A stretch of DNA of 64,000 nucleotides. It comes from a virus. The translations under genes were made by a program, and so were the position numbers. Location: IMG/VR virus record IMGVR_UViG_3300010354_000047, positions 62,001-126,000 of that record. One strand, 5' to 3'. Below the pieces are notes generated by a model. That model was not told the origin of the DNA. It worked only from the letters and a program-made list of their open reading frames with translations, and did not search any database. Numbering within the stretch: the stretch's first letter is position 1; every line of letters begins with the position of its first letter. Positions 1 to 64,000 of the stretch are shown in pieces.

Positions 1-1
1 A

Positions 2-1039
2 GTACCATTTATTTACGAAGAAACCCTTAACTTTGAGTTAAACTTCTCTTGCCAAAATTACTTAACAAGCTCAGCTCACGATTTCGCCACTCAGCTCTTA
101 ATGGGAGCTAAGATTACGATATCTGGAAGTGCCCCGTCAGGTGCGTATGTTCAGGTCTTGGAACCCTTTCGCTGTAGCTCCTCTAACTTCACAGGAATCA
201 CAGAAGAGTCACAATACACCTACACCCAGAATTATGCCGTAACGATTGAGGAAGTTTTACCTTATATAGCCCTTGACCCTTGTGTTCAAAGGGGGGATTG
301 TCGACAGATCTTCCCCGGTCAGAACGTTGCGACTACACTCCCTCTTGCCGGAGTTGTCGATGAAGCGACAGGGAGTATTTACATTCCTTGGTATCCTGGA
401 ACGAATGAACTCGAAGCGGCTTTCACGGAGGCCCTTGGTGTTAGGTGGAGCAATGAAGTAACACAGTCTGGGGATTGGGTCTATGTCTGCGCTCCTGACG
501 AAGTCTTCATTCAGGACCCGCTTAACCAACCCATTTACCTCTTGAGTAACAATAGCTACACAGAAGAAGGTTACCTAGTTGTTACAGTTTGGGATGCGAC
601 AACAAAGGAGCCCATCAAGGAGGTTTTCTACGTTGACTCTGGAAAGAAGCTTGTTCGCTACGCGGTAGAGCTCTGGAGAAACACGGTGCTTGGGTCCTCC
701 ACCGGGACGATTGATCCAGATAGTGTTCTTGATGCGACTTGGACGTCCGGTTTTACCGTCGGAGAATTTGCCGTTGTGAAGGGAGCAACCCAAACTTTAT
801 ACTCTGATCCACTTGAGCCGAGCGGTAGGCAACAGACTCTAATGGGCGGGACTCTGATTGGGGTCAAGATGGACATTTTCATTCAAACCGCCAAGGGTCG
901 TTTCTACTTTGTCGCTCAATCGCCCCAGGGTAAAGGTTGGTTGATACAGGACTCCTTTGAGTTGGCTTCAATCAACTCCCTCTGGAAACTCGGATGCTTA
1001 CCTTGCGAAGGCGGACCAAATCCCCCGAGACTGTGCTAA
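2..1039 (+). CDS. Probable virion protein, 5' end cut by window
   Basis: The reading frame is open to the left edge of the window, so the true start lies upstream and only the last 345 or so residues are seen. An internal ATG at 101 would give 312 residues but the frame before it codes sensibly (Tyr, Glu, Cys-rich, no stop). The protein is rich in beta-forming residues, Tyr, Thr and Asp, with scattered Cys (CVQRGDC, CLPCEGG near the end) and no membrane segment. I do not recognise a family. It ends in a TAATG overlap with the next gene and lies just upstream of the terminase genes, where late virion genes are common, so a structural role is inferred only from position and composition. Confidence 0.7.
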   Translation, partial: VPFIYEETLNFELNFSCQNYLTSSAHDFATQLLMGAKITISGSAPSGAYVQVLEPFRCSSSNFTGITEESQYTYTQNYAVTIEEVLPYIALDPCVQRGDCRQIFPGQNVATTLPLAGVVDEATGSIYIPWYPGTNELEAAFTEALGVRWSNEVTQSGDWVYVCAPDEVFIQDPLNQPIYLLSNNSYTEEGYLVVTVWDATTKEPIKEVFYVDSGKKLVRYAVELWRNTVLGSSTGTIDPDSVLDATWTSGFTVGEFAVVKGATQTLYSDPLEPSGRQQTLMGGTLIGVKMDIFIQTAKGRFYFVAQSPQGKGWLIQDSFELASINSLWKLGCLPCEGGPNPPRLC

Positions 1040-1191
1040 TGAACACCCCACAAGAACTCTGGAAAAGATACTCACTCGCAGTTCAAGCCAATAATCTCGA
1101 ACTCGCGCAGTCAATCTTGAAAGAGATTCAAAAGTTTAAGTCCTACCCCGTTCGAACAACCGGGTGCGCCAAATGCAGAAAAACGCTATGA
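1039..1191 (+). CDS. Small conserved-type phage protein, 50 aa
   Basis: Start chosen at the ATG inside the TAATG overlap with the preceding stop; a longer frame beginning at 994 would overlap the previous gene without need. The 50 residues form a short helical protein (MNTPQELWKRYSLAVQANN onward) ending in a basic tail with one CAKC pair. The next gene begins in an ATGA overlap at its stop, so it is translationally coupled within the terminase operon. The helix-rich start with a Leu/Ala pattern suits a small helical bundle. Function unknown. Confidence 0.65.
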   Translation: MNTPQELWKRYSLAVQANNLELAQSILKEIQKFKSYPVRTTGCAKCRKTL

Positions 1192-1481
1192 ACAACGCCA
1201 CAGAAAAGATCATTAAGCAAAAGGAGGCGCTGGCAACTCAGGCACTTCAGGTTGCGGAAGACGCTCTCGAACTCCTGAAAGATCAACTGGAAGAGTGTAG
1301 CACTCGAGATCTTGTCACTGTCTTCAATTCTGCCGTCAAGGCTCATCGGGAAATCACCTCGGATGTCTTGTCTTTGGCGGAGAGCGAGGCCAAAAGTGAG
1401 CAGGAACTTGCGAAAGAATATGACGGGAAGGTGGGGGAACTTCTCCTCAGGCTCCAGAACGGTGGCCCTAACGGCTTATGA
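1188..1481 (+). CDS. Candidate small terminase subunit
   Basis: The 97-residue product is almost entirely helical and charged, with long heptad-like stretches of Leu, Ala, Glu and Lys. Start taken at the ATG of the ATGA overlap with the preceding stop; Met codons at 1164 and 1173 lie in the overlapping upstream gene. It is immediately followed, again by an ATGA overlap, by the large terminase. Small terminase subunits (DNA recognition, oligomeric ring) usually sit directly before terL and are small helical proteins, so this is the obvious candidate. No clear helix-turn-helix is visible, so the assignment rests on size, helicity and position. Confidence 0.5.
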   Translation: MNNATEKIIKQKEALATQALQVAEDALELLKDQLEECSTRDLVTVFNSAVKAHREITSDVLSLAESEAKSEQELAKEYDGKVGELLLRLQNGGPNGL

Positions 1482-3241
1482 ACTACAGAGAACCCTCAGT
1501 CACTCACGCTTCCCAGCTCGAAGAAAGGTCGAGATGGCGGCAGTACCAACGCGGACTGAGGGAACTTGAGCTACTCGAGGCTCCAAAATCAGTAATTCAA
1601 AACTATCGTTATCAGGCGGCTCGGGACTGCTTTCTCGCCTTTTGCGACATTATGAAGAACGGGGACTTGAAGGTTGCCCCTTTTCACGAAATTATTGCGA
1701 GTGCATTCGAGGACCTTTTTGATCGACGATACCGTCGTCTAATCGTTTCCTGCCCCCCGCGATCCGGAAAGTCAATGCTATCCAGTATGTTTCTGGCGTG
1801 GCTTATCGGAAAAGATGAGAAGACACAACATATTCTGGCCTCTTACGGTGCGTCCCTATCTCAGAAGTTTCACAGAGACGCCGTCATTATGATGAAGAGT
1901 CCGAACTATCGCCGGATATTTCCCGAGTTTTCGGGGTTCAACAAGGACTCTAAATACGACTTAACTGGTGGTGGTTATATTCTTTCCACCTCTGTTGGTG
2001 GTGTTCTAACAGGATTCACTTCAGGGACAACCGACATTACATCGAAAGGGATTGGAGTCGCTCTGATCGACGATCCGCTCAAGTCCTCTGATTCAAAAGC
2101 GGCTCTCGAGAATCTGGAGAGTTGGTGGGGAGAGCAAATGTCCACTCGAAGAACCAATAACTATGCTCAAATTTTAATTGCTACTCGATTCCACGAGAAA
2201 GACTTGCATGGTATTTTAGTTGACGGGGATGGGTTGTATGACCCGATTGAAAATCCTTTTGGCTGGCGCTGGATAAATATACAAGGGCTTTGCGAGGACC
2301 CCGCGAATGACATTCTTGGCCGAAGTCTTGGAGAATCCCACTGGCCGGAAAACTCAGCTTTTGCTGTTCCTGTTCTGGAGTCACAGAAAAAGATTATGGG
2401 TAGCTTCAAGTTTGCAGCCCTTTATCAAGGAGTACCTGTAGCTGCTGAAGGTCAAATAATCAAAAACAGCTGGATCAGCATTGTTGAAGAAGAAGAATGC
2501 CCTCCTCTTGATGTCGTTTGGTTCGGAGTCGATTGCGCCTTCTCCGAAAAAGAACTTGCCGATGAGAGTGTAATTTGCGTAGCCGGAATCAGTACTCGAG
2601 ACCCTGGAACTGTTTACATCAAAGACATAATCAAAGGTAGATGGGGTTTTCCTGACTTACTTGAGTCTGTTAAGCAACAACATTCTTTCTACAAAGCCAA
2701 GATGCTTTGCATAGAGAAGGCCGCAGCTGGACACTCTTTACTACAAGTTCTTCGGAGGGAGTCGAAGATTCCAGTTGAGGAGATGAAACCTCAGCAGCGG
2801 TCAAAGTCCGTCCGCCTCCAGGCAGTCTCCCCTTTACTCGAGAATAATCGCGTTAAGATAGTTCGAGGGCTGTGGAGCGATGCCTTCATTAAGGAGCTCA
2901 CTGCATTCCCCTTTGTAAAACACGACGACAGCGTAGACGCTTTCGTATGGGCCCTAACCTTCTATTCCATGAAGCTGGATAACACTGAGAGAGCGGTGCA
3001 GGACTCCGTCCTTCAGAGTCGAAAGTGGCAGCCTCAGCTTCGGAGAGATTTCGGGGACGAATCAACATACTCTCGACTTGTCGAAGACGAAAATAGGGTT
3101 AGTCGAAGAGTCTCTCCGCTCCCCGGAATCTCTGAGACCAACACTGAAACTTACGCTCAGCAAGGGTCTTCAAAAGGGATCATACGGTCTGTTAGGGGGC
3201 GTCCCTCGGCAAGAAACTTTGGATATAACATCTGGGATTAG
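1478..3241 (+). CDS. terL: Terminase large subunit
   Basis: DNA-packaging motor of 587 residues. The N-terminal ATPase carries a Walker A-like CPPRSGKS at residues 92-99 and a hydrophobic Walker B strand VALIDD at 194-199 followed by a proline. The C-terminal half looks like the RNase H-fold nuclease: an acidic strand in VWFGVDCAF near residue 348, an EK.AAG segment around 410 and HDDSVDAF near 488 supply candidate metal-binding acids. The layout matches the TIGR01630-type phage terminase family. A Ser/Arg-rich tail of about 80 residues follows. The start overlaps the stop of the candidate small subunit (ATGA). Function: headful or site-specific cutting and ATP-driven packaging into the prohead. 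Confidence 0.95.
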   Translation: MNYREPSVTHASQLEERSRWRQYQRGLRELELLEAPKSVIQNYRYQAARDCFLAFCDIMKNGDLKVAPFHEIIASAFEDLFDRRYRRLIVSCPPRSGKSMLSSMFLAWLIGKDEKTQHILASYGASLSQKFHRDAVIMMKSPNYRRIFPEFSGFNKDSKYDLTGGGYILSTSVGGVLTGFTSGTTDITSKGIGVALIDDPLKSSDSKAALENLESWWGEQMSTRRTNNYAQILIATRFHEKDLHGILVDGDGLYDPIENPFGWRWINIQGLCEDPANDILGRSLGESHWPENSAFAVPVLESQKKIMGSFKFAALYQGVPVAAEGQIIKNSWISIVEEEECPPLDVVWFGVDCAFSEKELADESVICVAGISTRDPGTVYIKDIIKGRWGFPDLLESVKQQHSFYKAKMLCIEKAAAGHSLLQVLRRESKIPVEEMKPQQRSKSVRLQAVSPLLENNRVKIVRGLWSDAFIKELTAFPFVKHDDSVDAFVWALTFYSMKLDNTERAVQDSVLQSRKWQPQLRRDFGDESTYSRLVEDENRVSRRVSPLPGISETNTETYAQQGSSKGIIRSVRGRPSARNFGYNIWD

Positions 3242-3309
3242 AGCGTTAAAAGTCGGTATTGCGATTTGCAACCGCATTAAAAGTTGCTGTTGTTATCAAC
3301 AGTTTCAAA

Positions 3310-3513
3310 ATGGCTATTTCACCTACAGATTTCAACTCCTCAATAATGAAAGAGGATCTCGGGACAGTATGTCTGATTACGAATCCCCGTTCCGACAAGT
3401 ACCTAGTAAAACCAGAGAAGAAAATCAAACCAGGGATCCCGGAAGATTCCTACTCCCGATGGTGTGGAGGGGCCGGTGGTTTCGACCTCTTCGTTGAGCG
3501 CGTACATGAATGA
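3310..3513 (+). CDS. Hypothetical small protein
   Basis: A 67-residue frame starting MAISPTDFNSS, between terL and phoH. An in-frame TTG at 3259 could extend it by 17 residues, but the ATG at 3310 gives a conventional start. It has one Cys in the first half (VCLITNP) and an RWCGGAGGFDLF segment near the end, and no recognisable domain. A GTTAAAAGT box at 3243 resembles the late promoter motif seen elsewhere but is further upstream than usual. It could be real because no other frame occupies this strand, yet nothing else supports it strongly. Confidence 0.45.
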   Translation: MAISPTDFNSSIMKEDLGTVCLITNPRSDKYLVKPEKKIKPGIPEDSYSRWCGGAGGFDLFVERVHE

Positions 3514-3570
3514 ATATGTTGAGCGCCTTCTGAACCAGGATGAATGGTGGGCTCTCTGAGCGTGAGTGGA

Positions 3571-3579
3571 GGGTAAAGT
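3571..3579 (+). promoter_or_regulatory. Late-type box GGGTAAAGT before phoH
   Basis: GGGTAAAGT ends 20 nt before the ATG at 3600. It is one of at least ten copies in the window placed at nearly the same distance from a start codon, and it helps choose the phoH start. The role as a -10-like phage promoter element is inferred. Confidence 0.5.
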
Positions 3580-3599
3580 CCCTCAGTGGGGTTTCACTC

Positions 3600-4424
3600 A
3601 TGGCTCTACACTTGAAAAATGAAGGGGGTGAGGATCATGTAATCCGTCACAGCAACGAAGTATACATCGTATCCACTGTTGTCACAAACCCTCTTCACCA
3701 AATGTTGAAAAGCAAAGAAAAGCGCAAAATGCGCCGTGCTGAATCTGCCCAATTGATCGAACGCTCGTATAGTAGGGGAATGGACGTTTCCTCCCCGAAG
3801 TTCCTGACCTGGAAACAAGAAGAATTTTGGAACACCCTCAAGAAAAACACTGTAACACTTGCTTCAGGCGCAGCAGGAACGGGAAAAACCTTGATCGCCC
3901 TCCATTATGGACTCTTTGGAGTTGCTCAAGGAACATTTGACAAGATTTACTATATTCGAAGCGATGTCGGAGTCGAGTTCCAGAGGGGAAGAGGGGCTTT
4001 GCCAGGTGATTTATCCGAAAAGATTGCACCGCTTGTTGCCCCGATTCATGACAATCTACCCTGTATTATGCGGTCGCAAGGTGCTGCTGAGTACTTGCTG
4101 AACAAGAAAATCATCGAGCCGTCTCTTCTTGAAGACGTTAGAGGGCGATCTTTAAACAACGCTTTCATCATCGTAGACGAAGCTCAGAACTTTTTGCCTT
4201 CTCAGTGTAAGACCGTGCTGACTCGCGTTGGTAAAGATTCGAAGATTTGCCTTATTGGTGATACGAAGCAGACGGACCTCGAAGTTTTTCGTCGTGAAAA
4301 TGGCCTACTTGATGCCATCAGTCGATTAAAGAATCTTCCTGAAGTTGGAATAGTCCACTTTGACCGAAGCGACATTGTTCGAAACTCAGTTATCTCTCAC
4401 ATACTCGAAAGATACGAAGAGTGA
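3600..4424 (+). CDS. phoH: PhoH-like P-loop ATPase
   Basis: A 274-residue P-loop protein. Walker A is GAAGTGKT at residues 90-97, and a Walker B strand ending in IIVDEAQN lies near residue 190, followed by a sensor-like IGDTKQTD. This is the standard PhoH arrangement. PhoH is very common in cyanophages; in bacteria it belongs to the phosphate-starvation regulon and binds ATP, but its role in phages is not settled. The start at 3600 is preferred over upstream in-frame codons because the GGGTAAAGT box lies 20 nt before it. A strong hairpin terminator follows the stop immediately, so phoH ends its transcription unit. Confidence 0.93.
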   Translation: MALHLKNEGGEDHVIRHSNEVYIVSTVVTNPLHQMLKSKEKRKMRRAESAQLIERSYSRGMDVSSPKFLTWKQEEFWNTLKKNTVTLASGAAGTGKTLIALHYGLFGVAQGTFDKIYYIRSDVGVEFQRGRGALPGDLSEKIAPLVAPIHDNLPCIMRSQGAAEYLLNKKIIEPSLLEDVRGRSLNNAFIIVDEAQNFLPSQCKTVLTRVGKDSKICLIGDTKQTDLEVFRRENGLLDAISRLKNLPEVGIVHFDRSDIVRNSVISHILERYEE

Positions 4425-4427
4425 CTC

Positions 4428-4451
4428 AAGGGGCTTCGGCCCCTTATTTTT
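4428..4451 (+). terminator. Rho-independent terminator after phoH
   Basis: Perfect stem AAGGGGC / GCCCCTT with a TTCG tetraloop, followed by ATTTTT. It begins four bases after the phoH stop. Confidence 0.93.
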
Positions 4452-4452
4452 A

Positions 4453-4461
4453 GGGTATACT
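4453..4461 (+). promoter_or_regulatory. Late-type box GGGTATACT
   Basis: GGGTATACT directly follows the phoH terminator and ends 20 nt before the ATG at 4482, the same spacing as the GGGTAAAGT boxes. TATACT is a good -10 hexamer; no convincing -35 is present because that position falls in the terminator stem. Confidence 0.55.
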
Positions 4462-4481
4462 ACCTTAGTCATCTTTTTTGT

Positions 4482-4688
4482 ATGCCCTATAGTCCTGAAC
4501 AACTTTTCTCCGTTCTGGGGTACTCCGCACGTGCTCTGGGTGCCTCTGACGGGGAAATCTACGAATTTGCACGCTGCATGCGACCCGATGGAACCTTCTA
4601 CGGAACGCGAGGAAAGTGTAAAAAAAAGGTTCGGAAGTTAACCCTGAGTCACAAGACAAAGGCCCTCAATCTGAAAGGAAGGTTCTAA
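4482..4688 (+). CDS. Tagged protein, N-terminal fragment (frameshifted)
   Basis: The 68-residue frame begins MPYSPEQLFSVLGYS and reaches the C-x13-C signature (Cys32 and Cys46, with RPDG.FYGTRGKC). After a run of eight A at 4620-4627 the reading frame departs from its relatives: the sequence expected after GKC(K/R)K, namely GSEVNPES as in the gene at 57164, is present in the -1 frame from 4628 and continues into the open frame at 4694. The last 20 or so residues of this frame are therefore out-of-frame translation. The run contains A AAA AAG, the classic -1 slippery heptamer, so programmed slippage, real mutation and an assembly indel are all possible. Confidence 0.6.
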   Translation: MPYSPEQLFSVLGYSARALGASDGEIYEFARCMRPDGTFYGTRGKCKKKVRKLTLSHKTKALNLKGRF

Positions 4689-4693
4689 AGGAA

Positions 4694-5044
4694 ATGGTTA
4701 GGGCCGGGGGAAAGTTTCATCTTCCGTCCAGAGGAAAACCTGAAACACCCGACGAAGTTCAAGCTAGAAAAGCCAGAGTTGAGAAAGATCATGAGGCTAA
4801 GAAGAAACAAAAGGAGAGAATAGCAGAACAAGACGAAAGACACACAAAAATCGCAAAAGACTTATACGAACTGGGTGGCGGTGATTCTAAGGATGACAGT
4901 TTATATTCACGTAACCGGCGGAAGGGTATAAAAGAGGAACTTGACATTATTGGTAATGCAGGTCGTCAAGGTGCTCAATATCTTAAGAAGGGGATACTGC
5001 TGCTCTTCTTGAGCACGCAAGGAAGGTGTCCGCAGGAGGGGTGA
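4694..5044 (+). CDS. Middle fragment of the same frameshifted tagged gene
   Basis: This frame is the -1 continuation of the gene that starts at 4482; it is open back to 4628, so the ATG at 4694 is probably internal rather than a true start. The encoded segment is highly charged (Lys, Glu, Arg) and helical, with no known domain. Near 4990 a second frame change is needed: with one more G in the GGGG run at 4990-4993 the protein would read on as KKGDTAALLEHARKVSAGG into the frame at 5026, whereas the last 18 residues of the present frame are hydrophobic and unlike the rest. Base use is purine-rich and lower in GC than neighbouring genes. Confidence 0.5.
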   Translation: MVRAGGKFHLPSRGKPETPDEVQARKARVEKDHEAKKKQKERIAEQDERHTKIAKDLYELGGGDSKDDSLYSRNRRKGIKEELDIIGNAGRQGAQYLKKGILLLFLSTQGRCPQEG

Positions 5045-5271
5045 AAACTCACGTTGAAAGCTTGGTAAAGGCCAAGAAAGAGGAACAGAAAGCTAGACTT
5101 AAGGAGGAAATAGCACGAAAGAAAGAAAGAGGTGATAGTCCTGAAGACATAGCTCAATACAAGGCAAACGAAAACTTTTATATGAAGAGGGAGCTAAAGA
5201 GAACAGCATATGATGCGGAAAGGGAGTGGAATGCCTTAGTCGCAATTGAAAGAGCTAGTCGAGGGAGGTGA
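5026..5271 (+). CDS. C-terminal fragment of the same frameshifted tagged gene
   Basis: An 81-residue frame opening at a GTG, continuing the charged helical character of the fragment before it (KAKKEEQKARLKEEIARKKE). The frame is open back to about 4987, and joins the preceding fragment if one base is restored in the G run at 4990-4993. If intact, the gene 4482-5271 would encode a protein of about 263 residues: leader, cysteine signature, then a long coiled coil. No family recognised beyond the signature. Confidence 0.5.
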   Translation: MSAGGVKTHVESLVKAKKEEQKARLKEEIARKKERGDSPEDIAQYKANENFYMKRELKRTAYDAEREWNALVAIERASRGR

Positions 5272-5303
5272 AACCAAAGGTCGCCTTTGATACTTTGGTT
5301 GTA

Positions 5304-5313
5304 GAGTAAAAGT
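5304..5313 (+). promoter_or_regulatory. Late-type box GAGTAAAAGT
   Basis: One-base variant of GGGTAAAAGT lying in the gap before the ATG at 5323. Spacing (9 nt to the ATG) is shorter than the usual 20-24 nt, so it is a weaker example. Confidence 0.3.
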
Positions 5314-5322
5314 TTGAGGTTT

Positions 5323-5571
5323 ATGAAATCTAAATTCTTGTGGCATAACTTTCGAGACTCTCGACATCTTAATGGAGAGGACGAGCGCGTCGATGGGAAT
5401 ATACGAAGGAATAGACTTGAAGGTCCTTCAAGCCCTTTACCTTCTAAAAGGGACTCGAGCAGAGAACCTTCCGCTAGGGAAGTAGAAAGGGCTAAAGAAG
5501 AAGCAGTAGGAGGAAAAAGGGACGAATGCAAAAAGGGGGAAGTCTTGCAGCGCTACTTGCATATACTATAA
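5323..5571 (+). CDS. HNH paralogue, N-terminal fragment (frameshifted)
   Basis: The frame starts with MKSKFLWHNFRDSR, which aligns without gaps with MNPLFNWHNFSDSR of the intact gene at 7210; this alignment sets both starts. It then reaches DECKKG, the beginning of the C-x5-C-x3-C-x6-C signature. At the run of five G at 5535-5539 it leaves the expected frame. Removing one G yields CKKGKSCSATC followed by IYYNDKC and joins the open frame that continues to 7153. The last ten residues here are thus out-of-frame. Treat 5323-7153 as one gene of about 610 residues that is broken or misassembled at this G run. Confidence 0.6.
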   Translation: MKSKFLWHNFRDSRHLNGEDERVDGNIRRNRLEGPSSPLPSKRDSSREPSAREVERAKEEAVGGKRDECKKGEVLQRYLHIL

Positions 5572-5602
5572 TGACAAATGTTTAGTAGCTCTCCCAGCCC
5601 CC

Positions 5603-7153
5603 TTGAGTGAGGGATTAAGAAAAGTAATAGGCATTCTAGAAGAAGCTACAGGAAGAGGTATTTCAGACGATGAAGCTGGAACTATCTTTGAGAAGCATCT
5701 TAAGTTGCAAGATGAGATAAAGTTTGGGCCGAATAAAGAACTCGTGGTCCCAGACCCGAAAGATCCCGACAATCCTGCCAAGTTTAAGGTCAATCTGGAG
5801 TTATTCCCTAAGAAACTCCAAGCCGAGGTTCAAAGAGACACGGAAGAACTTAACTCTAGATTAGAGGAAGTCAGGTCTAAATACGGTAAGACCGAGGGTG
5901 ATAAAAGAATCTCGGAAATAGTTGGCATCATGGTGCCAACGACGATAGCAAGGGAGAGGGAGAAAATCTCATACACACCTCCTGAAGCATTGGAGTATAT
6001 CTACAAGAATAGGAAAACTTTCGAGAGAATGAACGACATATACGAAGAACTTTCCAAACTCCAGAAAGAAGGAAAATTGACCCCGGAGATTGTTAACGAG
6101 AGGATGAAGGAAATAAGTCAAACCTTGCGACCTAGAATGGGGGAGTGGTCCCAAGAAGAAATAGCTTTAGCGGCTTCATTGTTAACCCCCTTAGAAAGAA
6201 ACTTCTTTGGAAAGGCGGGTTCCCTTTCAGAAGGGGGAGGTCTATTTCGAGCTGGAGACGAACTCCCCTCTTCCTACGGCGATCTTAGTGCAGCTACAGA
6301 TGAGCAGCAAAGGGCACGAGTCTTATTGGGAGCCCGAATTATTCTTGAGTCAAACGGAAAAAACATCTACACCGGGCAACCTCTAAATGTCCTGGAGTCA
6401 GATTGGGAGCACATGATTTCATTTGAAGCTATTCGCAGGAATGCGGAGGTGTACCATAATATAGGGTTGGTGTCTAGTAGGGACAATGGTGGAAAGGCCG
6501 ACAAACCACCCTCTTGGTTGTATAATACAGGGAAAGGTGGTTACATGTCCGGAATGAAGTTTGACGATAACGGGAAGCTTACGCCAGAAAGTAGAGCAAA
6601 GTGGGAGGCTAAAGAGCGAGCTAAAGTAGAAGTTAAGGAGTTAAAGCGAAAAGGTTTTGAGCTCTCTTACTACCAAAGGGGGCAAGAAAGAGTCCAAGCT
6701 CTTCAAGAATTGGTAGCAATGGTTCAGAATTCTAAGTTAAGAAGTAAAGATAAACTCGATGTCCTCAATAAAGTTGCCTTAGGTATGTTGCTGGAGGGTG
6801 ATCCGAAGTTTGCAGCGACAGCTGGAGGGGGAATTCAGTCACATGGAAGAGCAGGCAAAAGATGGTATTACTTTGGTTATGATAACCCTGAGTTTTGCAG
6901 GTTTGTTTCCAATAAATTGCTAGAACTTGCTGCGAAAGGCGATTCCGAAGGAATCAAAAAAGTGGGAGAAATTATGGAAGCTGAAGTCAATGAGAAATTG
7001 AATCCCACGATTAAAGAGCAATTGGGAACTAACTACACATACAAAGGTAAACCTTCCTTTAAGTTGGGTGATGAGGGGACAGAGCAAGTGCGAGAAATCA
7101 TGGAAAAATTATCCAAACAAGCCATGGAGCGTATAAAACAGGAGATAGGCTAA
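5603..7153 (+). CDS. HNH-like endonuclease paralogue, main fragment
   Basis: Open from about 5540 in this frame; the TTG at 5603 is only the first start-like codon, and the real N-terminus is probably the fragment at 5323 across a one-base frameshift. The protein is long, charged and helical, with a C-terminal HNH-type segment: IYTGQPL about residue 253, then DWEHMISF and a HNIGL.SSRDN stretch, parallel to IYTGQ/MYTGQ, LEHTIPF and an Asn-rich stretch in the neighbour at 7210. HNH enzymes use the His after the acidic residue to bind metal and cut DNA. The two genes are tandem paralogues. GC is visibly lower than average. Possible homing-type or effector nuclease. Confidence 0.65.
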   Translation: MSEGLRKVIGILEEATGRGISDDEAGTIFEKHLKLQDEIKFGPNKELVVPDPKDPDNPAKFKVNLELFPKKLQAEVQRDTEELNSRLEEVRSKYGKTEGDKRISEIVGIMVPTTIAREREKISYTPPEALEYIYKNRKTFERMNDIYEELSKLQKEGKLTPEIVNERMKEISQTLRPRMGEWSQEEIALAASLLTPLERNFFGKAGSLSEGGGLFRAGDELPSSYGDLSAATDEQQRARVLLGARIILESNGKNIYTGQPLNVLESDWEHMISFEAIRRNAEVYHNIGLVSSRDNGGKADKPPSWLYNTGKGGYMSGMKFDDNGKLTPESRAKWEAKERAKVEVKELKRKGFELSYYQRGQERVQALQELVAMVQNSKLRSKDKLDVLNKVALGMLLEGDPKFAATAGGGIQSHGRAGKRWYYFGYDNPEFCRFVSNKLLELAAKGDSEGIKKVGEIMEAEVNEKLNPTIKEQLGTNYTYKGKPSFKLGDEGTEQVREIMEKLSKQAMERIKQEIG

Positions 7154-7176
7154 CTTTCCGCTCAGATTAAATTAGC

Positions 7177-7185
7177 GGGTAAAGT
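7177..7185 (+). promoter_or_regulatory. Late-type box GGGTAAAGT
   Basis: GGGTAAAGT ends 24 nt before the ATG at 7210, in the short gap after the frameshifted paralogue. Confidence 0.45.
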
Positions 7186-7209
7186 CTGTGAAGTCTGTGG
7201 TCCGTGAGG

Positions 7210-8826
7210 ATGAATCCATTGTTCAATTGGCATAACTTCTCCGACTCTCGAAAGTTGCAAGGGGATGATGCGAGAGTTGAAGATTTGGGTCGTCATCAGG
7301 GCCTCACCGGTGAATCCTCCCCAGTTCCTTCGAAAAAGGCTCCGAAAGAAGCTCCAAGCCCCGCTTCAGGAAAGACCCCTGGCCAGTCTTCGGGAAAGGG
7401 TTCTAAAAAGTGTTCGAAAGGAAAGTCTTGTAGTGCGACCTGCATTTACAAAGGCGATGATTGCCTAAAGGGTCTTGACCCTAAAGTTGCAGAAGGTTTG
7501 AACCGTCTCGCCCAAGAAATTAAAAAGTTTGCTGGCAGAGGAGGGGGAGAAGAAGAAGCCCTCGCCGCCGTTAGCCGACTTGAGTCCTCTGGAACCATTG
7601 AAGGGCAAGCTAAGAAGATCGCAGCGTCTCTTAACGCTATGGATGAAAAGTACCCTGATCCGGCAGAGAGGGATGCTCGAATCTCGCAAGTATTTGACTT
7701 AGTCCTCCCTGGAATGGCTAAGAAAGGAGATACGGGTGAAAAACAAGCATATTCCGAGGGCCAGCTTCAAAGGTTGATCAACAACAAAGATATTGAAGAG
7801 TTTGAGAAGGTGTATCAATCCGTTAAGAAAGGGGAGATTAAGAATCTAGAAGAGTTTGAAGCAAGAATGAGGCCTCTAGCTCAAAGAAGAAGGGTCAATG
7901 ACATTTCGGACGAGCAAGTGGACCTGGCAATGGCACTACTCCCAAAAGACTTGATTGCCTCACTGGGAAAGCAAGGGCGACCAGGGATTTGGGGGAAATG
8001 GGGGGAGAACCAAGATTCGCTCGCTTCCCCTGAGATGGGCCACACCCCTAAAAATGAGTCTGCCACGGGTCGAGCCAGGTTGATTCTAAGAATTGGCATG
8101 GAAGAGGGTATGAGGGATATGTACACAGGCCAAAGAGTTGGCTTTGGAGACATTGACCTGGAGCACACGATTCCCTTCGGAGTTGGAAAGTCCTTTGCCG
8201 AGCATGGTTCAAATTTCGGTTTGACAACGAGACTCAATAATCGGGCAAAGGGGGACATCAGTCCTGAAGAGTGGCGTTCAAAGGTCCTAAAGCAGTACGG
8301 GATTTCCGACGGGGCGATCACAGACAAAACTCGGGAGAGACTAAGGAAAGAGCAAGCAGAGGCTCAGAAATATAACGACGACCGAGCAAGGGTTTCTGGA
8401 GGGACCTCTCCCGAAACTGTTGCGTCTGTTTTCAAGGGTATTGATGAGTCCGCTAACAAACCATTAATTAAACAGAAACTAAAGAACAAAGCCCTTCAAT
8501 CTATGGCGGGTTACACTGAAACTTATCTTCACGGTTTTAGAGCGAATCGAGCTGGGGCAAGCCGCCGAGTCTATATATTTCGTGGAACAGAGCTCGGAGA
8601 AAGAGTCATGGACGCCGCCGCATCGCAGATTGACAAATTTCAAGCTACTGGTGATAAAGGAAAAGTCGAAAAAGCTTTGGAGATTCTCAGGTCGGCAGGA
8701 CCCAGAATCAACGAGGCCCTAGATAGCAAGTACGGAAACCAAAGGCTAGATAAAGATGCAACCGAGGCAGTGAATGTTGCCAACGACATTCGAAAACAGA
8801 TACTCGAAGAGATAAACGCTCTATGA
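7210..8826 (+). CDS. HNH-like endonuclease with cysteine signature
   Basis: Intact 538-residue paralogue of the broken gene at 5323-7153. Order: a WHNFSDSR leader at residues 7-14, a Ser/Pro/Lys-rich linker, the C-x5-C-x3-C-x6-C signature (CSKGKSCSATCIYKGDDC) near residues 62-79, a long charged helical region, then an HNH-type core near 300-350 (MYTGQRVGFGDIDLEHTIPF followed by FGLTTRLNNRAKGD), and a helical tail. The His in LEHTIP is the candidate metal/catalytic residue. ATG 7210 is preferred over GTG 7204 because it aligns with the paralogue. The stop overlaps the next start (ATGA). A nuclease joined to the shared signature suggests a delivered or packaged enzyme, which is inference. Confidence 0.72.
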   Translation: MNPLFNWHNFSDSRKLQGDDARVEDLGRHQGLTGESSPVPSKKAPKEAPSPASGKTPGQSSGKGSKKCSKGKSCSATCIYKGDDCLKGLDPKVAEGLNRLAQEIKKFAGRGGGEEEALAAVSRLESSGTIEGQAKKIAASLNAMDEKYPDPAERDARISQVFDLVLPGMAKKGDTGEKQAYSEGQLQRLINNKDIEEFEKVYQSVKKGEIKNLEEFEARMRPLAQRRRVNDISDEQVDLAMALLPKDLIASLGKQGRPGIWGKWGENQDSLASPEMGHTPKNESATGRARLILRIGMEEGMRDMYTGQRVGFGDIDLEHTIPFGVGKSFAEHGSNFGLTTRLNNRAKGDISPEEWRSKVLKQYGISDGAITDKTRERLRKEQAEAQKYNDDRARVSGGTSPETVASVFKGIDESANKPLIKQKLKNKALQSMAGYTETYLHGFRANRAGASRRVYIFRGTELGERVMDAAASQIDKFQATGDKGKVEKALEILRSAGPRINEALDSKYGNQRLDKDATEAVNVANDIRKQILEEINAL

Positions 8827-9158
8827 TAACTGACACACGATTCCCTCGAGAAGATAGATCAATCCTAGAACAGCGCCTTCCTCCGGGAACTTTGAGCCAC
8901 CCGCAAGCCTTTGGCGTCTGGTCTATCTTCTTGCAATGCGATGACCCTTCCGACGTAGCTCACAAGTTTCGATCTTATCGAGACAGCAATCTTTGTTCAA
9001 TCCCTCGGGGCAACCTTCGAGCTATGCGTGACACTCTTATTCTCTCGATGCGTGAAGAGAACAAGAAGCTAAAGGTCCCGAGAAAGGAGAAGAAGAAAGG
9101 AGTGCATTATATGGACTATGAGAATGAATGGGTGGACAAACCAAGAACAGGAGCCTAA
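8823..9158 (+). CDS. Hypothetical protein, 111 aa
   Basis: Begins in an ATGA overlap with the HNH gene, so it is translationally coupled to it. The product is moderately basic with FGVWSIFLQCDDPSDVAHKF in the middle and a Lys/Arg cluster (KVPRKEKKKG) near the end. No cysteine signature, membrane segment or known family. Coupling suggests a function related to the nuclease, for example an accessory or immunity factor, but there is no direct support. Confidence 0.6.
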   Translation: MITDTRFPREDRSILEQRLPPGTLSHPQAFGVWSIFLQCDDPSDVAHKFRSYRDSNLCSIPRGNLRAMRDTLILSMREENKKLKVPRKEKKKGVHYMDYENEWVDKPRTGA

Positions 9159-9524
9159 ATGGAAAAAACTTCCACTAAAATAGAAGAGCTTTATAGCATA
9201 CCTTGTGGCCCCATGGATGTCTCCGCTGATTCAGTCTGCCGGCGCTCCTTAAGGGATTTTATGGATTCTCTTCTTGACAGATTGACTCGAGAAATAAACT
9301 CACATCCTCAGAAGACCCCCTCACTTCCAAAAGATCTTGAAGCTGGAGAAGGGGGAACAATCGTAGCAAAGGGGGCAGAAAATGAAGAGTCTCGAAAAGA
9401 GAGACTGATTCGAGAAGGAAAGCTCAGAGCGGACGTGTCAAATGAGGTTAGAAAATATCGAGAGCAGCTTCAGGGAAACAGTAAGATGCTTCAAGACATT
9501 TCGGGAAAGATTGAACCTTTTTGA
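9159..9524 (+). CDS. Hypothetical protein, 121 aa
   Basis: Starts on the base after the preceding TAA. The sequence is charged and helical, with two Cys in the first 30 residues (IPCGPMDVSADSVCRRS) and a long Glu/Arg/Lys-rich second half suited to a coiled coil. No family recognised. It closes the operon begun at 7210; the next gene has its own GGGTAAAAGT box. Confidence 0.6.
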   Translation: MEKTSTKIEELYSIPCGPMDVSADSVCRRSLRDFMDSLLDRLTREINSHPQKTPSLPKDLEAGEGGTIVAKGAENEESRKERLIREGKLRADVSNEVRKYREQLQGNSKMLQDISGKIEPF

Positions 9525-9540
9525 TACCGACTGGCGAAAA

Positions 9541-9550
9541 GGGTAAAAGT
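9541..9550 (+). promoter_or_regulatory. Late-type box GGGTAAAAGT
   Basis: Full GGGTAAAAGT ending 22 nt before the ATG at 9573. Confidence 0.55.
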
Positions 9551-9572
9551 TGAGCAGTTCACACCCTATGTA

Positions 9573-10205
9573 ATGAGCAACAGAATCAACGGAGACTTCA
9601 ACCAAGAAACTCTTGAAGCATTTCGTTCGGCTTATGCGAGTCGAGAGCTTGAACCGGAAGACCTGGAAATGGACCCGCGAACAGGCCTTCCTTCCAACGT
9701 CGTTCTCAACACATCCCCCTGGATCCAGCACACTGGACTCTGGAAAGCAAACGACGGAACCGATAGAAACTTTGTTCCTAACCAGGTTCTTATCCCTGGT
9801 GAAGAAGCCGAAGAGGATGAACTCGAAGAAATGACGGACGAAGAGCTTGAGAAGTTTCTTGAAGAGTTTTTATCAGAAGAGGGGCAGGACGAGGAGGTCT
9901 TCGAAGAAGACGACGACTTTTTCAGTTCATCTGATGATCAAGGGGGACTCTCTGACGAAGAGATTGACTCCCTTTTGGAAGAGATTCTAGAAGAAATGGA
10001 TCTAGAACCAGAGGACGAAGAGGAGGACCCGGATACTGAAATTTCGGATGAAGAGATCGATTCCTTGTTAGAAGAGATTCTGGAAGACTTCGACCCGGAA
10101 CCTGAAGACGAAGATGAGAACGACTCAGACAGTATTGGAATCTCAGATGAGATGATTGATGCACTGATAGCGGAACTTGAGGGGGAAACTCTTGACGAGG
10201 ATTGA
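9573..10205 (+). CDS. Extremely acidic repeat protein
   Basis: 210 residues. The first 30 residues (GDFNQETLEAF, then a YASR and EPEDLE) resemble the start of the gene at 14084 (GSFPEDILSQF, YAER, KEDLE). From about residue 75 the protein is dominated by Glu and Asp, with three imperfect copies of an S-D-E-(E/M)-I-D-(S/A)-L-L-E-E-I-L-E unit spaced roughly 30 residues apart. Such acidic proteins can act as scaffolds, DNA mimics or partners of basic proteins; nothing here decides between these. It stands first in a late-type unit with the tagged genes that follow. Confidence 0.7.
   Translation: MSNRINGDFNQETLEAFRSAYASRELEPEDLEMDPRTGLPSNVVLNTSPWIQHTGLWKANDGTDRNFVPNQVLIPGEEAEEDELEEMTDEELEKFLEEFLSEEGQDEEVFEEDDDFFSSSDDQGGLSDEEIDSLLEEILEEMDLEPEDEEEDPDTEISDEEIDSLLEEILEDFDPEPEDEDENDSDSIGISDEMIDALIAELEGETLDED
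9934..10190 (+). repeat. Three imperfect acidic repeats
   Basis: In-frame repeats encoding SDEEIDSLLEEILE, SDEEIDSLLEEILE and SDEMIDALIAELE with acidic spacers. The first two copies are identical in protein over 14 residues although their codons differ. Confidence 0.7.
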
Positions 10206-10208
10206 TGG

Positions 10209-10880
10209 ATGAAGCCCCGAAAGTGTGTGAAAGGAAAAGCTTGCTCAGGAGCGTGCGTTGATCCGAATGAGGACTGTAGAAAAACATTTCCTCCCGGGTC
10301 TCAACCAGCTCTAAAGAAAGCAGTTCACATGATTGAACACATTGGCGTCAACGTTCTTTCCTGGAAAGTTGGAAAGACTCTGGGACCGATGGTTTCCGGA
10401 TTTCTAGAGAACTCTTACGGAGTTCCGAGAGAAAGTTCCCAAATGCTTTCTGAAGCTTTGGTTCAGGCTGTGACAGCCGTCGGCCTTAACTACAAGAAAA
10501 TCAAGTCCCCTGAAGACCTTGTTCGAAACCTCTTAATTGAATCCTCAGCAGCAATTCTTGGTAAGAGCGCCCACTCCGGGGCCGAAGAATTTCTGTCTTC
10601 TGCCGAAGGAAAGGAGATGTTAAAGAGTGCTCTTCCCCTTTTAGCTGGAAAGTTTACGGGGATTGGGGTTGCATTTGCGGGCTCCAGATTGCCCAGTCTT
10701 TCTCAGCTTTCCCGAATAGTCGCTGAACGTTCACAAAGCGACATTCAGAAACTTCGTGGCTTTATGAACCCACAGATGTTTAACGCATCGGAGGAGAAAA
10801 CTATTGAGGATATCTCCCAGACACTGACTGATATCTTCATTTTGTCATTACTAAGGTCTTCACGTCTTTTGGGTCAATGA
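10209..10880 (+). CDS. Protein with N-terminal cysteine signature, 223 aa
   Basis: The C-x5-C-x3-C-x6-C signature (Cys6, Cys12, Cys16, Cys23) sits at the very N-terminus, after only MKPRK. The remainder is a mostly helical, moderately hydrophobic protein with Gly-rich helices (LPLLAGKFTGIGVAFAG) that could form an amphipathic or membrane-associating bundle, but no clean transmembrane segment. The gene starts three bases after the acidic protein and its stop overlaps the next ATG (ATGA). Function unknown. Confidence 0.65.
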   Translation: MKPRKCVKGKACSGACVDPNEDCRKTFPPGSQPALKKAVHMIEHIGVNVLSWKVGKTLGPMVSGFLENSYGVPRESSQMLSEALVQAVTAVGLNYKKIKSPEDLVRNLLIESSAAILGKSAHSGAEEFLSSAEGKEMLKSALPLLAGKFTGIGVAFAGSRLPSLSQLSRIVAERSQSDIQKLRGFMNPQMFNASEEKTIEDISQTLTDIFILSLLRSSRLLGQ

Positions 10881-11155
10881 AATTCTTCAATGAGAGGGCC
10901 TTCCTGGTTCGTTCTCTGATCGGCATCTTCGCCGTTCAATTTGTTACCGTGGGTTATCAAACCTTCCTCTGCCAACGCTCTGTGCTCACTGTGAAGGAGT
11001 CCGATCGCGTTTCCCTAATCTGCACGAATGCAGCAAACTCCTACAACGAAACCGGAAAACTGGCTTTGGCCACAATTTTGGCCCTTCTAGTTCCTTCTTC
11101 GAAGCAAGAGTCTCCCGAAAGTAGTGAAAAAGAGGATAATTCGAAGGAAGGGTAA
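10877..11155 (+). CDS. Small membrane protein, possible holin-like
   Basis: 92 residues. A hydrophobic segment at about residues 12-31 (VRSLIGIFAVQFVTVGYQTF) and a second at about 58-72 (GKLALATILALLVPS) suggest one or two membrane passes, with two Cys between them and a charged Ser/Glu/Lys tail. Coupled to the preceding gene by an ATGA overlap. Size and topology would suit a holin or other small phage membrane protein, but no lysozyme is adjacent, so function is open. Confidence 0.6.
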   Translation: MKFFNERAFLVRSLIGIFAVQFVTVGYQTFLCQRSVLTVKESDRVSLICTNAANSYNETGKLALATILALLVPSSKQESPESSEKEDNSKEG

Positions 11156-11159
11156 AAGT
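11150..11159 (+). promoter_or_regulatory. Late-type box GGGTAAAAGT
   Basis: Overlaps the end of the preceding gene (stop TAA lies inside it) and ends 20 nt before the ATG at 11180. Confidence 0.5.
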
Positions 11160-11179
11160 AACGATATTGTTGACAAGGT

Positions 11180-12166
11180 ATGTACGGAGCCAACTTAGAC
11201 TTTTCGGGTGTTCTACTACCCGGCACTGGCGGTTCTTTGAACGCTGCGACTGCCATCACATCGGATAAACTACAAGAGATGAATCGTTCTGGAAAGAAGT
11301 GGGGAATCGACAAAGAAACCGGTAACCTAACATTTCACAACGAAGCCACACTAAAGGCAAATCAAAAGACAAGAAGCAACCGTGAAAACCTGATCAACAG
11401 AGATCGAGATGCTCATTCCGACGGCCAAGAGGCTATGAAGGAAATCTTTGGTCGAAAGAAGGCTCGTATGGAAGCATTTCGGGAGATTAAGAAAAAAGAG
11501 TACAACTTCGCAGACGACACAGAAATGATGTCGATGCCCCAACCTTTCTCCCACAAAGAGGCCAAGGGTTGCTCAGCATCGTGCAAAGGTCCTGGAAAGT
11601 GCAGTTGTGATTCCTGCAAGAAGTCCCTCTATGACTCTAACTACAGGGAGTGGTCAACTAAGAAGAGAGAGAAGCTTCAAAAAGGTGAAATCAAAGGTGA
11701 ATTTGCCGGAAAAGGAATGTCTTTTCCGATTGCGAGTCCGAAAGATGTGGCCGCTGCGTGGGCTTCTGTGGGAAGGACTGAAAATCCTCAGGAAGTGATG
11801 GCCAACATAATTCGAATCTCAAAGAAGTTCGGCTGGGAGTCCGGCTTACCTCAAACTGTTAGAGACCGTCTGAATGAAGGAAAGTCGGGACTGCCCTCCA
11901 CTAATTTTCGCGAATGGTCTTCGGATAAGCGCAAGAAACTCTCTGAAGGTGACCTCAGAGGGGAGTTCGCTGGCCCAGGAATGTCCTTTCCGATCTCAAG
12001 CGCCGAAGATGTCTCCGCTGCCTGGTCTTCAGTAGGTCGCGCCGCCAATCCAAGAAAAGTGATGGCCGAGATCATTCGCATTGCGAAAAAGTTCGGTTGG
12101 GAGTCCGGTCTCCCCGAGACCGTAAAACAAAGACTTAACGAAGGAAAGTCAGGTCTACCGGAGTAA
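11180..12166 (+). CDS. Protein with two DUF6582-like repeats
   Basis: 328 residues in three parts: an N-terminal region of about 130 residues beginning MYGANLDFSG; a Cys-rich patch near 132-150 (GCSASCKGPGKCSCDSCKKS), different in spacing from the two main signatures; and two tandem copies, about 87 residues each, of a domain reading REWS..KR.KL, GEFAG.GMSFPI, AAAW.SVGR..NP..VMA.IIRI.KKFGWESGLP. The pattern of FPI, an A-rich helix, VGR and a final helix is that of the DUF6582 family, often attached to phage prohead proteases and other virion proteins. Position within the tagged cassette supports a virion or cargo role. Confidence 0.7.
   Translation: MYGANLDFSGVLLPGTGGSLNAATAITSDKLQEMNRSGKKWGIDKETGNLTFHNEATLKANQKTRSNRENLINRDRDAHSDGQEAMKEIFGRKKARMEAFREIKKKEYNFADDTEMMSMPQPFSHKEAKGCSASCKGPGKCSCDSCKKSLYDSNYREWSTKKREKLQKGEIKGEFAGKGMSFPIASPKDVAAAWASVGRTENPQEVMANIIRISKKFGWESGLPQTVRDRLNEGKSGLPSTNFREWSSDKRKKLSEGDLRGEFAGPGMSFPISSAEDVSAAWSSVGRAANPRKVMAEIIRIAKKFGWESGLPETVKQRLNEGKSGLPE
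11638..12163 (+). repeat. Tandem duplication of DUF6582-like domain
   Basis: Two in-frame copies (about 11638-11899 and 11902-12163) encode nearly collinear domains, sharing REWS, MSFPI, SVGR, NP, KKFGWESGLP and LNEGKSGLP. DNA identity is clearly above neighbouring sequence, indicating an internal duplication. Confidence 0.75.
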
Positions 12167-12169
12167 GAA

Positions 12170-12541
12170 ATGGGTGTAGAGTGGGTTATTGCCGTATTCG
12201 GCTTGGTTATAAGCGCAGCTGTATCGGCAACTGGTGGAGCTTTCTGGATTCAATTAAAGGGGTCGGAGAGAATCGACAAAATTAAAAGAGCATCCGACGA
12301 CCGCCTCGAAACTATGAGGAAAGCTTCAGACGAAAGAGTTGATCGACTGATTTCAGAAAACAAGTCACAAATGGAGATTCTTCTTTCACATGTTCAGAAA
12401 GTTGAGAACGTTCTAAATGACATGAGAGCTGAGCTTCCCACAAAATACGTCCTTCGAGAGGACTTTCTTCGTCTAGTGGAAAAAGTGGAAGAGCTTCGAA
12501 TCGATTCTTACCGTCCACGGGAACAGAGAAAAGATGCTTGA
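12170..12541 (+). CDS. Membrane-anchored coiled-coil protein
   Basis: 123 residues: an N-terminal hydrophobic segment at about residues 4-28 (WVIAVFGLVISAAVSATGGAF) followed by a long charged coiled coil, ending in PTKYVLREDFLRLVEKVEEL. This build is common in phages for lysis-associated or anchored proteins encoded near holins; the YVLRED stretch recalls such proteins. It starts 3 nt after the preceding stop and overlaps the next gene by 8 nt. A spanin or holin-partner role is possible but not shown. Confidence 0.6.
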   Translation: MGVEWVIAVFGLVISAAVSATGGAFWIQLKGSERIDKIKRASDDRLETMRKASDERVDRLISENKSQMEILLSHVQKVENVLNDMRAELPTKYVLREDFLRLVEKVEELRIDSYRPREQRKDA

Positions 12542-13046
12542 CTACGATTGGTCTCGACTTCAAAGCCTAGGTTTTGACACAAACTTTATCGAGAAGTCCC
12601 TTCCGGAAACCTATCGAAAAGGACTGACTAAGGAAGAGCAGGAGATTGCGAAAAAGGAAGCAAAAGATACTATGAAGAAGGCGGAAGAGGGAAAGGTTTC
12701 CTCTAAGGAACTCTACGCCGATTGGGAATCCGATAAAAGGTACAGAAAACGAAAGAAGAAGATCCCGCTTTCTCCCGCAACAAAAGCTTTTCACAAAGAC
12801 TTCGCAGAGGCAAAGTCCGGAGTTAGCAAATCTCTTCAAGAAAAGTCCAAGAAGTCTGGTATACCAGTGGGGGTCCTGAGGAAAGTCTTTCAAAGGGGTA
12901 TGGCCGCCTGGCGTTCCGGTCACCGGCCTGGTGTCGCCCCACAACAATGGGCTCACGCTCGCGTAAATTCCTTCATCACAGGAAAGGGAAAGGCTCGACA
13001 GGCTGACGAAGATCTGTGGAAGAAGGCGAAGGGTAAAAGAGCTTAG
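12534..13046 (+). CDS. DUF5824-like phage protein
   Basis: 170 residues, very basic. The C-terminal half has the recognisable pattern KKSGIPVGVLRKVFQRGMAA, WRSGHRPG, PQQWAHARVNSFITGKGKAR and a final DLW, which matches the phage family I know as DUF5824 (unknown function, frequent in cyanophages and other marine phages). The N-terminus YDWSRLQSLGFDTNFIEK is echoed by the 32-residue gene at 13982 (YDWGLHKSLGFDLTFVEN). The final codons overlap a GGGTAAAAG box serving the next gene. Confidence 0.7.
   Translation: MLDYDWSRLQSLGFDTNFIEKSLPETYRKGLTKEEQEIAKKEAKDTMKKAEEGKVSSKELYADWESDKRYRKRKKKIPLSPATKAFHKDFAEAKSGVSKSLQEKSKKSGIPVGVLRKVFQRGMAAWRSGHRPGVAPQQWAHARVNSFITGKGKARQADEDLWKKAKGKRA
13031..13039 (+). 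promoter_or_regulatory. Late-type box GGGTAAAAG
   Basis: Lies in the last codons of the DUF5824-like gene and ends 22 nt before the ATG at 13062. Confidence 0.4.
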
Positions 13047-13061
13047 TCCGCTTTCAGTAAA

Positions 13062-13982
13062 ATGCCACACTGGGGATCCTTTTCTCCCGACTCCTATGAG
13101 TCTTTTCTGAACAAAGTCGATAATCCTGTCGACTATATGGTTGTAGCGCCTGCACTTGCACCACGGGCCGCTACCAACCCTTCCTCTTTTATGATGGATG
13201 AACAAGAAGATGACGAGGGAGACATGTATGATTGGGAAGATGAAGGTTACGAAGATGAAGAAGACATTGAGCCAAATGCTGGAATGGCTATGAGCCAGTT
13301 GCGGTCAATGGCTGAAGACATCATGTCTATCCTCAGTGAAATGACTCCTTACGATAATCTTGAGCCCTGGGTTGCTGCCAAGATTACAATGAGTAAACAA
13401 AACATTTCCGCCGTCGCTGACTACCTCCGCTTTGGTTCAGACTTCTCCGAAGGGGAATTTGACTTTGCCCGATGTCAAAGACCCGACGGAAGCACCTATG
13501 GTAGCAGAGGAAAATGCAGGAAGGGGAGCGAAGTGTCGGCCGTGACTGAAGAGGAACCGAAACCGAAAACCAAAAAGAAGAAAGATGATCGATCCGCAAG
13601 CCCTGTTCCACCTTTTGAAGATGTGAAAGAGCTCACAGAGAAGGCAAAGGGTTTTACATATGGGAAATCTTGGACAAAAGACCATCAGGAAGTTTGGAAT
13701 CGCATTTTGGCGTCTCCGGACACTAAGACATTAGGATCACTCACAAGAAAACTCAATAAAGAAGTCTTTGATGATAGCGAGTACGACGTTAGTGCCGGTT
13801 TTCTAAAGGGGGCTCTGAAGACAATGAAAGAATGGCTCGAAGCTAACGGGAGGTCCGGAGTTGGTGCAGCGAAGGAAGCTCGAATTGCCGCAATGACGCC
13901 TGAAGAGCGTAAGAGGGCTGCGTCTGCTGAAAGAGTTGAAAGGGGAATAAGGGCAGGGGTTGTAAAGGGGAGAATGATATAA
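13062..13982 (+). CDS. Tagged protein with C-x13-C signature, 306 aa
   Basis: Order of parts: a WGSFSPDSYESF leader; an acidic stretch about residues 46-70; a helical segment (MSQLRSMAEDIM, then LEPWVAAKITMS) of a kind seen in several phage virion-associated proteins, where a helix pair containing EPW(V/I)..KI recurs; the C-x13-C signature with Cys138 and Cys152 (FDFARCQRPDG.TYGSRGKCRKGSE); a Lys/Pro-rich linker; and a helical C-terminal domain without known family. Both the leader and the signature are shared with other genes of the window. Its stop forms a TAATG overlap with the tiny next gene. Confidence 0.7.
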   Translation: MPHWGSFSPDSYESFLNKVDNPVDYMVVAPALAPRAATNPSSFMMDEQEDDEGDMYDWEDEGYEDEEDIEPNAGMAMSQLRSMAEDIMSILSEMTPYDNLEPWVAAKITMSKQNISAVADYLRFGSDFSEGEFDFARCQRPDGSTYGSRGKCRKGSEVSAVTEEEPKPKTKKKKDDRSASPVPPFEDVKELTEKAKGFTYGKSWTKDHQEVWNRILASPDTKTLGSLTRKLNKEVFDDSEYDVSAGFLKGALKTMKEWLEANGRSGVGAAKEARIAAMTPEERKRAASAERVERGIRAGVVKGRMI

Positions 13983-14080
13983 TGAATCTCTTGAGCAATT
14001 ACGATTGGGGCCTTCACAAGAGTTTAGGGTTTGACCTGACCTTTGTAGAAAATTTGAAGCGGAATCTAAAAGCAAGGTGA
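13982..14080 (+). CDS. Tiny protein, 32 aa, resembling the DUF5824 gene leader
   Basis: ATG in a TAATG overlap with the preceding stop. The 32 residues contain NYDWGLHKSLGFDLTFVENL, closely similar to the first 20 residues of the gene at 12534 (DYDWSRLQSLGFDTNFIEKS). It is therefore either a free-standing copy of that leader or the remnant of a gene whose body was lost. The tight overlap and the spacing of 3 nt to the next gene favour translation. Confidence 0.5.
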   Translation: MNLLSNYDWGLHKSLGFDLTFVENLKRNLKAR

Positions 14081-14083
14081 TTT

Positions 14084-14434
14084 ATGTTCGGTAGCTTTCC
14101 TGAAGACATCCTGAGTCAGTTTCAAAGAGACTACGCAGAGCGCTTTGACAAAGAAGATCTTGAGTGCAACAAACCTCGGTCAACTCCGAGCCACCCTAGC
14201 AGCTCACATATCGTGAAAGCTTGCTACCCTGGGGCTCCTGAAGGAGGTAAACTAATACGCTTTGGTCAACAAGGCGTTAAAGGTTCTCCCAAGAAAGAGG
14301 GAGAATCCGAAGCCTATCGTAAGAGGCGTGAATCCTTTAAGGCGAGACACGCAAAGAATATAGCGAAAGGGAAGTCCTCTGCTGCCTACTGGGCGGACAT
14401 TGTGAAATGGAGCGAACCCGATTTTGAGGGGTAA
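14084..14434 (+). CDS. DUF6321-like phage protein
   Basis: 116 residues. After an MFGSFPEDILSQF leader, the core reads HIVKAC, GGKLIRFGQQGVKGSPKK, then SFKARHAKNIAKGKSSAAYW and a WADIVKW end. This is a highly recognisable small phage protein family (DUF6321-type), basic, of unknown function and common near virion genes. The leader is shared with the genes at 9573, 13062 and 58325, whereas the core is not, which suggests that the leader is a separable module. Confidence 0.72.
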   Translation: MFGSFPEDILSQFQRDYAERFDKEDLECNKPRSTPSHPSSSHIVKACYPGAPEGGKLIRFGQQGVKGSPKKEGESEAYRKRRESFKARHAKNIAKGKSSAAYWADIVKWSEPDFEG

Positions 14435-14458
14435 TTGCTCTTTTATTATTGTGCTAAA

Positions 14459-14908
14459 ATGATCAGAAATTTCAACCTTCCTTGTGTGGACAACCTTCGA
14501 GAGGGAATCGACTACCGACTAGTGGAGTGGGATTTCGCATCCCAGCAACCATCCCGAACTCCTGGGACTCCTTGCCCTCCTGGAGAAAAGGTTGTTTTTG
14601 GAGTTTGTCGCAAGGTCGGTGACTCAGGGGAAAAAGACTTTGACTCCGAAAAGAAAACTTCCCAAGAATCTCAGCTTGAAGAGGAAGCCACACGTCAAGG
14701 TAAGAAAGTTTCTACCAAGGAAGAGGCTACCGCCGCTAACGTAAAAGGCTTTGAGACAGGTGGGAAGAAGTATGGCTGGGCAATTAAAAACGGAAAACCT
14801 GTCATTGTTGAATGGGGTTCCGTAGCAGGTACAAAGAAGAAGGGTAAGGAAAAAACAACTGCCCCTGAAGCACCAGCAGCAGCTACCACAACTCCGGCTC
14901 CTAAGTAA
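14459..14908 (+). CDS. Low-complexity protein with CPPGEKVVFGVC motif
   Basis: 149 residues from the ATG at 14459; an in-frame upstream codon at 14435 lies directly after the previous stop and is less likely. Near residue 40 there is PCPPGEKVVFGVCRKVG (C-x10-C), a third kind of short Cys motif in this cassette. A Lys/Glu-rich linker follows, then a small segment with KYGWAIKNGKPVIVEWGSVAG, and an Ala/Pro/Thr-rich tail. No known enzyme domain. Confidence 0.6.
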   Translation: MIRNFNLPCVDNLREGIDYRLVEWDFASQQPSRTPGTPCPPGEKVVFGVCRKVGDSGEKDFDSEKKTSQESQLEEEATRQGKKVSTKEEATAANVKGFETGGKKYGWAIKNGKPVIVEWGSVAGTKKKGKEKTTAPEAPAAATTTPAPK

Positions 14909-14914
14909 TTGAAA

Positions 14915-14924
14915 GGGTAAATAA
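14915..14924 (+). promoter_or_regulatory. Late-type box GGGTAAATAA
   Basis: Variant of the GGGTAAA box ending 19 nt before the ATG at 14944; TAGACT and TAAACT hexamers also occur between it and the start. Confidence 0.35.
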
Positions 14925-14943
14925 CTTTATAGACTAAACTTAT

Positions 14944-15789
14944 ATGGACCTTCCCACTAAGATTTCCGCCGATTACTTTCGAGGAACAGTTATGGAACCC
15001 GAACGAGTTTCCCCTTTTCGTTCAAATTACACCGAGTACGAGCGGCTAGGAATGAAGCACGAGGAGCTCTCAAAAAGGATTGAGGCTCTTCAAGATAAGA
15101 TGAAGCTCTCTCGTCAAAACGGCGCCTTCCAAAACCTTCAGATGCAGATGTCTGAGGTGAAACAACTCGTCAAGGATCGAGAGGAAATCGATGCTAAGAT
15201 GTCGACACTTGACTTGGCAAGAAAGAAGGACGACGATTACAGAGCTGCTGCGGGCTACGAAGCATCCTACGGTGAGTGCCTGGAATCTTTTGACTCCCGT
15301 GTCGAAAAGCTCGAAAGTCTTCTAGAAGAGTTCTCTGAGCTCGCTGCGAGCGAAAACTTTGACTTCACTCGTTGCGTTCGCCCCGATGGTTCTGTATATG
15401 GGACAAGAGGAAAGTGCAAGAAAGGTTCTGAAACTAGCGCCCCGGTCAAAGAAGTAAAAGTGTCATCAAAAGCTCTCAGACTTTCTGTAAGGGAGAAGTC
15501 TTCACACCTAAATGAAGTTAGAAAGCAGTTATCAGCTGGTGAAAAGAAGTTCAGGGCGATGGTCAAGGAGGCCAAAAAGAATCCCTCCCCTGAAAAGAAA
15601 GAGGAGCTGAAACTGGCCCAGAAAGCTTTAGCCCAGAAACAAAGAGAGGTTGCCAGAGCAGAAAGAGAAGCAGAGAAAGCCCTAAGACAGTGGAGTTCTG
15701 CTCGCAAAAAAGAAGAAAGAGCGAAGATGAACCCTGCGCAACTGCAGTCTGAAAGAAAGCTAGATAGAATTATTCGGGAACGAGGCTGA
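14944..15789 (+). CDS. Coiled-coil protein with C-x13-C signature
   Basis: 281 residues. Residues 30-135 form a coiled coil (Glu/Lys/Leu/Met heptads); the C-x13-C signature follows with Cys144 and Cys158 (FDFTRCVRPDG.VYGTRGKCKKGSE); from about 165 to the end a second, Lys/Ala/Glu-rich coiled coil runs almost unbroken. No catalytic domain is visible. It resembles in plan the frameshifted gene at 4482-5271, where the same signature precedes a long charged helix. Next gene follows after 6 nt. Confidence 0.7.
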   Translation: MDLPTKISADYFRGTVMEPERVSPFRSNYTEYERLGMKHEELSKRIEALQDKMKLSRQNGAFQNLQMQMSEVKQLVKDREEIDAKMSTLDLARKKDDDYRAAAGYEASYGECLESFDSRVEKLESLLEEFSELAASENFDFTRCVRPDGSVYGTRGKCKKGSETSAPVKEVKVSSKALRLSVREKSSHLNEVRKQLSAGEKKFRAMVKEAKKNPSPEKKEELKLAQKALAQKQREVARAEREAEKALRQWSSARKKEERAKMNPAQLQSERKLDRIIRERG

Positions 15790-15795
15790 CCTGAA

Positions 15796-17121
15796 ATGGC
15801 ACGTTGTAACAAAGGAAAAAGTTGCAAGGGTACGTGCATCCAGAGAAGCGATAATTGCTTGGCCCCACTTGGAAAAAACCTCTCCAAACAACTAGATGTG
15901 GCCTCAGAAAAGATGGAGGGCCTCGGAGATATCTTTCTTCGAAAAATTGTTACTCCCGGAAAGCCCCCCTCACCTCCTGCCCCCCTTGTAAACAAAGAAA
16001 CCAACAAGCAAGTTCAAAAACTTGTAGACCAACTCGGACTCGGCCCTCTGACCGTTAAAGAAGTTGGCAATAGTTTCGAAGTCTACAAGAGAGAAGCTCT
16101 GAGGCAGCTTAAGGAACTGGAGAATAAACCAAATAAGACGAGCGCAGATAGAACAAAAGAAAACCAAATTCGAGATGCTTTGCTAGCGGTTTGGGAGAAT
16201 AAGACCAATGTTAGCCGCGGAATGTTAATCGATCGCCTGGACGCCCTAGACTTCGATAACACATTTAAGCCAAACTATAAGACAGGAAAGTACGACTGGG
16301 ACAGTTCCTACGCCTCCGGTTCAAGACACCTTGGTTCAGGTGGCTTCGCGAGTGTAGTGGCTTCTAAAGAGCCTCCCCCGGTTGTAGTTAAGAGAGGGGA
16401 AGTCAGCGAAAATGAAATTCAGATCTTGAAAAAACTGAAAGGCAAGGATCTATCCCCTGAGCTAATAGCTGCGGAGATGGACACAAAGTCGGGGATAGAG
16501 AGTAAAGAAGCGGACATTGATTTTTACTCGGGTCGAATCGCCATGTCCCGCGTCTCCGGGAAAGCTGCAGAGGAATTCAATACGTACAACGACCGTGTTG
16601 GTGGCACAACTGTCGGGGACTCTTACTGGGCTCTTCGCCGTCGACTCCATAGCAATGGGGTAGCCCACAACGATGCGCACATCGGAAACGTTCTGATCGA
16701 CGATTCCGGAAAGTCTCGCTTTGTAGATTTCGGGATTTCCCAGGACGACCCCCGCGCTGCCCTCTCTGAAGCCATTGGAGTCTATGCGAATCGCAGATTT
16801 CTTCCCGCAGGTTCTGTAACAAAGTCCCCCGTAGATAGACAGTCGGGTGACTGGCAAGGAAGACGCTTCGACCAGTTCACCGAGCCTTTATCTAAGGCGA
16901 CGGAACCTAGCAATAAATCTAACTATGCCAGAGTAATCCAGAATCGGACAAAGGTTTACCAGGCCCTAAAAGAGCTAGGTTTATCTAACGACGATATAGC
17001 GGAAGTTGTGATCCACGGTATCAGGAGACCCCTTAGCTCTTTCAATAGTGGACCCTGGGGAAAGATTAGTAAAGAAGAAGCCATGAAGTTGATTCAGCTC
17101 GTTTACCAAGGTGTGGAATAA
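15796..17121 (+). CDS. Kinase-like protein with N-terminal cysteine signature
   Basis: 441 residues. The C-x5-C-x3-C-x6-C signature is at the extreme N-terminus (Cys4, 10, 14, 21). After a helical linker, a protein-kinase-like fold begins: glycine loop LGSGGFASVV at 179-188, a candidate ATP lysine at K199 (VVVKR), catalytic loop HNDAHIGN at 291-298 (D293) and DFG at 311-313. The HND/HGD type loop, with His in third position after Asp, is closer to aminoglycoside phosphotransferase and bacterial RIO-like kinases than to classic Ser/Thr kinases. Substrate unknown. Two other genes in the window share this combination of signature plus kinase-like fold, suggesting delivered effectors (inference). 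Confidence 0.72.
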   Translation: MARCNKGKSCKGTCIQRSDNCLAPLGKNLSKQLDVASEKMEGLGDIFLRKIVTPGKPPSPPAPLVNKETNKQVQKLVDQLGLGPLTVKEVGNSFEVYKREALRQLKELENKPNKTSADRTKENQIRDALLAVWENKTNVSRGMLIDRLDALDFDNTFKPNYKTGKYDWDSSYASGSRHLGSGGFASVVASKEPPPVVVKRGEVSENEIQILKKLKGKDLSPELIAAEMDTKSGIESKEADIDFYSGRIAMSRVSGKAAEEFNTYNDRVGGTTVGDSYWALRRRLHSNGVAHNDAHIGNVLIDDSGKSRFVDFGISQDDPRAALSEAIGVYANRRFLPAGSVTKSPVDRQSGDWQGRRFDQFTEPLSKATEPSNKSNYARVIQNRTKVYQALKELGLSNDDIAEVVIHGIRRPLSSFNSGPWGKISKEEAMKLIQLVYQGVE

Positions 17122-17291
17122 TGTCAAAAGAAAACGACCAGAAGTATCTAGACTTGATGTCCCTGTACAAAAAGCTTCGGAGAAGCCCAAAAACAGACGC
17201 CCAGTCCCAAAAAGTCCTTGACAAAGCACTGAAATTCTCTAAGGATAACGCCATTAGCCCCGAAGCTCTAGAAGCTGCTAGATACTTTTAA
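17121..17291 (+). CDS. Small hypothetical protein, 56 aa
   Basis: Too short for many gene finders but well supported: the ATG is part of a TAATG overlap with the kinase-like gene, and no other frame occupies the interval. The product (MSKENDQKYLDLMSLYKKL onward) is helical and basic, ending ALEAARYF. No family recognised. A GGGTAAAGT box for the fibre operon begins just after its stop. Confidence 0.6.
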   Translation: MSKENDQKYLDLMSLYKKLRRSPKTDAQSQKVLDKALKFSKDNAISPEALEAARYF

Positions 17292-17293
17292 GC

Positions 17294-17302
17294 GGGTAAA
17301 GT
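17294..17302 (+). promoter_or_regulatory. Late-type box GGGTAAAGT before fibre genes
   Basis: GGGTAAAGT, 42 nt before the ATG at 17345, a longer distance than in other cases. It opens the 15-kb fibre region. Confidence 0.4.
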
Positions 17303-17344
17303 AAGGAGTGCCTCTGCACAACCTTCTCTTTCGCTCTTTAGCAA

Positions 17345-20300
17345 ATGTCCGCAAAACGTATAATCCTGAAGCGATCTTCGATTGCAGGGAAGAGGCCAAC
17401 AGCTGAAAACCTTTCCCCTGGTGAGATCGGTCTCAACACGAATAGTACTGAACCAGGAGCGTTCTTTCAGACAACAGACGGAAGAACTGTAAAAGTTGGT
17501 CCCACATCATATCTGTCCTACCCTCCCACAGAATTCCCGGAGAAGGGAGAACTTTGGTTCGATAGTGAAGACGGAACCCTAAAAGTAGGGACGGCCGAAC
17601 ATGAATGGATGTCTATTTCCGCTCCTTTTCTTGGTGGAGAAGGCCCCATTGTATTCGTTGCCCCAGAGTTCCATTTTTCTACAGATTCCTTGAGTAATGA
17701 TGGTCAAGCTTTGCCTTTTCAGACCGTTTCCCGAGCTATTCTTGAACTTTCGAAAATATACCTAAGTCGCGTTCTTAGTGGTTTTTCTACACGAGATGAA
17801 AGTAAGCGGTACACAATTTTCATCTTCCCATCCCAGTCAATTGCCAACAATAGCCCGGGAGTTTCCCCAGAAGAGTTTAACCTTGATCTATCAAACAAGG
17901 TTGGAAACGACATAACCATACCCGAACTTGAACAATTCAATCCTGTCACAGGCGGTATCGTCGTCCCCTTTGGTATTACTCTTCGAGGGATAGATCTAAA
18001 GAAAAGTGTAATATCCCCTTCTTATGTTCCTTCTTACTCTAATCCCTTCTACCCTACCGGCCTTCAGGGTGTTGACCAACCCTTGAGTGCCATTTTTAAG
18101 TGTGGAGGGAATGTTTACGCCGAGGACTTTTCTGTAGTCGATAAACTCTCAGAGAGAGTTATCGTGGGAGTCATTGACGATAATGATTTGGCAGTGTTTC
18201 GTTCAGAAAGACCCCACGGACTTCGAGTCGACGACTTTGTCACTGTCTCGTATTTCGCAACTGTTGATCAGAGCACCGGAACATTTCAGCCTGGTAACTA
18301 TTACGCAGTTCCCGTTGACTCCTATCACTTCTACCTTTCCACAGGTCCACAAACCGAGAGCCAGGCCGCTGAGTATATCCTTTTTCAGAGCATTCCTGCG
18401 TTAGTGAATGACTCTAACCCGAAGTTCTTAGTCACCAACTCTCTCAAGTCTGCCCATCGGCTTAGCCTCTTTAGGAACGCATCTCTTTCAGAAATTCAAG
18501 AATACTTTGTAAAGGTTCAGAAGGCTTTTCCAAAGGTTTTTGGAGGAAAGGTCACAGATACACCCCAAATAGTGGATCAAGGGGACTATGTTATTGTCGG
18601 ACCAGTCGGGGCCTACCCTCAGAACGAAGCCTCAAACACAACTAAAAACTCTTCCTTTTACGCCAACCAAGTGAACATGCGTTCCGAGTACGGAATGTGC
18701 TGGGGTGACTTTGATGGTCGACTTGTTTCAGGGTTTAAGTCGGTTGTTGCAAATGCGTGTACAGCTATAACCTTGCAGAATGACCCTTGCGTATACGAAG
18801 TATATACCACACTTGTGAACCCGGATACGAATCTTCCCGAGAAAAAGTGGTGGGGGCTCACCCAAGCTGTCTATCTCTCGACTCCAGTGGAACAAAGGCC
18901 GGCATCTATCGTAGACGTTCCGGTTGTTCAACAATTGGATGTTTTGAATACAACTCCAATTAACAATATACGTTACCATTACGAGAACCTGAAAACAGAA
19001 GCAGGGAAAAGTATTGGTATCGTGAATACCGAGAAAGACTTTCGCCACTTTGGTTTTCGCGTTCAAAATGGTGCTTACGGGCAATTCCAGTCGACTTATT
19101 GCATTGGAGCTGCAGTCGGTGTGTGGGCACTGAATGGGGGAACTTGCAGCTTGACAAACAGTACTACAAACTTTGGATCCGTTGCCTTCAAAGCCGAAGG
19201 ATTTCTAGGAATCAATACAATCGGAGGGGCAAAGGCGAACGGAAAAGGTTTCGTATTTGAAGGGATTCAGCGGCCTCTCGCCATCACAAAGTCTCAAGCA
19301 GAAAACACTTCCAACAAAAAGATTCTATCCCTTGGCGGGAGAATAACCAACATATACCTCGATGAAAGTGATCCAAACATTCAGATTGTTGAACTTAGCT
19401 CCGACTTTTCTCCTTGTTACTTACTTCCGTTTTCTCTGAAACCCGGATCGGCCCTTTGGGTTGAATCTGAGTCTTGTACCTACCGGGGGTTTTTGGCCAC
19501 AGACGGTGGCCCAACGATTTTCACTGGAATAGATAGCCCGAACTTTGCTAAAATTCGAATTCGGTCCTCTGATAGCACAATCCCAAACAACACCGACCTT
19601 CTTCCGGTTTTGGGAGTTCCCTACGTTCGTAGATTTAGTGACCCAAGGCAAGACTTCGAAAGAAGCTACAGTATCTGTCTGAAGAATACCTTCCAGAATG
19701 CTATCTCTCCTCAAATTGGTTCTGTCCTTAGACTCAATCAAACCAGTCAGCAACTGGGGTCTTCCTCTCTGACTCCAAACGTTCAGTTTGATCCAGGAAT
19801 TCTAGGGGGTTGGGGTCGGGTCTTCACCGTGGATGCAGTTGAGACTGGTGGGCTTGGTGCTTCGCCTCAGTTCAATTATACTATAAGCGACCCTAGCCAA
19901 GACCAGACTTATTACGTAGCAATAACAGGGAGCGACATGAGCCGCCCATGGGTACAGGGTCTGAACTTTCGGAACTCGCAAGGGGATTATGTCACTTTTG
20001 AGAACAGAAACTGGTATGCTGCTGAGAACAACATTTGGGAATCTCTATATTACGGAGACTCTTCAAGTTTTACGGAAAACTTTGGGCCATACTCCATAGC
20101 CCCTATTGAGAGGTGCTCGCCTTTTGTGGATACGAGTGTTCTCGAAAAGCAGGAAAAGGTCCTGGATACTTATCAAGGGGTTTACGCTCCTGATGACTTT
20201 GTCGGAAATCCGGAGTATGTCGGCTACGAAAACGGAACTTATTTTCGTGGTTCAACCGAGCCCTATCCGACTTACGATACTAAAAATGTATATGATGACG

Positions 20301-22108
20301 ACGACAGCTCAGAGAGCATGGGTCTCTGCCTGAAGGATATTGCCAATGGGGCAACTACTTCTACAGTCTCAGGCATCACAGTTATTCAGACTGGGACAGC
20401 CGCGAGTTCAACCTCTCGCTATCGTCCAGAAGTTATCGAGTTTTCCGTGCTCTCTTCGACAGAAATCGAAAACCCTCGACAAACAGTCTCAGTCGTTCGG
20501 CTCAGTTCGACTGAAGGTGAGGAATACATTCGTGTAACTAATCTGAACGGAACAATTGTTCGCGGTATCCGTCTTAATTACCAAAACAGCTTCTACCCTT
20601 CTACCGCTCCAGGTTTCAATTGGCCCCAGCTAACGACCGTTACGGTTTGCTCCACAAACCCAATCGCTGAGACTGAACTTTACGACCCTGATTGGTCAAA
20701 TACGAAGAGGGCTGTTTATCGCTTTTTCCAGGTGATGGGTTATAGTCCTGAGATCATGAAGCCATACCTCACTCCTCAGTATTGGGGAGAGAGATTGCTT
20801 TCGGTTTCCGTTCTCGAAGGGACCCTTCCGGAAAACGGTTATGCTCTAACCACTGATAAGTGGCCTCTCGAGTTTAACCAACCGTCTGCAGTGATTGCCA
20901 ACACTCACACATGGGCTTACACTGGCTACTACAATTACTCTCGCGGCCTTCCCGAGTTTCAGACAAATGATTTCACCAAGAAATTGGCGGCGGACTTCCA
21001 GGCTACAACGACCTGGAGCGGACGCCTGACTGTAACAGGGATAAATGACAAAGGTGAAATCGTTCAGTTTGGACCACAAAGGCAAGCTCTTACGGCCAAC
21101 TTCTACGAAGACACATACCCTACCACCAATGTTGCAAATCAACAAATCTACGAAGAGCAACCCTATGTGGAATTCCCGGCTCAAGTCGTCGTCTACTCTG
21201 TCGACGACATTTCCTCACTATTCGACGGAGTTATCGACACTTTCGATCTACTGAGAAGCGGGCTTGCGATTCCCCCAGAACAGCTCAGTGTAGAATCCTT
21301 ATTTGTTGCCCTTGGCGCTTCAATGCAGAAGCCAGTGGAAAGTTACACACTTCTTAACAACAAGATCAAATTCGCTTCACCTCCTCCAGAGGGTACGAAT
21401 TGCAACATTCGGGTAGTCACTAGTGTAGATTCTTCTCGCACCTTGGTCACTGTTCCGCTTGAGTTCCAGGAGCAGTTTGATGGCTCGCGAACAACGTTTA
21501 CTGCCGTCTCTTCGAGCGTGGATATAACCCCTCTCGAAATCACATCGAACGGTACCTTTGTTTTCTTGGGTGGTGTTGAGCAAATCCCGGTATCAGATGT
21601 TAACCCCTCTCTGCCATTCTCTTATTCGATTGAGAGAACTTCTCCGACGACTGTTCAGTTTTCTTTCACTGGGCCTCCTCCTGCTGGGACAACTCTAGAT
21701 GTCAGAACAATCTGTTCAGGTTCGTACTGGTCACTACGTGGAATCTACCCTGTAGAAGTCTACTCGCTTGACTCAATTGCTTGCGACTTTAACGGTGCTA
21801 ATCTATCTTTCAACCTCACTTATGACGGGTTGCTGGTGAACCCTAATGCTGTCACACAGGATAACCTAATCGTCAGCCTTGGTGGATCGATTCAAATTCC
21901 TGGAGTTTCTTACACTGTGGAAAACTCCATTCTCACTTTCCTTGACCCGGTAGATGCGCCGCAACCAGGTACGACCATTAACCTTCGAGTGATTGCGAAT
22001 GCCGAGTTTATCTCTTGCCAAGATCAATCGGTTTACGGTTCCGGATTCCTGAGATGGGGACCCGGCCTCGTTCTCACTCTTGCTAACGATGCTGGACTGT
22101 TAGGGTGA
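17345..22108 (+). CDS. Large tail fibre / virion protein, 1587 aa
   Basis: The N-terminus (RIILKRSSIAGKRPTAENL, SPGEIGLN, then EPGAFF) is a short module found at the start of many cyanophage fibre proteins and is repeated in the gene at 26538 (LLRSSTASKRPDPADLLPG). The body is beta-rich, with Tyr, Asn, Thr and Ser, and contains a region (SFYANQVNMRSEYGMCWGDFDG) shared in plan with the next gene (NCSVRSEYGLCGVNADG), probably a beta-helix with surface loops. The last 300 residues hold two imperfect repeats beginning YSVDDIS / YSLDSIA and ending in NLRVI or similar. Role: virion fibre or tail-tip structural protein; receptor contact is likely but not proved. Confidence 0.8.
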   Translation: MSAKRIILKRSSIAGKRPTAENLSPGEIGLNTNSTEPGAFFQTTDGRTVKVGPTSYLSYPPTEFPEKGELWFDSEDGTLKVGTAEHEWMSISAPFLGGEGPIVFVAPEFHFSTDSLSNDGQALPFQTVSRAILELSKIYLSRVLSGFSTRDESKRYTIFIFPSQSIANNSPGVSPEEFNLDLSNKVGNDITIPELEQFNPVTGGIVVPFGITLRGIDLKKSVISPSYVPSYSNPFYPTGLQGVDQPLSAIFKCGGNVYAEDFSVVDKLSERVIVGVIDDNDLAVFRSERPHGLRVDDFVTVSYFATVDQSTGTFQPGNYYAVPVDSYHFYLSTGPQTESQAAEYILFQSIPALVNDSNPKFLVTNSLKSAHRLSLFRNASLSEIQEYFVKVQKAFPKVFGGKVTDTPQIVDQGDYVIVGPVGAYPQNEASNTTKNSSFYANQVNMRSEYGMCWGDFDGRLVSGFKSVVANACTAITLQNDPCVYEVYTTLVNPDTNLPEKKWWGLTQAVYLSTPVEQRPASIVDVPVVQQLDVLNTTPINNIRYHYENLKTEAGKSIGIVNTEKDFRHFGFRVQNGAYGQFQSTYCIGAAVGVWALNGGTCSLTNSTTNFGSVAFKAEGFLGINTIGGAKANGKGFVFEGIQRPLAITKSQAENTSNKKILSLGGRITNIYLDESDPNIQIVELSSDFSPCYLLPFSLKPGSALWVESESCTYRGFLATDGGPTIFTGIDSPNFAKIRIRSSDSTIPNNTDLLPVLGVPYVRRFSDPRQDFERSYSICLKNTFQNAISPQIGSVLRLNQTSQQLGSSSLTPNVQFDPGILGGWGRVFTVDAVETGGLGASPQFNYTISDPSQDQTYYVAITGSDMSRPWVQGLNFRNSQGDYVTFENRNWYAAENNIWESLYYGDSSSFTENFGPYSIAPIERCSPFVDTSVLEKQEKVLDTYQGVYAPDDFVGNPEYVGYENGTYFRGSTEPYPTYDTKNVYDDDDSSESMGLCLKDIANGATTSTVSGITVIQTGTAASSTSRYRPEVIEFSVLSSTEIENPRQTVSVVRLSSTEGEEYIRVTNLNGTIVRGIRLNYQNSFYPSTAPGFNWPQLTTVTVCSTNPIAETELYDPDWSNTKRAVYRFFQVMGYSPEIMKPYLTPQYWGERLLSVSVLEGTLPENGYALTTDKWPLEFNQPSAVIANTHTWAYTGYYNYSRGLPEFQTNDFTKKLAADFQATTTWSGRLTVTGINDKGEIVQFGPQRQALTANFYEDTYPTTNVANQQIYEEQPYVEFPAQVVVYSVDDISSLFDGVIDTFDLLRSGLAIPPEQLSVESLFVALGASMQKPVESYTLLNNKIKFASPPPEGTNCNIRVVTSVDSSRTLVTVPLEFQEQFDGSRTTFTAVSSSVDITPLEITSNGTFVFLGGVEQIPVSDVNPSLPFSYSIERTSPTTVQFSFTGPPPAGTTLDVRTICSGSYWSLRGIYPVEVYSLDSIACDFNGANLSFNLTYDGLLVNPNAVTQDNLIVSLGGSIQIPGVSYTVENSILTFLDPVDAPQPGTTINLRVIANAEFISCQDQSVYGSGFLRWGPGLVLTLANDAGLLG

Positions 22109-22114
22109 TCTGTA

Positions 22115-22123
22115 GGGTATAAC
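22115..22123 (+). promoter_or_regulatory. Late-type box GGGTATAAC
   Basis: GGGTATAAC ends 26 nt before the GTG at 22150. Confidence 0.4.
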
Positions 22124-22149
22124 TTTTTTATACGTGAGATAGTGCAAAA

Positions 22150-25100
22150 GTGTCATTAACAAGAGCTCAATTGCTAATGGGGGACAGCGGGCAAGGTCCG
22201 CTTCTCCCTGGCCAAGTTCAAGGTGTTAAACCAGGTCCGGGCGTGTCGATCGACTCAGACGGCACTATTACCTTTTTTGCCGGCTCAGCAACTGGCGTCG
22301 TTAGGACCAATAACACTTCTGCATATAATGGCTATATCTGGCCGAGTTCCACTCTCACCAATGGTCAATTAGTTTTAGGCGCGGGCGGAAATTTGTCATG
22401 GGGACGAATTCCGGGATACGGCCTCGTTGAAAACGGTAGTGCTCTGAAGTCTCGAACCGTAGTTTCAACCTCAGCTCCCTCTACCGGAGTTGGATTGAAT
22501 GAAGCCCCGGAAGGGGGAATGTATTGGAATAGCGAAAACGAGATTCTCTATATCCGGTATGGGGGCGTATGGAACCAAGTTAGTTATGGTCCCGCTGACC
22601 TAAGTACGGACCTACTGACCGGAACTTACACACTGTATGTTAACCCTGAAATCGGAAGTGACAAATACGTCACAGGGGTTTATGACGGAAGCGTGACTCC
22701 GGTGATTACCAACCAAATGGTAGTAGCCGGTTATACTCCACAGAAGCCGTTTAAGACGATAGCCCGTGCCGCTCTTGAAATAGCACGTATACAGAGTGGT
22801 TTGGGTCTTGATGCTCAAGCTTTCGATCGTTATGTAATTAGCTGCTCATCTGGAACGCACATTGTCGACAACGACTTTGGAATCGGAGCTGTGATCGGTT
22901 GGGAAGATGGAGAAGTTCCAAGCGACGCCAAGCTTCGAGAAATGAACAGCGAAACTTACGCTGGTGTTGTGTTGCCAAGGGGTGTGTCGGTTGTCGGAGC
23001 GGACCTTCGCAAAACAATTATTCGGCCGAAGTATGTTCCGGAAAAGAGCGGAAGCATGGAGGGTGACCGTGCCTCCATCTTTCGAGTCACGGGGGGCAGT
23101 TTCTTCTTCAACTTCACATTTAAGGATAAAGAAGACTACGAAGAAAGTCACCACTTACTTGACTGTTTCTCGTTTGTCTCAGACTCGGATCTAGAAGATT
23201 ACTACGAAAAAGCGCAGATTATCTTCAATCAGGCGTACAGGAATGAACCTGTGAACCCTGGGGAAACAGAAATCGTAGCTCCTCAACCTCCAGGAGTTGC
23301 TGAAGAGGAAACTGATTCTGTCTACGGATCTTCCCCATACATTTTTAACTGCTCTGTTCGCTCTGAGTACGGACTTTGCGGAGTGAACGCAGATGGCGCG
23401 GATGTAACTGGCTTCCGTTCGATGGTTCTTGCGCAATTCACGGGAGTGAGTTTGCAGAAAGACCTGACTTGTTGGCAGAAGTACAACTCCGGACCTAAAA
23501 CCTGGACCAATACAATCCTGAACTACAACTCTTACATCTCGCTCAACCCAAATGATGTGAGAATGGATCCTACGAAGAGAAGTTTTCACGTTAGGGCCAT
23601 CAATAATGCGTTTGTTCAAGAAGTATCCGTATTCGCGATTGGACAAGGTATTCACCACTGGGTGAAGTCCGGCGGGGAGATTTCAATCACCAACTCAAAT
23701 AGCTCGTTCGGTGGTTGCGCTGCCCTCGCTGAGGACTACAAGTCCGAAGCTTTTCCACAGGATTCAAACTGGAACGTGGCCACAATCAATGTGGCTGCTA
23801 ATCTCAGTGATCAAGTCCCCAACATATCATTGTATAAGCTTGGGACGGTAGCCACTGGCCAGGTTGATGACGCAACGACCATAACTCTTTCCCTCCCTCT
23901 CACGGACTCTGAGAGGTACCCAGGAACCCCTGAGATTTTAGCATCACGAAATTACACTTTTGCCCCAGGAAGCTACCTCTGGATTGAGAACAGTGATGGC
24001 CCAGACTGGAGAGCACCTTTAGAAACAGTGGCTTGGACTTCTGGATCTCCGGACAGTATTGAAATTACCGTCGCAATGGAGAATCAGGACGGTGACCTAC
24101 CGGGAGTGGGAGGGCAGCCGAGTCTTGAAGGGAGTCAAGTTTATGTTCGCCGCTTACAGGATACGCGTACCCTTTCGCAAAGAAGATACAGTCTAAACAT
24201 CACTAATACTGATAGCAACACTCGAGCCCCACTCCGAGACTACGTCGTTCAGACAACAATTGGATCAGGTGGCGGAATAGTCGGACCGCTCCCCGACTCC
24301 GACATGGTTTTAGTGAATAAATCGGGATCCATTCCAATCGGAACTGATCCAGTAGTTCGGAAGTCGCAAGTTATTCTTCAAAGAGCGAACCCGTTAAATA
24401 CGTGGACTGCAGATAACTACTATAGACCTGGTGATACTGTTCGCCATGAGAATAAGCATTTTACTTGCGTTCTGGAGAATTCTGATTCCGTTTTTGATGC
24501 GGATAAGTGGAACCAGTCTTTCGTTCACATGCCGTCAGACTTTAATGCTTACGACTTCTTCCTGAATGTTTCCCCGGTCATCTATTTTGATAACGACACC
24601 GATGGTCAAGACGAGACATCGAACTGTGGCTATGATCTGACCACGTGCTGGGAAACCGACTCAGAAATTATAGCCCAGTACACTTCGGCAACTGATTATC
24701 GAGGAGTTTACCAGTTTCTTGTTGGACTTGGTTTCTCGAGTGCAGATGCTCAAGACATTTTGCTTCCCGCACCTTCCTCCGCAAGAGAGCTTGATCCCTC
24801 TTCCAGCGTGGACATGAAGGGTTACGTTCCGGACGGAGCCGCGAACCTTCTCTCCAACTGGCCGATTGAATTCCGAAGACCCTCTGTCCTTCGAATTTTT
24901 GGCCATGCATGGGAGTGGGCAGGTTTCTTAAACTATTCAAAAGCTCTTCCTGCTTATCAGGGCGATCTATCTGCGCAAAACCAATTCACCTATTACTTCA
25001 CAAATCAGCTCGGGGGAAGGGTGTATGCTACAGGTTTCAATCAGGAAGGGTACTTCGTAACCGCTGCCGGCTTAACAGATCTTTCAACCGGGGAAAATAT

Positions 25101-25737
25101 AGGGATTTCAGACCTTGGTGGCAACTTTGAAGGAATTACTACTCCTCCGGTCTACATCCCCGCCTCGATTATTGAAAATAAGGGGGATATCCTGATCGGA
25201 TTGTCCAGCGACACTCCCTCTGTCTTGCCTGTGGGTCCCGACGGATACGTTTTGACAGCGGACTCCTCTACATCCTCAGGTTTAGCCTGGGTCGCAGGAA
25301 TACCAGCGGGAGTTATTGTGATGTGGTCTGGTACCATAGCGAACATACCAACGGGTTGGGCACTTTGCAATGGTTCGGGAGGTACTCCAGACCTCCGTAA
25401 CAGATTCATTGTCGGTGCCCATAGCGGAACGGGAAGTGGAACTACAACTTCCGCAGGACCAACGGTGAATGTTTCAACCGGAGCGCTGAGTGCGAACTAT
25501 ACTCCAGGTAACATTGGTGGTGGAAATGGCCATCAGTTGTCTGTAGCCGAACTTGCTGCGCATACTCATAAAGTCTTTTTTGATGGGTTCGACTATCTCG
25601 GCCAAGCAGCAGGGGGGCCTAACCTCGGAACTTACGGTCCGTTGGATACTGAGGCGACGACCACCGGAGCCGGTTCTAACTATTACCATGAGAATCGTCC
25701 TGCTTATTACGCCCTAGCGTATATTATGAAACTTTGA
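22150..25737 (+). CDS. Tail fibre with C-terminal tail-collar domain
   Basis: 1195 residues from a GTG start (MSLTRAQLLMGDSGQGPLLP). The central part contains a beta-helix-like region similar to that of the preceding gene (FKTIARAALEIARIQSG, then RSEYGLCGVNADG). Around residue 1010 one copy of the NKGDILIGLSSDTPSVLPVG repeat occurs, the same unit found three times in the gene at 28649. The last 140 residues form a phage tail-collar domain: PAGVIVMWSGTIANIPTGWALCNG, PDLRNRFIVGA and a terminal ENRPAYYALAYIMKL. Collar domains terminate fibres and often contact the host. Likely a distal fibre protein. Confidence 0.87.
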   Translation: MSLTRAQLLMGDSGQGPLLPGQVQGVKPGPGVSIDSDGTITFFAGSATGVVRTNNTSAYNGYIWPSSTLTNGQLVLGAGGNLSWGRIPGYGLVENGSALKSRTVVSTSAPSTGVGLNEAPEGGMYWNSENEILYIRYGGVWNQVSYGPADLSTDLLTGTYTLYVNPEIGSDKYVTGVYDGSVTPVITNQMVVAGYTPQKPFKTIARAALEIARIQSGLGLDAQAFDRYVISCSSGTHIVDNDFGIGAVIGWEDGEVPSDAKLREMNSETYAGVVLPRGVSVVGADLRKTIIRPKYVPEKSGSMEGDRASIFRVTGGSFFFNFTFKDKEDYEESHHLLDCFSFVSDSDLEDYYEKAQIIFNQAYRNEPVNPGETEIVAPQPPGVAEEETDSVYGSSPYIFNCSVRSEYGLCGVNADGADVTGFRSMVLAQFTGVSLQKDLTCWQKYNSGPKTWTNTILNYNSYISLNPNDVRMDPTKRSFHVRAINNAFVQEVSVFAIGQGIHHWVKSGGEISITNSNSSFGGCAALAEDYKSEAFPQDSNWNVATINVAANLSDQVPNISLYKLGTVATGQVDDATTITLSLPLTDSERYPGTPEILASRNYTFAPGSYLWIENSDGPDWRAPLETVAWTSGSPDSIEITVAMENQDGDLPGVGGQPSLEGSQVYVRRLQDTRTLSQRRYSLNITNTDSNTRAPLRDYVVQTTIGSGGGIVGPLPDSDMVLVNKSGSIPIGTDPVVRKSQVILQRANPLNTWTADNYYRPGDTVRHENKHFTCVLENSDSVFDADKWNQSFVHMPSDFNAYDFFLNVSPVIYFDNDTDGQDETSNCGYDLTTCWETDSEIIAQYTSATDYRGVYQFLVGLGFSSADAQDILLPAPSSARELDPSSSVDMKGYVPDGAANLLSNWPIEFRRPSVLRIFGHAWEWAGFLNYSKALPAYQGDLSAQNQFTYYFTNQLGGRVYATGFNQEGYFVTAAGLTDLSTGENIGISDLGGNFEGITTPPVYIPASIIENKGDILIGLSSDTPSVLPVGPDGYVLTADSSTSSGLAWVAGIPAGVIVMWSGTIANIPTGWALCNGSGGTPDLRNRFIVGAHSGTGSGTTTSAGPTVNVSTGALSANYTPGNIGGGNGHQLSVAELAAHTHKVFFDGFDYLGQAAGGPNLGTYGPLDTEATTTGAGSNYYHENRPAYYALAYIMKL

Positions 25738-25770
25738 TGAGCCCCGAACTAATTCTCCCCTCTTAAAAAA

Positions 25771-26463
25771 ATGCCTTTGATCAGAATCTTTGCAAAAAGA
25801 CAAGCCGTCATAATCGGAGACGATGCGGCTGCAGGGGTCGATACCTCTTTAATTTCTCCTGACATTCGCGTCATAACTTTCGATCAGAATATACCTATCG
25901 GAAGTATTGTATACTGCGCAGACTCAGAAACCGGGGTAATCCCTCCCCTTGAAACCATAACAAGTTTAGAGCCCTGGATGAGTGTGGTAGAAGAAGCTGA
26001 GGAAATTATCTTTTGTCAGAAGAACCCAAAGACCTTTTACAGTACAATCGAGCCTGTCGGACGGGCGATAACGGTAAGTGAGAAAGGTTGGCCCCAACCT
26101 GAAAATAGCACGGAACAAGAGCCCCCTTCACCCCCCTCCCAAAATACTAAACTTTATTGGTCGGGTGAAGATTTCGTCTGGTGCACTTTTCCCTTTGAAA
26201 GCTCCCTGGAGGAAGCTAAAACCCATATGTGCCAGACTCTGAAACAGATGGCATATTCTCTTTTGCAGCCAACGGACTGGTACGTCATTCGGGAGTTTGA
26301 GACAGGAACAGAAACCCCCCTAGAGGTAACCACGTGGAGGGGACAAATCCGTGAACAAACTAATGAAAAGGAAGCAGAAGTGAACAGTAAAGTGTCGAAA
26401 GAAGAACTAGACTCCTACTGTCAATCAGGTTCCTTCTTAAGCTGGGTGAATGGTCCCTTGTGA
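25771..26463 (+). CDS. Putative tail fibre assembly protein
   Basis: 230 residues. The C-terminal third contains LLQPTDWYVIREFETGTETP, then VTTWRGQIREQTNEKEAEV, a pattern typical of tail fibre assembly chaperones and DUF4376-type proteins (short Trp-Tyr helix followed by an R..VRE....E helix). The N-terminal part is beta-rich, with a proline-rich spacer near residue 115. Location directly after a collar-bearing fibre gene agrees with a chaperone that trimerises or caps that fibre. Medium certainty. Confidence 0.6.
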   Translation: MPLIRIFAKRQAVIIGDDAAAGVDTSLISPDIRVITFDQNIPIGSIVYCADSETGVIPPLETITSLEPWMSVVEEAEEIIFCQKNPKTFYSTIEPVGRAITVSEKGWPQPENSTEQEPPSPPSQNTKLYWSGEDFVWCTFPFESSLEEAKTHMCQTLKQMAYSLLQPTDWYVIREFETGTETPLEVTTWRGQIREQTNEKEAEVNSKVSKEELDSYCQSGSFLSWVNGPL

Positions 26464-26506
26464 CTTTCGACGTTATAAAGTCTCTTCCGTCAGGTTTGTA
26501 CTCCGG

Positions 26507-26515
26507 GGGTAAAAC
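26507..26515 (+). promoter_or_regulatory. Late-type box GGGTAAAAC
   Basis: GGGTAAAAC ends 22 nt before the ATG at 26538. Confidence 0.5.
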
Positions 26516-26537
26516 CCAATAACTCCTGTAATTAAAG

Positions 26538-28277
26538 ATGCCATCGAGTTCTGACATAATTACTCCAATTCTGCTGTTGCGGTCCTCTACAGCTTCTAAG
26601 AGGCCCGATCCCGCCGACTTGCTTCCGGGGCAGCCTGCAATCAATTACAATAGCTCTGACCCAGGTCTCTATTTTTCAGATAGCACTCTGTCGGAACTCC
26701 TGAAGATAGGTCCATGTCACGTGGGTCCTACTGAACCAAATGGCACTCCCGCTATTGGAGGGTACGCCGGTAAATGTGTAGGGGAATCTTGGCTGGATAC
26801 ATCTGATCCAGAGCGAAACACTCTCAAGATTTGGGACGGGTCGGCGTGGCTTATTGCGGGTCAAATTACTCCCAACACCTTCTTTATCTCAAACACCCTA
26901 TGGGTGGACGTGGATGGGGACGACTCAAATACGGGCCGTTCACCTATCTACGCGAAAAAGACGATTCAGGCCGCTCTCGATGAAGCAACTGCGGGCATGA
27001 CCATCAGAGTTTCTCCCGGTTCTTTCATCGAGGATAATCCCTTAATCTTTTCCGACGTTAACATCACCATTTCTGGAGCCGGTAGTCAGATAACAGAGAT
27101 TGTTCTAGAGAATGATGCCGACCTGTTTCATATGCGAAGCGGGTCTGTGGTGCAAGACTTCACTTTTTCAAAAGAGACTGCCGTAACAAATAAGGCTATC
27201 ACTCGGTTTATTCCTACGGGAGCAGGGACGATTGTTACACCTCCTCTGGTGAAAGATTGCGTAGCAAACGTCGAGGGGGCAATCGGAATTCTGGCTGATG
27301 GTAATGCCTCTGGTGGTTTAAAGACTTTCTCCTCTTCGGACTTCAAGGTTTCCGCCGAAAACAGCGTGGGATTCAAATGCTTGAACAAAGCTTTTATTGA
27401 AGCGGATGGTTGTGAGACAACTTACGCTCAGACATCGATGCTCACCGAATCCGGAGGAACAATTCGGGCAACGAACTGCAAGTCTGTGTATGGGGAATAT
27501 GGCCTTGTTTCAAATGGTATTAGCGACCCTGAGCAGACTGGGGAATTTGCAACTATTGATGCCCTGGGAACACACATTCAAGTAGATGACTTATCTGAAA
27601 CTTTGAGACCCTATGAAGGGCAAGTTCTCACAGTAGGTGGGACATTCTTCCGAGTGTGCGGATTTCTGATCTCGGACCCAGGAGACGGCTACACATCACC
27701 CCCGCAAGTTATCGTCAGTCTTGGCTCCGGTCCAAACCCAGTAGCGGCTGAAGGCTTTGCAGTCATTGAAGATGGTCAAGTCGTGGATATAGTTTTGACA
27801 GAACCTGGCCAGGGGTACTCAGAATCAGATGTAGTCACAGTAACCTTTGTCGGTGGGACAGGTTGTCCCGCTCACGCCGAAGCAGTTCTTTCACCGATTT
27901 ACTACACTGTTAATACTGCCTCAGAGATTGCAGGAAATTCTAGCGTTGTGTGTATATCTGAACCCCTTCCGTATTCCCCATCCCCAGGAGACGAAGTTGT
28001 CTTTTACAGGATGAGCAAAATTGTAGCCCATTCCCATTACTTTGGCTACCTGGGAACCGGAAGTCAAACTCCTTTTGAAGGAGGCTCCCCCGTACCAGAA
28101 AACGAGGTCGTTGAGCAGGATGGAGGAAGAGTTTTCGTAAGTAGCATGAATCAATCAGGGAATTTCAGGGTTGGAAAAGAATTCTGCATCAGCCAGGTTG
28201 ATAATGTGATTTCCGGCTTCACTTTTTCGAATTCGGTTTTGGCTGCCGTTTTACCCATCATTACTGCAATTGACTGA
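26538..28277 (+). CDS. Tail fibre protein with beta-helix region
   Basis: 579 residues. It opens with the same N-terminal module as the 1587-residue fibre (LLLRSSTASKRPDPADLLPG, then NSSDPGLYF). From about residue 125 a parallel beta-helix of pectate-lyase type can be read: WVDVDGDDSNTGRSP, KKTIQAALDEA, GMTIRVSPGSF, then repeating short strands with Asn/Gly/Val. A domain around residues 375-450 repeats a DPG.GYTSPP / EPGQGYSESD turn, and the C-terminus ends in a hydrophobic strand. Structural fibre or host-surface polysaccharide-binding protein; enzyme activity cannot be judged. Confidence 0.78.
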   Translation: MPSSSDIITPILLLRSSTASKRPDPADLLPGQPAINYNSSDPGLYFSDSTLSELLKIGPCHVGPTEPNGTPAIGGYAGKCVGESWLDTSDPERNTLKIWDGSAWLIAGQITPNTFFISNTLWVDVDGDDSNTGRSPIYAKKTIQAALDEATAGMTIRVSPGSFIEDNPLIFSDVNITISGAGSQITEIVLENDADLFHMRSGSVVQDFTFSKETAVTNKAITRFIPTGAGTIVTPPLVKDCVANVEGAIGILADGNASGGLKTFSSSDFKVSAENSVGFKCLNKAFIEADGCETTYAQTSMLTESGGTIRATNCKSVYGEYGLVSNGISDPEQTGEFATIDALGTHIQVDDLSETLRPYEGQVLTVGGTFFRVCGFLISDPGDGYTSPPQVIVSLGSGPNPVAAEGFAVIEDGQVVDIVLTEPGQGYSESDVVTVTFVGGTGCPAHAEAVLSPIYYTVNTASEIAGNSSVVCISEPLPYSPSPGDEVVFYRMSKIVAHSHYFGYLGTGSQTPFEGGSPVPENEVVEQDGGRVFVSSMNQSGNFRVGKEFCISQVDNVISGFTFSNSVLAAVLPIITAID

Positions 28278-28278
28278 G

Positions 28279-28638
28279 ATGACTTTACCTCTAACCACTT
28301 TTAATACCACATTTCTCGAGATTCCCGAGATTGAAGAAACTTTTTATACCGCTCCAGCCGGGTACTCTCAGATTGTGACCATGTGCCAGGTTTCAAACGT
28401 GTCCACTACAGACAGTGGATTAGTGAGCTTAAACTTAAACCGTGGCCTCGACGTAATCCAGCAACTTAACGAGTACGAAATTCCTCCTGGCGAAGTTCTT
28501 TGTGTTTACGGAGCTGGACAAGGTTCCTTGATTCTAGAACCTGGTGACTTCATTTCCGTGTTTCGCTCACCGGGAGAGGGTGTGACTTTGAACATCACAA
28601 TGAGTGTAATTGGAACACTTATCGCCAAGACCTGCTGA
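28279..28638 (+). CDS. Small virion-type protein, 119 aa
   Basis: Start taken at the ATG two bases after the preceding stop; a TTG at 28270 would overlap. The product is a compact beta-rich domain (YSQIVTMCQVSNVSTTDSGL, PPGEVLCVYGAGQGSLILEP, LNITMSVIGTLI) of the kind found at the ends of fibres. Its C-terminal half resembles the end of the gene at 28649, where a strand ending VFSIVTLID parallels VIGTLIAKTC. Probably a fibre tip or accessory decoration protein; family not identified. Confidence 0.6.
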   Translation: MTLPLTTFNTTFLEIPEIEETFYTAPAGYSQIVTMCQVSNVSTTDSGLVSLNLNRGLDVIQQLNEYEIPPGEVLCVYGAGQGSLILEPGDFISVFRSPGEGVTLNITMSVIGTLIAKTC

Positions 28639-28648
28639 ATAGACCAAA

Positions 28649-29677
28649 ATGGCCAAATTTTTTGACGACAAAGTTATTCCCACTCCCCCGGAAGAAGCCG
28701 GGGAAGATCGCTATGATCTGCTGAGTCTAAAAAGTGCAGAGCCCAACCTTGGCCTTCCGGAAACAAGCGGATACGTTTTAGCTAGCGACACAGAGGGAAA
28801 TAGATATTGGGTTGCTATCTCAAGTGCCGATGGTGACTGGATTCCTAAATCCATCATACTCGCAAAGGGTGACACAATTGTAGGCTTAAGCTCCGGAAAC
28901 CCTGTTAAGCTTCCCGTTGGCTCAGACGGTCAAGTATTGACAGCCGATTCATCAGCGTCGTACGGAGTTAAATGGGGAGATGTACCTCTTGGTGACTTCA
29001 TTCCGAATGCTATAATTACAGCCAAGGGAGACCTCATTATAGGAGAGGCCTCTAATGACCCCAACAAATTAGCCGTAGGAACAAATGGCTACGTATTGAC
29101 CGCAGACTCCACGGCACCTCTTGGCATAAAGTGGGCAAGTCCTGCTGGGGACTTTATCCCTAACTCTGTGATTAGTGCGAAAGGGGATCTGATCATTGGG
29201 GAAGCCGCCAGTGACCCAAACAAGTTACCCGTTGGAACAAACGGTCATGTGTTGACAGCGGATGCGTCTGCACCCTTGGGAGTCACATGGGCACCGACTG
29301 CGAGCCCCTTAAACTTAACCACGGTAACCAAAACAGCTACGTCTTTGGCACCAGGCGCAGCATATGATTTCACTATTTCCGGGTCGTGTTTCCTCTTCGT
29401 TCGCATAAACGCTAACCAGCCAGCCTGGATAAGGGGGTACGGTACCTCCGCAGCAAGATCGGCAGATATACGAACCCTTCCTGGCGCACCTTACCCAGAC
29501 CCTGGGACGGGTTTCTTCACAGAGGTAGTCACGACAGCTCTTGAGCCGGAAATCTCGTTGTCACCCTTGCCAACAATTTATGGCGACTCTTCTACTACTT
29601 ATTGGAGAGTTATCAACCAAGACACCCTTACTCGAACGATCACAATGGTGTTCAGCATTGTTACTTTAATCGACTGA
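28649..29677 (+). CDS. Fibre protein with three AKGD repeats
   Basis: 342 residues. Between about residues 64 and 220 there are three tandem units of about 50 residues, each with IP(N/K)(S/A)(I/V)I.AKGD, then GLSSG/GEAS/GEAA, (N)K..VG..G.VLTADS and G(V/I)(K/T)WA. One further copy is in the collar fibre at 22150. The C-terminal 120 residues form a beta-rich domain. Such repeats are typical of phage fibre shafts. Operon position between fibre genes supports this. Confidence 0.75.
   Translation: MAKFFDDKVIPTPPEEAGEDRYDLLSLKSAEPNLGLPETSGYVLASDTEGNRYWVAISSADGDWIPKSIILAKGDTIVGLSSGNPVKLPVGSDGQVLTADSSASYGVKWGDVPLGDFIPNAIITAKGDLIIGEASNDPNKLAVGTNGYVLTADSTAPLGIKWASPAGDFIPNSVISAKGDLIIGEAASDPNKLPVGTNGHVLTADASAPLGVTWAPTASPLNLTTVTKTATSLAPGAAYDFTISGSCFLFVRINANQPAWIRGYGTSAARSADIRTLPGAPYPDPGTGFFTEVVTTALEPEISLSPLPTIYGDSSTTYWRVINQDTLTRTITMVFSIVTLID
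28840..29305 (+). repeat. Three tandem AKGD fibre repeats
   Basis: In-frame repeats of about 150 bp encoding AKGD(T/L)I, VG(S/T)(D/N)G and VLTAD(S/A). A fourth, diverged copy at about 25165-25295 in the collar fibre gene makes recombination between the two genes possible. Confidence 0.75.
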
Positions 29678-29684
29678 GGTAAGA

Positions 29685-32600
29685 ATGCCTCAACTTTGGC
29701 CGCTGGGTTACATAGAAAGCTGCATCAATCCTACAACTGGGCAACTTTGGCCTTTGTGGCCATACGGAGGGGAACCTTGCCCCGGCCCATCCACATGGGT
29801 GAGGCAAGTTTTCTCCTACCCTGTACTTCCGAGCCCCCCTGACCCTTGGCAGAATAACGTTATTGCGACTGACGAAGAGGGGGGTATCTATGTTTGGACC
29901 AGATTCGCAGCTATAGCTCCTAGTCCGACTTCTCACGGATGGGCAAATATCACGAAGTTTTCTGAAGATGGGTCCTTAGAATGGTCAAAGGACTTAAACA
30001 AAGACATTGGTATTGGTAATGAGTTCCCTCCCCTCCCAGGAATTCTGAGGGCGACTCCCGAGGGTGTTCTAATTGTAGCCTCAAATGCGCGAAATACTCA
30101 AGAAGGAGATCGAAATCCCTGCTATCTTATCTGTTTAAACAAGGAAACAGGAAACTTAAATTGGGCAAAGGCTATCACCCTTAACTTTGTTGGTTCTGAC
30201 GACAATTGCAAATTTGAGGGGTTGCTTGGTATCAACTCTGTAAACGGTAATATATATCTCGGCATTAAATACTATCCCCCGAGTAATTTTAGCGGGGGGG
30301 AATCACCTGGTTTAGTAACCCTTTCCTCAAATGGTTCGGCCATAAGCGCGATTAATCTGGGAATAGATTCTCCATGGTTCATATATTCGCAGTTCTCGGG
30401 AGTTCTCACAAAAGCAGATGGGTCGATTATTGCGTATGGAACGAAAGGTATTTATACAGGGGGGACAATTATCACCTCTGATACCAAGGGATATATTATT
30501 GGCTTGTCTGGTGATGGTTCTTCCACGAGTCCCTCATACTGGCTATACGGAAGTAATACGTCCGATGTTGACTTCACCTCTGGCGGAATTCTGTTGTCTA
30601 ATGGGGACATTCTACTAAGAGTATCAGGAGGTGAAGACGTTAGTAGAAGTCAGATTTGGATTGTCGATCCTTCAACTGGCGAGATTAAGACTAATGCAGT
30701 TCCGTACCATGGCGTGTCAAGTGCCCATTATCTGCAGGAGTTGCCAAGCGGAGAGATAATGGTCGCAGGGTGGATTTTTGGGACGGGAAAGACCGTGATC
30801 AACAATGGCTGGAGAACCTCCTCGAATCCGCAGTATCCAAGCAACTATTTTTCCGTTTATTCATCAGACCTCTCTCAAATAACAGCCTACAGGGAGGTGG
30901 GAATTAACCCGGGAACATTCAACGAAAGCGTTCGTAGCTTTAGCACTCCTAGTTTATCGACTGGTAGATACGTGGGAGCCCCACAATACCGGACTCCAGG
31001 TTTCGTCTCGTACACAACTCCTTACTTTTCCATAGTTTCTACCGATCTCAGCCCCATGGCTAGGAGGTATGCTACCCTTCCGGATTACACATCGTCTGGA
31101 TACGATTCGTATGTGAGATTTGCTAGCGCAACCACTAATCTTCCTGTTAGTGTTTCTGCTGGCTCGAACTACCCCCCTATAGTTACACTTCCTTCTCCTG
31201 CATCACCTTTATCGGCAAACGCCGTTGATCACGCCTCATCAATAGTTTTGACAGAAGGGACCATTGTCTGGGCCTTCTTCCAGGATGACGGTGGAATTAC
31301 CTGTGACACCTTACCATTTGAATGCGACATTGATGTCAATCCCTACTGTGAGACAGACTTTGGTGGTGCCTGGGCTAATTGCACAAGCATCACTTCCTTT
31401 CCATTTATGGATGTTGGCTCTGGAACGGACTTCGAGAGTGCGTGGAGCGGGTGCAGCAATATGTCTTCATTCCCCTCACTGGACGTTAGCTCCGGAACTA
31501 ATTTCCGTTACACCTGGAAAGATTGTTCAAGTTTGTCTAGCTTCCCCCAACTACATACAGGCTCTGGAACCGATTTTTCGTATGCTTGGCAGGGTTGTTC
31601 GGCTTTAACGACTTTTCCTTCTCTTGACGTAAGCTCCGGAACAAAATTTTCATACACTTGGTCAGGGTGTAGCACCTTGACTTCTTTTCCACTCCTGGAC
31701 GTTAGCTCAGGAACATGGTTCTTCGGTGCCTGGTCTGGTTGCAGTAATCTCACTTCCTTCCCCGTTCTAGATGTCAGCTCTGGAACATACTTTGACGCTG
31801 CCTGGCGCGACTGCTCCAGTCTAACTTCCTTTCCCTTTCTAGATCTGAGCTCAGGAATTAATTTCATTGGAACCTGGAAAGGCTGCTCAAGCCTGACGTC
31901 GTTTCCTCCAAACGTTTTCGACGACTGCACATTCGTTTATTCCTTTGAGGATGCCTGGAAGAACTGCGCTCTAAGTGAGGAAAGTGTGGATAATATTTTA
32001 GTCTCCCTCGATGCTTCCGGATTAAGTAATAATACAACAACTCTTGCTGGCGGGACATCGGCCGCTCCGGGTCCTGCAGGATTAGCAGCAAAAGCGTCCC
32101 TGGAAGCAAAAGGGTGGACAGTTTACGTGAATGGGGCTGTTCCTTGTGACCTCCCTCCCTACTATTGTGACACGAATGTGAACCCGAATTGTGTTACCGA
32201 CTTTAGCGATGCTTGGAAAGATTGCGATCTACTAACCTCCTTCCCAGAAATAGACGTAAGCTCAGGAACAAATTTCTATAGAACATGGTACGGTTGTCAA
32301 TCCCTCACCTCTTTCCCAACTTTAAACGTGAGCTCTGGAACAAACTTCAATACAGCTTGGGCTCTTTGTTTCAGCCTGACGTCTTTCCCCCTACTGGACA
32401 CCAGCTCAGGAACTAACTTCTTAGGTGCCTGGGGGCTCTGTCAGAGCTTAACTTCTTTTCCCGCCCTCGATTTCAGCTCAGGAACTAATTTCGAATTGGC
32501 ATGGTATAACTGCACTAGCCTCACGTCCTTCCCCTATATTGACATGGGTTCCGGAACTAATTTCGAATTCGCATGGGCTTACTGCGAAAACCTGAGCTCA

Positions 32601-32834
32601 TTCCCGGCGAATGTTTTTGACAATTGCTCCTATGTCTTCTCTTTCGAAGGAGCTTGGGAGGGTTGCGCCCTGGATCAAACTAGTGTAGACAACATTCTGA
32701 TCTCCCTCGATGTTTCCGGTCTTTTATACGGGAGTACTTCTCTTGCTGAAGGAACATCAGCGGCTCCGGGGCCAGCGGGATTGTCGGCTAAAGCATCCCT
32801 CGTGTCCAAAGGTTGGACAATCGCTACAAACTAA
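29685..32834 (+). CDS. Giant fibre/adhesin with LRR-like FPxLDVSSGT repeats
   Basis: 1049 residues. The N-terminus is Trp/Pro-rich (LWPLGYIESC, GQLWPLWPYGG). Residues about 50-530 look like a beta-propeller or repeat-strand region (GSLEWSKDL, TGNLNWAKAI, GYIIGLSGDG). From about 548 come two arrays of a 22-23-residue repeat, LTSFP.LDVSSGT.F..AW.GCS, resembling the DUF285/BspA-like leucine-rich repeats of bacterial surface proteins: about nine units in the first array and about six in the second. Each array starts with a CDLPP.YCD..VNP.C segment and ends with a VDNIL.SLD.SGL ... SAAPGPAGL.AKASL..KGWT cap, so the whole module is duplicated. Probably a receptor-binding fibre. Confidence 0.78.
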   Translation: MPQLWPLGYIESCINPTTGQLWPLWPYGGEPCPGPSTWVRQVFSYPVLPSPPDPWQNNVIATDEEGGIYVWTRFAAIAPSPTSHGWANITKFSEDGSLEWSKDLNKDIGIGNEFPPLPGILRATPEGVLIVASNARNTQEGDRNPCYLICLNKETGNLNWAKAITLNFVGSDDNCKFEGLLGINSVNGNIYLGIKYYPPSNFSGGESPGLVTLSSNGSAISAINLGIDSPWFIYSQFSGVLTKADGSIIAYGTKGIYTGGTIITSDTKGYIIGLSGDGSSTSPSYWLYGSNTSDVDFTSGGILLSNGDILLRVSGGEDVSRSQIWIVDPSTGEIKTNAVPYHGVSSAHYLQELPSGEIMVAGWIFGTGKTVINNGWRTSSNPQYPSNYFSVYSSDLSQITAYREVGINPGTFNESVRSFSTPSLSTGRYVGAPQYRTPGFVSYTTPYFSIVSTDLSPMARRYATLPDYTSSGYDSYVRFASATTNLPVSVSAGSNYPPIVTLPSPASPLSANAVDHASSIVLTEGTIVWAFFQDDGGITCDTLPFECDIDVNPYCETDFGGAWANCTSITSFPFMDVGSGTDFESAWSGCSNMSSFPSLDVSSGTNFRYTWKDCSSLSSFPQLHTGSGTDFSYAWQGCSALTTFPSLDVSSGTKFSYTWSGCSTLTSFPLLDVSSGTWFFGAWSGCSNLTSFPVLDVSSGTYFDAAWRDCSSLTSFPFLDLSSGINFIGTWKGCSSLTSFPPNVFDDCTFVYSFEDAWKNCALSEESVDNILVSLDASGLSNNTTTLAGGTSAAPGPAGLAAKASLEAKGWTVYVNGAVPCDLPPYYCDTNVNPNCVTDFSDAWKDCDLLTSFPEIDVSSGTNFYRTWYGCQSLTSFPTLNVSSGTNFNTAWALCFSLTSFPLLDTSSGTNFLGAWGLCQSLTSFPALDFSSGTNFELAWYNCTSLTSFPYIDMGSGTNFEFAWAYCENLSSFPANVFDNCSYVFSFEGAWEGCALDQTSVDNILISLDVSGLLYGSTSLAEGTSAAPGPAGLSAKASLVSKGWTIATN
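31328..32830 (+). repeat. Duplicated LRR-like repeat module
   Basis: Two in-frame module copies (about 31310-32130 and 32140-32834), each an array of 66-69-bp units encoding SFP.LDVSSGT.F..AW and a conserved C-terminal cap. Unit number differs between copies. Confidence 0.8.
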
Positions 32835-32843
32835 GCCATTGTG

Positions 32844-33602
32844 TTAAAAGTCGAGAGAGAGCTCCTCAGAGTCCTTTCTAGAAAAACTTCCAAATAAATC
32901 TTTCGGGGTCTGGTATCCCTCGTTTCCCTTTGATCGATTAGCAGAGGAGCAAACTAAGGAGTAACATGCCTTTCCCTTATGATACGTCTTCCACTCCTTC
33001 CAGAGATTTTCGTCTTTAAATCTTCGTGAAGTCGGGGGTCCTACCAAAGGAATATCTGTGTAACAAAGGGACTGCAGACGCAGGAAAGAGTCGGCGATCT
33101 CGTTAAAGGAGAGCCCAACGTGATCCACATCAGTCCGCATACCTTTTCGAATGCTTTTTCCCGTAAGATAGCATGTGATTGGCAAAACAACTGAGTCTCT
33201 ATATTCTTTTAGTTGGTAACCTATACCTCCTCGCATCGCAGATTTTACTGCGTTGTAATGCTTTTCCTCTAGAGTGGCAGAGGTTGCAATTTTCTTACTC
33301 GGGTAGAGAGCCTCAATTAGTTTAGCCTTTGACACTGGTTGTTTCGTTCCCCCCCTTTCAAGAGATATCATTTTCACACGGCGACCTCCTGCAATGTCTA
33401 CATTGCGCAAGTACACCGAAACTTCTGAGTCATTCGCGAGTTTTGACCACGTGTGGGAGAGGCGGCAGGATCTCAAGACGAATTCTTTTGGCTCCCCGAT
33501 GAGCCTTGTGTTTATTCGATGATTTTCCAGGATTTTCGATAACTTTTCTGTATAGTCCTTTTTCGTGATCCCGAAAGTCTGCTTTCCGATTGTTTCTGGC
33601 AT
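32844..33602 (-). CDS. DCL/DUF3223-like protein with HNH-like core
   Basis: 252 residues on the opposite strand to all neighbours. The N-terminal half has W.KLA, then VKMISLERGGTKQPVSKAK, LIEALYPSKKIA; the C-terminal half has CYLTGKSI, TDVDHVGLSFNEIADSFL, WKEWKTYHKGKA and LVCSSANRSKG. The pattern TGK, DVDH, W..YH and C..AN.SKG is that of DUF3223/DCL-type proteins carried by phages, where DH plus a distal AN..K suggests an HNH-fold nuclease. It reads toward the fibre gene and starts 75 nt upstream of the next plus-strand gene. An isolated reversed gene between modules looks like a mobile insertion. Confidence 0.65.
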   Translation of the reverse strand: MPETIGKQTFGITKKDYTEKLSKILENHRINTRLIGEPKEFVLRSCRLSHTWSKLANDSEVSVYLRNVDIAGGRRVKMISLERGGTKQPVSKAKLIEALYPSKKIATSATLEEKHYNAVKSAMRGGIGYQLKEYRDSVVLPITCYLTGKSIRKGMRTDVDHVGLSFNEIADSFLRLQSLCYTDIPLVGPPTSRRFKDENLWKEWKTYHKGKACYSLVCSSANRSKGNEGYQTPKDLFGSFSRKDSEELSLDF

Positions 33603-33626
33603 CTAGGGTGTGTGTTTGCTACAAAA

Positions 33627-33654
33627 CTTTACCCAGACTACCCCCTGCTAAACT
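33627..33654 (+). promoter_or_regulatory. Promoter CTTTAC-N16-TAAACT
   Basis: CTTTAC at 33627-33632, 16 bp spacer, TAAACT at 33649-33654. It matches the GTTTAC-N16-TATACT form found before four other metabolic genes and lies 22 nt before the GTG at 33677. Confidence 0.55.
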
Positions 33655-33676
33655 AAACCAAGAGTTCAAGTCTTTA

Positions 33677-34042
33677 GTGAAAAATGAAAACTCGGTCATT
33701 CGCCAACGGGAGGACCTAAAGTTCTTAAAAGGGGCTCAGGTAGAATGTTCGGGAAGGGTTCGAGAGTTTCGTGAACACGCAAAGAGACGTGATCTAGACT
33801 CAATTTGTCTTGTCAATATTATCATTACACCTATTCCCTTTGGGGAATCCATTTACGTAGATCATTTATGGGTTCTTCGAAAACAGTTTCAGAAACTTGG
33901 AAGGGTCCCGGACCGAAACGAGAGAGTTCAGTTTCTTGGGCAGGTGTACTCTTACAGACGCCTCGGAGGGAAGTCTATCGACCGAGGACTATACGGACTA
34001 CAAGACTACGGGGTTAACCCCTTATCTTACCTTTTAACATGA
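33677..34042 (+). CDS. Hypothetical protein, 121 aa
   Basis: The frame is open from 33590 but the only sensible start after the promoter at 33627-33654 is the GTG at 33677. The product is basic, with CSGRVREFREHAKRR early, a hydrophobic strand (SICLVNIIITPIPFG), then IYVDHLWVLRKQFQKLGRVP and a Tyr/Arg-rich end. The second half resembles a small beta-barrel with a DHLW motif, seen in some phage proteins of unknown function. It opens the metabolic operon and overlaps the next gene by an ATGA. Confidence 0.55.
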   Translation: MKNENSVIRQREDLKFLKGAQVECSGRVREFREHAKRRDLDSICLVNIIITPIPFGESIYVDHLWVLRKQFQKLGRVPDRNERVQFLGQVYSYRRLGGKSIDRGLYGLQDYGVNPLSYLLT

Positions 34043-34287
34043 AGATTACAATCCAGAGTCACAAGTCTGAGGGAAAAGAAGTTTTTGAATTCACTCTACA
34101 GGACGGTCCCGAAGACCGGGAGAAGATTCGAGGCTACGCAACAGACTTGATAGTCGTCTTCTCGAAGCTGATTGAGTGGACCGAGAGGATCTCTGCGGAT
34201 TACCGGGAGCAAGAGGAGCAAGCGCCCAGTATACCGTCGGATGGGTTTGGCTATGCTGGGAACGAAGGGTCCAACCCCTTCGAGTAA
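34039..34287 (+). CDS. Hypothetical acidic protein, 82 aa
   Basis: ATGA overlap with the preceding stop. Acidic small protein, MKITIQSHKSEG then a helix (IRGYATDLIVVFSKLIEWT) and a Glu/Gln-rich tail ending NPFE. No family recognised. Located between an unknown gene and a proofreading-type exonuclease. Confidence 0.6.
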   Translation: MKITIQSHKSEGKEVFEFTLQDGPEDREKIRGYATDLIVVFSKLIEWTERISADYREQEEQAPSIPSDGFGYAGNEGSNPFE

Positions 34288-34298
34288 ACACTTGAAAA

Positions 34299-34919
34299 AT
34301 GAAACCCACAGAACTCGAGTTTCGCGAACTTAAAACAAAAGCCTCCACATGGGCCCAAGAACGATTGTCTGATGATAAAACTGTACTCATTGACTGTGAG
34401 ACTACAGGAATTCTGAAGAACGATCCCACTACAGAAATTGTCCAACTCTCCGTAATAAACATTTTCGGAAGACCGTTGTTTTCCATGCTGATTAAGCCTG
34501 CTCAACCGATGAAGCAAGAGCTGGTTAACATCCACGGTATCTCAAACGAAATGGTGTCGGATTGTCCGACATTCCCCCAAGTGGCCAGAATGATTTCGTT
34601 CATCCTTGAGGGAAAGCATGTAGTCGCTTATAATGCCGACTTTGACATCGCTCTTCTAGTCCACCTCTTCAAGAAATACGATCTAACCCCTCCGAAGTTC
34701 GCGGGGGCAAGTTGCTGTATGGATCGTTACTCGGAATGGGTTGGTGAATGGAACTCTTCGAAAGAAGGTATACGTTGGCAGAAACTTCCAAACCTCTCGG
34801 GTCTTCCTGCTCACGACGCTATGTCTGATTGTCTATCCACTCTAAAAGTCATGGAGCTTATGTCCAAAGGCTTGAGTCTTGCCGACATTAACTCTGAAGA
34901 AATCTCCCTCAACTTTTGA
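34299..34919 (+). CDS. DEDDh 3'-5' exonuclease (DnaQ-like)
   Basis: 206 residues. Exo I motif IDCETTG at residues 31-37 (D32, E34), exo II in VAYNADFDI near residue 110, exo III HDAMSD near residue 172: a complete DEDDh set as in DnaQ and RNase T. Between them lies the typical NIHGISNEMV stretch. Likely role: proofreading or nucleic acid trimming during phage replication. It is a stand-alone exonuclease, as no polymerase domain is attached. Confidence 0.9.
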   Translation: MKPTELEFRELKTKASTWAQERLSDDKTVLIDCETTGILKNDPTTEIVQLSVINIFGRPLFSMLIKPAQPMKQELVNIHGISNEMVSDCPTFPQVARMISFILEGKHVVAYNADFDIALLVHLFKKYDLTPPKFAGASCCMDRYSEWVGEWNSSKEGIRWQKLPNLSGLPAHDAMSDCLSTLKVMELMSKGLSLADINSEEISLNF

Positions 34920-34921
34920 AA

Positions 34922-35125
34922 ATGTTCGGAACCTACACTTTTGAATATATTCCTGACTCCGCACAGGAAGGGGCAGGGGACGGACTCAGTGTCCGCTTCA
35001 CTTTTCCTGGTGATACAGACCTTCCGAAAATGTTGGCCTACTTTGAGGCATTCCTTCGAGCCAACGGCTATTTGCTGCCCGACAGATCTAGATTGGCGGT
35101 AACGGAGGAAAGCGATGCAGAATGA
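34922..35125 (+). CDS. Small conserved cyanophage-type protein
   Basis: 67 residues from the ATG at 34922; a TTG at 34916 is alternative. Sequence runs TYTFEYIPD, then VRFTFPGDTDLPKMLAYFEA and FLRANGYLL. The FPGD.DLP...YFE.FLRA.GY pattern is familiar from short cyanophage proteins of unknown function. It overlaps thyX by 11 nt, suggesting translational coupling. Confidence 0.6.
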   Translation: MFGTYTFEYIPDSAQEGAGDGLSVRFTFPGDTDLPKMLAYFEAFLRANGYLLPDRSRLAVTEESDAE

Positions 35126-35939
35126 AAATCCTTGGTTTATTGAAGACTCCTGTAAATCGCGGCTCGTCACGGCAACTCCGAACGCAGAAGAACACATTGC
35201 TTACGTGGCTCGAGTCACAAGCAAGGACCAGTCCAACCCCAAAATTGAAAAACTTCTTGGGTATTGCGCGAAAGAAGGCCACTGGAGCGTTTTTGAGCAA
35301 GCTAGCATGACTGTCGAGGTTGTGACTCCTCTCGCGATCTCAATTCAGGCTCTACGGCACAGATCTTTTTGCTACCAGCAGTTTTCAGGGAGGTATGAGG
35401 ATCAAAGTTTCATGAGTAACTACACTCAGGACCTTTCTTCCTATCGGAATCTTTTCTACCTTCCAACTGAGGCCCGAACTCAGGATGCCAAGAATCGACA
35501 GAACAGTATCGTGTCTAACGACTCTGATCTGACAGACTTCATGTGGGGAGAGTTTGAATCCGCGTATCACGCATCGATTCAAGCCTACGAGAGTTTACTT
35601 CGAAGGGGGATCGCGAAGGAACTTGCTCGCTTTGTTCTCCCTGAAGGTGTTTTCACTCGACTGTACATCACTGGAAACGTTCGCTCTTTCATTCACTACA
35701 TTAATGTAAGAGAGGATGAAGGTGTGGCCCAGTGGGAGCATGTTGAATTGGCAAAGACAATTCGAACAGTGTTTTCTACTCAGTTTCCTACCATCTACGG
35801 GGCTTTGTTTAACCGAAGAACAGGAAAGCTAAAAATTCGAGATAAAGACTACGAGAGAGAAATCGAAAGCCTAAAGGGCGAAGTTTCTCAACTAAGGGCC
35901 GAAGTTTCCCTTCTTCTTGATCAACTGCAGATGTCATGA
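35115..35939 (+). CDS. thyX: Flavin-dependent thymidylate synthase
   Basis: 274 residues. The ThyX signature RHRX7S is intact (R81-H82-R83 to S91, RHRSFCYQQFSGRY). It converts dUMP to dTMP using FAD, NADPH and methylenetetrahydrofolate. Other family segments: the EHWSVFEQ-like GHWSVFEQASMT stretch before it, GIAKELARFVLPE and a FIHYINVR in the C-terminal half. The last 30 residues form an added coiled coil (EREIESLKGEVSQLRAEVSL), which is not part of the core fold. thyX is very common in cyanophages and, with RNR, MazG and dCMP deaminase here, serves dNTP supply. Confidence 0.95.
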   Translation: MQNENPWFIEDSCKSRLVTATPNAEEHIAYVARVTSKDQSNPKIEKLLGYCAKEGHWSVFEQASMTVEVVTPLAISIQALRHRSFCYQQFSGRYEDQSFMSNYTQDLSSYRNLFYLPTEARTQDAKNRQNSIVSNDSDLTDFMWGEFESAYHASIQAYESLLRRGIAKELARFVLPEGVFTRLYITGNVRSFIHYINVREDEGVAQWEHVELAKTIRTVFSTQFPTIYGALFNRRTGKLKIRDKDYEREIESLKGEVSQLRAEVSLLLDQLQMS

Positions 35940-36163
35940 ACAATCAAATTGTCAAAGGGTTCTGGAAAATTGCTGAGGATTCCCCCTCTCAGGACAAAGA
36001 GTATATAGTTGTTTTTCCAGACTCCTCGGGAATGTATTCCACTTTTGATTGCGACGTTTGGGAGTTTCGGTCGGGAGAGTGGAGAAGTCTCCCTAATTCC
36101 AGATTTTTAGAGGAGGAGGTAGGACTTCCCACTTTCTACATTGACCTTCCAATGCCGAAGTGA
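35936..36163 (+). CDS. DUF551-like small protein
   Basis: 75 residues, ATGA overlap with thyX. Pattern WKIAEDSPSQDKEYIVVFPD, then VWEFRSGEW and a final FYIDLPMPK, with Trp and Pro placed as in DUF551-type phage proteins (W..... P....VLV, ending W.PLP.P). Function unknown. Confidence 0.55.
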   Translation: MNNQIVKGFWKIAEDSPSQDKEYIVVFPDSSGMYSTFDCDVWEFRSGEWRSLPNSRFLEEEVGLPTFYIDLPMPK

Positions 36164-36167
36164 GGTA

Positions 36168-36195
36168 GTTTACGAGACTCAAATAAACCTATACT
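36168..36195 (+). promoter_or_regulatory. Promoter GTTTAC-N16-TATACT
   Basis: GTTTAC at 36168-36173 and TATACT at 36190-36195, with a 16-bp spacer, 24 nt before the ATG at 36220. AGGTAGTTTAC is identical to the copy at 44961-44971. Confidence 0.7.
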
Positions 36196-36219
36196 GGATT
36201 TGATTAACACTTAGCGTGC

Positions 36220-37203
36220 ATGACGGAAAGTCAACTAGAAAGACCGAAGCTTGAGAGCTTTTTCAAACTTGGGAACAACCCCCAACCCGTCATTGTAGTT
36301 GACTTCCACGTCTACCTCCATGATGTTCGGAAATGGTTTGAAGAAAAGATTCAAGGAACTCTTGATCCGGAAGTCGAGGATAAGTTGATAAAGGGCTGTT
36401 GGGCACTTAAGATAAATCGCGGTCCAGACATGTTACCTCGACACTCTTATCGAGTTGTTGTTGTAGCGGACAGCCGGTACCGGGATACCGACAACTATTG
36501 GCGCGATCGATTTATGAGAAGATCGGCCGAAGTTCAGACTGCCTGGTTTAACTACGCACAGAGTCAAGGGAAAGATCTTTCTGAGATACCCACTCACTAC
36601 AAGGGTACGAGAGGGGAAAAGACAGAGACATTCTGGAGAATTTTCAGAATCGGGTGGGAGTACGTCAACGCCTACTTTCCCGTCTTCTCTCTTGAAGGAT
36701 ATGAGGCTGACGATATTGCGGGAGCAATCTACCGTTTATCTCGAGACAGCTCTTCTGATAGCATTGTTCGAAAGAGGCAGATTCTTCTTTCCACTCTTGA
36801 CCGAGACTGGTCTCAGCTAGTTGACGAAAGTCATAATGTCTTCTTTGCGAATACTCGAGTCCCTTTTCCCAGGGAAAAAATACAAGAGCGACTCGTAGGA
36901 AATCAGGGGGTAATCGAGCACACAAAGCACCGTTTGGGTTTTGACCTAGATCACCCTAAGAATTTGGCTGACTGGAAAGTGAAGGCGGGTGACCTTGGAG
37001 ATAATCTCCCTCCAAACTCCCCGAAGTGTCTTTTTGATCTATGTGAGCCCCATACAGAGTTTGTGATCGAGAAAGCAGCCCCATGGTACGGAGATCTAGA
37101 AGAGTGCTTGAATAATCCTAATCCCAACATTCGAGACGACCACTTTGAGCAGACTATTCGGCAGTTTGTTAAGATAGGACTTGAGCCACCAATAAAGCTC
37201 TAA
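36220..37203 (+). CDS. 5'-3' exonuclease / flap endonuclease (FEN-like)
   Basis: 327 residues. An N-terminal acidic strand (VIVVDFHVYLHDV) and VVVADSRYR supply the first acids; THYKGTRGEKTETFW resembles the helical-arch segment; LEGYEADDIAGAIYRL is the highly conserved E(A)DD block; STLDRDWSQLV corresponds to the DxD block. Together this is the PIN-like FEN fold found in T4 RNase H and T5 exonuclease, expected to remove RNA primers or flaps. The gene has its own GTTTAC-type promoter and ends before a late-type box. Confidence 0.88.
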   Translation: MTESQLERPKLESFFKLGNNPQPVIVVDFHVYLHDVRKWFEEKIQGTLDPEVEDKLIKGCWALKINRGPDMLPRHSYRVVVVADSRYRDTDNYWRDRFMRRSAEVQTAWFNYAQSQGKDLSEIPTHYKGTRGEKTETFWRIFRIGWEYVNAYFPVFSLEGYEADDIAGAIYRLSRDSSSDSIVRKRQILLSTLDRDWSQLVDESHNVFFANTRVPFPREKIQERLVGNQGVIEHTKHRLGFDLDHPKNLADWKVKAGDLGDNLPPNSPKCLFDLCEPHTEFVIEKAAPWYGDLEECLNNPNPNIRDDHFEQTIRQFVKIGLEPPIKL

Positions 37204-37208
37204 AGAGC

Positions 37209-37218
37209 GGGTAAAACT
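37209..37218 (+). promoter_or_regulatory. Late-type box GGGTAAAACT
   Basis: Ends 20 nt before the ATG at 37239 and opens the tail module. Confidence 0.55.
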
Positions 37219-37238
37219 GAATAGTTCAAGTCCCTAGA

Positions 37239-37907
37239 ATGCAATCGGATCTTGCATATCTGTCCCAGTACCCTTTGATGTTTGATCTTCTGTATCAAGC
37301 GTCAGGGGGTGATTTGGCATCGATACCGAGCCATTACTTGCAAAACTTTACCCATACGTATCGAGACGGAGACATTTCCTTAATCCCTGCTAGTTCAAAA
37401 CTGGAGGACTTTCGCGAATTAAATCCTGAGGAGCGGGAAGAAGTTCTAGAAGTTCTTCACAAGCAAAACCCAAACCACTGGCCGAATCCTGAGAAGATTA
37501 CAAGAATTGATCCGGTTGCCCTTCTCAAGGAGGTGGATAGTTACGACGAAAGTTTAGAGTTCGTTGAGGACAATCTAGGGACCGCTGAGAAGGTTGAAAA
37601 AGTCTTAAAGACTGTGATCGAAAGTGTCTTCGGAGACAAAGTTCACAGTATTCGTGACCGAAGAGGGAAATACCCCTCGAGCGGAAACAACTTCCTACAG
37701 GAGGACGACGGAACATTTGCAGGACTCTTCAACCATGAACACTTCCAGTTTCACTTTGAGATAGCCCCGACAGAACTCGGGTGGATTTGTACCTATCGCC
37801 TTGAAGAGAAGACATTAGACGGAATTCCTGAGAAGGTGAAAGATAAGAAGAGAGACGATAAGAAATTTGAAGAGTACAAAAGAGTAAGGACAAAGGGCTG
37901 GAGGTAA
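37239..37907 (+). CDS. Tail-module protein of unknown function, 222 aa
   Basis: Acidic to neutral protein with mixed helix and strand, starting MQSDLAYLSQYPLMFDLLY. The central region is Glu-rich (LNPEEREEVLEVLHK), the last third beta-rich (FQFHFEIAPTELGWICTYRL) followed by a Lys-rich tail. It lies directly before the tail tube-like gene, 1 nt apart, so a tail completion, chaperone or baseplate role is inferred from context only. Confidence 0.6.
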   Translation: MQSDLAYLSQYPLMFDLLYQASGGDLASIPSHYLQNFTHTYRDGDISLIPASSKLEDFRELNPEEREEVLEVLHKQNPNHWPNPEKITRIDPVALLKEVDSYDESLEFVEDNLGTAEKVEKVLKTVIESVFGDKVHSIRDRRGKYPSSGNNFLQEDDGTFAGLFNHEHFQFHFEIAPTELGWICTYRLEEKTLDGIPEKVKDKKRDDKKFEEYKRVRTKGWR

Positions 37908-37908
37908 T

Positions 37909-39336
37909 ATGGCATTCTCGGGTCCTATTCCGATGGTTCAGGTTTCTTCAAACTCGTCCATCAATAACTTTCTAGGGGGGCTTCTGAACAATGTTGTAGG
38001 GGGCGCAGTAAATGTTGCCTTAAGCCCCGTCTTATCTAAGCAGTGGTTGAACACTCTGGGATTCAGTTCTTTAGCGCCTGAAAACCTTCTAGGTGCTATT
38101 GTGACCCCTGGCCTTCTTGATCTCGGAAATCAGGCTATTACTCAAACCCTCACCAACTCTCTTCTAAACTCAGGAGCTTTCGGCCCGGGAAGTTCTTTGG
38201 TTCAGGGCATCATCTCCCCTGCGATCGGCAACCTCTCTCAAGGTCTACTCGGAAGCTTGCTTCCGAATTACCAATCTAACCCGAACAAGTACTTTCCAGG
38301 GGCTGGCGACGAACCTGATGCGGATTATGGTGGATCTGTCTATAACTTGGGTCAAAATGGACCGGACGTGGTATTCTCAATCAAACCAGCGGTGATGGGT
38401 TCCAAGAGCGAAGTTGTTAACCAGATTAACGGAAATGGCCCCGGAGGGGTTCCCCCGACCGTATCTTCTAATCTGTCTCTACCGAGTTCGAGCGGAAAGC
38501 TAGGGACTCCGAAATCCGATTACTCTAAGTCCTTTCAAACTGCTGCCACTAACCGTCTAAACGTCGAGTACTCTGCTGATGCCGCCACATTCACGGATCC
38601 AGGAAGTCCGTTAGGTTCCCCCAACTTGTTCAAAAGTTTCTCAAAAATACCCCTGGATCTGGCGTTTTCGTCGAATTTAGAACTCCCTATATCTTCGGGA
38701 AATACTCAGACAGAAGGTGTAGCTTGGAACTTTATATGTGCTCCGGAGGAAATCTCGTGGGAGACTTCTGCTCAAGTGGATCGAATCCAGATATTCGGCA
38801 CGAACTTTGCCCCTGTTATCTCCGGTAGCAGAGGTATGCGTGAACTCTCTATTTCCAATGCTTTGGTAGAAGGCTTTTCTCGTGGTAAGAGTGTTGAGAA
38901 GAAGGTTACGGACTTGGAGAAGCTTTTAAACTTTTCTCTTGATACCTCTCGAAGCTACGTGAAAGTTCCCGTTTACTGGATTCAAGCTAACGACAAAAAA
39001 TATGGAGACATTGACGGAGGTTGTTTTGTAATCAAAGACATCAAGGTTAAAGAGGAGATGCGAGATCTAACGGGTTTAACTACACGGGCAACGGTTGATA
39101 TTTCTTTCACGCAGGTTCCGAGTTACCAAGTAGACGACGGAAGGGACATCGCAAGTAAAACTGTTTCGGGAGCAACTTCTGATCTCGCAGAACCAGGACG
39201 GAAGGTTTCAGCGGCCATGGCAGCCCAAGCAAATCAAAGAGTTGACCCCAAGAATCCCTCTTCCCCACCTGTCCCTTCCGGGGCGAAAACGGGATCTGCA
39301 GGAAAAGGGGCCGGGAGAGGTGACTCTAAGAAATAG
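37909..39336 (+). CDS. Tail tube-initiator or baseplate protein
   Basis: 475 residues with a clear GGAGG Shine-Dalgarno. The N-terminal 130 residues are hydrophobic, Gly/Leu/Asn-rich (FLGGLLNNVVGGAVNVALSP). The C-terminal 200 residues read FICAPEEISWETSAQVDRI, FGTNFAPVISGSRGMRELSI, then VYWIQANDKKYGDIDGG and a final beta-rich part: the order W..F.P..., A.V....PV..G.G..EL.I is like that of tail-tip and contractile-injection tube/LysM-associated proteins. Adjacent to tape measure and hub genes, it is probably a distal tail or baseplate component. Confidence 0.6.
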   Translation: MAFSGPIPMVQVSSNSSINNFLGGLLNNVVGGAVNVALSPVLSKQWLNTLGFSSLAPENLLGAIVTPGLLDLGNQAITQTLTNSLLNSGAFGPGSSLVQGIISPAIGNLSQGLLGSLLPNYQSNPNKYFPGAGDEPDADYGGSVYNLGQNGPDVVFSIKPAVMGSKSEVVNQINGNGPGGVPPTVSSNLSLPSSSGKLGTPKSDYSKSFQTAATNRLNVEYSADAATFTDPGSPLGSPNLFKSFSKIPLDLAFSSNLELPISSGNTQTEGVAWNFICAPEEISWETSAQVDRIQIFGTNFAPVISGSRGMRELSISNALVEGFSRGKSVEKKVTDLEKLLNFSLDTSRSYVKVPVYWIQANDKKYGDIDGGCFVIKDIKVKEEMRDLTGLTTRATVDISFTQVPSYQVDDGRDIASKTVSGATSDLAEPGRKVSAAMAAQANQRVDPKNPSSPPVPSGAKTGSAGKGAGRGDSKK

Positions 39337-39408
39337 AATGTGAATTTTAGGTTAGTCTCACAGAGGAGATCTGACAAGGTAGTTCAAGGTTAGATGGTCG
39401 GTTCGACA

Positions 39409-39417
39409 GGGTAAGTT
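39409..39417 (+). promoter_or_regulatory. Possible late-type box GGGTAAGTT
   Basis: Variant box in the 117-nt gap before the tape-measure gene, 36 nt before its ATG; weaker match. Nothing else is evident in this gap. Confidence 0.25.
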
Positions 39418-39453
39418 CACCTATAACCCCGCAGAACTTGGCCGAGTAGAATA

Positions 39454-42400
39454 ATGGCGGAAAATAAAACCTTCACGCTGGTTGGTAAGTTTGACGACCA
39501 GATCACCAAGAAGCTAAGGGAGATCAACAGGGAAATTCGTAATCTTTCCAAGCCTCTTAAGAAGGACTCAATCGCTTCGAGTCTAGCTAAAGACTTTAAG
39601 CGAGTATCTGAGGAGGTTAAAAAAGTCTCTAAGAACATTGACAGTCTCGGGGGCTCCATGAAAGGTATCTCTAAACCCATTAATGGGTTGATCGGAAGTC
39701 TGGAAGACGCGGGAAAGGCAGCTGGGAAAGTTCGGGATACAGTTTCTCAAATAGGGGAAGGAGTCAAAGGACTCGACGGAATTTCCGAATCTCTCGCCGA
39801 GGCGGCAAGAGCAGCTGGACGGGCACAGGAAGAAGTCGCTGGAATTGGTGAAGCAGCTGGACGGGCAACAGGGCAGGCCGAAGGGTTGATGAGTACGCTT
39901 TTACAGGCAGAAGGGTTATCTAAACTAGGGGATGCATTAGCCTCCGGATTTGAGAGAGGGATCTCATCCGTTATCAGTATCGCTGAAAAGGCATCGAGAA
40001 CTGTCGGGAGACTCTTTAAGGAGTCAATGGACGACGAATTAGCTGACGTAAAGGCTGCATCAGGAGTTGAGGGATCCTTTCGCCTAGCTGGTTATGAAGG
40101 GTCCTTTACAGAAGCCAAAAAGATGTACAAAAAGTACGATCAGGTGGTTTCTGAGATGATTCGCCAGTCTTCTGCTCCTACAGCAAAAGTGGTGGAACTA
40201 CAGAGATACACTCTGGACACAATGGGTCCCCTAATGTTGGCTGCAGAAGGTGTGGCCAAAGGGACTAAAATGAAAGACATAGACCCTAAAAAGGTCACTG
40301 CTTCCGCAGAGAACTACGGAAAATTCCTTGAGAAAGTTGCACTGTTCTCGCAAGGAACTGGTTCACAAGGCTTTCAAGTCGCGGCTGGCGTGGAGCAGCT
40401 TGTTACCAGAGGAAAGATAGATACAACGATGGATTTCTTCACTGACAACATTATGTTGATGAAGAATCTTGAGGACGCTGGATTTGCGGGAAGAGGAAAA
40501 CAAACTTCAAAGTTGACGAGCGCTACTGATGCGCAGAGGATGAAAGCAATGATGGAAGCTTTCAACAAATCTATGTCGAGTGAGTCTACTCGTGCGATGG
40601 CTGAGAGCTTGACGGGATCTCTGCAAGGTTTACAGGACACAATTTTCAATCCCTCTGTTGGTATCTTAGGGATGTCGGTAACCTTTTCCAAAGAAGAGCA
40701 AAAGAAGGCTAATCAGGCAATCATAAAAATTCAGAACGCCAGGATAGACAACTATAGGAAAGAGTTAGCCAATACGAAAACTAGTGCTGAGAGGGCTAAG
40801 CAACTTAGAGTCAATATAGAGCAAGCTGCAAAGACTAGGGACGCGCTCACAAAAGACGGGGCAGACGAGATTAGCACTCCGTTTAAGGCATTCAGTTATG
40901 CCTTTTCGGACTTGATTCGTAGCTTGACAGAGGCCATGAATGCGATTGGCCCGGTATGGACCCAATTTTCCTTGGCAGCGATCGAAGTAACTAATAAAGT
41001 TTTCGGCCCCCTTGGCGAGACTTTAAAGAATGTCGCATCAAATATGAGGGGAGGAGAATACACTCAGGCTGAAGGGTTTGGGAGGATAGCGGGGGAGATA
41101 TTTAAGACCATAGGTGAGATAATGGGTGACATTGCCAATATGATCGGAGACCCCAAAGGGGCTCTCGGAAAAGTTCAAAGCGAATTCATAAAGGGATTTA
41201 TGGATGCTTTTGGAAAGGATCCCAAAGGTTTCCAGAAAGCAGTTCAAAGCATAAACAAAGGTCTTGAAGCAATCCTAAAGAAATTTTTCAGTATTGCATG
41301 GAATATAGTCTCAACGGAAGCAATACGTCCCTTGGTTCTTACTTTTATAGCTGCTATCTTTGGTCCCCCCTTAATAACTGCTGTTATCGCCTCAGCAACG
41401 CCTCTGATCGCTCTGGCTTTGGTGCAGATGGCCAAGGGAGCCTTCACTGGGTCAGCAACTGGGTCAGCAACTGGAGCAGCAACTGGAGCAGCAGCGGGCG
41501 CAGGAGCAAGGCTAAGGTTTTTGGGGTCCGCTCTTAAGGGTAATTTCGCGACCGCTGCAAAGTACGGAGCGAAAGTTCCCGGAGTGGGGAAAGCTTCAGC
41601 TCTAGTGAAGGGTGCACAAATGAAAGCAATTGGAGCGGTCGCTGCAGGAATGGTCACTTTAGCAACAAAAGCTCCCGCTCTTAAAGATGTCGGAAAGTCG
41701 GTAGTGTCTCTTGGGAAGAGGATCCCTGGTTTAAGTTTAGCTTTTGCCGGTCTAGACTTAACAACAAGAATCGCTTCAGGAGAGAACGCTGCAACAGCTG
41801 TTAGTGGCGTAGGGGGAGGATTGGCAGGTGGCGCTATCGGGGCTACCCTGGGGACCGTTCTACTTCCTTTTCTTCCCGGAATCGGAACCGTTCTCGGCGG
41901 AATCATCGGGACTTTCATAGGCGATTGGGCAGGGAGTAAATTACCTGCTTTGTTCTCAGGTTTGCCTGGGTTACTTCAGGCTGCTTGGTCTGGTCTGGAG
42001 AAGTGGTTTAGGGACTTGCCATGGAATCTTGGAATGGCCATTGGAAGATTCCGAGTTATGGCAAACAATTCCATGGTCAGACTGTATAACTGGTTCTTTG
42101 AACTTTCTAATAAATTTGGGTCATGGGTTTCTCGAACTGTCACGGACTTGAGACTGAAATGGAACAACTTCCTGAGCCAAGCCGCAGCACTATGGCAGAA
42201 CAAGGACCGTTGGGGGATCCTAGGTAATGCCATAGTGAATGGCTTAAAAGCCATGATCAGCAATCTCCCGATTGTTCAGCTATTCACTAACGTGAGAGGG
42301 GCAGCAGCTGGAGTCCCTGGTTTTATATCTGGTGCAGCAAACACCTTCAGTCAAGCTTTAAGAGCAGGTGAAAGACTGCAAACAAACTTAACTCCAAGAG

Positions 42401-43404
42401 AAGAGTTGAGGACCCGTGTCAGGAGTAAAGGGGCTCTTGGTGATGCCATTTCTTCAGAAATGCGAAACAAGCCTTCAGGGTCAGACCTGGTCATAGCGAA
42501 CAGTTCTGAGACAATCATACCTGCTGCCGGTGGCCTGGGTATGGGTGACTTTATGAAGTCTTTAGATGGAGGATTCGCTAGAATTGTTAACTCTATCAAT
42601 GCGTCTAACACCATACACGGAGATAATGGGAAAAGATTCACAGACGGGCTTCATAATGTGTCAAACCAAGTTATCGAGTCTCAGAAAGAGATTAACTCTC
42701 TGGGTTCTTCCTTCTCAAAAGCGCAGCAGTACAACGCCACAATGTTTAGTAGTATTCGAGAGGAAGTTTCAAAAAATCAGAATCAGACACTCCAGATGTT
42801 CGGAAAACTTAGTTCCCAGGTTTCCCAGATGTCCATGATGGGAGGTGGAATGGGTGTGGGGATTGGAATGGGCTCGGGTAATCTTGGTATGGCGAGCTCT
42901 TTAGCGCAGTCGATGGGGTTAATTATCACATCCACTACTGGCGGAAAGCACGCTCCTGGCTCTTACCACTATGCGGGAAGGGCAATCGATGTTGGAGGAA
43001 ATCCGGGAGCAATGCTGGCATACGCGCGAAGGTTAGCTTCCACTTCTGGAGGGAGAATGGCAGAACTCTACCACACACCCCTCGGATTCAGCATCAAAAA
43101 TGGGGTCAGAGTTCCCTGGACGATCCCGAACCATACAAACCACGTTCACGTCGCGTACGGCTACGGGCCAGGGAACCCTGCGTTCTTCTCTAGCCAGGGG
43201 GAGGCCAAAGCATGGGAGAGGAAGGTCTCTCCAGCTTTTTCGAAAGTTTCCTCGATAACTTCGAATAGTTCCGAAGGGTTCGGCTCAACAACCTTAAACG
43301 CACCGATTACGATCTACCAGCAACCTTACCAAGACTCCGAGGAGCTGGCTACGCTCGTAGCAATGCGCATAAGCATGGTCATTGACGAATTGAGAAACCA
43401 CTGA
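39454..43404 (+). CDS. Tail tape-measure protein with M15 peptidase-like domain
   Basis: 1316 residues, the longest protein after the 1587-residue fibre. Order: N-terminal coiled coil (KKLREINREIRNLSKPLKK) and Gly/Ala-rich repeats; a long helical middle; hydrophobic segments near residues 625-660 and 785-830 (GGAIGATLGTVLLPFLPGIG); and a C-terminal peptidase M15/VanY-like domain at about 1155-1245 with SYHYAGRAIDV (H1172, D1179) and NHTNHVHVA (H1230, H1232), the zinc-binding set of this family. The latter may open peptidoglycan during DNA entry. Long helical plus hydrophobic build sets tail length. The stop overlaps the next start. Confidence 0.9.
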   Translation: MAENKTFTLVGKFDDQITKKLREINREIRNLSKPLKKDSIASSLAKDFKRVSEEVKKVSKNIDSLGGSMKGISKPINGLIGSLEDAGKAAGKVRDTVSQIGEGVKGLDGISESLAEAARAAGRAQEEVAGIGEAAGRATGQAEGLMSTLLQAEGLSKLGDALASGFERGISSVISIAEKASRTVGRLFKESMDDELADVKAASGVEGSFRLAGYEGSFTEAKKMYKKYDQVVSEMIRQSSAPTAKVVELQRYTLDTMGPLMLAAEGVAKGTKMKDIDPKKVTASAENYGKFLEKVALFSQGTGSQGFQVAAGVEQLVTRGKIDTTMDFFTDNIMLMKNLEDAGFAGRGKQTSKLTSATDAQRMKAMMEAFNKSMSSESTRAMAESLTGSLQGLQDTIFNPSVGILGMSVTFSKEEQKKANQAIIKIQNARIDNYRKELANTKTSAERAKQLRVNIEQAAKTRDALTKDGADEISTPFKAFSYAFSDLIRSLTEAMNAIGPVWTQFSLAAIEVTNKVFGPLGETLKNVASNMRGGEYTQAEGFGRIAGEIFKTIGEIMGDIANMIGDPKGALGKVQSEFIKGFMDAFGKDPKGFQKAVQSINKGLEAILKKFFSIAWNIVSTEAIRPLVLTFIAAIFGPPLITAVIASATPLIALALVQMAKGAFTGSATGSATGAATGAAAGAGARLRFLGSALKGNFATAAKYGAKVPGVGKASALVKGAQMKAIGAVAAGMVTLATKAPALKDVGKSVVSLGKRIPGLSLAFAGLDLTTRIASGENAATAVSGVGGGLAGGAIGATLGTVLLPFLPGIGTVLGGIIGTFIGDWAGSKLPALFSGLPGLLQAAWSGLEKWFRDLPWNLGMAIGRFRVMANNSMVRLYNWFFELSNKFGSWVSRTVTDLRLKWNNFLSQAAALWQNKDRWGILGNAIVNGLKAMISNLPIVQLFTNVRGAAAGVPGFISGAANTFSQALRAGERLQTNLTPREELRTRVRSKGALGDAISSEMRNKPSGSDLVIANSSETIIPAAGGLGMGDFMKSLDGGFARIVNSINASNTIHGDNGKRFTDGLHNVSNQVIESQKEINSLGSSFSKAQQYNATMFSSIREEVSKNQNQTLQMFGKLSSQVSQMSMMGGGMGVGIGMGSGNLGMASSLAQSMGLIITSTTGGKHAPGSYHYAGRAIDVGGNPGAMLAYARRLASTSGGRMAELYHTPLGFSIKNGVRVPWTIPNHTNHVHVAYGYGPGNPAFFSSQGEAKAWERKVSPAFSKVSSITSNSSEGFGSTTLNAPITIYQQPYQDSEELATLVAMRISMVIDELRNH

Positions 43405-44966
43405 TGGCAAGTAGTCTAATCATTCCACGTTGCGAAGTCCTCTGGGGCAACGTAAATCTTACTCACTACCCTCTCGCTGGAGGAGAACCCCAGGCTCTGG
43501 TATTCGATGTCCGAGTGTCCCAGCAGGACTCAGGGGAAACACCGTCAGGGTCGATGAGATGGAACCCTACTGGCGCAGCTTTTGCCGTATATGAGGAGCT
43601 TCTAAAGAGTTCTATCAGTAAAACAATCACAGTTCGGTTTTATTATGTGAATGGCCGATCGGTCACTTTCTCTTTTGTGTGGTCAGGGCAAACGGAGGTC
43701 TACGGAAACGAGATGTCCCTGGAAGTGAAACTCGCCTCTCAGCTCGATGGACTTGTAAACGCTAACATCAAAAGCACCGCTCAAGTTGACGATAAAGGAA
43801 CCCTCTTCGACAAGACAATCTCGCAAATCGACAAGTCTTTTGGAGTGGACGGTTACAATTTGATTCAATACTCTGGCCAGGCTTTTGAGGACCTTAAGAT
43901 CCCCAAAGTTCTGTCAAACTACTCGATTGGGTCTACGTACGCAGAAAGTGTCAAGAATCTGGCAGAACAAACTGGTCACCTAGTGATGTCAACGAATATC
44001 GTCGCTCCGGAAGGGGGGAAGAAACTCGGAGGAAACATGGTGGTCTTGGGACCTTACAAAACGGACACGAAGCCGATACAAGAACTCTCTCCTCAGGCGC
44101 AATTTCCTGATACATCTGTACGATATGGTTACTTTCTCGGCCCAGGAATCATAAATACAATCACAAAAACATCTGAGTGGCAGCCTCCGCAGAAGACGCA
44201 AACTAGTCTGGATAGCACGCAAGCTAAACTTGAAAGTCCGAACCCCACTACCCAGGGGCAACCGACATCCACAAGTCCGCAAGCCGCTGCGCAGCAAGCC
44301 CAAGAAAAAGCAAAAGGAAAAGGGGGAGCCAGTAACGCTGCAAGCTCAAGTGCAAGACCAGGCGCCAGGCTGAAGGACAACGCGGAAGGCGAGAGTAGAA
44401 AACTTGCTATTCAACAAGAGAGATCCTCAAAACTCTCCGCATCTTTGTTCATGTGTCCCGCTTTAACAGGAATAAAGCCCATGGACATCATCTTTATTTC
44501 AAACTATAGCGGCACGTTTCTGGAAGACTGGCTTGTGAACTCCGTGGATTACACTCAGATGGATGGAGGGGTGGAAATTTCGATTCAAGCTTCTCGGGAA
44601 TATGGCCTTGGAAACCTCATGAACAAAAAACTCGGTGAGCCATGGGCCGAAAAGGCAAAAGCTAAGAATTTGGTTGGCCCAACAGGAACTCTCGAAGGGT
44701 GGCAAGAGTATGCTTGGGGAGCTTTAGGGTTTCAGAGTAGGAGCCCTTCGGCTCAAACATCTAAAACAGCTTCGGCATTTCCATCTAATTCTTTTTCTAT
44801 GTTTGCAAAATCTTTCGGAAAAGATCAAACTCTGATCACCGATCGCGGATTCTACGACTACTTAACGAAGTACTTGAGTGTCCCCGCAGTGAATGGGAGC
44901 GGAGTTCTCAACGCTCCGATTGGCAGAATCCAGGAGCTCTATAAACTCTACCTGGAGGGGAGGTAG
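43404..44966 (+). CDS. Tail hub / late-control gpD-like protein
   Basis: 520 residues. N-terminal beta-rich domain (LWGNVNLTHYPLAGGEPQAL, VFDVRVSQ) and SFVWSGQTEVYGNEMSLEVK; the middle has KTISQIDKSFG and NYSIGSTYAESVKNLAEQTG, matching the hub domain I-II pattern of gpD/gp27-like proteins. A Ala/Ser/Gln-rich linker near 280-330 separates a C-terminal domain (MDIIFISNYSGTFLEDWLVN, SVDYTQMDGGVEISIQASRE). It overlaps the tape-measure stop. Predicted role: central spike hub at the tail tip. Confidence 0.75.
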   Translation: MASSLIIPRCEVLWGNVNLTHYPLAGGEPQALVFDVRVSQQDSGETPSGSMRWNPTGAAFAVYEELLKSSISKTITVRFYYVNGRSVTFSFVWSGQTEVYGNEMSLEVKLASQLDGLVNANIKSTAQVDDKGTLFDKTISQIDKSFGVDGYNLIQYSGQAFEDLKIPKVLSNYSIGSTYAESVKNLAEQTGHLVMSTNIVAPEGGKKLGGNMVVLGPYKTDTKPIQELSPQAQFPDTSVRYGYFLGPGIINTITKTSEWQPPQKTQTSLDSTQAKLESPNPTTQGQPTSTSPQAAAQQAQEKAKGKGGASNAASSSARPGARLKDNAEGESRKLAIQQERSSKLSASLFMCPALTGIKPMDIIFISNYSGTFLEDWLVNSVDYTQMDGGVEISIQASREYGLGNLMNKKLGEPWAEKAKAKNLVGPTGTLEGWQEYAWGALGFQSRSPSAQTSKTASAFPSNSFSMFAKSFGKDQTLITDRGFYDYLTKYLSVPAVNGSGVLNAPIGRIQELYKLYLEGR

Positions 44967-44993
44967 TTTACTGACCGGCTCGTAGCCTATACT
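44966..44993 (+). promoter_or_regulatory. Promoter GTTTAC-N16-TATACT
   Basis: GTTTAC at 44966-44971 and TATACT at 44988-44993, 16-bp spacer. An ATG at 44998 lies too close to the predicted start of transcription, which favours ATG 45052 as the real start. Confidence 0.7.
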
Positions 44994-45051
44994 CTTAATG
45001 AACGTGCTGGGCAACAGGGCTCAGATTTCCGCGTTCTTTACTAGTGACAAA

Positions 45052-46020
45052 ATGGCTATTACGACATTCAAAATCCTTCCGCAACTTGATGAGAAGAACA
45101 GGGCTCGCTTAGAGTCCCGAGCCTATACTCGGGCTTACACCGACATTCCTAATCGTGCTCTTCCTGAGTCTTATCGCTCGGGCCTTGCCACGATTTTCAA
45201 GGCTTTGACCGGTGATGACTTCGAAGAAGAGGCATCGACTTTCACTGTTCGAGCAGATCAAAACGGCACATTCCAACGTTTGTACTCCCCTACCATTTTC
45301 TCAACCGAGGACGGTGGTCTAGTGATTCGTTGGGGTGATCGCGACATTCCTTTGTTGGTTGCCCCCGGAAAAATTGGGGTAGCGAACGCTCCCAAGGGAA
45401 CAAAGTTTGCTTTCAAGGATGAGCAGATCGGTAAATATACCGAACCTGTCCTTTCCGTTTCCGCTCAAGGGGACGGAACCCTTTACACTCTTCCGATTCC
45501 GATTCGAAAGAAGGAGATGAAAGAGGAGCTTCCGGCTGATCTGTTGGATCTTCTCCTGGAAGAAAACCCTGACAAGATTTCCGAGAAAGTGTACGCGGCG
45601 CCTGACCTCTCAAAGAGAGGCGAAAGCACAGGAGAACGCCTGATTGGACCCTACCTGAAGGTCGCTTACCTTCCGATTGGCGAATATACTATCACTACCT
45701 ACCGAACCAAAGAGGGTGGGGCTTATGGAACGGATTACTTCCTCCAAGCCAAGCTGAAGGAGCCCTTTGTGGCCCCTGTTCGCACCCAAGTCGACGGAGA
45801 GTGGGTTGATGTAGAAACAGAGATCTCTGACTGGGTGATCGTGAAGCCGAACGCCTCAATGAAGAAGATTCTCTCCGCAGAACCTCTGATTACGGCTGAG
45901 GCTCCGGCTACACTAAAAGTCCTTGAGCATTACGAGTACAACAACAATCCGGCTGCCAAGGTCATCCTTCAGTGCCCAAACTTTGTTCAGAGCCCGGAGG
46001 CATTCAACCTCGATTTCTGA
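45052..46020 (+). CDS. Unknown protein, possible ssDNA-binding protein
   Basis: 322 residues from ATG 45052 (MAITTFKILPQLDEKNRARL); ATG 44998 in the same frame would add 18 residues but overlaps the promoter start region. The protein is beta-rich with acidic stretches (ELPADLLDLLLEENP) and an acidic/hydrophobic end PEAFNLDF. A short acidic C-terminus and a position just before the helicase, with its own promoter and terminator suggesting strong separate expression, would suit a ssDNA-binding protein, but no clear OB signature was identified. Family unknown. Confidence 0.6.
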   Translation: MAITTFKILPQLDEKNRARLESRAYTRAYTDIPNRALPESYRSGLATIFKALTGDDFEEEASTFTVRADQNGTFQRLYSPTIFSTEDGGLVIRWGDRDIPLLVAPGKIGVANAPKGTKFAFKDEQIGKYTEPVLSVSAQGDGTLYTLPIPIRKKEMKEELPADLLDLLLEENPDKISEKVYAAPDLSKRGESTGERLIGPYLKVAYLPIGEYTITTYRTKEGGAYGTDYFLQAKLKEPFVAPVRTQVDGEWVDVETEISDWVIVKPNASMKKILSAEPLITAEAPATLKVLEHYEYNNNPAAKVILQCPNFVQSPEAFNLDF

Positions 46021-46045
46021 TCCTTTGAGTCTGAAGTGAGTAACA

Positions 46046-46079
46046 AGAGATCTTAGACCCCTAAGGTCTCTTTCTTTTT
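46046..46079 (+). terminator. Rho-independent terminator
   Basis: Stem AGAGATCTTAG / CTAAGGTCTCT (one G-T wobble), loop ACCC, then TTCTTTTT. Ends the unit 45052-46020. Confidence 0.85.
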
Positions 46080-46103
46080 GACTAACGAAACAACGAGCAA
46101 AAC

Positions 46104-48128
46104 ATGGCCGATCCATTCTCAGGTGGACTAGGAACAACGAAACAAGAAATCGGCATTCTTCGGGATGCCAAAGAGAGGAACAAAGCTTCCTCGTTTAAAT
46201 CAAGAATAGCTGAAGAGGATAAACAGGAAAAGAAGAAAAAGGCACCTCTTCGAGTATCCGAGCTCTACAATGCAGGTATAACCCTTCTGAACAAGAAAGG
46301 TTTTGTGGTAGAGATCGACGAAGCCGGAGATCATTGTCGTCATAGAATTCTGAAACCTTCACCTCCGCAGATGGTGAGGGGAATTCGGTACCCCGCTGAT
46401 TTTAATCCTTTGCAAGACATCAGCGTCTACGACGACTTTGAAAAAGTTGAATCATGTTTTCATCCAGATCTTTGCCCTGACGAGGTCCGAACCTTTTGGG
46501 AGCCACTTTTTCGCCCAAAAGCGGGGGACTCGGAGCTGCTTTCCTTCACAGAGCGGCTTCTAAAAATGAAACGAGTGAACCAAAATAAGTTCATACATGA
46601 AACTCTGGATTACGGACACACCTTTGATCCGGTTGGCCGATGGGGAGGGGATCCAGTCTCTAATCCCCGAGTTTGGGTTCCCGATCGAGAATGGTTTGAT
46701 CCCGTCCTTCACAGTGTGACTCTCGCAGACGTTTTCACAATTTTTCCGGAAGCTGAACGAGAAATGCTAAAGTTGATTCTCGGAAGAATCGGAGTTGGAA
46801 GGTCGAACCATCTCCCTCCCGGAAGAAAAGTTCCGGTAGATCACACAGCTCGTATGGCGGCTGTGATTGTTGGTAAGGATGCAGGTCTAGGAAAGTCAAC
46901 TCTGTTCAATGGCATGACTGCCGCATTCGCCAAATGCGGATTCACAACTCATACCTTTAAGTCTACTGAAGATAGATTCGGACTCAAGGCTGCCGCCCTG
47001 AGCGACATCTCTTATAAGGACGACACTTCCTTGGCGTCCTTGAAGAGGTTTCTAGCCGCAGAAGAGACGAAGATCCTCATTACAAATGGTATTTTTCAAG
47101 TAGAGGAAAAGTTCCAGAATGCCGAGCAGATCTGGCCGAAGACGGTTATGATTCTCAACGCGAACGATTGGAACAGCAAGTTTGCTTACGATTTAGATCC
47201 AGGGATTATAGATCGAATCAAGCTAATCAGCACATATCGAGAGTACGAAGTGTCCAAGAACCGAGATTATCTCGACGGAACAGTCTCTGAAGGGTCTCCT
47301 GACTTGAGGCCGAGGGCACACATTCCTTATTTGGCTGGAAAACTCGGAGTTAGTGCTGACTCCCTGTATCTGTGGTGCTTGCGCTTATGCACAGACCATT
47401 TCTGGAAGGTTATTAACGACACGGAGGATCCAAGCATAAATCGCCTCCAGGTAGAAGTTCGCTACTGGACAACTCGGCAAAGGATTCGTTTCAAGGCAGA
47501 TGTCACACAAGCTCTTGTAAACGCAATGGCTTTCGCGCATGCGATTCGTACGAATGCGCAGGGACGATTCATGCCTGAGATGACACCGGACATCTTGTAT
47601 GAATACCTTCAATCTCTTTACTTTGTCGGAGTAGATCCCTCTTGTCAGCATTTAACTGCGGAGATGAAAAAGCAATGGGAATCCGTGGGGAGACCATCCA
47701 CCCATTACTATCAAGGTTTCCGAGAGCTTCGATGGGAGTCTGTGAAGAAGGCAATCGCACACGGAAAAGCGACTCTGTTTGATGACTCCACAGGACTACC
47801 GAGGGACAATAAAGACAGAACCGCTCTGACCATTATTCGAGAGATAATGGAAAAACTCGTGATGCGAGATGGATTCAAGATTGGCGGTGAAGCAAACTAT
47901 GTGATTGAAAACTGGGAGAATTGCAGACATGCCCAGGAGGAGCTTGTGATCGAGGCTGAAAGGCTAAGACTGGACATGGACCAGATAGATAGAACTCGCC
48001 TGCTTGATCTGAAGGCAGGATGTTACGATGACTGGCTCTTGGACAAACACTATTCACCAGATCGGGCAGAGAAGTTTCGTGAAGCGGCTCGTAGGAAACT
48101 TTATGAAAGTAAAGGGGTAAAAGTATGA
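46104..48128 (+). CDS. SF3-like primase/helicase ATPase
   Basis: 674 residues. Walker A at about residues 256-265 (VGKDAGLGKSTLF), followed by a Walker B-type segment near 305 (SYKDDTS), and a sensor-like VMILNANDWN and a DRIK arginine, in the order expected for superfamily 3 helicases (DUF5906/virE or D5-like primase-helicases). The N-terminal 230 residues have Cys and His (DHCRHRI, SCFHPDLC) that could belong to a primase or DNA-binding domain, and the C-terminal 200 residues look helical. Probable replicative DNA helicase of the phage. Ends with KGVKV and overlaps the next start by a single TGA/ATG. Confidence 0.82.
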   Translation: MADPFSGGLGTTKQEIGILRDAKERNKASSFKSRIAEEDKQEKKKKAPLRVSELYNAGITLLNKKGFVVEIDEAGDHCRHRILKPSPPQMVRGIRYPADFNPLQDISVYDDFEKVESCFHPDLCPDEVRTFWEPLFRPKAGDSELLSFTERLLKMKRVNQNKFIHETLDYGHTFDPVGRWGGDPVSNPRVWVPDREWFDPVLHSVTLADVFTIFPEAEREMLKLILGRIGVGRSNHLPPGRKVPVDHTARMAAVIVGKDAGLGKSTLFNGMTAAFAKCGFTTHTFKSTEDRFGLKAAALSDISYKDDTSLASLKRFLAAEETKILITNGIFQVEEKFQNAEQIWPKTVMILNANDWNSKFAYDLDPGIIDRIKLISTYREYEVSKNRDYLDGTVSEGSPDLRPRAHIPYLAGKLGVSADSLYLWCLRLCTDHFWKVINDTEDPSINRLQVEVRYWTTRQRIRFKADVTQALVNAMAFAHAIRTNAQGRFMPEMTPDILYEYLQSLYFVGVDPSCQHLTAEMKKQWESVGRPSTHYYQGFRELRWESVKKAIAHGKATLFDDSTGLPRDNKDRTALTIIREIMEKLVMRDGFKIGGEANYVIENWENCRHAQEELVIEAERLRLDMDQIDRTRLLDLKAGCYDDWLLDKHYSPDRAEKFREAARRKLYESKGVKV

Positions 48129-48508
48129 ACTCACTTTACGACAACCAAATTGCCTCCGTGGATTCATTTACTTACGAATGCCAAAAGCAACTCAGATTGA
48201 AGGATCAACTCGAAAACGAGGGGTTCTCCCTTGCTGAGGATCCGGCGGGTCTCTACGATTATATCGGAACGGTCCAGGACATCAATTGCTTTTGTGAGAT
48301 GTTCACTCCCCGTCTTCTAACGAAGGTGTTTGTCGAAGGGACAGAATCCTTAAGCCATGCCTTTCACCTGGTGCCACTGTGGCAAATCGTAAAATTCGGT
48401 TATCTGATTCCTGAACCGGGAACTTACTTCTCTACAAAGTATATCATCGGAGTTCGAAAAGTTAGCGAAACCTCTTTCGTTCCCAGCCTTCGACTTCCGT
48501 TGAACTGA
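48125..48508 (+). CDS. Hypothetical protein, 127 aa
   Basis: ATG 48125 overlaps the helicase stop. Mixed alpha/beta protein with EDPAGLYDYIGTVQDINCFC, then VFVEGTESLSHAFHLVPLWQ and SVPSLRLPLN-type end. No family recognised. The GGGTAAAAGT directly before the ATG is inside the helicase coding end and too close to be a promoter. Confidence 0.6.
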   Translation: MNSLYDNQIASVDSFTYECQKQLRLKDQLENEGFSLAEDPAGLYDYIGTVQDINCFCEMFTPRLLTKVFVEGTESLSHAFHLVPLWQIVKFGYLIPEPGTYFSTKYIIGVRKVSETSFVPSLRLPLN

Positions 48509-48509
48509 C

Positions 48510-48890
48510 GTGAAAAACTTCGAGAACGTTCCTGATCTCCCTACCCCTTTAAGTTCACAAGGGGGCTACGGAAATGCTTCGGGCAAGTTCAACCTTGAGA
48601 GGTCCCTTGAAAGGAAGATAAAGTCTCGAGAGGACCTCTCTCAACCGAGGAGACAAAGTCCTTTAGACACCACGTCTTTAAGTGAAGACAACTCGATCAA
48701 TCGTTATTTTGGCGATTTCAGTATTGAGTCGAAAAGGCACGTTCTCGACCTACTAAGTAAACATCCCCAGTTCGGGGATGAGGCCGGTTTACGCAAGAAC
48801 CGGATACGCAATAATACTAAAGAGGTCATACCCAACGACCCCTACCGAAACGTCACTAATGGTGGCTACGTAATCTTTGAAAAAACCTGA
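48510..48890 (+). CDS. Hypothetical protein, 126 aa, GTG start
   Basis: Opens at GTG 48510, one base after the preceding stop. Low-complexity basic N-terminal half (RKIKSREDLSQPRRQS), then RYFGDFSIESKRHVLDLLSK helix and a NPYRNV/NDPYRNV-like end. No known domain. Translated within the helicase operon. Confidence 0.5.
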   Translation: MKNFENVPDLPTPLSSQGGYGNASGKFNLERSLERKIKSREDLSQPRRQSPLDTTSLSEDNSINRYFGDFSIESKRHVLDLLSKHPQFGDEAGLRKNRIRNNTKEVIPNDPYRNVTNGGYVIFEKT

Positions 48891-48895
48891 AACAA

Positions 48896-49399
48896 ATGGC
48901 ACAAATTTACAAGGACCCGTATAGCTATCTAAATGACGCCGTAGTTAAAAGGGGAAAGTCAGGGAGCTACGGAGTGTATCTCCAAAATGTTGTTGTTGTA
49001 GCCGAAGCAACTTCTGACTACGGTTACAAAGTTTTCCTTCCCGCTCCGACTGCCGAATCCCCTTTTCAAGGGGAAGAGGAAACCCCTTTCGAGTGGTATC
49101 AAACTCTTGTGAGACTTCGGTCTCAAGTGGTGCAAACCACAGAGAGTATCTACGTAGATCGCAAACTCTACCAGTTCTGCCCGGAAGGCGGAACCATTAG
49201 CATGAACGTTTTCATTCCGGAAGCCTTTGTGGATACTTTCAACCACGAAGTTGTTCATTCTCAACGACTCTTGAACCTCATAGGAGACTTCACGGGAAAA
49301 ACTCCAACAACAGTGCGCTTCACGATCGGTGTAGCGTATAAGTCCTGGTACGACATGGCCGAAGAAGGAGAAGTTCAAGAAATTGAGTACGCTTACTAA
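48896..49399 (+). CDS. Hypothetical beta-rich protein, 167 aa
   Basis: Starts 5 nt after the preceding stop. The sequence begins MAQIYKDPYSYLND, has a strand-rich middle (YGVYLQNVVVVAEATSDYGY, KVFLPAPT) and ends RFTIGVAYKSWYDMAEEGEV. No family recognised; no membrane segments. Immediately before the nucleotide metabolism cluster. Confidence 0.6.
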   Translation: MAQIYKDPYSYLNDAVVKRGKSGSYGVYLQNVVVVAEATSDYGYKVFLPAPTAESPFQGEEETPFEWYQTLVRLRSQVVQTTESIYVDRKLYQFCPEGGTISMNVFIPEAFVDTFNHEVVHSQRLLNLIGDFTGKTPTTVRFTIGVAYKSWYDMAEEGEVQEIEYAY

Positions 49400-49414
49400 T
49401 CTGAAGAATTCAAA

Positions 49415-49744
49415 ATGGAACTAAACGACTACCAATCGAGAGCAAGAGCTACAGCTATCTACCCTAATCTAGGGTCCAACTTTTTATACCCGGCGCTAGG
49501 TTTGTGCGGAGAGTCCGGGGAAGTCGCAGAAAAAGTGAAAAAAGTTTTGAGAGATGAAGGAGGAGTTATATCCGAAGAAAAGAAAAGGGAAATCGCCAAG
49601 GAAATCGGGGACATCCTTTGGTACGCCTCTCAGTTGGCTGCAGAATTGGGGTTCACACTGAGTGAAATCGCAGAGATCAATCTAAACAAATTAGCCTCCC
49701 GAGCCGAGAGGGGCGTTCTTACGGGGAATGGAGACAATCGCTGA
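49415..49744 (+). CDS. mazG: MazG-like nucleotide pyrophosphohydrolase
   Basis: 109 residues. The MazG core is present: YQSRARATAIYP, LGLCGESGEVAEKVKKVLRD (the EE..E-type metal ligands) and KEIGDILWYASQLAAELGF. This family removes pyrophosphate from nucleoside triphosphates. Cyanophage MazG has been linked to (p)ppGpp or nucleotide-pool turnover, although recombinant cyanophage enzymes act on dGTP/dCTP more than on ppGpp; that is known of the family, not shown here. Its last 17 nt overlap the deaminase gene. Confidence 0.9.
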   Translation: MELNDYQSRARATAIYPNLGSNFLYPALGLCGESGEVAEKVKKVLRDEGGVISEEKKREIAKEIGDILWYASQLAAELGFTLSEIAEINLNKLASRAERGVLTGNGDNR

Positions 49745-50216
49745 TCTAGATTCGAAGGAACACTGGTTTCTTACTCAATGGGATCTTCGGTTTATTCGAC
49801 TCGCAAAAGAAGTCTCTACGTGGAGTAAAGATCCGAATCGAAAGGTGGGGTGCGTTCTTGTCCGAGATCGTCGAGATTTTGCTAAAGGCTACAATGGTTT
49901 TCCTCCCCGAATATCTGATGATTTTCGACTTATGAACGCACCCTTTAAGGGTAAAGTCATAATTCACGCAGAAGTGAATGCGATTCTAAACGCAGTTAAG
50001 TTCGGCGTTTCAACGATTGGATCTACAGCTTACGTAACTTATCACCCTTGTGCCACTTGCGCAAGTGTTTTGATTGGGGCAGGAATTCAAAAAGTAATTT
50101 GCCCTCCTCCCCACCATGGCTCACCAAAGTGGGCCGAAGACTTTAAAATGGCAAGCGACCTTATGGTTGAAGCTGGAGTTCCTGTTCTTTACTACCCCTC
50201 GAAAGATGAAGCCTGA
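49728..50216 (+). CDS. dCMP deaminase-like protein
   Basis: 162 residues. Zinc site: HAEVNAIL supplies His and the catalytic Glu, PCATC supplies the two Cys (PCxxC). DLRFIRLAKEVSTWSKDPNR and VGCVLVRDRR are typical of ComEB/deoxycytidylate deaminases; the product dUMP feeds ThyX, which is in the same genome. Coupled with mazG by overlap. Cytidine versus dCMP preference cannot be read with certainty. Confidence 0.92.
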   Translation: METIADLDSKEHWFLTQWDLRFIRLAKEVSTWSKDPNRKVGCVLVRDRRDFAKGYNGFPPRISDDFRLMNAPFKGKVIIHAEVNAILNAVKFGVSTIGSTAYVTYHPCATCASVLIGAGIQKVICPPPHHGSPKWAEDFKMASDLMVEAGVPVLYYPSKDEA

Positions 50217-50451
50217 AAACTCTGAAACTTTGGATTGGGCTCAAGGATTTGGTCTCTCTCTGAGTCAAGTCTTTGAAAAGGAGAGAATGGAAAGAGCAAT
50301 TGACTCTTGCTCAAATGTGGAAGATTTAAAGTCCTTGTCGAAACAATTGTTATCGGCTTGGATGAATCAGAGTGCTGCTTGTTCCTGGATTATGCGCCAC
50401 ACAGTGGGAGAAATCCCTTCGAAAGCGCTTTTGGATAAGCAAAAGATTTGA
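50206..50451 (+). CDS. Small hypothetical protein, 81 aa
   Basis: ATG 50206 overlaps the deaminase end; the longer in-frame extension upstream runs through the deaminase coding region and is rejected. Predicted helical: LDWAQGFGLSLSQVFEKERM, then LKSLSKQLLSAWMNQSAACS and WIMRHTVG. Two-helix small protein of unknown role, similar in plan to other short cyanophage helical proteins. Confidence 0.55.
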   Translation: MKPENSETLDWAQGFGLSLSQVFEKERMERAIDSCSNVEDLKSLSKQLLSAWMNQSAACSWIMRHTVGEIPSKALLDKQKI

Positions 50452-50462
50452 AAAGCGGGGAT

Positions 50463-50478
50463 GGGCGGATGTCCGCCC
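50463..50478 (+). terminator. GC-rich hairpin, weak terminator candidate
   Basis: GGGCGG-ATGT... stem GGGCGGA/TCCGCCC, close after the stop at 50451, but without a T run. May be an RNA stability or pausing element rather than an intrinsic terminator. Confidence 0.35.
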
Positions 50479-50499
50479 TAAAAGTTCGGTAAACCGGGC

Positions 50500-50528
50500 T
50501 TGCCTTCCCACCCCGGAGGCGCTATAAT
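50500..50528 (+). promoter_or_regulatory. Sigma70-type promoter TTGCCT-N17-TATAAT
   Basis: TTGCCT at 50500-50505, 17-bp spacer and a perfect TATAAT at 50523-50528, 21 nt before the ATG of the sigma-like gene at 50550. This is the closest match in the window to the host housekeeping consensus, suggesting early transcription of the sigma factor. Confidence 0.8.
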
Positions 50529-50549
50529 AGAGTTGAGTCAGGAAACCTC

Positions 50550-51155
50550 ATGACCTACACAGACGAGACGTTTTTTCAAGCGGTAAAAGGAGATCAGCGA
50601 GCGATCGAGAAGACGATCGTTCAATTTACGCCTTTGATCCATAAGTTTGCGCGAAAGTACAGATTTATGGAAAAGGACCACATGTATGATGACCTCGTGC
50701 AAGAGGGGAGGATCGGAATTCTAAAAGCGATTCGAAGTTTCAACACCGAATACCGAGTGAACGGGAGGCCAATTCGTCCGATGACTTGGATCTGGCATAA
50801 TGTTCGAGGTGCCGTTCAAGGCGCTGCCCGGAAAGGAAATAAGCACCCAAAGTACGCGCTTTCTCTTGAGCAATCGGACTGGGGCCACAATCTTGAAGAT
50901 TCAAACTTCTATGAAGTTAAGGAAGGATTGGGGTCCGTTAGCATCGCCGACCTTGTGAAAATCGGATGCGGGTCGCTGGATTCACAAAGAGCTCGCATCG
51001 TCTGTGACCGGTTTGGCCTTCTCGGGCGAGAACCGATGAGACAAGGTGATGTGGCAAGAAAGTACGGCCTTTCCAAGCAAGCCACAAACGGGCACATCTC
51101 CCGGTTTTCAAAGAAGGTTCGGGAAAGTAAGCCCGAGCTAAGGGACCTTATCTAA
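50550..51155 (+). CDS. Sigma70-family RNA polymerase sigma factor
   Basis: 201 residues. Region 2-like part: FTPLIHKFARKYRFMEKDHM, YDDLVQEGRIGILKAIRSF and MTWIWHNVRGAVQGAAR, corresponding to the conserved core-binding and -10 recognition helices. The C-terminal part has a region 4-like helix-turn-helix (GDVARKYGLSKQATNGHISR). It is a short, type III or ECF-like sigma. With a consensus host promoter upstream it is expected to be made early and to redirect the host polymerase to phage promoters. Confidence 0.82.
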   Translation: MTYTDETFFQAVKGDQRAIEKTIVQFTPLIHKFARKYRFMEKDHMYDDLVQEGRIGILKAIRSFNTEYRVNGRPIRPMTWIWHNVRGAVQGAARKGNKHPKYALSLEQSDWGHNLEDSNFYEVKEGLGSVSIADLVKIGCGSLDSQRARIVCDRFGLLGREPMRQGDVARKYGLSKQATNGHISRFSKKVRESKPELRDLI

Positions 51156-51163
51156 GATCGAGA

Positions 51164-51505
51164 ATGAGCGAAGTCATTGCAACCAAAGTCTATGACCTTG
51201 AGTGTCCTGTTTGCGACACCATGTCTAGATTTGACTCTTCAGTTTTTGAGGGGTTCCCTGAAGTGTCCTACCAGGCTATCACTTTCGATACTCTGAGAGA
51301 CAAAATAGAGACGAACAAAACGTCTCAGCGTATCTATCAGCTACTTGAAAGGTATGCCGTTTCTCCCTCTTACGAGATCGACTTCCCGACTTATGTGTTT
51401 ATGTCCAAGACTGGAAAGTACATTGGACACCTACAGGGCGCTCTCGACCTTCGGGAATTCCGTGAGGGGGTAAAATCCATTCTTGATCAAAAACATTCTG
51501 AATAA
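51164..51505 (+). CDS. Thioredoxin-like protein with CPVC
   Basis: 113 residues. Begins with a strand, LECPVCDTM (CxxC at residues 14-17), then a helix and a second strand and FPTYVFMSKTGKYIGHLQGA with the cis-Pro-like TY motif near the end, the order of thioredoxin/glutaredoxin folds. It may reduce ribonucleotide reductase or other phage proteins. Not a canonical WCGPC thioredoxin. Confidence 0.75.
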   Translation: MSEVIATKVYDLECPVCDTMSRFDSSVFEGFPEVSYQAITFDTLRDKIETNKTSQRIYQLLERYAVSPSYEIDFPTYVFMSKTGKYIGHLQGALDLREFREGVKSILDQKHSE

Positions 51506-51521
51506 TTGGGGTCTTTATGCA

Positions 51522-51881
51522 TTGGGAAACCATGTCTTGGTTAGTCTGTATGGAGTAGCTTTCTCAGTCCTCGATGATATCGAGGAAATGCGAAAAGCCT
51601 TCGATAAAGCTTGTGAGGCTATGAATGCTACGGTTCTTCATCGTTTTTCTCACAAGTTTCACCCACAAGGAGTGACCGTTGTCTACGCTCTTGCGGAATC
51701 CCACATAACAGCACACACGTTTCCTGAATTTGGAAGTGTTTCCCTAGACTGCTATACCTGTGGACACATGGACTCAATTATTGGGATGAATATTCTGATT
51801 GAGCACTTTCAACCAAAGAGTATCCACATAGAGAGGGTTAGCCGTGACAAAGAAGAAGAAGCTCGTCAAGTCCGCCCTTAA
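51522..51881 (+). CDS. speD: S-adenosylmethionine decarboxylase proenzyme
   Basis: About 119 residues from TTG 51522, which has GGGG 11 nt upstream and yields the usual LGxHxLVxLYG start; a TTG at 51483 in the same frame would add 13 residues and overlap the previous gene. The autocatalytic site is in LAESHITAHTFPE (Glu-Ser, the Ser becomes the pyruvoyl group), followed by SLDCYTCG with the catalytic Cys. Class 1B prokaryotic size and motifs are complete. The enzyme makes decarboxylated AdoMet for spermidine synthesis; speD is a known cyanophage accessory gene. Confidence 0.9.
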   Translation: MGNHVLVSLYGVAFSVLDDIEEMRKAFDKACEAMNATVLHRFSHKFHPQGVTVVYALAESHITAHTFPEFGSVSLDCYTCGHMDSIIGMNILIEHFQPKSIHIERVSRDKEEEARQVRP

Positions 51882-52023
51882 GCACCCCGAACTTTTCTCT
51901 CAAGGCGAGCTGGCTTATATGCTGATGTGGCTTGAGGAAAGAAAAAGGGTTAAGTGTTCCAAGAAGACAGCCCAAGGCTTTAAGAAGCCAAATCAAAAAG
52001 AAGATCGATCTGGCCCAAAATAG
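51844..52023 (+). CDS. Small basic protein, 59 aa, GTG start
   Basis: Opens at GTG 51844 inside the speD end, in another frame, and ends at TAG 52021-52023 just before the hli promoter. The product MTKKKKLVKSALKHPELFSQ then GELAYMLMWLEERKRVK resembles short cyanophage proteins beginning with a K.ALKHPELY.E.EL.YM..WLE.RK pattern. Function unknown. Too short for common length cut-offs, yet it fills the gap between speD and hli. Confidence 0.6.
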   Translation: MTKKKKLVKSALKHPELFSQGELAYMLMWLEERKRVKCSKKTAQGFKKPNQKEDRSGPK

Positions 52024-52026
52024 GAA

Positions 52027-52055
52027 GTTTACCACAGCTTCCCACAGACTAAACT
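52027..52055 (+). promoter_or_regulatory. Promoter GTTTAC-N17-TAAACT before hli
   Basis: GTTTAC at 52027-52032, 17-bp spacer, TAAACT at 52050-52055, 20 nt before the ATG at 52076. Confidence 0.6.
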
Positions 52056-52075
52056 AACCCGTTACACTGAAACAA

Positions 52076-52279
52076 ATGACAGTAACAACCGACGAAAAGA
52101 ATCGTCAAAACGTTTTCGCTATTGAACCAAAGATGACTCCTGTTGATGAAAATTACCGACCGATGATCTCTTGGGACTCCCGTGGGGAAGTTCTAAACGG
52201 TCGACTCGCGATGCTCGGAATCCTGGCAGCTCTCGGAGCATATGCTCTGACAGGCCAAGTCATTCCGGGAGTTTGGTGA
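52076..52279 (+). CDS. hli: High-light-inducible protein (Hli)
   Basis: 67 residues with one transmembrane helix. The chlorophyll-binding-type motif EVLNGRLAMLG at about 42-52 (E..NGR.AM.G) followed by ILAALGAYALTGQVIPG is the Hli/LHC-like signature. Hli proteins bind chlorophyll and carotenoid and protect photosystems under light stress; their presence is a hallmark of phages infecting marine cyanobacteria. It has its own GTTTAC-type promoter and its TGA overlaps the GTG of the next gene. Confidence 0.96.
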   Translation: MTVTTDEKNRQNVFAIEPKMTPVDENYRPMISWDSRGEVLNGRLAMLGILAALGAYALTGQVIPGVW

Positions 52280-52587
52280 GCCAAACAGTAACTCAATTGA
52301 ATCCCCCTCTACCCCTTGAGACACCAAGGGGTAAGGGGTGGGCTCATTTCCTTATCGACTACTCTCAGGAGCACGACCTCCTTTGGGTGGTCTTTCTTGA
52401 CGAAAACGGCGAATGCTGGTCTTTTCGAAATCCAGACGTTCGCATTACCCCGAATTTCTCTCTTGGTCGCCATGACCCTTTTCTTGACCGCGACTCTAGC
52501 CTCAGCTCTGGGAACTTTCCTAGGAAACCTTATTCTTGCATGGTTCATTGGAGCAGTAATTCAGAGACACGAGGAAAAGAAGGCTAA
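52276..52587 (+). CDS. Conserved cyanophage protein, WVVFLDENGECWSFRNP type
   Basis: 103 residues from the GTG overlapping the hli stop. A conserved block reads GKGWAHFLIDYSQEHDLLWV, FLDENGECWSF and RNPDVR, familiar from short cyanobacterial and cyanophage proteins of unknown function. The C-terminal 30 residues overlap, in another frame, the start of the membrane protein at 52472, so the true extent of this gene beyond the conserved block is less certain. Confidence 0.6.
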   Translation: MSQTVTQLNPPLPLETPRGKGWAHFLIDYSQEHDLLWVVFLDENGECWSFRNPDVRITPNFSLGRHDPFLDRDSSLSSGNFPRKPYSCMVHWSSNSETRGKEG

Positions 52588-52675
52588 ATTAATGGCCCAA
52601 GCAAATAAAGAGTATATGGACGCTGTTCAGAAAGAAGTTGAGCGTATGCAAAAATACGCAAAACTTGAGGGCTGA
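52472..52675 (+). CDS. Small single-pass membrane protein
   Basis: 67 residues. N-terminal hydrophobic helix (LFLTATLASALGTFLGNLIL, AWFIGAVIQ) followed by a charged helix (HEEKKAKLMAQANKEYMDAV). ATG 52472 is preferred to the distant in-frame upstream codons because it makes the membrane helix the first element. Overlaps the preceding gene in a different frame. Function unknown; located beside hli, so thylakoid association is conceivable but unsupported. Confidence 0.5.
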   Translation: MTLFLTATLASALGTFLGNLILAWFIGAVIQRHEEKKAKLMAQANKEYMDAVQKEVERMQKYAKLEG

Positions 52676-52725
52676 GAAACTAAAACCAACTCCACAACAG
52701 CTTCACAAACAACGAAACAAAACAG

Positions 52726-53331
52726 ATGAACATTTTCGCTGTAAACGAGAACCCAATTCTTGCGGCACGAGACTTACCCGACAAACTGGTAGTCAAAATG
52801 CCAACCGAAAGCTTGCAAATGCTCACTCCTTGGGCTTTCAATACTCACAAAGAGTACATTCGAAAACCTGACGGAACCAATTACGGAATCAAGGGTTTTG
52901 CAAACCATCCTTGTTCAAAATGGCTCTATGAGAGTCCGGCGAACGTCCATTGGTTGCTTGAACATGCTTTTGGAATGGCCGACGAGTATTGGCAGCGTTA
53001 CAACAAATACCACGGAACCCTTCACGGCTTGAATCAAATTCGAACTCTGGTCTATCGGAACCACAATTCTGATCAATCCAGAGACCATACCGAGTTCGTT
53101 CAAGCAATGCCGGATGAGTTCAAAGTTCCAGGGGATGCGGTCACAGCATACCGCAACTACATAAACGCTCACAAAGGCTATGCAGAGTGGCGATACAGCA
53201 AAAAACCTGACTGGTGGGACGAAGCCAAACATGAGCCCGTCCGCAAACAATATCTCGCTCAGCGAGAAGAAAACCTTATGAAACGCAGAAATGCCCAGCA
53301 TTCTAGAGTATCGAGAAGCCTACAAAGTTAA
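52726..53331 (+). CDS. Pyrimidine-dimer glycosylase-like cyanophage protein
   Basis: 201 residues. MNIFAVNENPILAARDLPDK, LVVKMPTESLQMLTPWAF, then NHPCSKWLYESPANVHWLLEHAF, EYWQRYNKYH parallel a cyanophage family often annotated as pyrimidine dimer DNA glycosylase (N-term NIF, D.H..KM..E..Q.L, HP...W...S..N..WL). Whether it repairs UV damage here cannot be told; no T4 DenV core is evident. Overlaps nrdB by 41 nt. Confidence 0.55.
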   Translation: MNIFAVNENPILAARDLPDKLVVKMPTESLQMLTPWAFNTHKEYIRKPDGTNYGIKGFANHPCSKWLYESPANVHWLLEHAFGMADEYWQRYNKYHGTLHGLNQIRTLVYRNHNSDQSRDHTEFVQAMPDEFKVPGDAVTAYRNYINAHKGYAEWRYSKKPDWWDEAKHEPVRKQYLAQREENLMKRRNAQHSRVSRSLQS

Positions 53332-54277
53332 CGGGTCGTTTGAATACCCTAAATTTTTCGACAAGTTCAAGAAAGCTCGTAAGTCGGTTTGGTCCCCAGA
53401 GGAGGTAATTTTTGAGAAAGACCTCCGAGACTGGCAGGATAGCTCAGACGATGAGAGAGAAATTATAGGGGGAATTCTACGCGGTTTCACACAGCTAGAG
53501 TGCCACGTTGGAAACTACTGGTCAAGCATCTCAAAATGGTTTCCAAAACACGAAGTGGCGGCTGTTTCCGACGAGTATGCCGCTTCAGAACGAGTTCATG
53601 CATGGGCTTACAACCACCTTTCTGACACCCTTGGGCTAGACGAATTTGAAGCCTTTCTGGGTGACCCAACAGCAAGAAACAAGATTGGGTTCTTCCTAAA
53701 GGACCGTCCAGTTAAAGAGTCGTTAGCAGTTTTCAGCGGAGCAGCTGAAGGGGTCAGCCTCTTTAGTTCCTTCGCTGTTTTGCTGTCTTTCAACCTGCTC
53801 GGAAAGTTCAAGGGGCTTTGCCAGATTATCTCTTGGTCCGCTCTTGATGAAACGGAGCACTCAAATACCGGGATCTCCCTCTTTAACCTTTTAGTGGATG
53901 AGGATCCGCTCACTCCCCAAGAGATTGAGAACATTGTTCACGGCTTCAAACTTGTAATTCAAAACGAGTTTTCCTTTATTGATCGAATCTTTGACGGTCG
54001 CGAGTTTGCTAATCCCCGCCTAAACAAGGAAGACTTAAAGCAGTACATTTTGTATCGGGCAAACAACCGTTTGGCTGCAATGCGTATACCAGGCTTCCGA
54101 TTCCCCTATAGTTTCGAATCGGCCAACAACATTCGTGTCTGGTTCCACCCTTTGATTCGTGGAACCACCAGCACGGACTTTTTCTCGCAGGCAAAAGATG
54201 GCTCTTCCTACATTGCCAAGCCTACGCAGGACTTTATGTCGGTAAACTTGAAAACCCTTGACTACAACCTAGAATGA
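53291..54277 (+). CDS. nrdB: Ribonucleotide reductase beta subunit (class Ia/Ib type)
   Basis: 328 residues. Metal and radical residues by alignment with E. coli R2: E70, E100 and H103 (ERVHAWAY), E153 (AEGVSLFSSFA), E187 and H190 (DETEH). The tyrosyl position, E+7 of the ERVH motif, is Tyr107, so the radical tyrosine is conserved. It makes, with NrdA, the enzyme converting ribonucleoside diphosphates to deoxy forms in the host cytoplasm. Stop overlaps nrdA start by 4 nt; preceded by the glycosylase-like gene in another frame. Confidence 0.95.
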   Translation: MPSILEYREAYKVNGSFEYPKFFDKFKKARKSVWSPEEVIFEKDLRDWQDSSDDEREIIGGILRGFTQLECHVGNYWSSISKWFPKHEVAAVSDEYAASERVHAWAYNHLSDTLGLDEFEAFLGDPTARNKIGFFLKDRPVKESLAVFSGAAEGVSLFSSFAVLLSFNLLGKFKGLCQIISWSALDETEHSNTGISLFNLLVDEDPLTPQEIENIVHGFKLVIQNEFSFIDRIFDGREFANPRLNKEDLKQYILYRANNRLAAMRIPGFRFPYSFESANNIRVWFHPLIRGTTSTDFFSQAKDGSSYIAKPTQDFMSVNLKTLDYNLE

Positions 54278-56238
54278 CAGACCACACACTTGTTGCACCT
54301 GAATGGCTTTCCCAAGAAGGGCTTCAAACACTGTCATCTGGTTACCTTCTTCCAGGTGAAACCCCTCGGAACATGTTCGAGCGTGTGTCCGGGCGTGCAG
54401 CTCACTTGAACGAGGATCCCACTCTGGAAGAAGACCTTTTTGAGTGCCTCTGGAAAGGTTGGATCGGGCTGGCAAGCCCGGTCGCAGCCAACTTTGGGAC
54501 GAATCGAGCGCTTCCTATCTCCTGCTACTCCATCCACATTAGCGACGATACCGGAAGTATCTACTCACACAAAAAGGAAGCAGCAATGCTTTCAAAGAAC
54601 GGAGGGGGAGTGGGAATCTGGTTTGGAGACATTCGCCCTTCTGGAGCTCCGATTCGCGGTGGCGGAAAGTCCTCAGGACTCGCAGGCTGGATGCAAGGGT
54701 ACGACCATGACGCTCGAATTGTTAGTCAAGGTGGTGTTCGCAGGGGCTCTTTTGCGCTCTACACTTCAATCGATCACCCAGACTACCCTGAGATCTTAGA
54801 AGCGAAAGACCACACAAAGGGAGACCCGAGGCAGTGGATTGATAGCAACGTTGCCGTCACCATCACAGATGAATTCATGGAAGACATGATTCAAAATGGT
54901 GGAAAAAAGCAAGAGTTGTTCGGAAAAACGATTGCAGCGCGACTCATGTCGGGAAGCCCTTACATGGTCTTTATCGACAACGTCAACAATCAGAATCCGG
55001 ATTGTTACAAAGAGAGAAACCTTAAGGTTTCCCTTAGCAATTTGTGCAGCGAGATCACACTTTACACAGATGAGAATCACTCTTTTGTATGTGTGCTTTC
55101 ATCTATGAATCTAGCTCGCTGGTTTGAGTGGAAGGACTGGAGGTCTCCTCGTTCTGGTCGTTCTGCACCAGAGATCGCGATTCACCTTCTGGAGGCAGTT
55201 GTCTCTGAGTTCATTCGGAAAGCCGAGCATATGACTGCTATGGGACGCTCGGTTCGCTTTGCGAAGAAGAGTCGAGCTCTGGGCCTCGGAACGATGGGCT
55301 TACATGCTCTTTACCAAAGCCAAATGCTCCCCTTCAAGTGTGAGCAATCTCGTCAGCTGAACGTCGAAGTCCACAAGTTCATTCGTGAACAAGCGGATAA
55401 AGCCTCAAGGGAACTGGCAGAAAGGTTCGGTGAGCCGGAGTGGTGTGTCGGAAGCGGTTTCCGTCATACGCATCGAACGGCTATTGCCCCCACAAAGACC
55501 AACTCTGTGATCAGTGGTGCGTTCTCAGAGGGGATTGCCCCGATCGAGATGAACTACTACGTGGCCAAACAAGACAAGGGAACTTTCGTTCGAAAGAACC
55601 CCTATCTTGAAAAGCTACTCTGCCAAAAAGGTGTCGGACCACAGATTTGGGACCAAATCGAAAGAGACCGAGGTAGTGTTCAGAACCTTGATTGCCTGAC
55701 CGGTAAAGAGAAGGAGGTGTTTCTAACCGCAAGGGAAATTGATCAGTTTGAGCTGATTAAGCAAGCCGGGGATCGACAGCCCCACGTTTGCCAGTCCCAG
55801 TCCTTAAACCTCTACCTCGCGGACCCAAATGTGAGTGCTGAGTACCTTTTTCGTTTGCATATCGCTGCGCATCGGGCGAAGGTCAAGTCTCTTTACTATC
55901 TGAAGTCTCGATCTGCTCTGATCGTAGATTCAAACGAGGAGGAATTCCTTGAGCCCGCCATTGTGATCACCAAGAGTGATTGCCCCTGGTGCGTGAAGCT
56001 AAAAGAAGAGCTGGAAACGGATGGAATAGATTTTCTTGAGCTCCCTCTGAACGAAGCAAAAGACAAAGGAATGTGGTCAGAGTCATGGAAGACAGTTCCA
56101 CAACTCTACCTGAATAATCAATGGGTCGGAGGATATACCGACTACGTTCAATTCAAAGAAACTAACCCTACCAAAGAAACAAATGCCTATGAAGACAGCA
56201 ACAGTGAGAACAATGAGTGTACAGCCTGCCACGCCTGA
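54274..56238 (+). CDS. nrdA: Ribonucleotide reductase alpha subunit with internal glutaredoxin
   Basis: 654 residues. The catalytic core is complete: LPISCYSIHISDD (first redox Cys), NLCSEITLYT (catalytic Cys plus Glu), SSMNLARWF, and the Tyr pair in KSLYYLKSRS. No N-terminal ATP-cone (residues 1-30 start directly with a PEWLSQEGLQTLSSGYL cap). Between the core end (about 545) and the tail is a glutaredoxin-type domain, residues about 560-625: CPWC at 570-573, TVPQLYL (cis-Pro) and GGYTD. The C-terminal redox pair CTAC (649-652) follows it, so the domain is inserted before the swinging arm. Coupled to nrdB by overlap. Confidence 0.95.
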   Translation: MTDHTLVAPEWLSQEGLQTLSSGYLLPGETPRNMFERVSGRAAHLNEDPTLEEDLFECLWKGWIGLASPVAANFGTNRALPISCYSIHISDDTGSIYSHKKEAAMLSKNGGGVGIWFGDIRPSGAPIRGGGKSSGLAGWMQGYDHDARIVSQGGVRRGSFALYTSIDHPDYPEILEAKDHTKGDPRQWIDSNVAVTITDEFMEDMIQNGGKKQELFGKTIAARLMSGSPYMVFIDNVNNQNPDCYKERNLKVSLSNLCSEITLYTDENHSFVCVLSSMNLARWFEWKDWRSPRSGRSAPEIAIHLLEAVVSEFIRKAEHMTAMGRSVRFAKKSRALGLGTMGLHALYQSQMLPFKCEQSRQLNVEVHKFIREQADKASRELAERFGEPEWCVGSGFRHTHRTAIAPTKTNSVISGAFSEGIAPIEMNYYVAKQDKGTFVRKNPYLEKLLCQKGVGPQIWDQIERDRGSVQNLDCLTGKEKEVFLTAREIDQFELIKQAGDRQPHVCQSQSLNLYLADPNVSAEYLFRLHIAAHRAKVKSLYYLKSRSALIVDSNEEEFLEPAIVITKSDCPWCVKLKEELETDGIDFLELPLNEAKDKGMWSESWKTVPQLYLNNQWVGGYTDYVQFKETNPTKETNAYEDSNSENNECTACHA

Positions 56239-56917
56239 GCCGGGAAAGAGGAGGCACAAAAGGTATCCGAAACTGACTCGAGACCAACAAAAACTGGTTG
56301 AGAGTCACAGGTGGATAGCTGGACGCCTCGCTTTTGGAGCAAAGTGTCTCACTGGGGGTCATACGGGTTCTCTCACACGAGAGGACCTCGAGTCTATAGC
56401 AAACTTTGCCCTGTGTGTTGCAGCAACTCGATACGATCCAGATAAACAAGTGCAGTTTAGCACGTATGCCTGGAGAACAGCTCGGGGATACATTCAACAC
56501 GCTCTTCGAGACTACTCTCGAATGGTGAAGACGCCTCGTTGGGTCGCGAAGTATAAGGAAAAGGTGGACCAGTTATTGAAACAAAACTTCTCCTATCCTG
56601 AGATAGCGGAACACCTAGGAATTCCTGAGAGTAAAGTCCTTATCGTGGACATGAGCACTTACAACTACCACGTGTCATATGATTCAAGTCCTGAAGACTG
56701 GACTACTCGAGAGTTTATCTTTAACGATGACGATGTGAGACCCTACGTGGTTTCTCCTGAGCTAATAAAAACTCTGAAAAGTCTCTCCGAAGCGGAGTTA
56801 GGGATTTTGGTCAAATACACTGAGGGTAAGGACATGTCGGAGGAAGAACGGGAGTGGGCCTCTGAGAACTTTTTTCATCTTCAGGCCATTGCCCACGGCA
56901 AACTTTCCGTCGAATGA
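56183..56917 (+). CDS. Second sigma70-family sigma factor
   Basis: 244 residues. Begins inside the nrdA end. Region 2 pattern: VQFSTYAWRTARGYIQHALR (residues about 93-112) and TPRWVAKY preceded by SLTREDLESIANFALCVAAT. The C-terminal half is charged and includes YPEIAEHLGIPESKV, a helix-turn-helix-like segment. Different in size and C-terminus from the sigma at 50550, so probably a second promoter specificity, for example middle or late. Confidence 0.78.
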   Translation: MPMKTATVRTMSVQPATPEPGKRRHKRYPKLTRDQQKLVESHRWIAGRLAFGAKCLTGGHTGSLTREDLESIANFALCVAATRYDPDKQVQFSTYAWRTARGYIQHALRDYSRMVKTPRWVAKYKEKVDQLLKQNFSYPEIAEHLGIPESKVLIVDMSTYNYHVSYDSSPEDWTTREFIFNDDDVRPYVVSPELIKTLKSLSEAELGILVKYTEGKDMSEEEREWASENFFHLQAIAHGKLSVE

Positions 56918-57129
56918 AAGAGAAAGTTCTACGACTACGAAAATTTCCTCTCGAGGCAGAGGCCCAAGTTCGATTTGGTCAATTCCAGATAGAGCAAATG
57001 TCTCGAGAGGAACTTGTATCGTACGCAAAACAATCTTTTATGCTAATGACCCAGCTAACTCATTATGCACATCAACTACTTCAAGGGTTAGAGGATGTCG
57101 GTGTGACTGTTTCGCCGGAAGATAGTTAA
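56914..57129 (+). CDS. Possible NblA-like small protein
   Basis: 71 residues, ATGA overlap with the sigma gene. Two helices: KFPLEAEAQVRFGQFQIEQM then SREELVSYAKQSFMLMTQLT and HYAHQLLQ. The order L..Q..F..F...MSREEL......... with a second helix of Leu/Met is like the NblA family, small cyanobacterial and cyanophage proteins that adapt phycobilisomes for degradation. Similarity is by pattern only; the known NblA charged and Phe positions are not all satisfied. Unproven. Confidence 0.45.
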   Translation: MKEKVLRLRKFPLEAEAQVRFGQFQIEQMSREELVSYAKQSFMLMTQLTHYAHQLLQGLEDVGVTVSPEDS

Positions 57130-57138
57130 GGGTATAAC
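57130..57138 (+). promoter_or_regulatory. Late-type box GGGTATAAC
   Basis: GGGTATAAC ends 25 nt before the ATG at 57164. Confidence 0.45.
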
Positions 57139-57163
57139 CTAAAGATACTCCCCCCTCTCTTGT

Positions 57164-57829
57164 ATGGCGAAGTTACCCGAAGATCACTCAATAAAAGCTC
57201 ACAAAGACATCGTCGGGCAAACCATGCACAGATGGAAACACCACGACCCGAAACCTTTGCATAGCGGTCGAGGAAAGGGTGGAAAGGAAGGGAAAGTTGT
57301 TAAGTCAAAAGAGCAAGCCATCGCTATAGCTCTTAGCATGGCTGGGAGATCAAAAGATCACTCTGAAAGATTGAACTCCTTAGGCTTTTCGGAAGAGTCT
57401 GTGCGATCTGTGAACGAGATACTAAGCGGAAACTTTGACTTCACACTTTGCCAAAGGCCAAACGGAAGCTTATATGGTACATCTGGAAAGTGTAGAAAGG
57501 GGTCGGAAGTGAATCCCAAAGAGTCTCGGCCAGGAACCTCTTCTGGTGGGGGGTCAAAAAAGACTCTTTCGGAGATGGACGCTCACATCAAAAGTTTGTA
57601 CAAGAAAGAGACGGAAGCAAGAAATAACGGAGACGATTCTAAAGCCAGAGAATATATGAGGGAATCCGTGAAAGTCCTCAAAGCCTTGAATGAACGCCGA
57701 GACCTCTTGAATCAGAGACTTCGGGAACTTCAGGATAAAATGGATGACGCTGTGACAATCAGGGATCAACAAAGATTGTCGACAGCAGTAAGTAGCATTC
57801 TAAGCGAGTTGAGTGGGTTAAAGGGGTAA
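57164..57829 (+). CDS. Tagged protein with DUF6496-like N-terminus
   Basis: 221 residues. Residues 18-62 (QTMHRWKHHDPKPLHSG, then GKVVKSKEQAIAIALSMAGR) match the DUF6496 pattern, a small basic phage domain (MHRFKHG..., KQAIAIAL..AG). A LGFSEESVRSVNEIL stretch follows, then the C-x13-C signature (Cys96, Cys110; FDFTLCQRPNGSLYGTSGKC, RKGSEVNPKE), then a charged coiled coil to the end. This copy provides the reference showing where the frame should go in the frameshifted gene at 4482. Confidence 0.72.
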   Translation: MAKLPEDHSIKAHKDIVGQTMHRWKHHDPKPLHSGRGKGGKEGKVVKSKEQAIAIALSMAGRSKDHSERLNSLGFSEESVRSVNEILSGNFDFTLCQRPNGSLYGTSGKCRKGSEVNPKESRPGTSSGGGSKKTLSEMDAHIKSLYKKETEARNNGDDSKAREYMRESVKVLKALNERRDLLNQRLRELQDKMDDAVTIRDQQRLSTAVSSILSELSGLKG

Positions 57830-57836
57830 AGAACGT

Positions 57837-58325
57837 ATGACGACTCCCAGCTTCTCAAAAGAATCTCTCGAAAGGGTTAGGTCTCTCCTTCAAAGGGATG
57901 TAGACTGGGAAGGTCAGTTCTTGACCGGAACTTCTAAAGGAGCTTTCCCTTTGGTTGATCAAGTTCTCAAGCCGAGAGGTTTGCAAGGAATGGACATTGA
58001 CAACAGGCCTGGTTTACAGCGCGGGAGTCAAGGAAAAAGACGGGGAAGTTCCCTCTCAATCGCACAAGTTGCTCTTCCCAACGGAAACCCTCAATCGGGT
58101 CCTCGGTCACTCTCTACGAATCGCGGACTTGCAATGTTTGAAGAAGCTTGCAAAAAACGTCCGCAACCGAGAAGCCCCGAGCAAAACCAAGCGACGCAAG
58201 AGGCACAACAGGCGGCTCAACGACAGAACCAAACTTTTGACAAGATACCTGAGAAAAAAGTTGAAGAAATGGCTAAGAAGGGGGGAGAGGCAGAACGAAA
58301 GCCCCCACTACCTTACTGCAGCTAA
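57837..58325 (+). CDS. Hypothetical basic protein, 162 aa
   Basis: Starts 7 nt after the preceding stop and ends overlapping the next ATG. SFSKESLERVRSLLQRDVDW near the N-terminus resembles the leader seen in other genes. The rest is Pro/Arg/Gln-rich and low complexity, with QNQATQEAQQAAQRQNQ. An overlapping 130-residue frame at 57955 is rejected because it starts within this gene and lacks coupling. Function unknown. Confidence 0.55.
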   Translation: MTTPSFSKESLERVRSLLQRDVDWEGQFLTGTSKGAFPLVDQVLKPRGLQGMDIDNRPGLQRGSQGKRRGSSLSIAQVALPNGNPQSGPRSLSTNRGLAMFEEACKKRPQPRSPEQNQATQEAQQAAQRQNQTFDKIPEKKVEEMAKKGGEAERKPPLPYCS

Positions 58326-59068
58326 TGTACGGATCTTTCTCTCCTGAAGCCTTGCAGTTTTGGGACTTTGTTCGATGCCAAAGACCGAATGGGACCTTTT
58401 ATGGGACTTCCGGTCGGTGTAAGTCCGGTGTCCAAGTTTCCTCAAAACCTCAAAAACTTTCCGGAAGCCTACTTGGGGCGGGAAAAGAGAGCAAAGTATA
58501 TGACATTGGCAGGGACAGAGCACTCAAGGTGAGTACGGCAAACTATGAAAGTCTAGAAACACATCAGATTGCTTCTCAGCTCGGAGTCGCTCCAAGGCTG
58601 TACGCTCACGGAAAGATGCGTGATGGTAGAAACTTTCAGATCGTTGAGAAGGTTAAGACAAGCGATATCCATGGACTGGGACAACCCGGATCTAGGGCCA
58701 AGGAAATTGAAGACCTTGATGAAAATCAGCTATTTCGTGAAAAAGAGGCTTACAAAGCCAGTCTGAAACTTAATGCGGGCGGGGTTGCGCACGGGGACCT
58801 CCACGGAGGAAATATAAAGTGGGACGAGAACAATCAGAAAGCTATCCTTCTTGATTTTGATAATGCCACTAAGAGCTGGAAGGACGCTCGCGCTGAAGCT
58901 GCGAGTACGCTAAATACCATAGGTATTCGCCTCGAGAACTCGGGATATTACGATGAGGCCGACGAGGTGTACTCAAAAAGTTCGATAATTTCCCGGATAT
59001 CCTCGATAAAAATGTCAAAGGCTATCGAAGAGACTTCCGGTCTGCTAGATTCTGTTTTTCCGGGGTGA
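58325..59068 (+). CDS. Kinase-like protein with C-x13-C signature
   Basis: 247 residues. MYGSFSPEALQFW leader leads straight into the C-x13-C signature (Cys18, Cys32; FVRCQRPNGTFYGTSGRC). Kinase-like fold follows: LGAGKESKVYD at 50-60 (Gly loop), K68 (ALKVS), HGDLHGGN at 156-163 (D158), DFD at 177-179. This loop is of APH/RIO type. Substrate unknown. The leader, signature and kinase order is unlike the 15796 gene, which uses the other signature, so the same enzyme class occurs behind both tags. Confidence 0.75.
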   Translation: MYGSFSPEALQFWDFVRCQRPNGTFYGTSGRCKSGVQVSSKPQKLSGSLLGAGKESKVYDIGRDRALKVSTANYESLETHQIASQLGVAPRLYAHGKMRDGRNFQIVEKVKTSDIHGLGQPGSRAKEIEDLDENQLFREKEAYKASLKLNAGGVAHGDLHGGNIKWDENNQKAILLDFDNATKSWKDARAEAASTLNTIGIRLENSGYYDEADEVYSKSSIISRISSIKMSKAIEETSGLLDSVFPG

Positions 59069-59071
59069 CGG

Positions 59072-59099
59072 GTTTACTCCCGTAGGGTCGAGCTATAGT
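59072..59099 (+). promoter_or_regulatory. Promoter GTTTAC-N16-TATAGT before hsp20
   Basis: GTTTAC at 59072-59077, 16-bp spacer, TATAGT at 59094-59099, 53 nt before the ATG at 59153. Confidence 0.65.
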
Positions 59100-59152
59100 G
59101 GGTTTGTCGGGTTTCCCGACTCTCACACATTGCTTTTTAGCCCTGAGAACAA

Positions 59153-59542
59153 ATGACACGCAATTCTTCACTCGTTCCTAGCAGCAGTATCTTCGATAAC
59201 TCCAGCCACGATTTGGTAGAGTTTTTGATGAATAGGGGTAGCTTTGGCTTCCCCTCTGAGACCTACTTTAGATCCCGCTCCCTGGTCGTTAGACCGGTGA
59301 AGACAGAGGAGTCTGAAGCGATCATCGAGATTGAGACCCCTGGAATCAACCCCTCTGATATATCTGTTACAATCGAAGGCAAGTCTCTTACGGTAAAGAC
59401 ACCAAGAGGTGATGCCTATGTGACTATTGGTCAGAGGTTAAAGTCTGAGGACGCTACTGCTTCCTTGAAGCATGGCCTTCTCACGATCAGAGTTCCAAAA
59501 AGGGATTCTAAGATCGTAGAGGTCCAAGTTCACGAAGAGTGA
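59153..59542 (+). CDS. hsp20: Hsp20 small heat-shock protein
   Basis: 129 residues. Alpha-crystallin domain: AIIEIETPGINPSDISVTIE, GKSLTVKTPRGDAYV, then DATASLKHGLLTIRVPKRD, the PxK-like end of the fold. The C-terminal IxI-type anchor is weak. It prevents aggregation of host or phage proteins and is a known cyanophage accessory gene. Ends with a strong hairpin terminator. Confidence 0.93.
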   Translation: MTRNSSLVPSSSIFDNSSHDLVEFLMNRGSFGFPSETYFRSRSLVVRPVKTEESEAIIEIETPGINPSDISVTIEGKSLTVKTPRGDAYVTIGQRLKSEDATASLKHGLLTIRVPKRDSKIVEVQVHEE

Positions 59543-59551
59543 ATAGTTTCG

Positions 59552-59576
59552 GCCCCGCCTTTCGGTGGGGCTTTTT
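59552..59576 (+). terminator. Bidirectional-type terminator after hsp20
   Basis: GCCCCGCC-TTTC-GGTGGGGC with TTTTT. It lies between converging hsp20 (plus) and the small minus gene, whose stop codon lies within the T run, so it may serve both directions. Confidence 0.85.
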
Positions 59577-59736
59577 AGTATGCCATCAAAGCGTAGACTT
59601 CTTCCGCAGAGAGCCCACCATTTTTCTCAACTGCTTGAAGGATTTTCTCAGCCTTTTCATCAGCAGCAGGTGTGTTCATGCGAACGAGACCTTTTCTCTT
59701 TACCATTGCTCGAAAATTAGCGCTTTGTTCTTTCAT
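59575..59736 (-). CDS. Small protein, 53 aa, end of minus-strand operon
   Basis: Minus-strand frame with an ATG at 59734-59736 overlapping the stop of the kinase-like gene (ATGA). Product: MKEQSANFRAMVKRKGLVRM, NTPAADEKAEKILQAVEKNG, GLSAEEVYALMAY. Short, basic then acidic helix. Below usual length cut-offs but supported by the overlap and the terminator after it. Function unknown. Confidence 0.65.
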   Translation of the reverse strand: MKEQSANFRAMVKRKGLVRMNTPAADEKAEKILQAVEKNGGLSAEEVYALMAY

Positions 59737-60509
59737 TTTAGGTTCTGAATTTCTTGAAGGTACTCTTCTGCTAACCTAACTTTCTTAGCCTTATTCGCTT
59801 TACTCGTTGATTTCGTGATCTTCTTATACTCTTCTAGGTATTTGTTGACAATCTGAAAGTACGGATCCGTAGAGAGTTCGGGATTGTCCCACCCAATTAG
59901 CTTCGCTATCTTTGACAAGTCCTGCAAAACTCGATTCGGCTGCACGGAGGTCTTAACAATCAATCCAAAGTCAACCAGCTTCACATTGTTGTTGTCCACA
60001 AGAAACTGCTGACTATGTGCGTCACCATGGGCATAACCTATTCTATGCAGGTCTCGCAGAGCGTAAGCGGCTTTTCTAGCCTGGGTAGCATTCATGATAG
60101 CCTCCCCTTCTTCTTTCCCGAAACTCTTCCAAAGGGGTTTTCCTTTGGCTAATTCCATCTCAAGATGCTTCGGACTTGAAGAAATAATTCTGGGGGAATG
60201 GCCTAACTCCCCCATGCGAGTCGCGACCTGAATCTCTTCGTCTCCAAACTCCGAAGACTCATCCTTCATAATCTTGACAACTCTCTTTCCGTCGGGGCTT
60301 ATACGAACCTCCCCTTGGTAACCTTCCGCAAGTTTGTTCCAACTGCTGTAATCAGGCTCTTGGTTCAGTCTCCCTGAAGCTTGCTCCAGAACAGCTCCCC
60401 ATTTTCCGGGGAGAGCTTTACGGCATTTTTTGCTGCTAGAAACGCAGGCTCCTCCGCAGCTTATGCCTTTTGAGCAGTTTAGCTTTCCTCTCACGATATT
60501 ATAGCCCAT
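59733..60509 (-). CDS. Kinase-like protein with C-x5-C-x3-C-x6-C signature
   Basis: 258 residues. Signature at Cys12, 18, 22, 29 (LNCSKGISCGGACVSSSKKC). Kinase-like core: K79 (VVKIMKD), HGDAHSQQF at 161-169 and DFG at 180-182. The usual Asn three to five places after the catalytic Asp is Gln here (HGDAHSQQ), so activity may be altered or the protein pseudokinase-like. Overlaps the peptidase by 19 nt. Third kinase-like protein of the window. Confidence 0.72.
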   Translation of the reverse strand: MGYNIVRGKLNCSKGISCGGACVSSSKKCRKALPGKWGAVLEQASGRLNQEPDYSSWNKLAEGYQGEVRISPDGKRVVKIMKDESSEFGDEEIQVATRMGELGHSPRIISSSPKHLEMELAKGKPLWKSFGKEEGEAIMNATQARKAAYALRDLHRIGYAHGDAHSQQFLVDNNNVKLVDFGLIVKTSVQPNRVLQDLSKIAKLIGWDNPELSTDPYFQIVNKYLEEYKKITKSTSKANKAKKVRLAEEYLQEIQNLK

Positions 60510-61210
60510 CCATCATTCTCCCCATCTACCGTCCATCTCGAATCGAGAAGGTTCTTACTGTATTTCTTGGTCTTTCCGTCTATCTTTGGATAGGTTCCTG
60601 AAGCGTGATCAATTTCCCCCCACGGATCATGAACAATATACCAACAACCCCCTGGAGCTTTTGGATCCAGTTCCTTACCGATCACAATAAGCCAGTGCCC
60701 CCCACCAGAGGGACGAGATGCTGGACCTTTGTGTAGGATACCAATTGGAACAGGAATTCCTTTACTCAGTTGAGAGTCAAGAAGTGAAAAGGTACCATTT
60801 GTGACAAATTTCGCAGGTAAGCCAAAAGCTTTTAGCGTTTGAATTTGGATATGTGCGTCCGTAGTGTCACCTGATTTGAAAACTTCTCGAACATATTTAT
60901 CGTCCCCTCGAGAACCTGGAAGGGTCCCGGGCTTCATGGCCTCTAGAAGCATTGCGCAGCTGCTGGAAAAGCAAGTGCGATAGGCATCTCGATAGTTGTC
61001 CCTTTGGGAGAAGTAAGGGACTTTTAGCAGAATGTTCTTGTTCATGGGAGTCCTAAACTTTCTAACCCATTTCGCCTCATCAGTGAGAAGTTCAGAATCT
61101 GCATCTCTAACAGACTTTTCGAAATCCAAAAGGGCATCTTTTTGGTTAGGGTTCTCTGGTCTAAAGTTTGACACAAAGTCCAACAACTTTCCAGGGGGAA
61201 AGGCAGGCAT
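60491..61210 (-). CDS. C39-like papain-fold peptidase
   Basis: 239 residues. VPYFSQRDNYRDAYRTCFSS with Cys80 as the catalytic residue, then GGHWLIVIGKE with the His and YIVHDPWGEIDHASG with the acid: Cys, His, Asp/Asn in the order of peptidase C39/C39-like families. It is the first gene of a minus-strand operon with a kinase-like gene. Its start at 61210 lies opposite the plus promoter region. May cleave tagged proteins or act in peptidoglycan turnover; neither is shown. Confidence 0.75.
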   Translation of the reverse strand: MPAFPPGKLLDFVSNFRPENPNQKDALLDFEKSVRDADSELLTDEAKWVRKFRTPMNKNILLKVPYFSQRDNYRDAYRTCFSSSCAMLLEAMKPGTLPGSRGDDKYVREVFKSGDTTDAHIQIQTLKAFGLPAKFVTNGTFSLLDSQLSKGIPVPIGILHKGPASRPSGGGHWLIVIGKELDPKAPGGCWYIVHDPWGEIDHASGTYPKIDGKTKKYSKNLLDSRWTVDGENDGWAIIS

Positions 61211-61230
61211 AGGGCTTGGGTGACTAACTT

Positions 61231-61236
61231 AGTTTA
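61231..61236 (-). promoter_or_regulatory. Divergent promoter region, minus side TAAACT
   Basis: On the minus strand a TAAACT hexamer (61236-61231) lies 20 nt before the ATG at 61210, the distance seen elsewhere between -10-like boxes and starts. No clear -35. The plus side has GGGTAAAAGT at 61257-61266, so both directions are served from this 76-bp gap. Confidence 0.35.
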
Positions 61237-61256
61237 CCCTCTCTCTTTGTGACTCC

Positions 61257-61266
61257 GGGTAAAAGT
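61257..61266 (+). promoter_or_regulatory. Late-type box GGGTAAAAGT
   Basis: Full motif, 20 nt before the GTG at 61287; supports that GTG as the true start. Confidence 0.55.
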
Positions 61267-61286
61267 TATCAGTTTGATATGGAAAA

Positions 61287-61673
61287 GTGGATCGTAGAAT
61301 TCGTTCAACGAATTCGAAACCACGAAATCGAAAAACTCTCGCCGACAAATGTGCAGAAACTATCGGAAGCTGGACATTCATCGGAACACAAGCTTTCGGG
61401 TTGTTTCTCTGGATGAGCTTAAACGGGACAGGACTCCTAAGGCTCGACCCTTACCCTTTCATCCTTCTGAATCTTCTGCTATCCACCCAAGCTGCGTTCA
61501 CAGGTCCAATCCTTCTCATGGCTTCAAATCGCCAGTCAGAAATTGACAGAAAACGAGACATAGCCCATTATGAACTCGACCTTGAAGAGAAAGGTACCAT
61601 AGACCAATTAGCTGTCGATCTAAGAAAGATAAACAAGAGACTCGAATCCCTTGAGGACAATGAGCACTACTAA
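61287..61673 (+). CDS. DUF1003-type membrane protein
   Basis: 128 residues from GTG. After a basic N-terminus, KTLADKCAETIGSWTFIGTQ, AFGLFLWMSLN, DPYPFILLNLLLSTQAAFTG, PILLMASNRQSEIDRKRDIA and a charged tail. Two membrane helices and the DPYPF..LNL.LS..AA and MASNRQ.EIDR signature identify DUF1003, a family of unknown function in bacteria and phages. The next gene begins by overlapping its end. Confidence 0.9.
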   Translation: MDRRIRSTNSKPRNRKTLADKCAETIGSWTFIGTQAFGLFLWMSLNGTGLLRLDPYPFILLNLLLSTQAAFTGPILLMASNRQSEIDRKRDIAHYELDLEEKGTIDQLAVDLRKINKRLESLEDNEHY

Positions 61674-61896
61674 CCTTTCGGAAAGAAGATCCTTCAACAC
61701 AGAGATTCGTGCCCCCTGGAATCCTGTAATTCACAATCTACTTAAGGCGATCGAGTATCATGTTCACTATGATCTGGAGAAAGATAGCGAGTATCATCGA
61801 CAGCAGGCAGCGGTACTAAGGAAATATGTGGCTAACTTGAAAGACTGGATTGAGAAAGAAGAAGATTTAGAACGGGTAAAATCAGTGAAAGAGTAG
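61660..61896 (+). CDS. Small hypothetical protein, 78 aa
   Basis: ATG 61660 overlaps the DUF1003 stop; a TTG at 61651 is less likely. Product: APWNPVIHNLLKAIEYHVHY, then a charged helix (DLEKDSEYHRQQAAVLRKYV) and Lys/Glu end. Probably helical. Unknown function; coupled to the membrane protein. Confidence 0.6.
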   Translation: MSTTNLSERRSFNTEIRAPWNPVIHNLLKAIEYHVHYDLEKDSEYHRQQAAVLRKYVANLKDWIEKEEDLERVKSVKE

Positions 61897-61905
61897 CTTA
61901 CCCTC

Positions 61906-63144
61906 ATGTCTGTTATTGTCTTTCCGGACAGTCCTGTAAACGGTCAAATATACCCTCCAAAGCGCATTCCCGGAGTAAACCAGTATAAGTGGAACGCAAG
62001 CGCTTCGACTTGGGAAATCGTTTTAGAAATCGGAGCGCCAGGGCCAACGGGTCCGACTGGGCCGCAGGGGGCGACAGGTGTGGCCGGGACAACCGGTTTG
62101 GTCGGAGCAACAGGTCCGACTGGGCCGCAAGGAGCGACAGGAACAAATGGAGCCTTTCTTCTTACGGTAAGTCCGAATGTTGGTTTGACTCTTGAGGATT
62201 ACAATCTCTCAACCCTGTACAACACACTCGTCGACGATGAGGAGCTTAGCGTTTCCGTTGGAGGAGCTGAACCGACTCCAGCCTCAGAGTGGAAAGAGAA
62301 AAATTTGGTCGAAGTCCTAGATACCATTCTATTTCCTGTCCTTCAGCCGACCTATACTCTCCCCACAGTATCCCTCTCTGCTTCTCAATCGGGAATCAAA
62401 GAGATAGGCGCTCCCCTTACCCAAAATTTAACGATAACTGCTATCAAAAATGACGCCGGCATATTTACATCCTTAAATCTCCAGAGAAATGACACCATTA
62501 TCGCTTCAGTTTCTGGCCCGATTGGCTCGCCTTATCCAAGTTTGCCAGCCCAATTTGGCTTCGCAGATCCGAATAATCCCAACTTCTCCTACTCTCTTTC
62601 CTACTCTAACACACTAACTGTAACCACGGGGACAACGTCCTGGGATGGAGAAGGTTGCTTTAATGCGGGTTTACCCAAAGATACGAACAAAGGTGACACC
62701 GATTCTCGACCAGCCCAATTACTATCTGTCAATGCTCGCCAGAGTTCAGGTTGCTTGAACTCATCCACAGTTTCGATTGAAGGAATTTATCCCTACTTCT
62801 GGGGAAAATCTGTGACAGCCCCCACAGCGGGATCCATCGCAGCGAGTATACAGGCAGGTACGGAAAACAAGGTTCTAGCGAGTGCAAGCACAGGTGTTTC
62901 GGCACAATTTGATGCAGCTGCCGAGTACATTTGGTTTGCTCACCCTGCGATTTACACTACGAAAACAATCTGGTTTAATACGCCCCTAAACCAAGGGTAT
63001 ATTGGACCAACAAACTTTATTAATGACCCGGTTACTCAGACTGTGACCTCCCCAAACGGTTATTGGGCGGGAATCAGTTACAAGGTGTATGTTAGCAATT
63101 ACGCAACAAACACAACCGGTACCATCCAGCTTCTAAACTCTTAA
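61906..63144 (+). CDS. Collagen-like tail fibre protein, 412 aa
   Basis: N-terminal VFPDSPVNGQIYPPKRIPGV and YKWNASASTWEIV is a common phage fibre attachment start. About residues 44-80 a collagen-like Gly-X-Y tract (GPTGPTGPQGATG and more) forms a triple helix. The rest is beta-rich, with Ser/Thr/Ala repeats and a WFNTPLNQGYIG-type C-terminal head. Typical fibre with collagen shaft. Starts 10 nt after the previous stop. Confidence 0.82.
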   Translation: MSVIVFPDSPVNGQIYPPKRIPGVNQYKWNASASTWEIVLEIGAPGPTGPTGPQGATGVAGTTGLVGATGPTGPQGATGTNGAFLLTVSPNVGLTLEDYNLSTLYNTLVDDEELSVSVGGAEPTPASEWKEKNLVEVLDTILFPVLQPTYTLPTVSLSASQSGIKEIGAPLTQNLTITAIKNDAGIFTSLNLQRNDTIIASVSGPIGSPYPSLPAQFGFADPNNPNFSYSLSYSNTLTVTTGTTSWDGEGCFNAGLPKDTNKGDTDSRPAQLLSVNARQSSGCLNSSTVSIEGIYPYFWGKSVTAPTAGSIAASIQAGTENKVLASASTGVSAQFDAAAEYIWFAHPAIYTTKTIWFNTPLNQGYIGPTNFINDPVTQTVTSPNGYWAGISYKVYVSNYATNTTGTIQLLNS

Positions 63145-63148
63145 CATA

Positions 63149-63862
63149 ATGAGTATTCATCTCAATGATAACTTATTCATTGAGGGGCCAAAGCCTATTG
63201 ATGACAAGTATGGCCCATACTCGAGTGTTTCTCAGGCTCTTGAGGCCATTGAAACAATTGTACGCTACCGAGGTTTAACAGTCGGCGTCCTTCAATCTGG
63301 CTCCCTAAGAGAGTACTGGTTTCGGGACGGGATTGAGGACCTGAATCTCGTAGAGAAAGGAAATCAAGGGGCAACGGGTGCCCCTGGGGAGCCTGGGCAA
63401 GACACCTTCGGGGCGATGGGGGCAACTGGCCCTTCCGGAGCGAGTGGCGTGAAAGGGGCGACGGGGGCGACGGGGGCGACGGGATTCGGAGCGACGGGGG
63501 CGACGGGACCTGTTGGTGAGATGGAGATAGCCTTCGCTGTCAATACGGATCCGTATCTCACTACAGGGACCAAAATAACTTTTTCAATGCCGTACACTCT
63601 CGTCGTGGGGAGAGTATTTTTGAGCACGGCGGAAATTCCTCGGCTTCAGCCTGTGATTGTAGACATCACTAAGAACGGTGTCTCCATTTTTTCGACGAAA
63701 CCGGAAATTTCCTCGGATTTTACAATGGGTGGCTGGAACGCCTCCTTTTCCTCAGCGACTCTCGAGAAAAATTCCCAGATCCGAATAATCGTGAACCAGG
63801 TTGGAAGGCTTCCGGATACGGGAAACCGCCTTATGGTCTGGCTTCTGGGGGCAAAAGGTTGA
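63149..63862 (+). CDS. Short collagen-like fibre protein, 237 aa
   Basis: N-terminal MSIHLNDNLFIEGPKPIDDK; residues about 72-125 form a Gly-X-Y tract (GATGAPGEPGQD and GATGATGATGFGATGATG); a C-terminal domain of about 110 residues (MPYTLVVGRVFLSTAEIPRL, TKNGVSIFSTKPEIS) is a globular tip. Its N-terminus is repeated almost exactly in the next gene, so these are tandem paralogues. DNA in the tract holds direct 9-bp repeats. Confidence 0.8.
   Translation: MSIHLNDNLFIEGPKPIDDKYGPYSSVSQALEAIETIVRYRGLTVGVLQSGSLREYWFRDGIEDLNLVEKGNQGATGAPGEPGQDTFGAMGATGPSGASGVKGATGATGATGFGATGATGPVGEMEIAFAVNTDPYLTTGTKITFSMPYTLVVGRVFLSTAEIPRLQPVIVDITKNGVSIFSTKPEISSDFTMGGWNASFSSATLEKNSQIRIIVNQVGRLPDTGNRLMVWLLGAKG
63455..63510 (+). 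repeat. GGGGCGACG tandem repeats in collagen tract
   Basis: Three tandem GGGGCGACG units, then a GGATTCGGA interruption and two more copies. The repeat encodes G-A-T triplets in frame, so copy-number changes would alter shaft length in frame. Confidence 0.8.
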
Positions 63863-63871
63863 GTCGAACGC

Positions 63872-63880
63872 GGGTAAGAT
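63872..63880 (+). promoter_or_regulatory. Late-type box GGGTAAGAT
   Basis: Variant box 33 nt before the ATG at 63914; weaker than the others. Confidence 0.25.
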
Positions 63881-63913
63881 CAGCTATAGAGATTTCTATT
63901 TGGCCTACCTTGA

Positions 63914-64000
63914 ATGAGCATTCATCTCAATGACAACCTATTCATTGAGGGTCCGAAGCCTTTAGACGACAAGTATGGTCCGTACGAAAGTATATCTGCG
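63914..64000 (+). CDS. Fibre paralogue, 3' end cut by window
   Basis: Only 29 residues are present. They start MSIHLNDNLFIEGPKP, identical to the start of the 63149 gene, and continue LDDKYGPYESISA against IDDKYGPYSSVSQ, so a third fibre gene of this series continues past the window end. Confidence 0.8.
   Translation, partial: MSIHLNDNLFIEGPKPLDDKYGPYESISA

What the first reader, a model, noticed from the sequence alone, without database searches (positions are those of the whole stretch)
5323..60509. Second cysteine signature C-x5-C-x3-C-x6-C behind nucleases, kinases and unknowns
Five genes (5323/5603, 7210, 10209, 15796, 59733 minus) share this different, equally fixed four-Cys pattern, mostly near the N-terminus. 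Its partners are HNH-like nucleases, kinase-like folds and a helical protein. The same kinase class appears behind both this and the C-x13-C tag, so domains look swapped between tags. This fits a modular cargo set, with common short elements and varied effectors.
Basis: partly seen in the sequence, partly recalled or inferred. Interest (0 to 1): 0.85.

Follow-up and report, generated by a model that had tools for sequence, protein, structure and literature searches.

The report
Cysteine address tag on phage cargo
A cyanobacterial virus and its relatives carry the same 18-residue four-cysteine tag at the start of otherwise unrelated enzymes (nucleases, kinases, proteases), and in the one cultured relative three of the enzymes bearing this tag have been reported inside the virus particle, so the tag probably marks proteins to be packed into the virus and delivered to the host.

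Summary
C-x5-C-x3-C-x6-C is intact in four ORFs and split by a frameshift in a fifth; shuffled ORFs give 0.04 copies. The full consensus is CxKGKxCxxxC[IV]xxxxxC.

The window is part of a 136-kb cyanophage record related to Synechococcus phage S-CBWM1. In S-CBWM1 exactly five ORFs carry the tag: APH, ChoK and RIO kinases, an HNH-like protein, and gp174, annotated 'virion structural protein'. A later paper reports that the APH, ChoK and RIO kinases were found in S-CBWM1 virions. In T4-like cyanophages the equivalent virion enzymes begin with a T4-type capsid targeting sequence instead.

Related phages place different effectors (HNH, kinase, metalloprotease) behind the tag at one conserved slot between PhoH and baseplate genes. 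Closely related kinases (51-54% identical) carry either tag.

Best reading: a modular virion-cargo label, functionally parallel to the T4 capsid targeting sequence but unrelated in sequence. Packaging by the tag itself is inferred, not shown; the S-CBWM1 proteomics is known only second-hand, and co-purification is not excluded. A similar micro-domain ends many small secreted bacterial proteins, so its chemistry is unresolved.

The parts
5527..5581 (+). Tag 1 copy split by a +1 indel in A5G5 (CKKG|KSCSATCIYYNDKC)
   Evidence: intact in relatives L046, L321, L363
5323..7153 (+). HNH-family tagged gene, broken into 5323-5571 and 5510-7153 by the frameshift
   Evidence: downstream part 53% identical over 547 aa to the intact gene in L321
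7210..8826 (+). HNH-family protein with tag 1 (538 aa, ATG 7210)
   Evidence: AF2 mean pLDDT 75; weak Foldseek match to a Cas9 HNH domain, 8f43, probability 1.0 but E 0.077
7411..7464 (+). Tag 1 CSKGKSCSATCIYKGDDC
10209..10880 (+). Helical protein of unknown function with tag 1
   Evidence: tagged homologue in L352, 42% over 174 aa
10224..10277 (+). Tag 1 CVKGKACSGACVDPNEDC
15796..17121 (+). Protein-kinase-like protein with tag 1
   Evidence: PHROG kinase E 9.6e-7; Pkinase/APH/ABC1; Foldseek protein kinases E about 1e-6, probability 1
15805..15858 (+). Tag 1 CNKGKSCKGTCIQRSDNC
59733..60509 (-). RIO/ABC1-like kinase with tag 1
   Evidence: 51-54% identical to tag-2 kinases L282, L307, L345, L347; 35% to untagged S-TIM5 kinase
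60423..60476 (-). Tag 1 CSKGISCGGACVSSSKKC
4575..4619 (+). Tag 2 (EFARCMRPDGTFYGTRGKC), gene frameshifted after it
13473..13517 (+). Tag 2 in ORF 13062-13982
15373..15417 (+). Tag 2 in ORF 14944-15789
57449..57493 (+). Tag 2 in ORF 57164-57829
58376..58420 (+). Tag 2 on kinase-like ORF 58325-59068
1478..17121 (+). Terminase-PhoH-cargo-island segment whose slots hold interchangeable tagged effectors in relatives

Best explanation
The four-cysteine tag is an N-terminal address label for proteins built into the virion and probably ejected into the cyanobacterial host with the DNA. During head assembly the label would bind a common partner of the prohead (scaffold, capsid or portal), so any effector behind it is packaged. 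Effectors (HNH-like nucleases, kinases, metalloproteases and others) are exchanged behind the label by recombination. The C-x13-C label (tag 2) does the same job in the same phages, and T4-like cyanophages use a T4-type capsid targeting sequence for homologous cargo. Shown here: recurrence, modularity, tag swapping, syntenic effector exchange, and match with virion detection reported in the literature for S-CBWM1. Inferred: that the tag causes packaging, its partner, the ejection step and the effectors' activities.
For: (1) In S-CBWM1 exactly five ORFs carry tag 1: gp106, gp113 RIO, gp161 ChoK, gp162 APH and gp174 'virion structural protein'. PMC10665884, citing Xu et al. [quoted passage not shown] The fourth kinase, PknB-like gp173, has no tag and is not in that list. 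(2) NMNAT, also reported in S-CBWM1 virions, carries tag 2. (3) In T4-like S-CREM2, virion-detected kinase gp14 and cytidylyltransferase gp154 begin with M-x2-F-x2-FLTE-type capsid targeting sequences, and Cas9-like gp12 has a similar RFASFMAEA near its start; S-CRM01's kinase begins MISFDQFLSE. (4) Homologous kinases appear with tag 1 (26), tag 2 (13) or a capsid targeting sequence (2) in one cluster; metalloproteases with tag 1 (3) or tag 2 (4). (5) The PhoH-w8823 slot holds tagged HNH, kinase or metalloprotease in different phages. (6) L054 joins portal, tag 1 and metalloprotease in one polypeptide. (7) The tag is predicted as a low-confidence, probably flexible end in two AF2 models.
Against: The primary S-CBWM1 proteome paper was not available, so its full virion list could not be checked. 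The authors who cite it note that such enzymes may co-purify. S-TIM5's homologous kinase has neither tag nor a clear capsid targeting sequence, though a kinase is reported in its virions. A related micro-domain occurs at the C-terminus of small secreted bacterial proteins, which packaging does not explain. In the portal fusion a packaging label would seem redundant.
Confidence: 0.7

Rival explanations
1. The tag acts after ejection: it is a small folded element (metal-bound or disulfide-bonded) that directs or protects injected effectors in the host, for example at membranes or nucleic acid; packaging uses another signal.
For: A similar motif sits at the C-terminus of small, mostly signal-peptide-like bacterial proteins and in SNase proteins, so the element has a use outside phages. 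It is kept even in a portal fusion.
Against: Tag 1, tag 2 and the T4-type capsid targeting sequence replace one another on homologous cargo; a shared packaging role explains this more simply than three different post-ejection targeting signals.
Confidence: 0.15
2. The tag is simply part of the enzymes, a zinc- or disulfide-stabilised N-terminal extension inherited by descent and unrelated to location.
For: Within the HNH family the tag is nearly always the same type (28 tag 1, 2 tag 2).
Against: The same tag occurs on many unrelated folds; homologous kinases carry different tags; the tags have pLDDT below 50 in the models, so no packing against the enzyme is predicted.
Confidence: 0.08
3. The tag is a virion-structure element (linker or decoration) and the tagged proteins are minor head proteins rather than injected effectors.
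For: gp174 is annotated 'virion structural protein' beside the major capsid protein; a portal-tag fusion exists; variant tags lie inside 900-1500-aa phage proteins.
Against: Most partners are enzyme-like and exchange freely between phages at one slot.
Confidence: 0.07

Closest known systems
T4 capsid targeting sequence (IPI-III, Alt)
   Same: Short N-terminal label shared by unrelated head-packaged, ejected proteins. Homologous cargo carries it in S-CREM2 and S-CRM01. In T4 the first 10 residues of IPIII suffice (PMC9026906).
   Different: No sequence similarity: 18-residue four-Cys motif, often after up to about 130 residues, with no L/I-x-E processing site seen.
MuF-type phage polymorphic toxins (PMC5576092, listed)
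   Same: Constant trafficking part with variable C-terminal effector, linked to the phage head.
   Different: The constant part is an 18-residue tag, not a MuF domain; no MuF domain was found in the tagged proteins scanned.
Phage polyvalent proteins (PMC5512222)
   Same: Overlapping effector types (metallopeptidases and others) predicted to be virion-packed early effectors, with portal fusions.
   Different: Effectors here are mostly separate short polypeptides with a common tag; the main text of that paper does not contain the word cysteine.
C-terminal KGKxCGxxCI micro-domain of small secreted bacterial proteins (at least 118 loci)
   Same: Same CxKGKxCGxxCIxxxxxC core.
   Different: C-terminal, usually after a hydrophobic leader, with extra CCxxC and GCAC[DN]G; no function found in the libraries searched.

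Membership tests
T4-type capsid targeting sequence | N-terminal ~10 residues with key residues at positions 4 and 7 and processing at 8-10 | tested here: not met
   Tag 1 proteins start e.g. MARCNKGKSC, MKPRKCVKGK, MSKRCTKGKSC; S-CREM2 cargo does meet it
T4-type capsid targeting sequence | Shared label on otherwise unrelated virion-packaged proteins | tested here: met
   Tag on several folds; virion detection reported for S-CBWM1 gp113, gp161, gp162
T4-type capsid targeting sequence | Label sufficient for packaging and removed by the prohead protease | not testable with these tools
   Needs fusion experiments and N-terminal peptide mapping
MuF polymorphic toxins | MuF domain plus variable C-terminal toxin | tested here: not met
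   No MuF Pfam match in the 59 tagged proteins of A1
Polyvalent proteins | Several effector domains in one polypeptide | tested here: not met
   Window proteins have a single recognisable cargo region each; a few relatives are multidomain (L054, L460)
S-CBWM1-like phages (Aokuangvirus) | Homologous terminase and shared gene order | tested here: met
   TerL 58-59% identical over about 520 aa to S-CBWM1; same TerL-PhoH-tagged HNH-kinase-baseplate order. Genus membership not claimed
Cyanophage | Photosynthetic reaction-centre gene or cyanobacterial host | tested here: met
   Photo_RC gene, E 8e-92, at G000:12017-12919
Zinc finger or disulfide mini-domain | Defined Cys pairing or bound metal | tested here: inconclusive
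   Variants lose C1 and C3 together and keep C2 and C4, suggesting C1-C3 and C2-C4 pairing; no relative in the PDB (best E 0.65)

The most novel reading that the evidence does not exclude
Tag 1, the two-Cys variant GKPCGxS[HYF]IPxxxxC and the secreted bacterial micro-domain are one mobile, redox-sensitive peptide module that many phages, not only cyanophages, use as a general adaptor joining interchangeable effectors to the virion; paired cysteines could open or close between cell, particle and new host and so control loading or release.
Probability: 0.15. Interest if true: 0.88.

Novelty: new variant of a known kind. Interest (0 to 1): 0.74.

Why it matters
Packaged, injected phage effectors are hard to recognise because they share no fold. 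A sequence label would let virion cargo be listed from genomes alone: it already picks out all four enzymes that the papers read here name in S-CBWM1 virions, and it predicts many more in uncultured phages. It would also show that unrelated address labels (capsid targeting sequence, tag 1, tag 2) carry the same kinases, nucleases and nucleotidyltransferases, giving a direct test of what cyanophages inject and a possible short tag for loading proteins into phage heads.

Tried and rejected
A relatives search by whole protein failed for the 540-aa HNH protein; the motif DNA pattern worked. A first tag-2 pattern was one base out of frame and found nothing; the corrected one found 99 stretches. Chance occurrence rejected. 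Recent duplication of the tags rejected: DNA identity between the intact window tags is only 56-67%. Programmed frameshifting at 5530 (A5G5) and 4620 (A8) considered: sites are slippery, but relatives have intact genes and a further break lies near 5030, so local decay or sequence error is likelier. A known family name was sought in Pfam, NCBIfam, PHROGs and the PDB; none covers the tag among the matches shown. Xu et al. 2018 is not held.
Full report
Check of the observation. A six-frame scan of the window finds C-x5-C-x3-C-x6-C in four ORFs, at 7411-7464, 10224-10277, 15805-15858 and, on the minus strand, 60423-60476. The fifth copy (5323/5603) is split by one extra base in AAAAAGGGGG at 5530: the upstream frame ends ...DECKKG and the downstream frame continues KSCSATCIYYNDKC. 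Shuffling residues within ORFs gives 0.04 copies on average and never four in 2000 trials. The four intact window tags are only 56-67% identical in DNA, so they are not fresh copies. The window lies in a 136,373-base virus record with a photosynthetic reaction-centre gene. No further copy lies in the rest of the record.

The extended consensus is CxKGKxC[GS]xxC[IV]xxxxxC. A codon-degenerate search for the KGK form in IMG/VR gave 100 stretches, of two kinds: phage proteins with the tag near the N-terminus (53 of 54 proteins over 150 aa within 130 aa of the assigned start) and short proteins with the motif at the C-terminus (30 of 34). One SNase-domain protein in the viral set (L019) carries it, and some bacterial hits have SNase-like context by eye. 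Whether the phage and bacterial forms are homologous or convergent is unresolved; the stretch is too short to decide.

What carries it. Among phage proteins, Pfam, NCBIfam and PHROGs show kinases (Pkinase/APH/ABC1/RIO), HNH (HNH_4, Cas9-like), zeta toxin, DnaJ and LRAT domains. Reading the sequences adds HExxH metalloproteases and a HipA-like protein, by eye only. L054 is a lambda-type portal followed by tag 1 and a metalloprotease-like domain. Of 48 phage records with tag 1, 34 have a terminase related to the window's; the S-CBWM1 one is 59% identical and most others 60-77%. The rest lack it; some are short, others over 60 kb and probably other phages.

Syntenic exchange. In this lineage the order is terminase, PhoH, slot A, w8823, w9159, slot B, w11180, DUF5824, w13062, w14084, w14435, w14944, slot C, baseplate. 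Slot A holds a tagged HNH protein in most phages (two in the window), a tagged kinase in L352, a tagged metalloprotease in L354, and nothing in L362. Slot C usually holds a kinase with tag 1, sometimes with a degenerate tag (L353, L357, L359). The label stays and the effector changes.

Tag swapping. The C-x13-C tag (tag 2, [FWY]DFxRCxRP[DN]GxxYGxxGxCRKG) was found in 99 stretches and shares records with tag 1. BLAST clusters of cargo with the tags removed mix labels: kinases 26 tag 1, 13 tag 2 and 2 with a capsid targeting sequence; metalloproteases 3 and 4; HNH 28 and 2. The window kinase 59733-60509 (tag 1) is 51-54% identical over about 207 aa to tag-2 kinases in L282, L307, L345 and L347; kinase 15796 is 38% identical over 288 aa to a tag-2 kinase in L317. 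These cluster counts are of fetched, partly overlapping loci, so they are not independent events.

Virion evidence. Among 50,697 phage records only S-CBWM1 gave a match to the tag peptides, and in it exactly five ORFs carry tag 1: gp106, gp113 (RIO), gp161 (ChoK), gp162 (APH) and gp174. In gp113 and gp161 the tag begins upstream of the annotated start, so those starts are probably wrong. PMC10665884, citing Xu et al. 2018, states that APH, ChoK and Rio2 kinases and NMNAT were detected in S-CBWM1 virions (NMNAT also PMC9602691). All four have tag 1 or tag 2; the untagged kinase gp173 is not in that list. In S-CREM2, whose virion table was read, the virion kinase gp14 and cytidylyltransferase gp154 begin with T4-like capsid targeting sequences and the Cas9-like gp12 has a similar stretch near its start; S-CRM01's kinase begins MISFDQFLSE. 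In T4 such a sequence of 10 residues is enough for packaging (PMC9026906). The authors caution that such enzymes might co-purify. S-TIM5's related kinase has neither label.

Structure. With 24 and 9 aligned sequences, AF2 gives usable enzyme models (mean pLDDT 75 and 71.5) and leaves the tag below 50, so its fold is unknown. The kinase model matches protein kinases with probability 1 and E near 1e-6. The HNH part matches a Cas9 HNH domain with probability 1.0 but E 0.077, so 'HNH-like' rests on motif, weak profile and weak fold evidence. A tag profile finds no relative in the PDB (best E 0.65). Variants L359, L277, L308 and L270/L302 lack C1 and C3 but keep C2 and C4. The pattern GxPCGxS[HYF]IPxxxxC, with C2 and C4 only, gave 116 stretches, some on kinases and LRAT domains. 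This suggests pairing C1-C3 and C2-C4, but the relation of that large group to tag 1 is inferred from the short motif.

Conclusion. Steps shown: recurrence, modularity, swapping and effector exchange. Literature-based, second-hand: presence of tagged S-CBWM1 enzymes in virions. Inferred: that the tag drives packaging, what it binds, and that the cargo is injected.

Noticed in passing
window 4482-5271: A tag-2 gene is broken after the tag at an A8 run (4620) and again near 5030; L353:6383-7546 has an intact 388-aa relative. With the 5530 indel this makes three breaks in about 1.1 kb: local decay or sequence error.
   Followed up: partly
L369-L469: Two-Cys variant GKPCGxS[HYF]IPxxxxC in 116 viral stretches, up to two copies per protein, inside 900-1500-aa proteins of unknown family and on kinase and LRAT proteins.
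   Followed up: partly
S-CBWM1 MG450654 70410 and 117842: Annotated starts of gp113 and gp161 lie at or inside the tag; the true starts are probably upstream.
   Followed up: yes
L114-L231: Widespread family of small secreted bacterial proteins with a C-terminal cysteine-rich KGKACGxSCI micro-domain; no Pfam or NCBIfam match noticed for those included in A1.
   Followed up: partly
S-CREM2 OR473000 and S-CRM01 HQ615693: Many virion-detected enzymes in these T4-like cyanophages start with T4-type capsid targeting sequences, including a Cas9/HNH-like protein.
   Followed up: partly
window 60491-61210 -: C39-like peptidase (PHROG endolysin) directly upstream of the tag-1 kinase; S-CREM2 gp168 is a similar C39 peptidase.
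   Followed up: no
L267, L290, L320, L332: Large ORFs (about 960-1450 aa) that carry both tag 1 and tag 2 in one polypeptide.
   Followed up: no
window 61906-63862: Two adjacent proteins with collagen-like GxTGxT repeats.
   Followed up: no

What the first reader, a model, noticed from the sequence alone, without database searches (positions are those of the whole stretch)
54274..56238. Glutaredoxin domain inserted before the NrdA redox tail
NrdA normally ends with a flexible arm carrying a CxxC that is reduced by thioredoxin or glutaredoxin. Here a glutaredoxin-like domain with CPWC lies between the core and the final CTAC, so the reductant is built in. The protein also lacks an ATP-cone, suggesting no dATP shut-off.
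Basis: partly seen in the sequence, partly recalled or inferred. Interest (0 to 1): 0.65.

Follow-up and report, generated by a model that had tools for sequence, protein, structure and literature searches.

The report
Phage enzyme with built-in glutaredoxin
A cyanobacterial virus makes its DNA building blocks with a ribonucleotide reductase that carries its own recharging protein, a glutaredoxin, inside the flexible arm that normally has to be recharged by a separate protein; a few named viruses already have the same layout, but it turns out to be widespread in water viruses, to occur in two different kinds of this enzyme, and not yet to have been tested in the laboratory.

Summary
Confirmed. 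Window 54274-56238 (+) encodes a 654-aa class I NrdA laid out as catalytic core (1-543), flexible linker, complete dithiol glutaredoxin (about 560-632, C570-P-W-C573), flexible linker, terminal C649-T-A-C652. All catalytic and glutaredoxin residues are present, AlphaFold2 folds the domain confidently, and Foldseek's top hits for it are glutaredoxins. A core-only search of IMG/VR shows the domain in every readable relative of this clade. In 17 phage records with the fusion, plus the window's own genome, the fused domain is the only Pfam glutaredoxin. Related unfused phage NrdAs often have a free grx, in four cases 12-15 nt downstream.
The best explanation is a GSH-driven reductant acting in cis on the tail. 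Facklamia NrdB-Grx is a biochemical precedent, but nothing here has been assayed. Lack of an ATP-cone is real but ordinary for NrdAi/class Id.
Novelty is moderate. [quoted passage not shown] New here: how widespread it is, the fixed position inside the tail, its absence from the bacterial relatives examined, and its occurrence on two separate NrdA lineages (one-clade p-AU 1.5e-8).

The parts
54274..56238 (+). nrdA-grx fusion gene, 654 aa: core - linker - glutaredoxin - linker - CxxC
54274..55902 (+). NrdA catalytic core, residues 1-543 (all-alpha domain plus 10-stranded barrel), class Id-like; no ATP-cone
   Evidence: Pfam; nearest solved structures 6dqw and 6dqx, class Id alpha, by sequence and fold
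54523..54525 (+). C84, active-site redox cysteine (E. coli C225 equivalent)
   Evidence: invariant in A2; equivalence from family knowledge
55039..55053 (+). N256-L-C258-S-E260, finger loop with the thiyl-radical cysteine (E. coli N437-C439-E441)
   Evidence: N256, C258, E260 invariant in A2
55090..55092 (+). C273, second active-site redox cysteine (E. coli C462 equivalent)
   Evidence: invariant in A2
55894..55899 (+). Y541-Y542, radical-transfer tyrosine dyad at the end of the barrel
   Evidence: invariant in A2
55903..55950 (+). linker 1, residues 544-559, predicted disordered
   Evidence: pLDDT below 50
55951..56169 (+). glutaredoxin domain, residues 560-632
   Evidence: Pfam PF00462 E 3.5e-8; E. 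coli Grx3 1fov E 2.2e-9; AF2 pLDDT about 82-92; Foldseek top hits are glutaredoxins; pN 0.20 against pS 0.93 versus L003
55981..55992 (+). C570-P-W-C573, dithiol glutaredoxin active site
   Evidence: both Cys and the Pro invariant in 71 clade A and 59 clade B distinct sequences
56092..56100 (+). T607-V608-P609, cis-Pro / GSH-binding motif
   Evidence: TVPQ in 71 of 71 clade A sequences
56128..56142 (+). G619-G620-Y-T-D623, GSH gamma-glutamyl binding motif
   Evidence: GG followed by an aromatic residue in nearly all clade A sequences
56170..56217 (+). linker 2, residues 633-648, predicted disordered, evolving with little amino-acid constraint
   Evidence: pLDDT below 50; pN 0.45 against pS 0.41 versus L003 for residues 633-654
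56218..56235 (+). terminal C649-T-A-C652-H-A, the tail cysteine pair of class I RNR
   Evidence: C649 and C652 invariant in A2; CxxC at the end of all 75 complete core-search hits
53291..54277 (+). nrdB, radical-generating subunit, 328 aa, overlapping nrdA by 4 nt (ATGA); no ATP-cone; NrdBi signature E70 and W77, with Gly at +4
   Evidence: signature from PMC6754362
51164..51505 (+). thioredoxin-like small protein with CPVC, possible second phage redoxin (weak)
   Evidence: Pfam Thioredoxin_2 E 0.014, below cut-off; conserved upstream of nrdBA in several relatives

Best explanation
It is the catalytic subunit of a phage class I (class Id/NrdAi-like) ribonucleotide reductase whose own glutaredoxin is inserted in the flexible C-terminal arm, just before the terminal cysteine pair. 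Proposed cycle: reduction of a ribonucleotide leaves a C84-C273 disulfide in the active site. The arm swings C649/C652 in and takes up the disulfide. The arm disulfide is then reduced by C570 of the tethered glutaredoxin, in the same chain or in the partner of the alpha dimer, leaving C570-C573. That is re-reduced by glutathione, with host glutathione reductase and NADPH behind it. Tethering keeps the reductant at high local concentration and frees the phage enzyme from finding a matching host redoxin. This matters because the marine Synechococcus and Prochlorococcus hosts of related phages carry class II RNR. With no ATP-cone on NrdA or NrdB the enzyme probably lacks the usual dATP off-switch. 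Shown here: anatomy, conservation, predicted fold, absence of a second Pfam glutaredoxin, clade-wide presence, two lineages. Inferred: every redox step, cis action, GSH as donor, the dATP behaviour.
For: Layout and all motif residues. AF2: folded Grx between two disordered linkers. Grx fold and GSH-site residues K567, TVP and GGYTD. Core search with no Grx in the query: 77 of 77 readable tails carry Grx and 75 of 75 complete ones end in CxxC. Purifying selection on Grx but not on the tail linker. The only Pfam Grx in the window's genome and in all 17 fused records, 7 of them named phage genomes. Related unfused NrdAs have a free grx in 9 of 17 records, starting 12-15 nt downstream of nrdA in Atu_ph07, Phosso, 10AMN and 1.193.O. 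NrdB-fused phages again have a single Grx (3 of 3). Functional precedent: the Facklamia ignava NrdB-fused Grx reduces its RNR by a dithiol mechanism (PMC6187632). Hosts with class II RNR (PMC6370689).
Against: No biochemical data. AF2 says nothing reliable about whether the tail reaches both the Grx and the active site (linkers below pLDDT 50). A second, weakly thioredoxin-like CPVC protein lies 2 kb upstream and could serve the tail instead. 8 of 17 unfused relatives have no Pfam Grx at all and presumably use host redoxins, so a phage-borne reductant is not a general need. The host of this phage is unknown.
Confidence: 0.85

Rival explanations
1. The tail CxxC is reduced mainly by a separate redoxin (host thioredoxin/glutaredoxin, or the phage CPVC thioredoxin-like protein at 51164-51505), and the fused Grx has another job, such as deglutathionylating the tail, reducing NrdB or other phage proteins, or repairing the enzyme under oxidative stress.
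For: A thioredoxin-like ORF with CPVC lies upstream and is conserved in several close relatives. Many unfused phage relatives have no Pfam Grx of their own.
Against: In both lineages the Grx sits in the same place, just before the tail cysteines, with CxxC kept at the end. Fused genomes have no other Pfam glutaredoxin. The CPVC protein scores below Pfam's cut-off and no PF00085 thioredoxin is found in the genome.
Confidence: 0.1
2. The domain binds an Fe-S cluster or works as a glutathionylation-responsive regulator of the RNR rather than as its electron donor.
For: Some dithiol glutaredoxins bind 2Fe-2S (family knowledge).
Against: The second active-site position is Pro in all 130 distinct sequences; Fe-S-binding dithiol Grxs have other residues there (CSYC, CGYC; family knowledge). 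The second Cys is invariant, which fits dithiol disulfide exchange.
Confidence: 0.03
3. The domain is a degenerate passenger or an artefact of assembly or frameshift.
For: None found.
Against: ORF uninterrupted; 69 distinct ORFs in the core search; pN 0.20 against pS 0.93 over the Grx; all functional residues invariant.
Confidence: 0.02

Closest known systems
NrdA of cyanophages S-TIM5/S-TIM54 and S-CBWM1 (deposited; NrdAi by Harrison et al. 2019 for S-TIM5)
   Same: Same order core - Grx (CPYC) - CxxC end, same core clade, 57-63% identity, no other Pfam Grx in the genome.
   Different: Annotated simply as NrdA / alpha subunit. The papers read discuss class and ATP-cone, not the Grx. S-CBWM1 also has an intein; S-TIM5 has an HNH gene between nrdB and nrdA.
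Phage C48C1, Delftia phage PhiW-14, Acinetobacter phages SH-Ab 15599 and nACB2, and many IMG/VR contigs (second lineage)
   Same: Same order core - Grx (CP[F/W/Y/H/N]C) - CxxC end.
   Different: Core belongs to a separate NrdA lineage beside alphaproteobacterial sequences; C48C1's NrdB has Asp and Tyr at the NrdBk signature positions.
Facklamia ignava NrdB (Grx - ATP-cone - NrdB), and Francisella/virus Grx-NrdB fusions (PMC6187632)
   Same: Grx covalently joined to a class I RNR; in F. ignava it is shown to reduce the RNR with GSH.
   Different: Grx is N-terminal on the radical subunit with an ATP-cone; here it is inside the tail of the catalytic subunit and neither subunit has a cone. [quoted passage not shown]
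Class Id RNR alpha of Flavobacterium johnsoniae (6dqw) and Actinobacillus ureae (6dqx)
   Same: Best core match by sequence (E 4.4e-132) and fold (E about 1e-49); minimal class I alpha without ATP-cone.
   Different: No Grx domain in the solved chains.
Class II NrdJd with cysteine-rich zinc-finger C-terminal domain (PMC5704485)
   Same: A folded domain near the C-terminal redox cysteines.
   Different: Zinc finger / IscU-like domain, not a Grx; AdoCbl enzyme; no redoxin found to serve it.

Membership tests
Class I RNR catalytic subunit (NrdA) | Redox cysteine pair, N-x-C-x-E finger loop, YY dyad, terminal CxxC | tested here: met
   C84/C273, N256-C258-E260, Y541-Y542, C649/C652 invariant in 36 sequences
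Class I RNR catalytic subunit (NrdA) | Encoded with a ferritin-like NrdB | tested here: met
   nrdB at 53291-54277, PF00268 E 2e-46, overlapping nrdA by 4 nt
Class Id (NrdAi/NrdBi) | Alpha core groups with class Id alphas and lacks the ATP-cone | tested here: met
   6dqw/6dqx best by sequence and fold; same 100-supported half of the tree as F. johnsoniae; no cone; S-TIM5 placed in NrdAi by PMC6370689
Class Id (NrdAi/NrdBi) | NrdB first metal ligand Asp->Glu and Tyr->Trp | tested here: met
   E70 and W77 in the window NrdB, same in S-TIM5 and S-CBWM1
Class Id (NrdAi/NrdBi) | Lys four residues after the Glu (found only in the characterised subgroup) | tested here: not met
   Gly in window and S-TIM5, Arg in S-CBWM1; PMC6754362 says Lys is conserved only in a subgroup of NrdBi
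Class Id (NrdAi/NrdBi) | Mn(IV)Mn(III) cofactor, no tyrosyl radical | not testable with these tools
   needs metal analysis and EPR; Tyr at the radical position is kept
Dithiol glutaredoxin (PF00462, Grx3-like) | CPxC, cis-Pro TVP, GG-aromatic GSH site, Grx fold | tested here: met
Dithiol glutaredoxin (PF00462, Grx3-like) | GSH-dependent oxidoreductase activity | not testable with these tools
   HED assay needed
NrdH-redoxin | Grx-like fold lacking the GSH site, reduced by thioredoxin reductase | tested here: not met
   the GSH-site residues (Lys/Arg-3, TVP, GG) are present and conserved
Grx-NrdB fusion of the Facklamia/Francisella type | Grx at the N-terminus of NrdB | tested here: not met
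   the window NrdB has no Grx; the Grx is in NrdA
NrdJd cysteine-rich domain | Four Zn-binding Cys plus redox Cys in the C-terminal domain of an AdoCbl enzyme | tested here: not met
   only C570, C573, C649 and C652 lie after residue 506

The most novel reading that the evidence does not exclude
Phages have at least twice, in the NrdAi (class Id) and NrdAk-like lineages, converted class I RNR into a self-reducing one-chain machine by placing a Grx inside the arm, so that each tail is reduced in cis, needing only glutathione from the host and having no dATP off-switch: a convergent, virus-specific RNR design.
Probability: 0.35. Interest if true: 0.65.

Novelty: new variant of a known kind. Interest (0 to 1): 0.45.

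Why it matters
Class I RNR is described as using a disordered tail served by an external redoxin (PMC9669993 contrasts this with folded domains in class II tails and does not mention Grx). A widespread virus-only design with the reductant inside the tail would be a natural single-chain system for a hard step to study, namely how the tail disulfide is handed from active site to redoxin, and in cis or in trans. It would also explain how phages run a class I RNR in hosts that have class II. It flags that many viral 'NrdA' entries are probably bifunctional.

Tried and rejected
Chance or artefact: rejected. Unique to this phage: rejected. Fusion by simple loss of the stop between nrdA and a downstream grx: it would give core-CxxC-Grx, but all cases are core-Grx-CxxC, so the Grx was inserted upstream of the tail or a new tail was added (inference). 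Single origin on the core tree: rejected (p-AU 1.45e-8). Single origin of the Grx cassette: undecided; 72 columns, one clade not rejected (p-AU 0.698), so cassette transfer between NrdA lineages remains possible. Bacterial fusion: none among 71 readable bacterial relatives, tails 23-61 aa, although the scan kept only the best 80 of 394. The Thermus oshimai plasmid hit reaching residue 620 is a read-through alignment past the stop; no Grx there. One search failed through a faulty motif pattern and was replaced. The two viruses with grx::nrdA in PMC6187632 could not be identified because supplements were closed; S-TIM5 and PhiW-14 are a guess from the fact that both have older RefSeq records.

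Full report
Observation. The ORF at 54274-56238 encodes 654 aa. Pfam assigns RNR N-domain 12-78, the RNR barrel (E 7.9e-93) and Glutaredoxin 563-617 (E 3.5e-8, above the curated cut-off), and no ATP-cone. The catalytic set is complete: C84, N256/C258/E260, C273, Y541/Y542 and terminal C649-T-A-C652. The glutaredoxin set is also complete: K567, C570-P-W-C573, T607-V-P609, G619-G620-Y-T-D623. The residue equivalences to E. coli NrdA and Grx3 are from family knowledge. AlphaFold2 on 36 sequences gives mean pLDDT 82.5, with the Grx block at about 82-92 and the two flanking segments 544-559 and 633-654 below 50. The core's nearest folds are class Id alphas 6dqw and 6dqx. The isolated 99-residue C-terminal piece folds as a glutaredoxin, with Foldseek's top hits all glutaredoxins or Grx domains; by sequence it is nearest to E. 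coli Grx3.

Setting. nrdB (53291-54277) overlaps nrdA by four bases. The gene order around it (dCMP deaminase, sigma factor, high-light-inducible-type protein, pyrimidine-dimer glycosylase, nrdB, nrdA, sigma factor, small heat-shock protein) follows Synechococcus phage S-CBWM1, but no DNA-level match to described phages was found. The window is part of a 136,373-bp IMG/VR virus record that also has a psbA-type photosynthetic reaction-centre gene, so this is a cyanophage. The partner NrdB carries the NrdBi signatures Glu (E70) and Trp (W77) listed in PMC6754362, but Gly where the characterised class Id enzymes have Lys. So the RNR is best called NrdAi/NrdBi, class Id-like, with an unproven cofactor.

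Distribution. Full-length matches with the same order are in S-CBWM1 and five S-TIM5-group records and, at lower identity, in C48C1, Delftia PhiW-14 and two Acinetobacter phages. In IMG/VR a Grx-containing query returned 546 relatives before hitting its limit; the best 80 were read and all 79 untruncated loci have core-Grx-CxxC. Because that query favours Grx carriers, the test was repeated with the core alone. Of 80 loci, 77 had a readable tail with Grx, 75 of these are complete and all 75 end in CxxC, two break off after the Grx begins, one breaks off inside the domain after CPWC, and two were unreadable. The domain is therefore universal in this clade as sampled (69 distinct ORFs). Among bacterial relatives, 71 readable tails are 23-61 aa and none has a Grx; the scan covered only the best-matching relatives.

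One glutaredoxin per genome. The fused domain is the only Pfam glutaredoxin in the window's genome and in all 17 fused phage records searched. Among unfused relatives, 9 of 17 have one to three free glutaredoxins and 8 have none; three phages with Grx on NrdB again have only that one. In four unfused relatives the free grx starts 12-15 nt after nrdA. This pattern argues that the domain is the RNR's redoxin, housed in alpha, in beta, or in a neighbouring gene. Whole-record ATP-cone scans of 15 fused relatives are negative.

Evolution. On a core tree of 64 sequences the fused proteins fall into two separate groups: the window/S-TIM5/S-CBWM1 group (same half as F. johnsoniae class Id), and the C48C1/PhiW-14/Acinetobacter group beside alphaproteobacterial sequences. 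Forcing one clade is rejected (p-AU 1.45e-8). C48C1's NrdB has Asp and Tyr at the NrdBk positions, in line with a second RNR subclass. The Grx tree is too short to decide whether the domain was captured twice or the Grx-tail cassette moved between lineages (p-AU 0.698). The branches include long ones, so the exact placement of PhiW-14 and Mx1 is unsure.

Selection. Against the 79%-identical relative L003, nonsynonymous difference over the Grx is 0.20 per site against a saturated synonymous 0.93. Over the 22 residues of the tail (633-654) the two are about equal (0.45 and 0.41), while the two cysteines never change. This fits a maintained enzyme domain and a free linker that must only reach. 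Synonymous saturation means these are qualitative.

Mechanism. The most economical reading is an intramolecular relay: active site (C84/C273) to tail (C649/C652) to tethered Grx (C570/C573) to glutathione. The invariant Pro and second Cys favour dithiol exchange over Fe-S binding, and the GSH-site residues argue against an NrdH type (family knowledge). The precedent is F. ignava, whose NrdB-fused Grx reduces its RNR mainly by the dithiol route (PMC6187632). Marine Synechococcus/Prochlorococcus hosts of related phages have class II RNR (PMC6370689), which gives a reason to carry the partner along. Cis or trans action, GSH as donor and the lack of dATP inhibition are inferred.

What is known. 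[quoted passage not shown] the supplement was not readable. PMC6370689 trims Grx from beta sequences and places S-TIM5 in NrdAi but says nothing of a Grx on alpha. PMC9669993 and PMC9531940 describe class I tails as disordered with CxxC and do not mention redoxin domains. Class Id alphas normally lack the ATP-cone, so that part of the finding is ordinary. The paper library lacks most subscription journals, so an earlier description elsewhere cannot be excluded.

Verdict. Real, well conserved, mechanism very plausible and directly testable. The kind (Grx fused to RNR) is known; the in-tail position on the catalytic subunit, its breadth in viruses and its presence on two NrdA lineages appear not to have been described in the papers that could be searched.

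Noticed in passing
window 51164-51505 (+): 113-aa thioredoxin-like ORF with CPVC near its start; below Pfam cut-off but conserved upstream of nrdBA in L003, L004, L005, L229-L231 and L271. Possible second phage redoxin.
   Followed up: partly
L002 5760-6785, L030, L005, L043, L045: Inteins in nrdA of relatives; in L030/L005 directly after the finger-loop cysteine (SNLC|F) and in L043/L045 at the C84-type cysteine (PVSC|L).
   Followed up: no
window 53498-53521 (NrdB residues 70-77): NrdBi-type NrdB with the Glu and Trp signatures but Gly (Arg in S-CBWM1) in place of the Lys of all characterised class Id enzymes; the cofactor of this subgroup is unknown.
   Followed up: partly
window 50550-51155 and 56183-56917 (+): Two sigma-70-like genes flank the nucleotide-metabolism block; the second overlaps the 3' end of nrdA by up to 56 nt if its first ATG is used.
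   Followed up: no
window 51483-51881 (+): S-adenosylmethionine decarboxylase (SpeD-type, Pfam E 2.7e-31), an auxiliary metabolic gene.
   Followed up: no
window 52726-53331 (+): Pyrimidine-dimer DNA glycosylase-like protein (E 3.9e-7), with a relative in S-CBWM1 gp147.
   Followed up: no
window 58325-59068 (+) and 59733-60509 (-): Two small kinase-like proteins (APH and ABC1/protein-kinase matches near cut-off) with HGD motifs; function unclear.
   Followed up: no
L202, L203, L206: Phages with a C-terminal Grx on NrdB (Lacusarx, Vibrio F100, Citromicrobium RXM), again the only Pfam Grx in those genomes.
   Followed up: partly
L142: A 'Microbacteriaceae' MAG contig carries an NrdA almost identical to Bordetella phage MW2; probably a phage contig binned with the MAG.
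   Followed up: no
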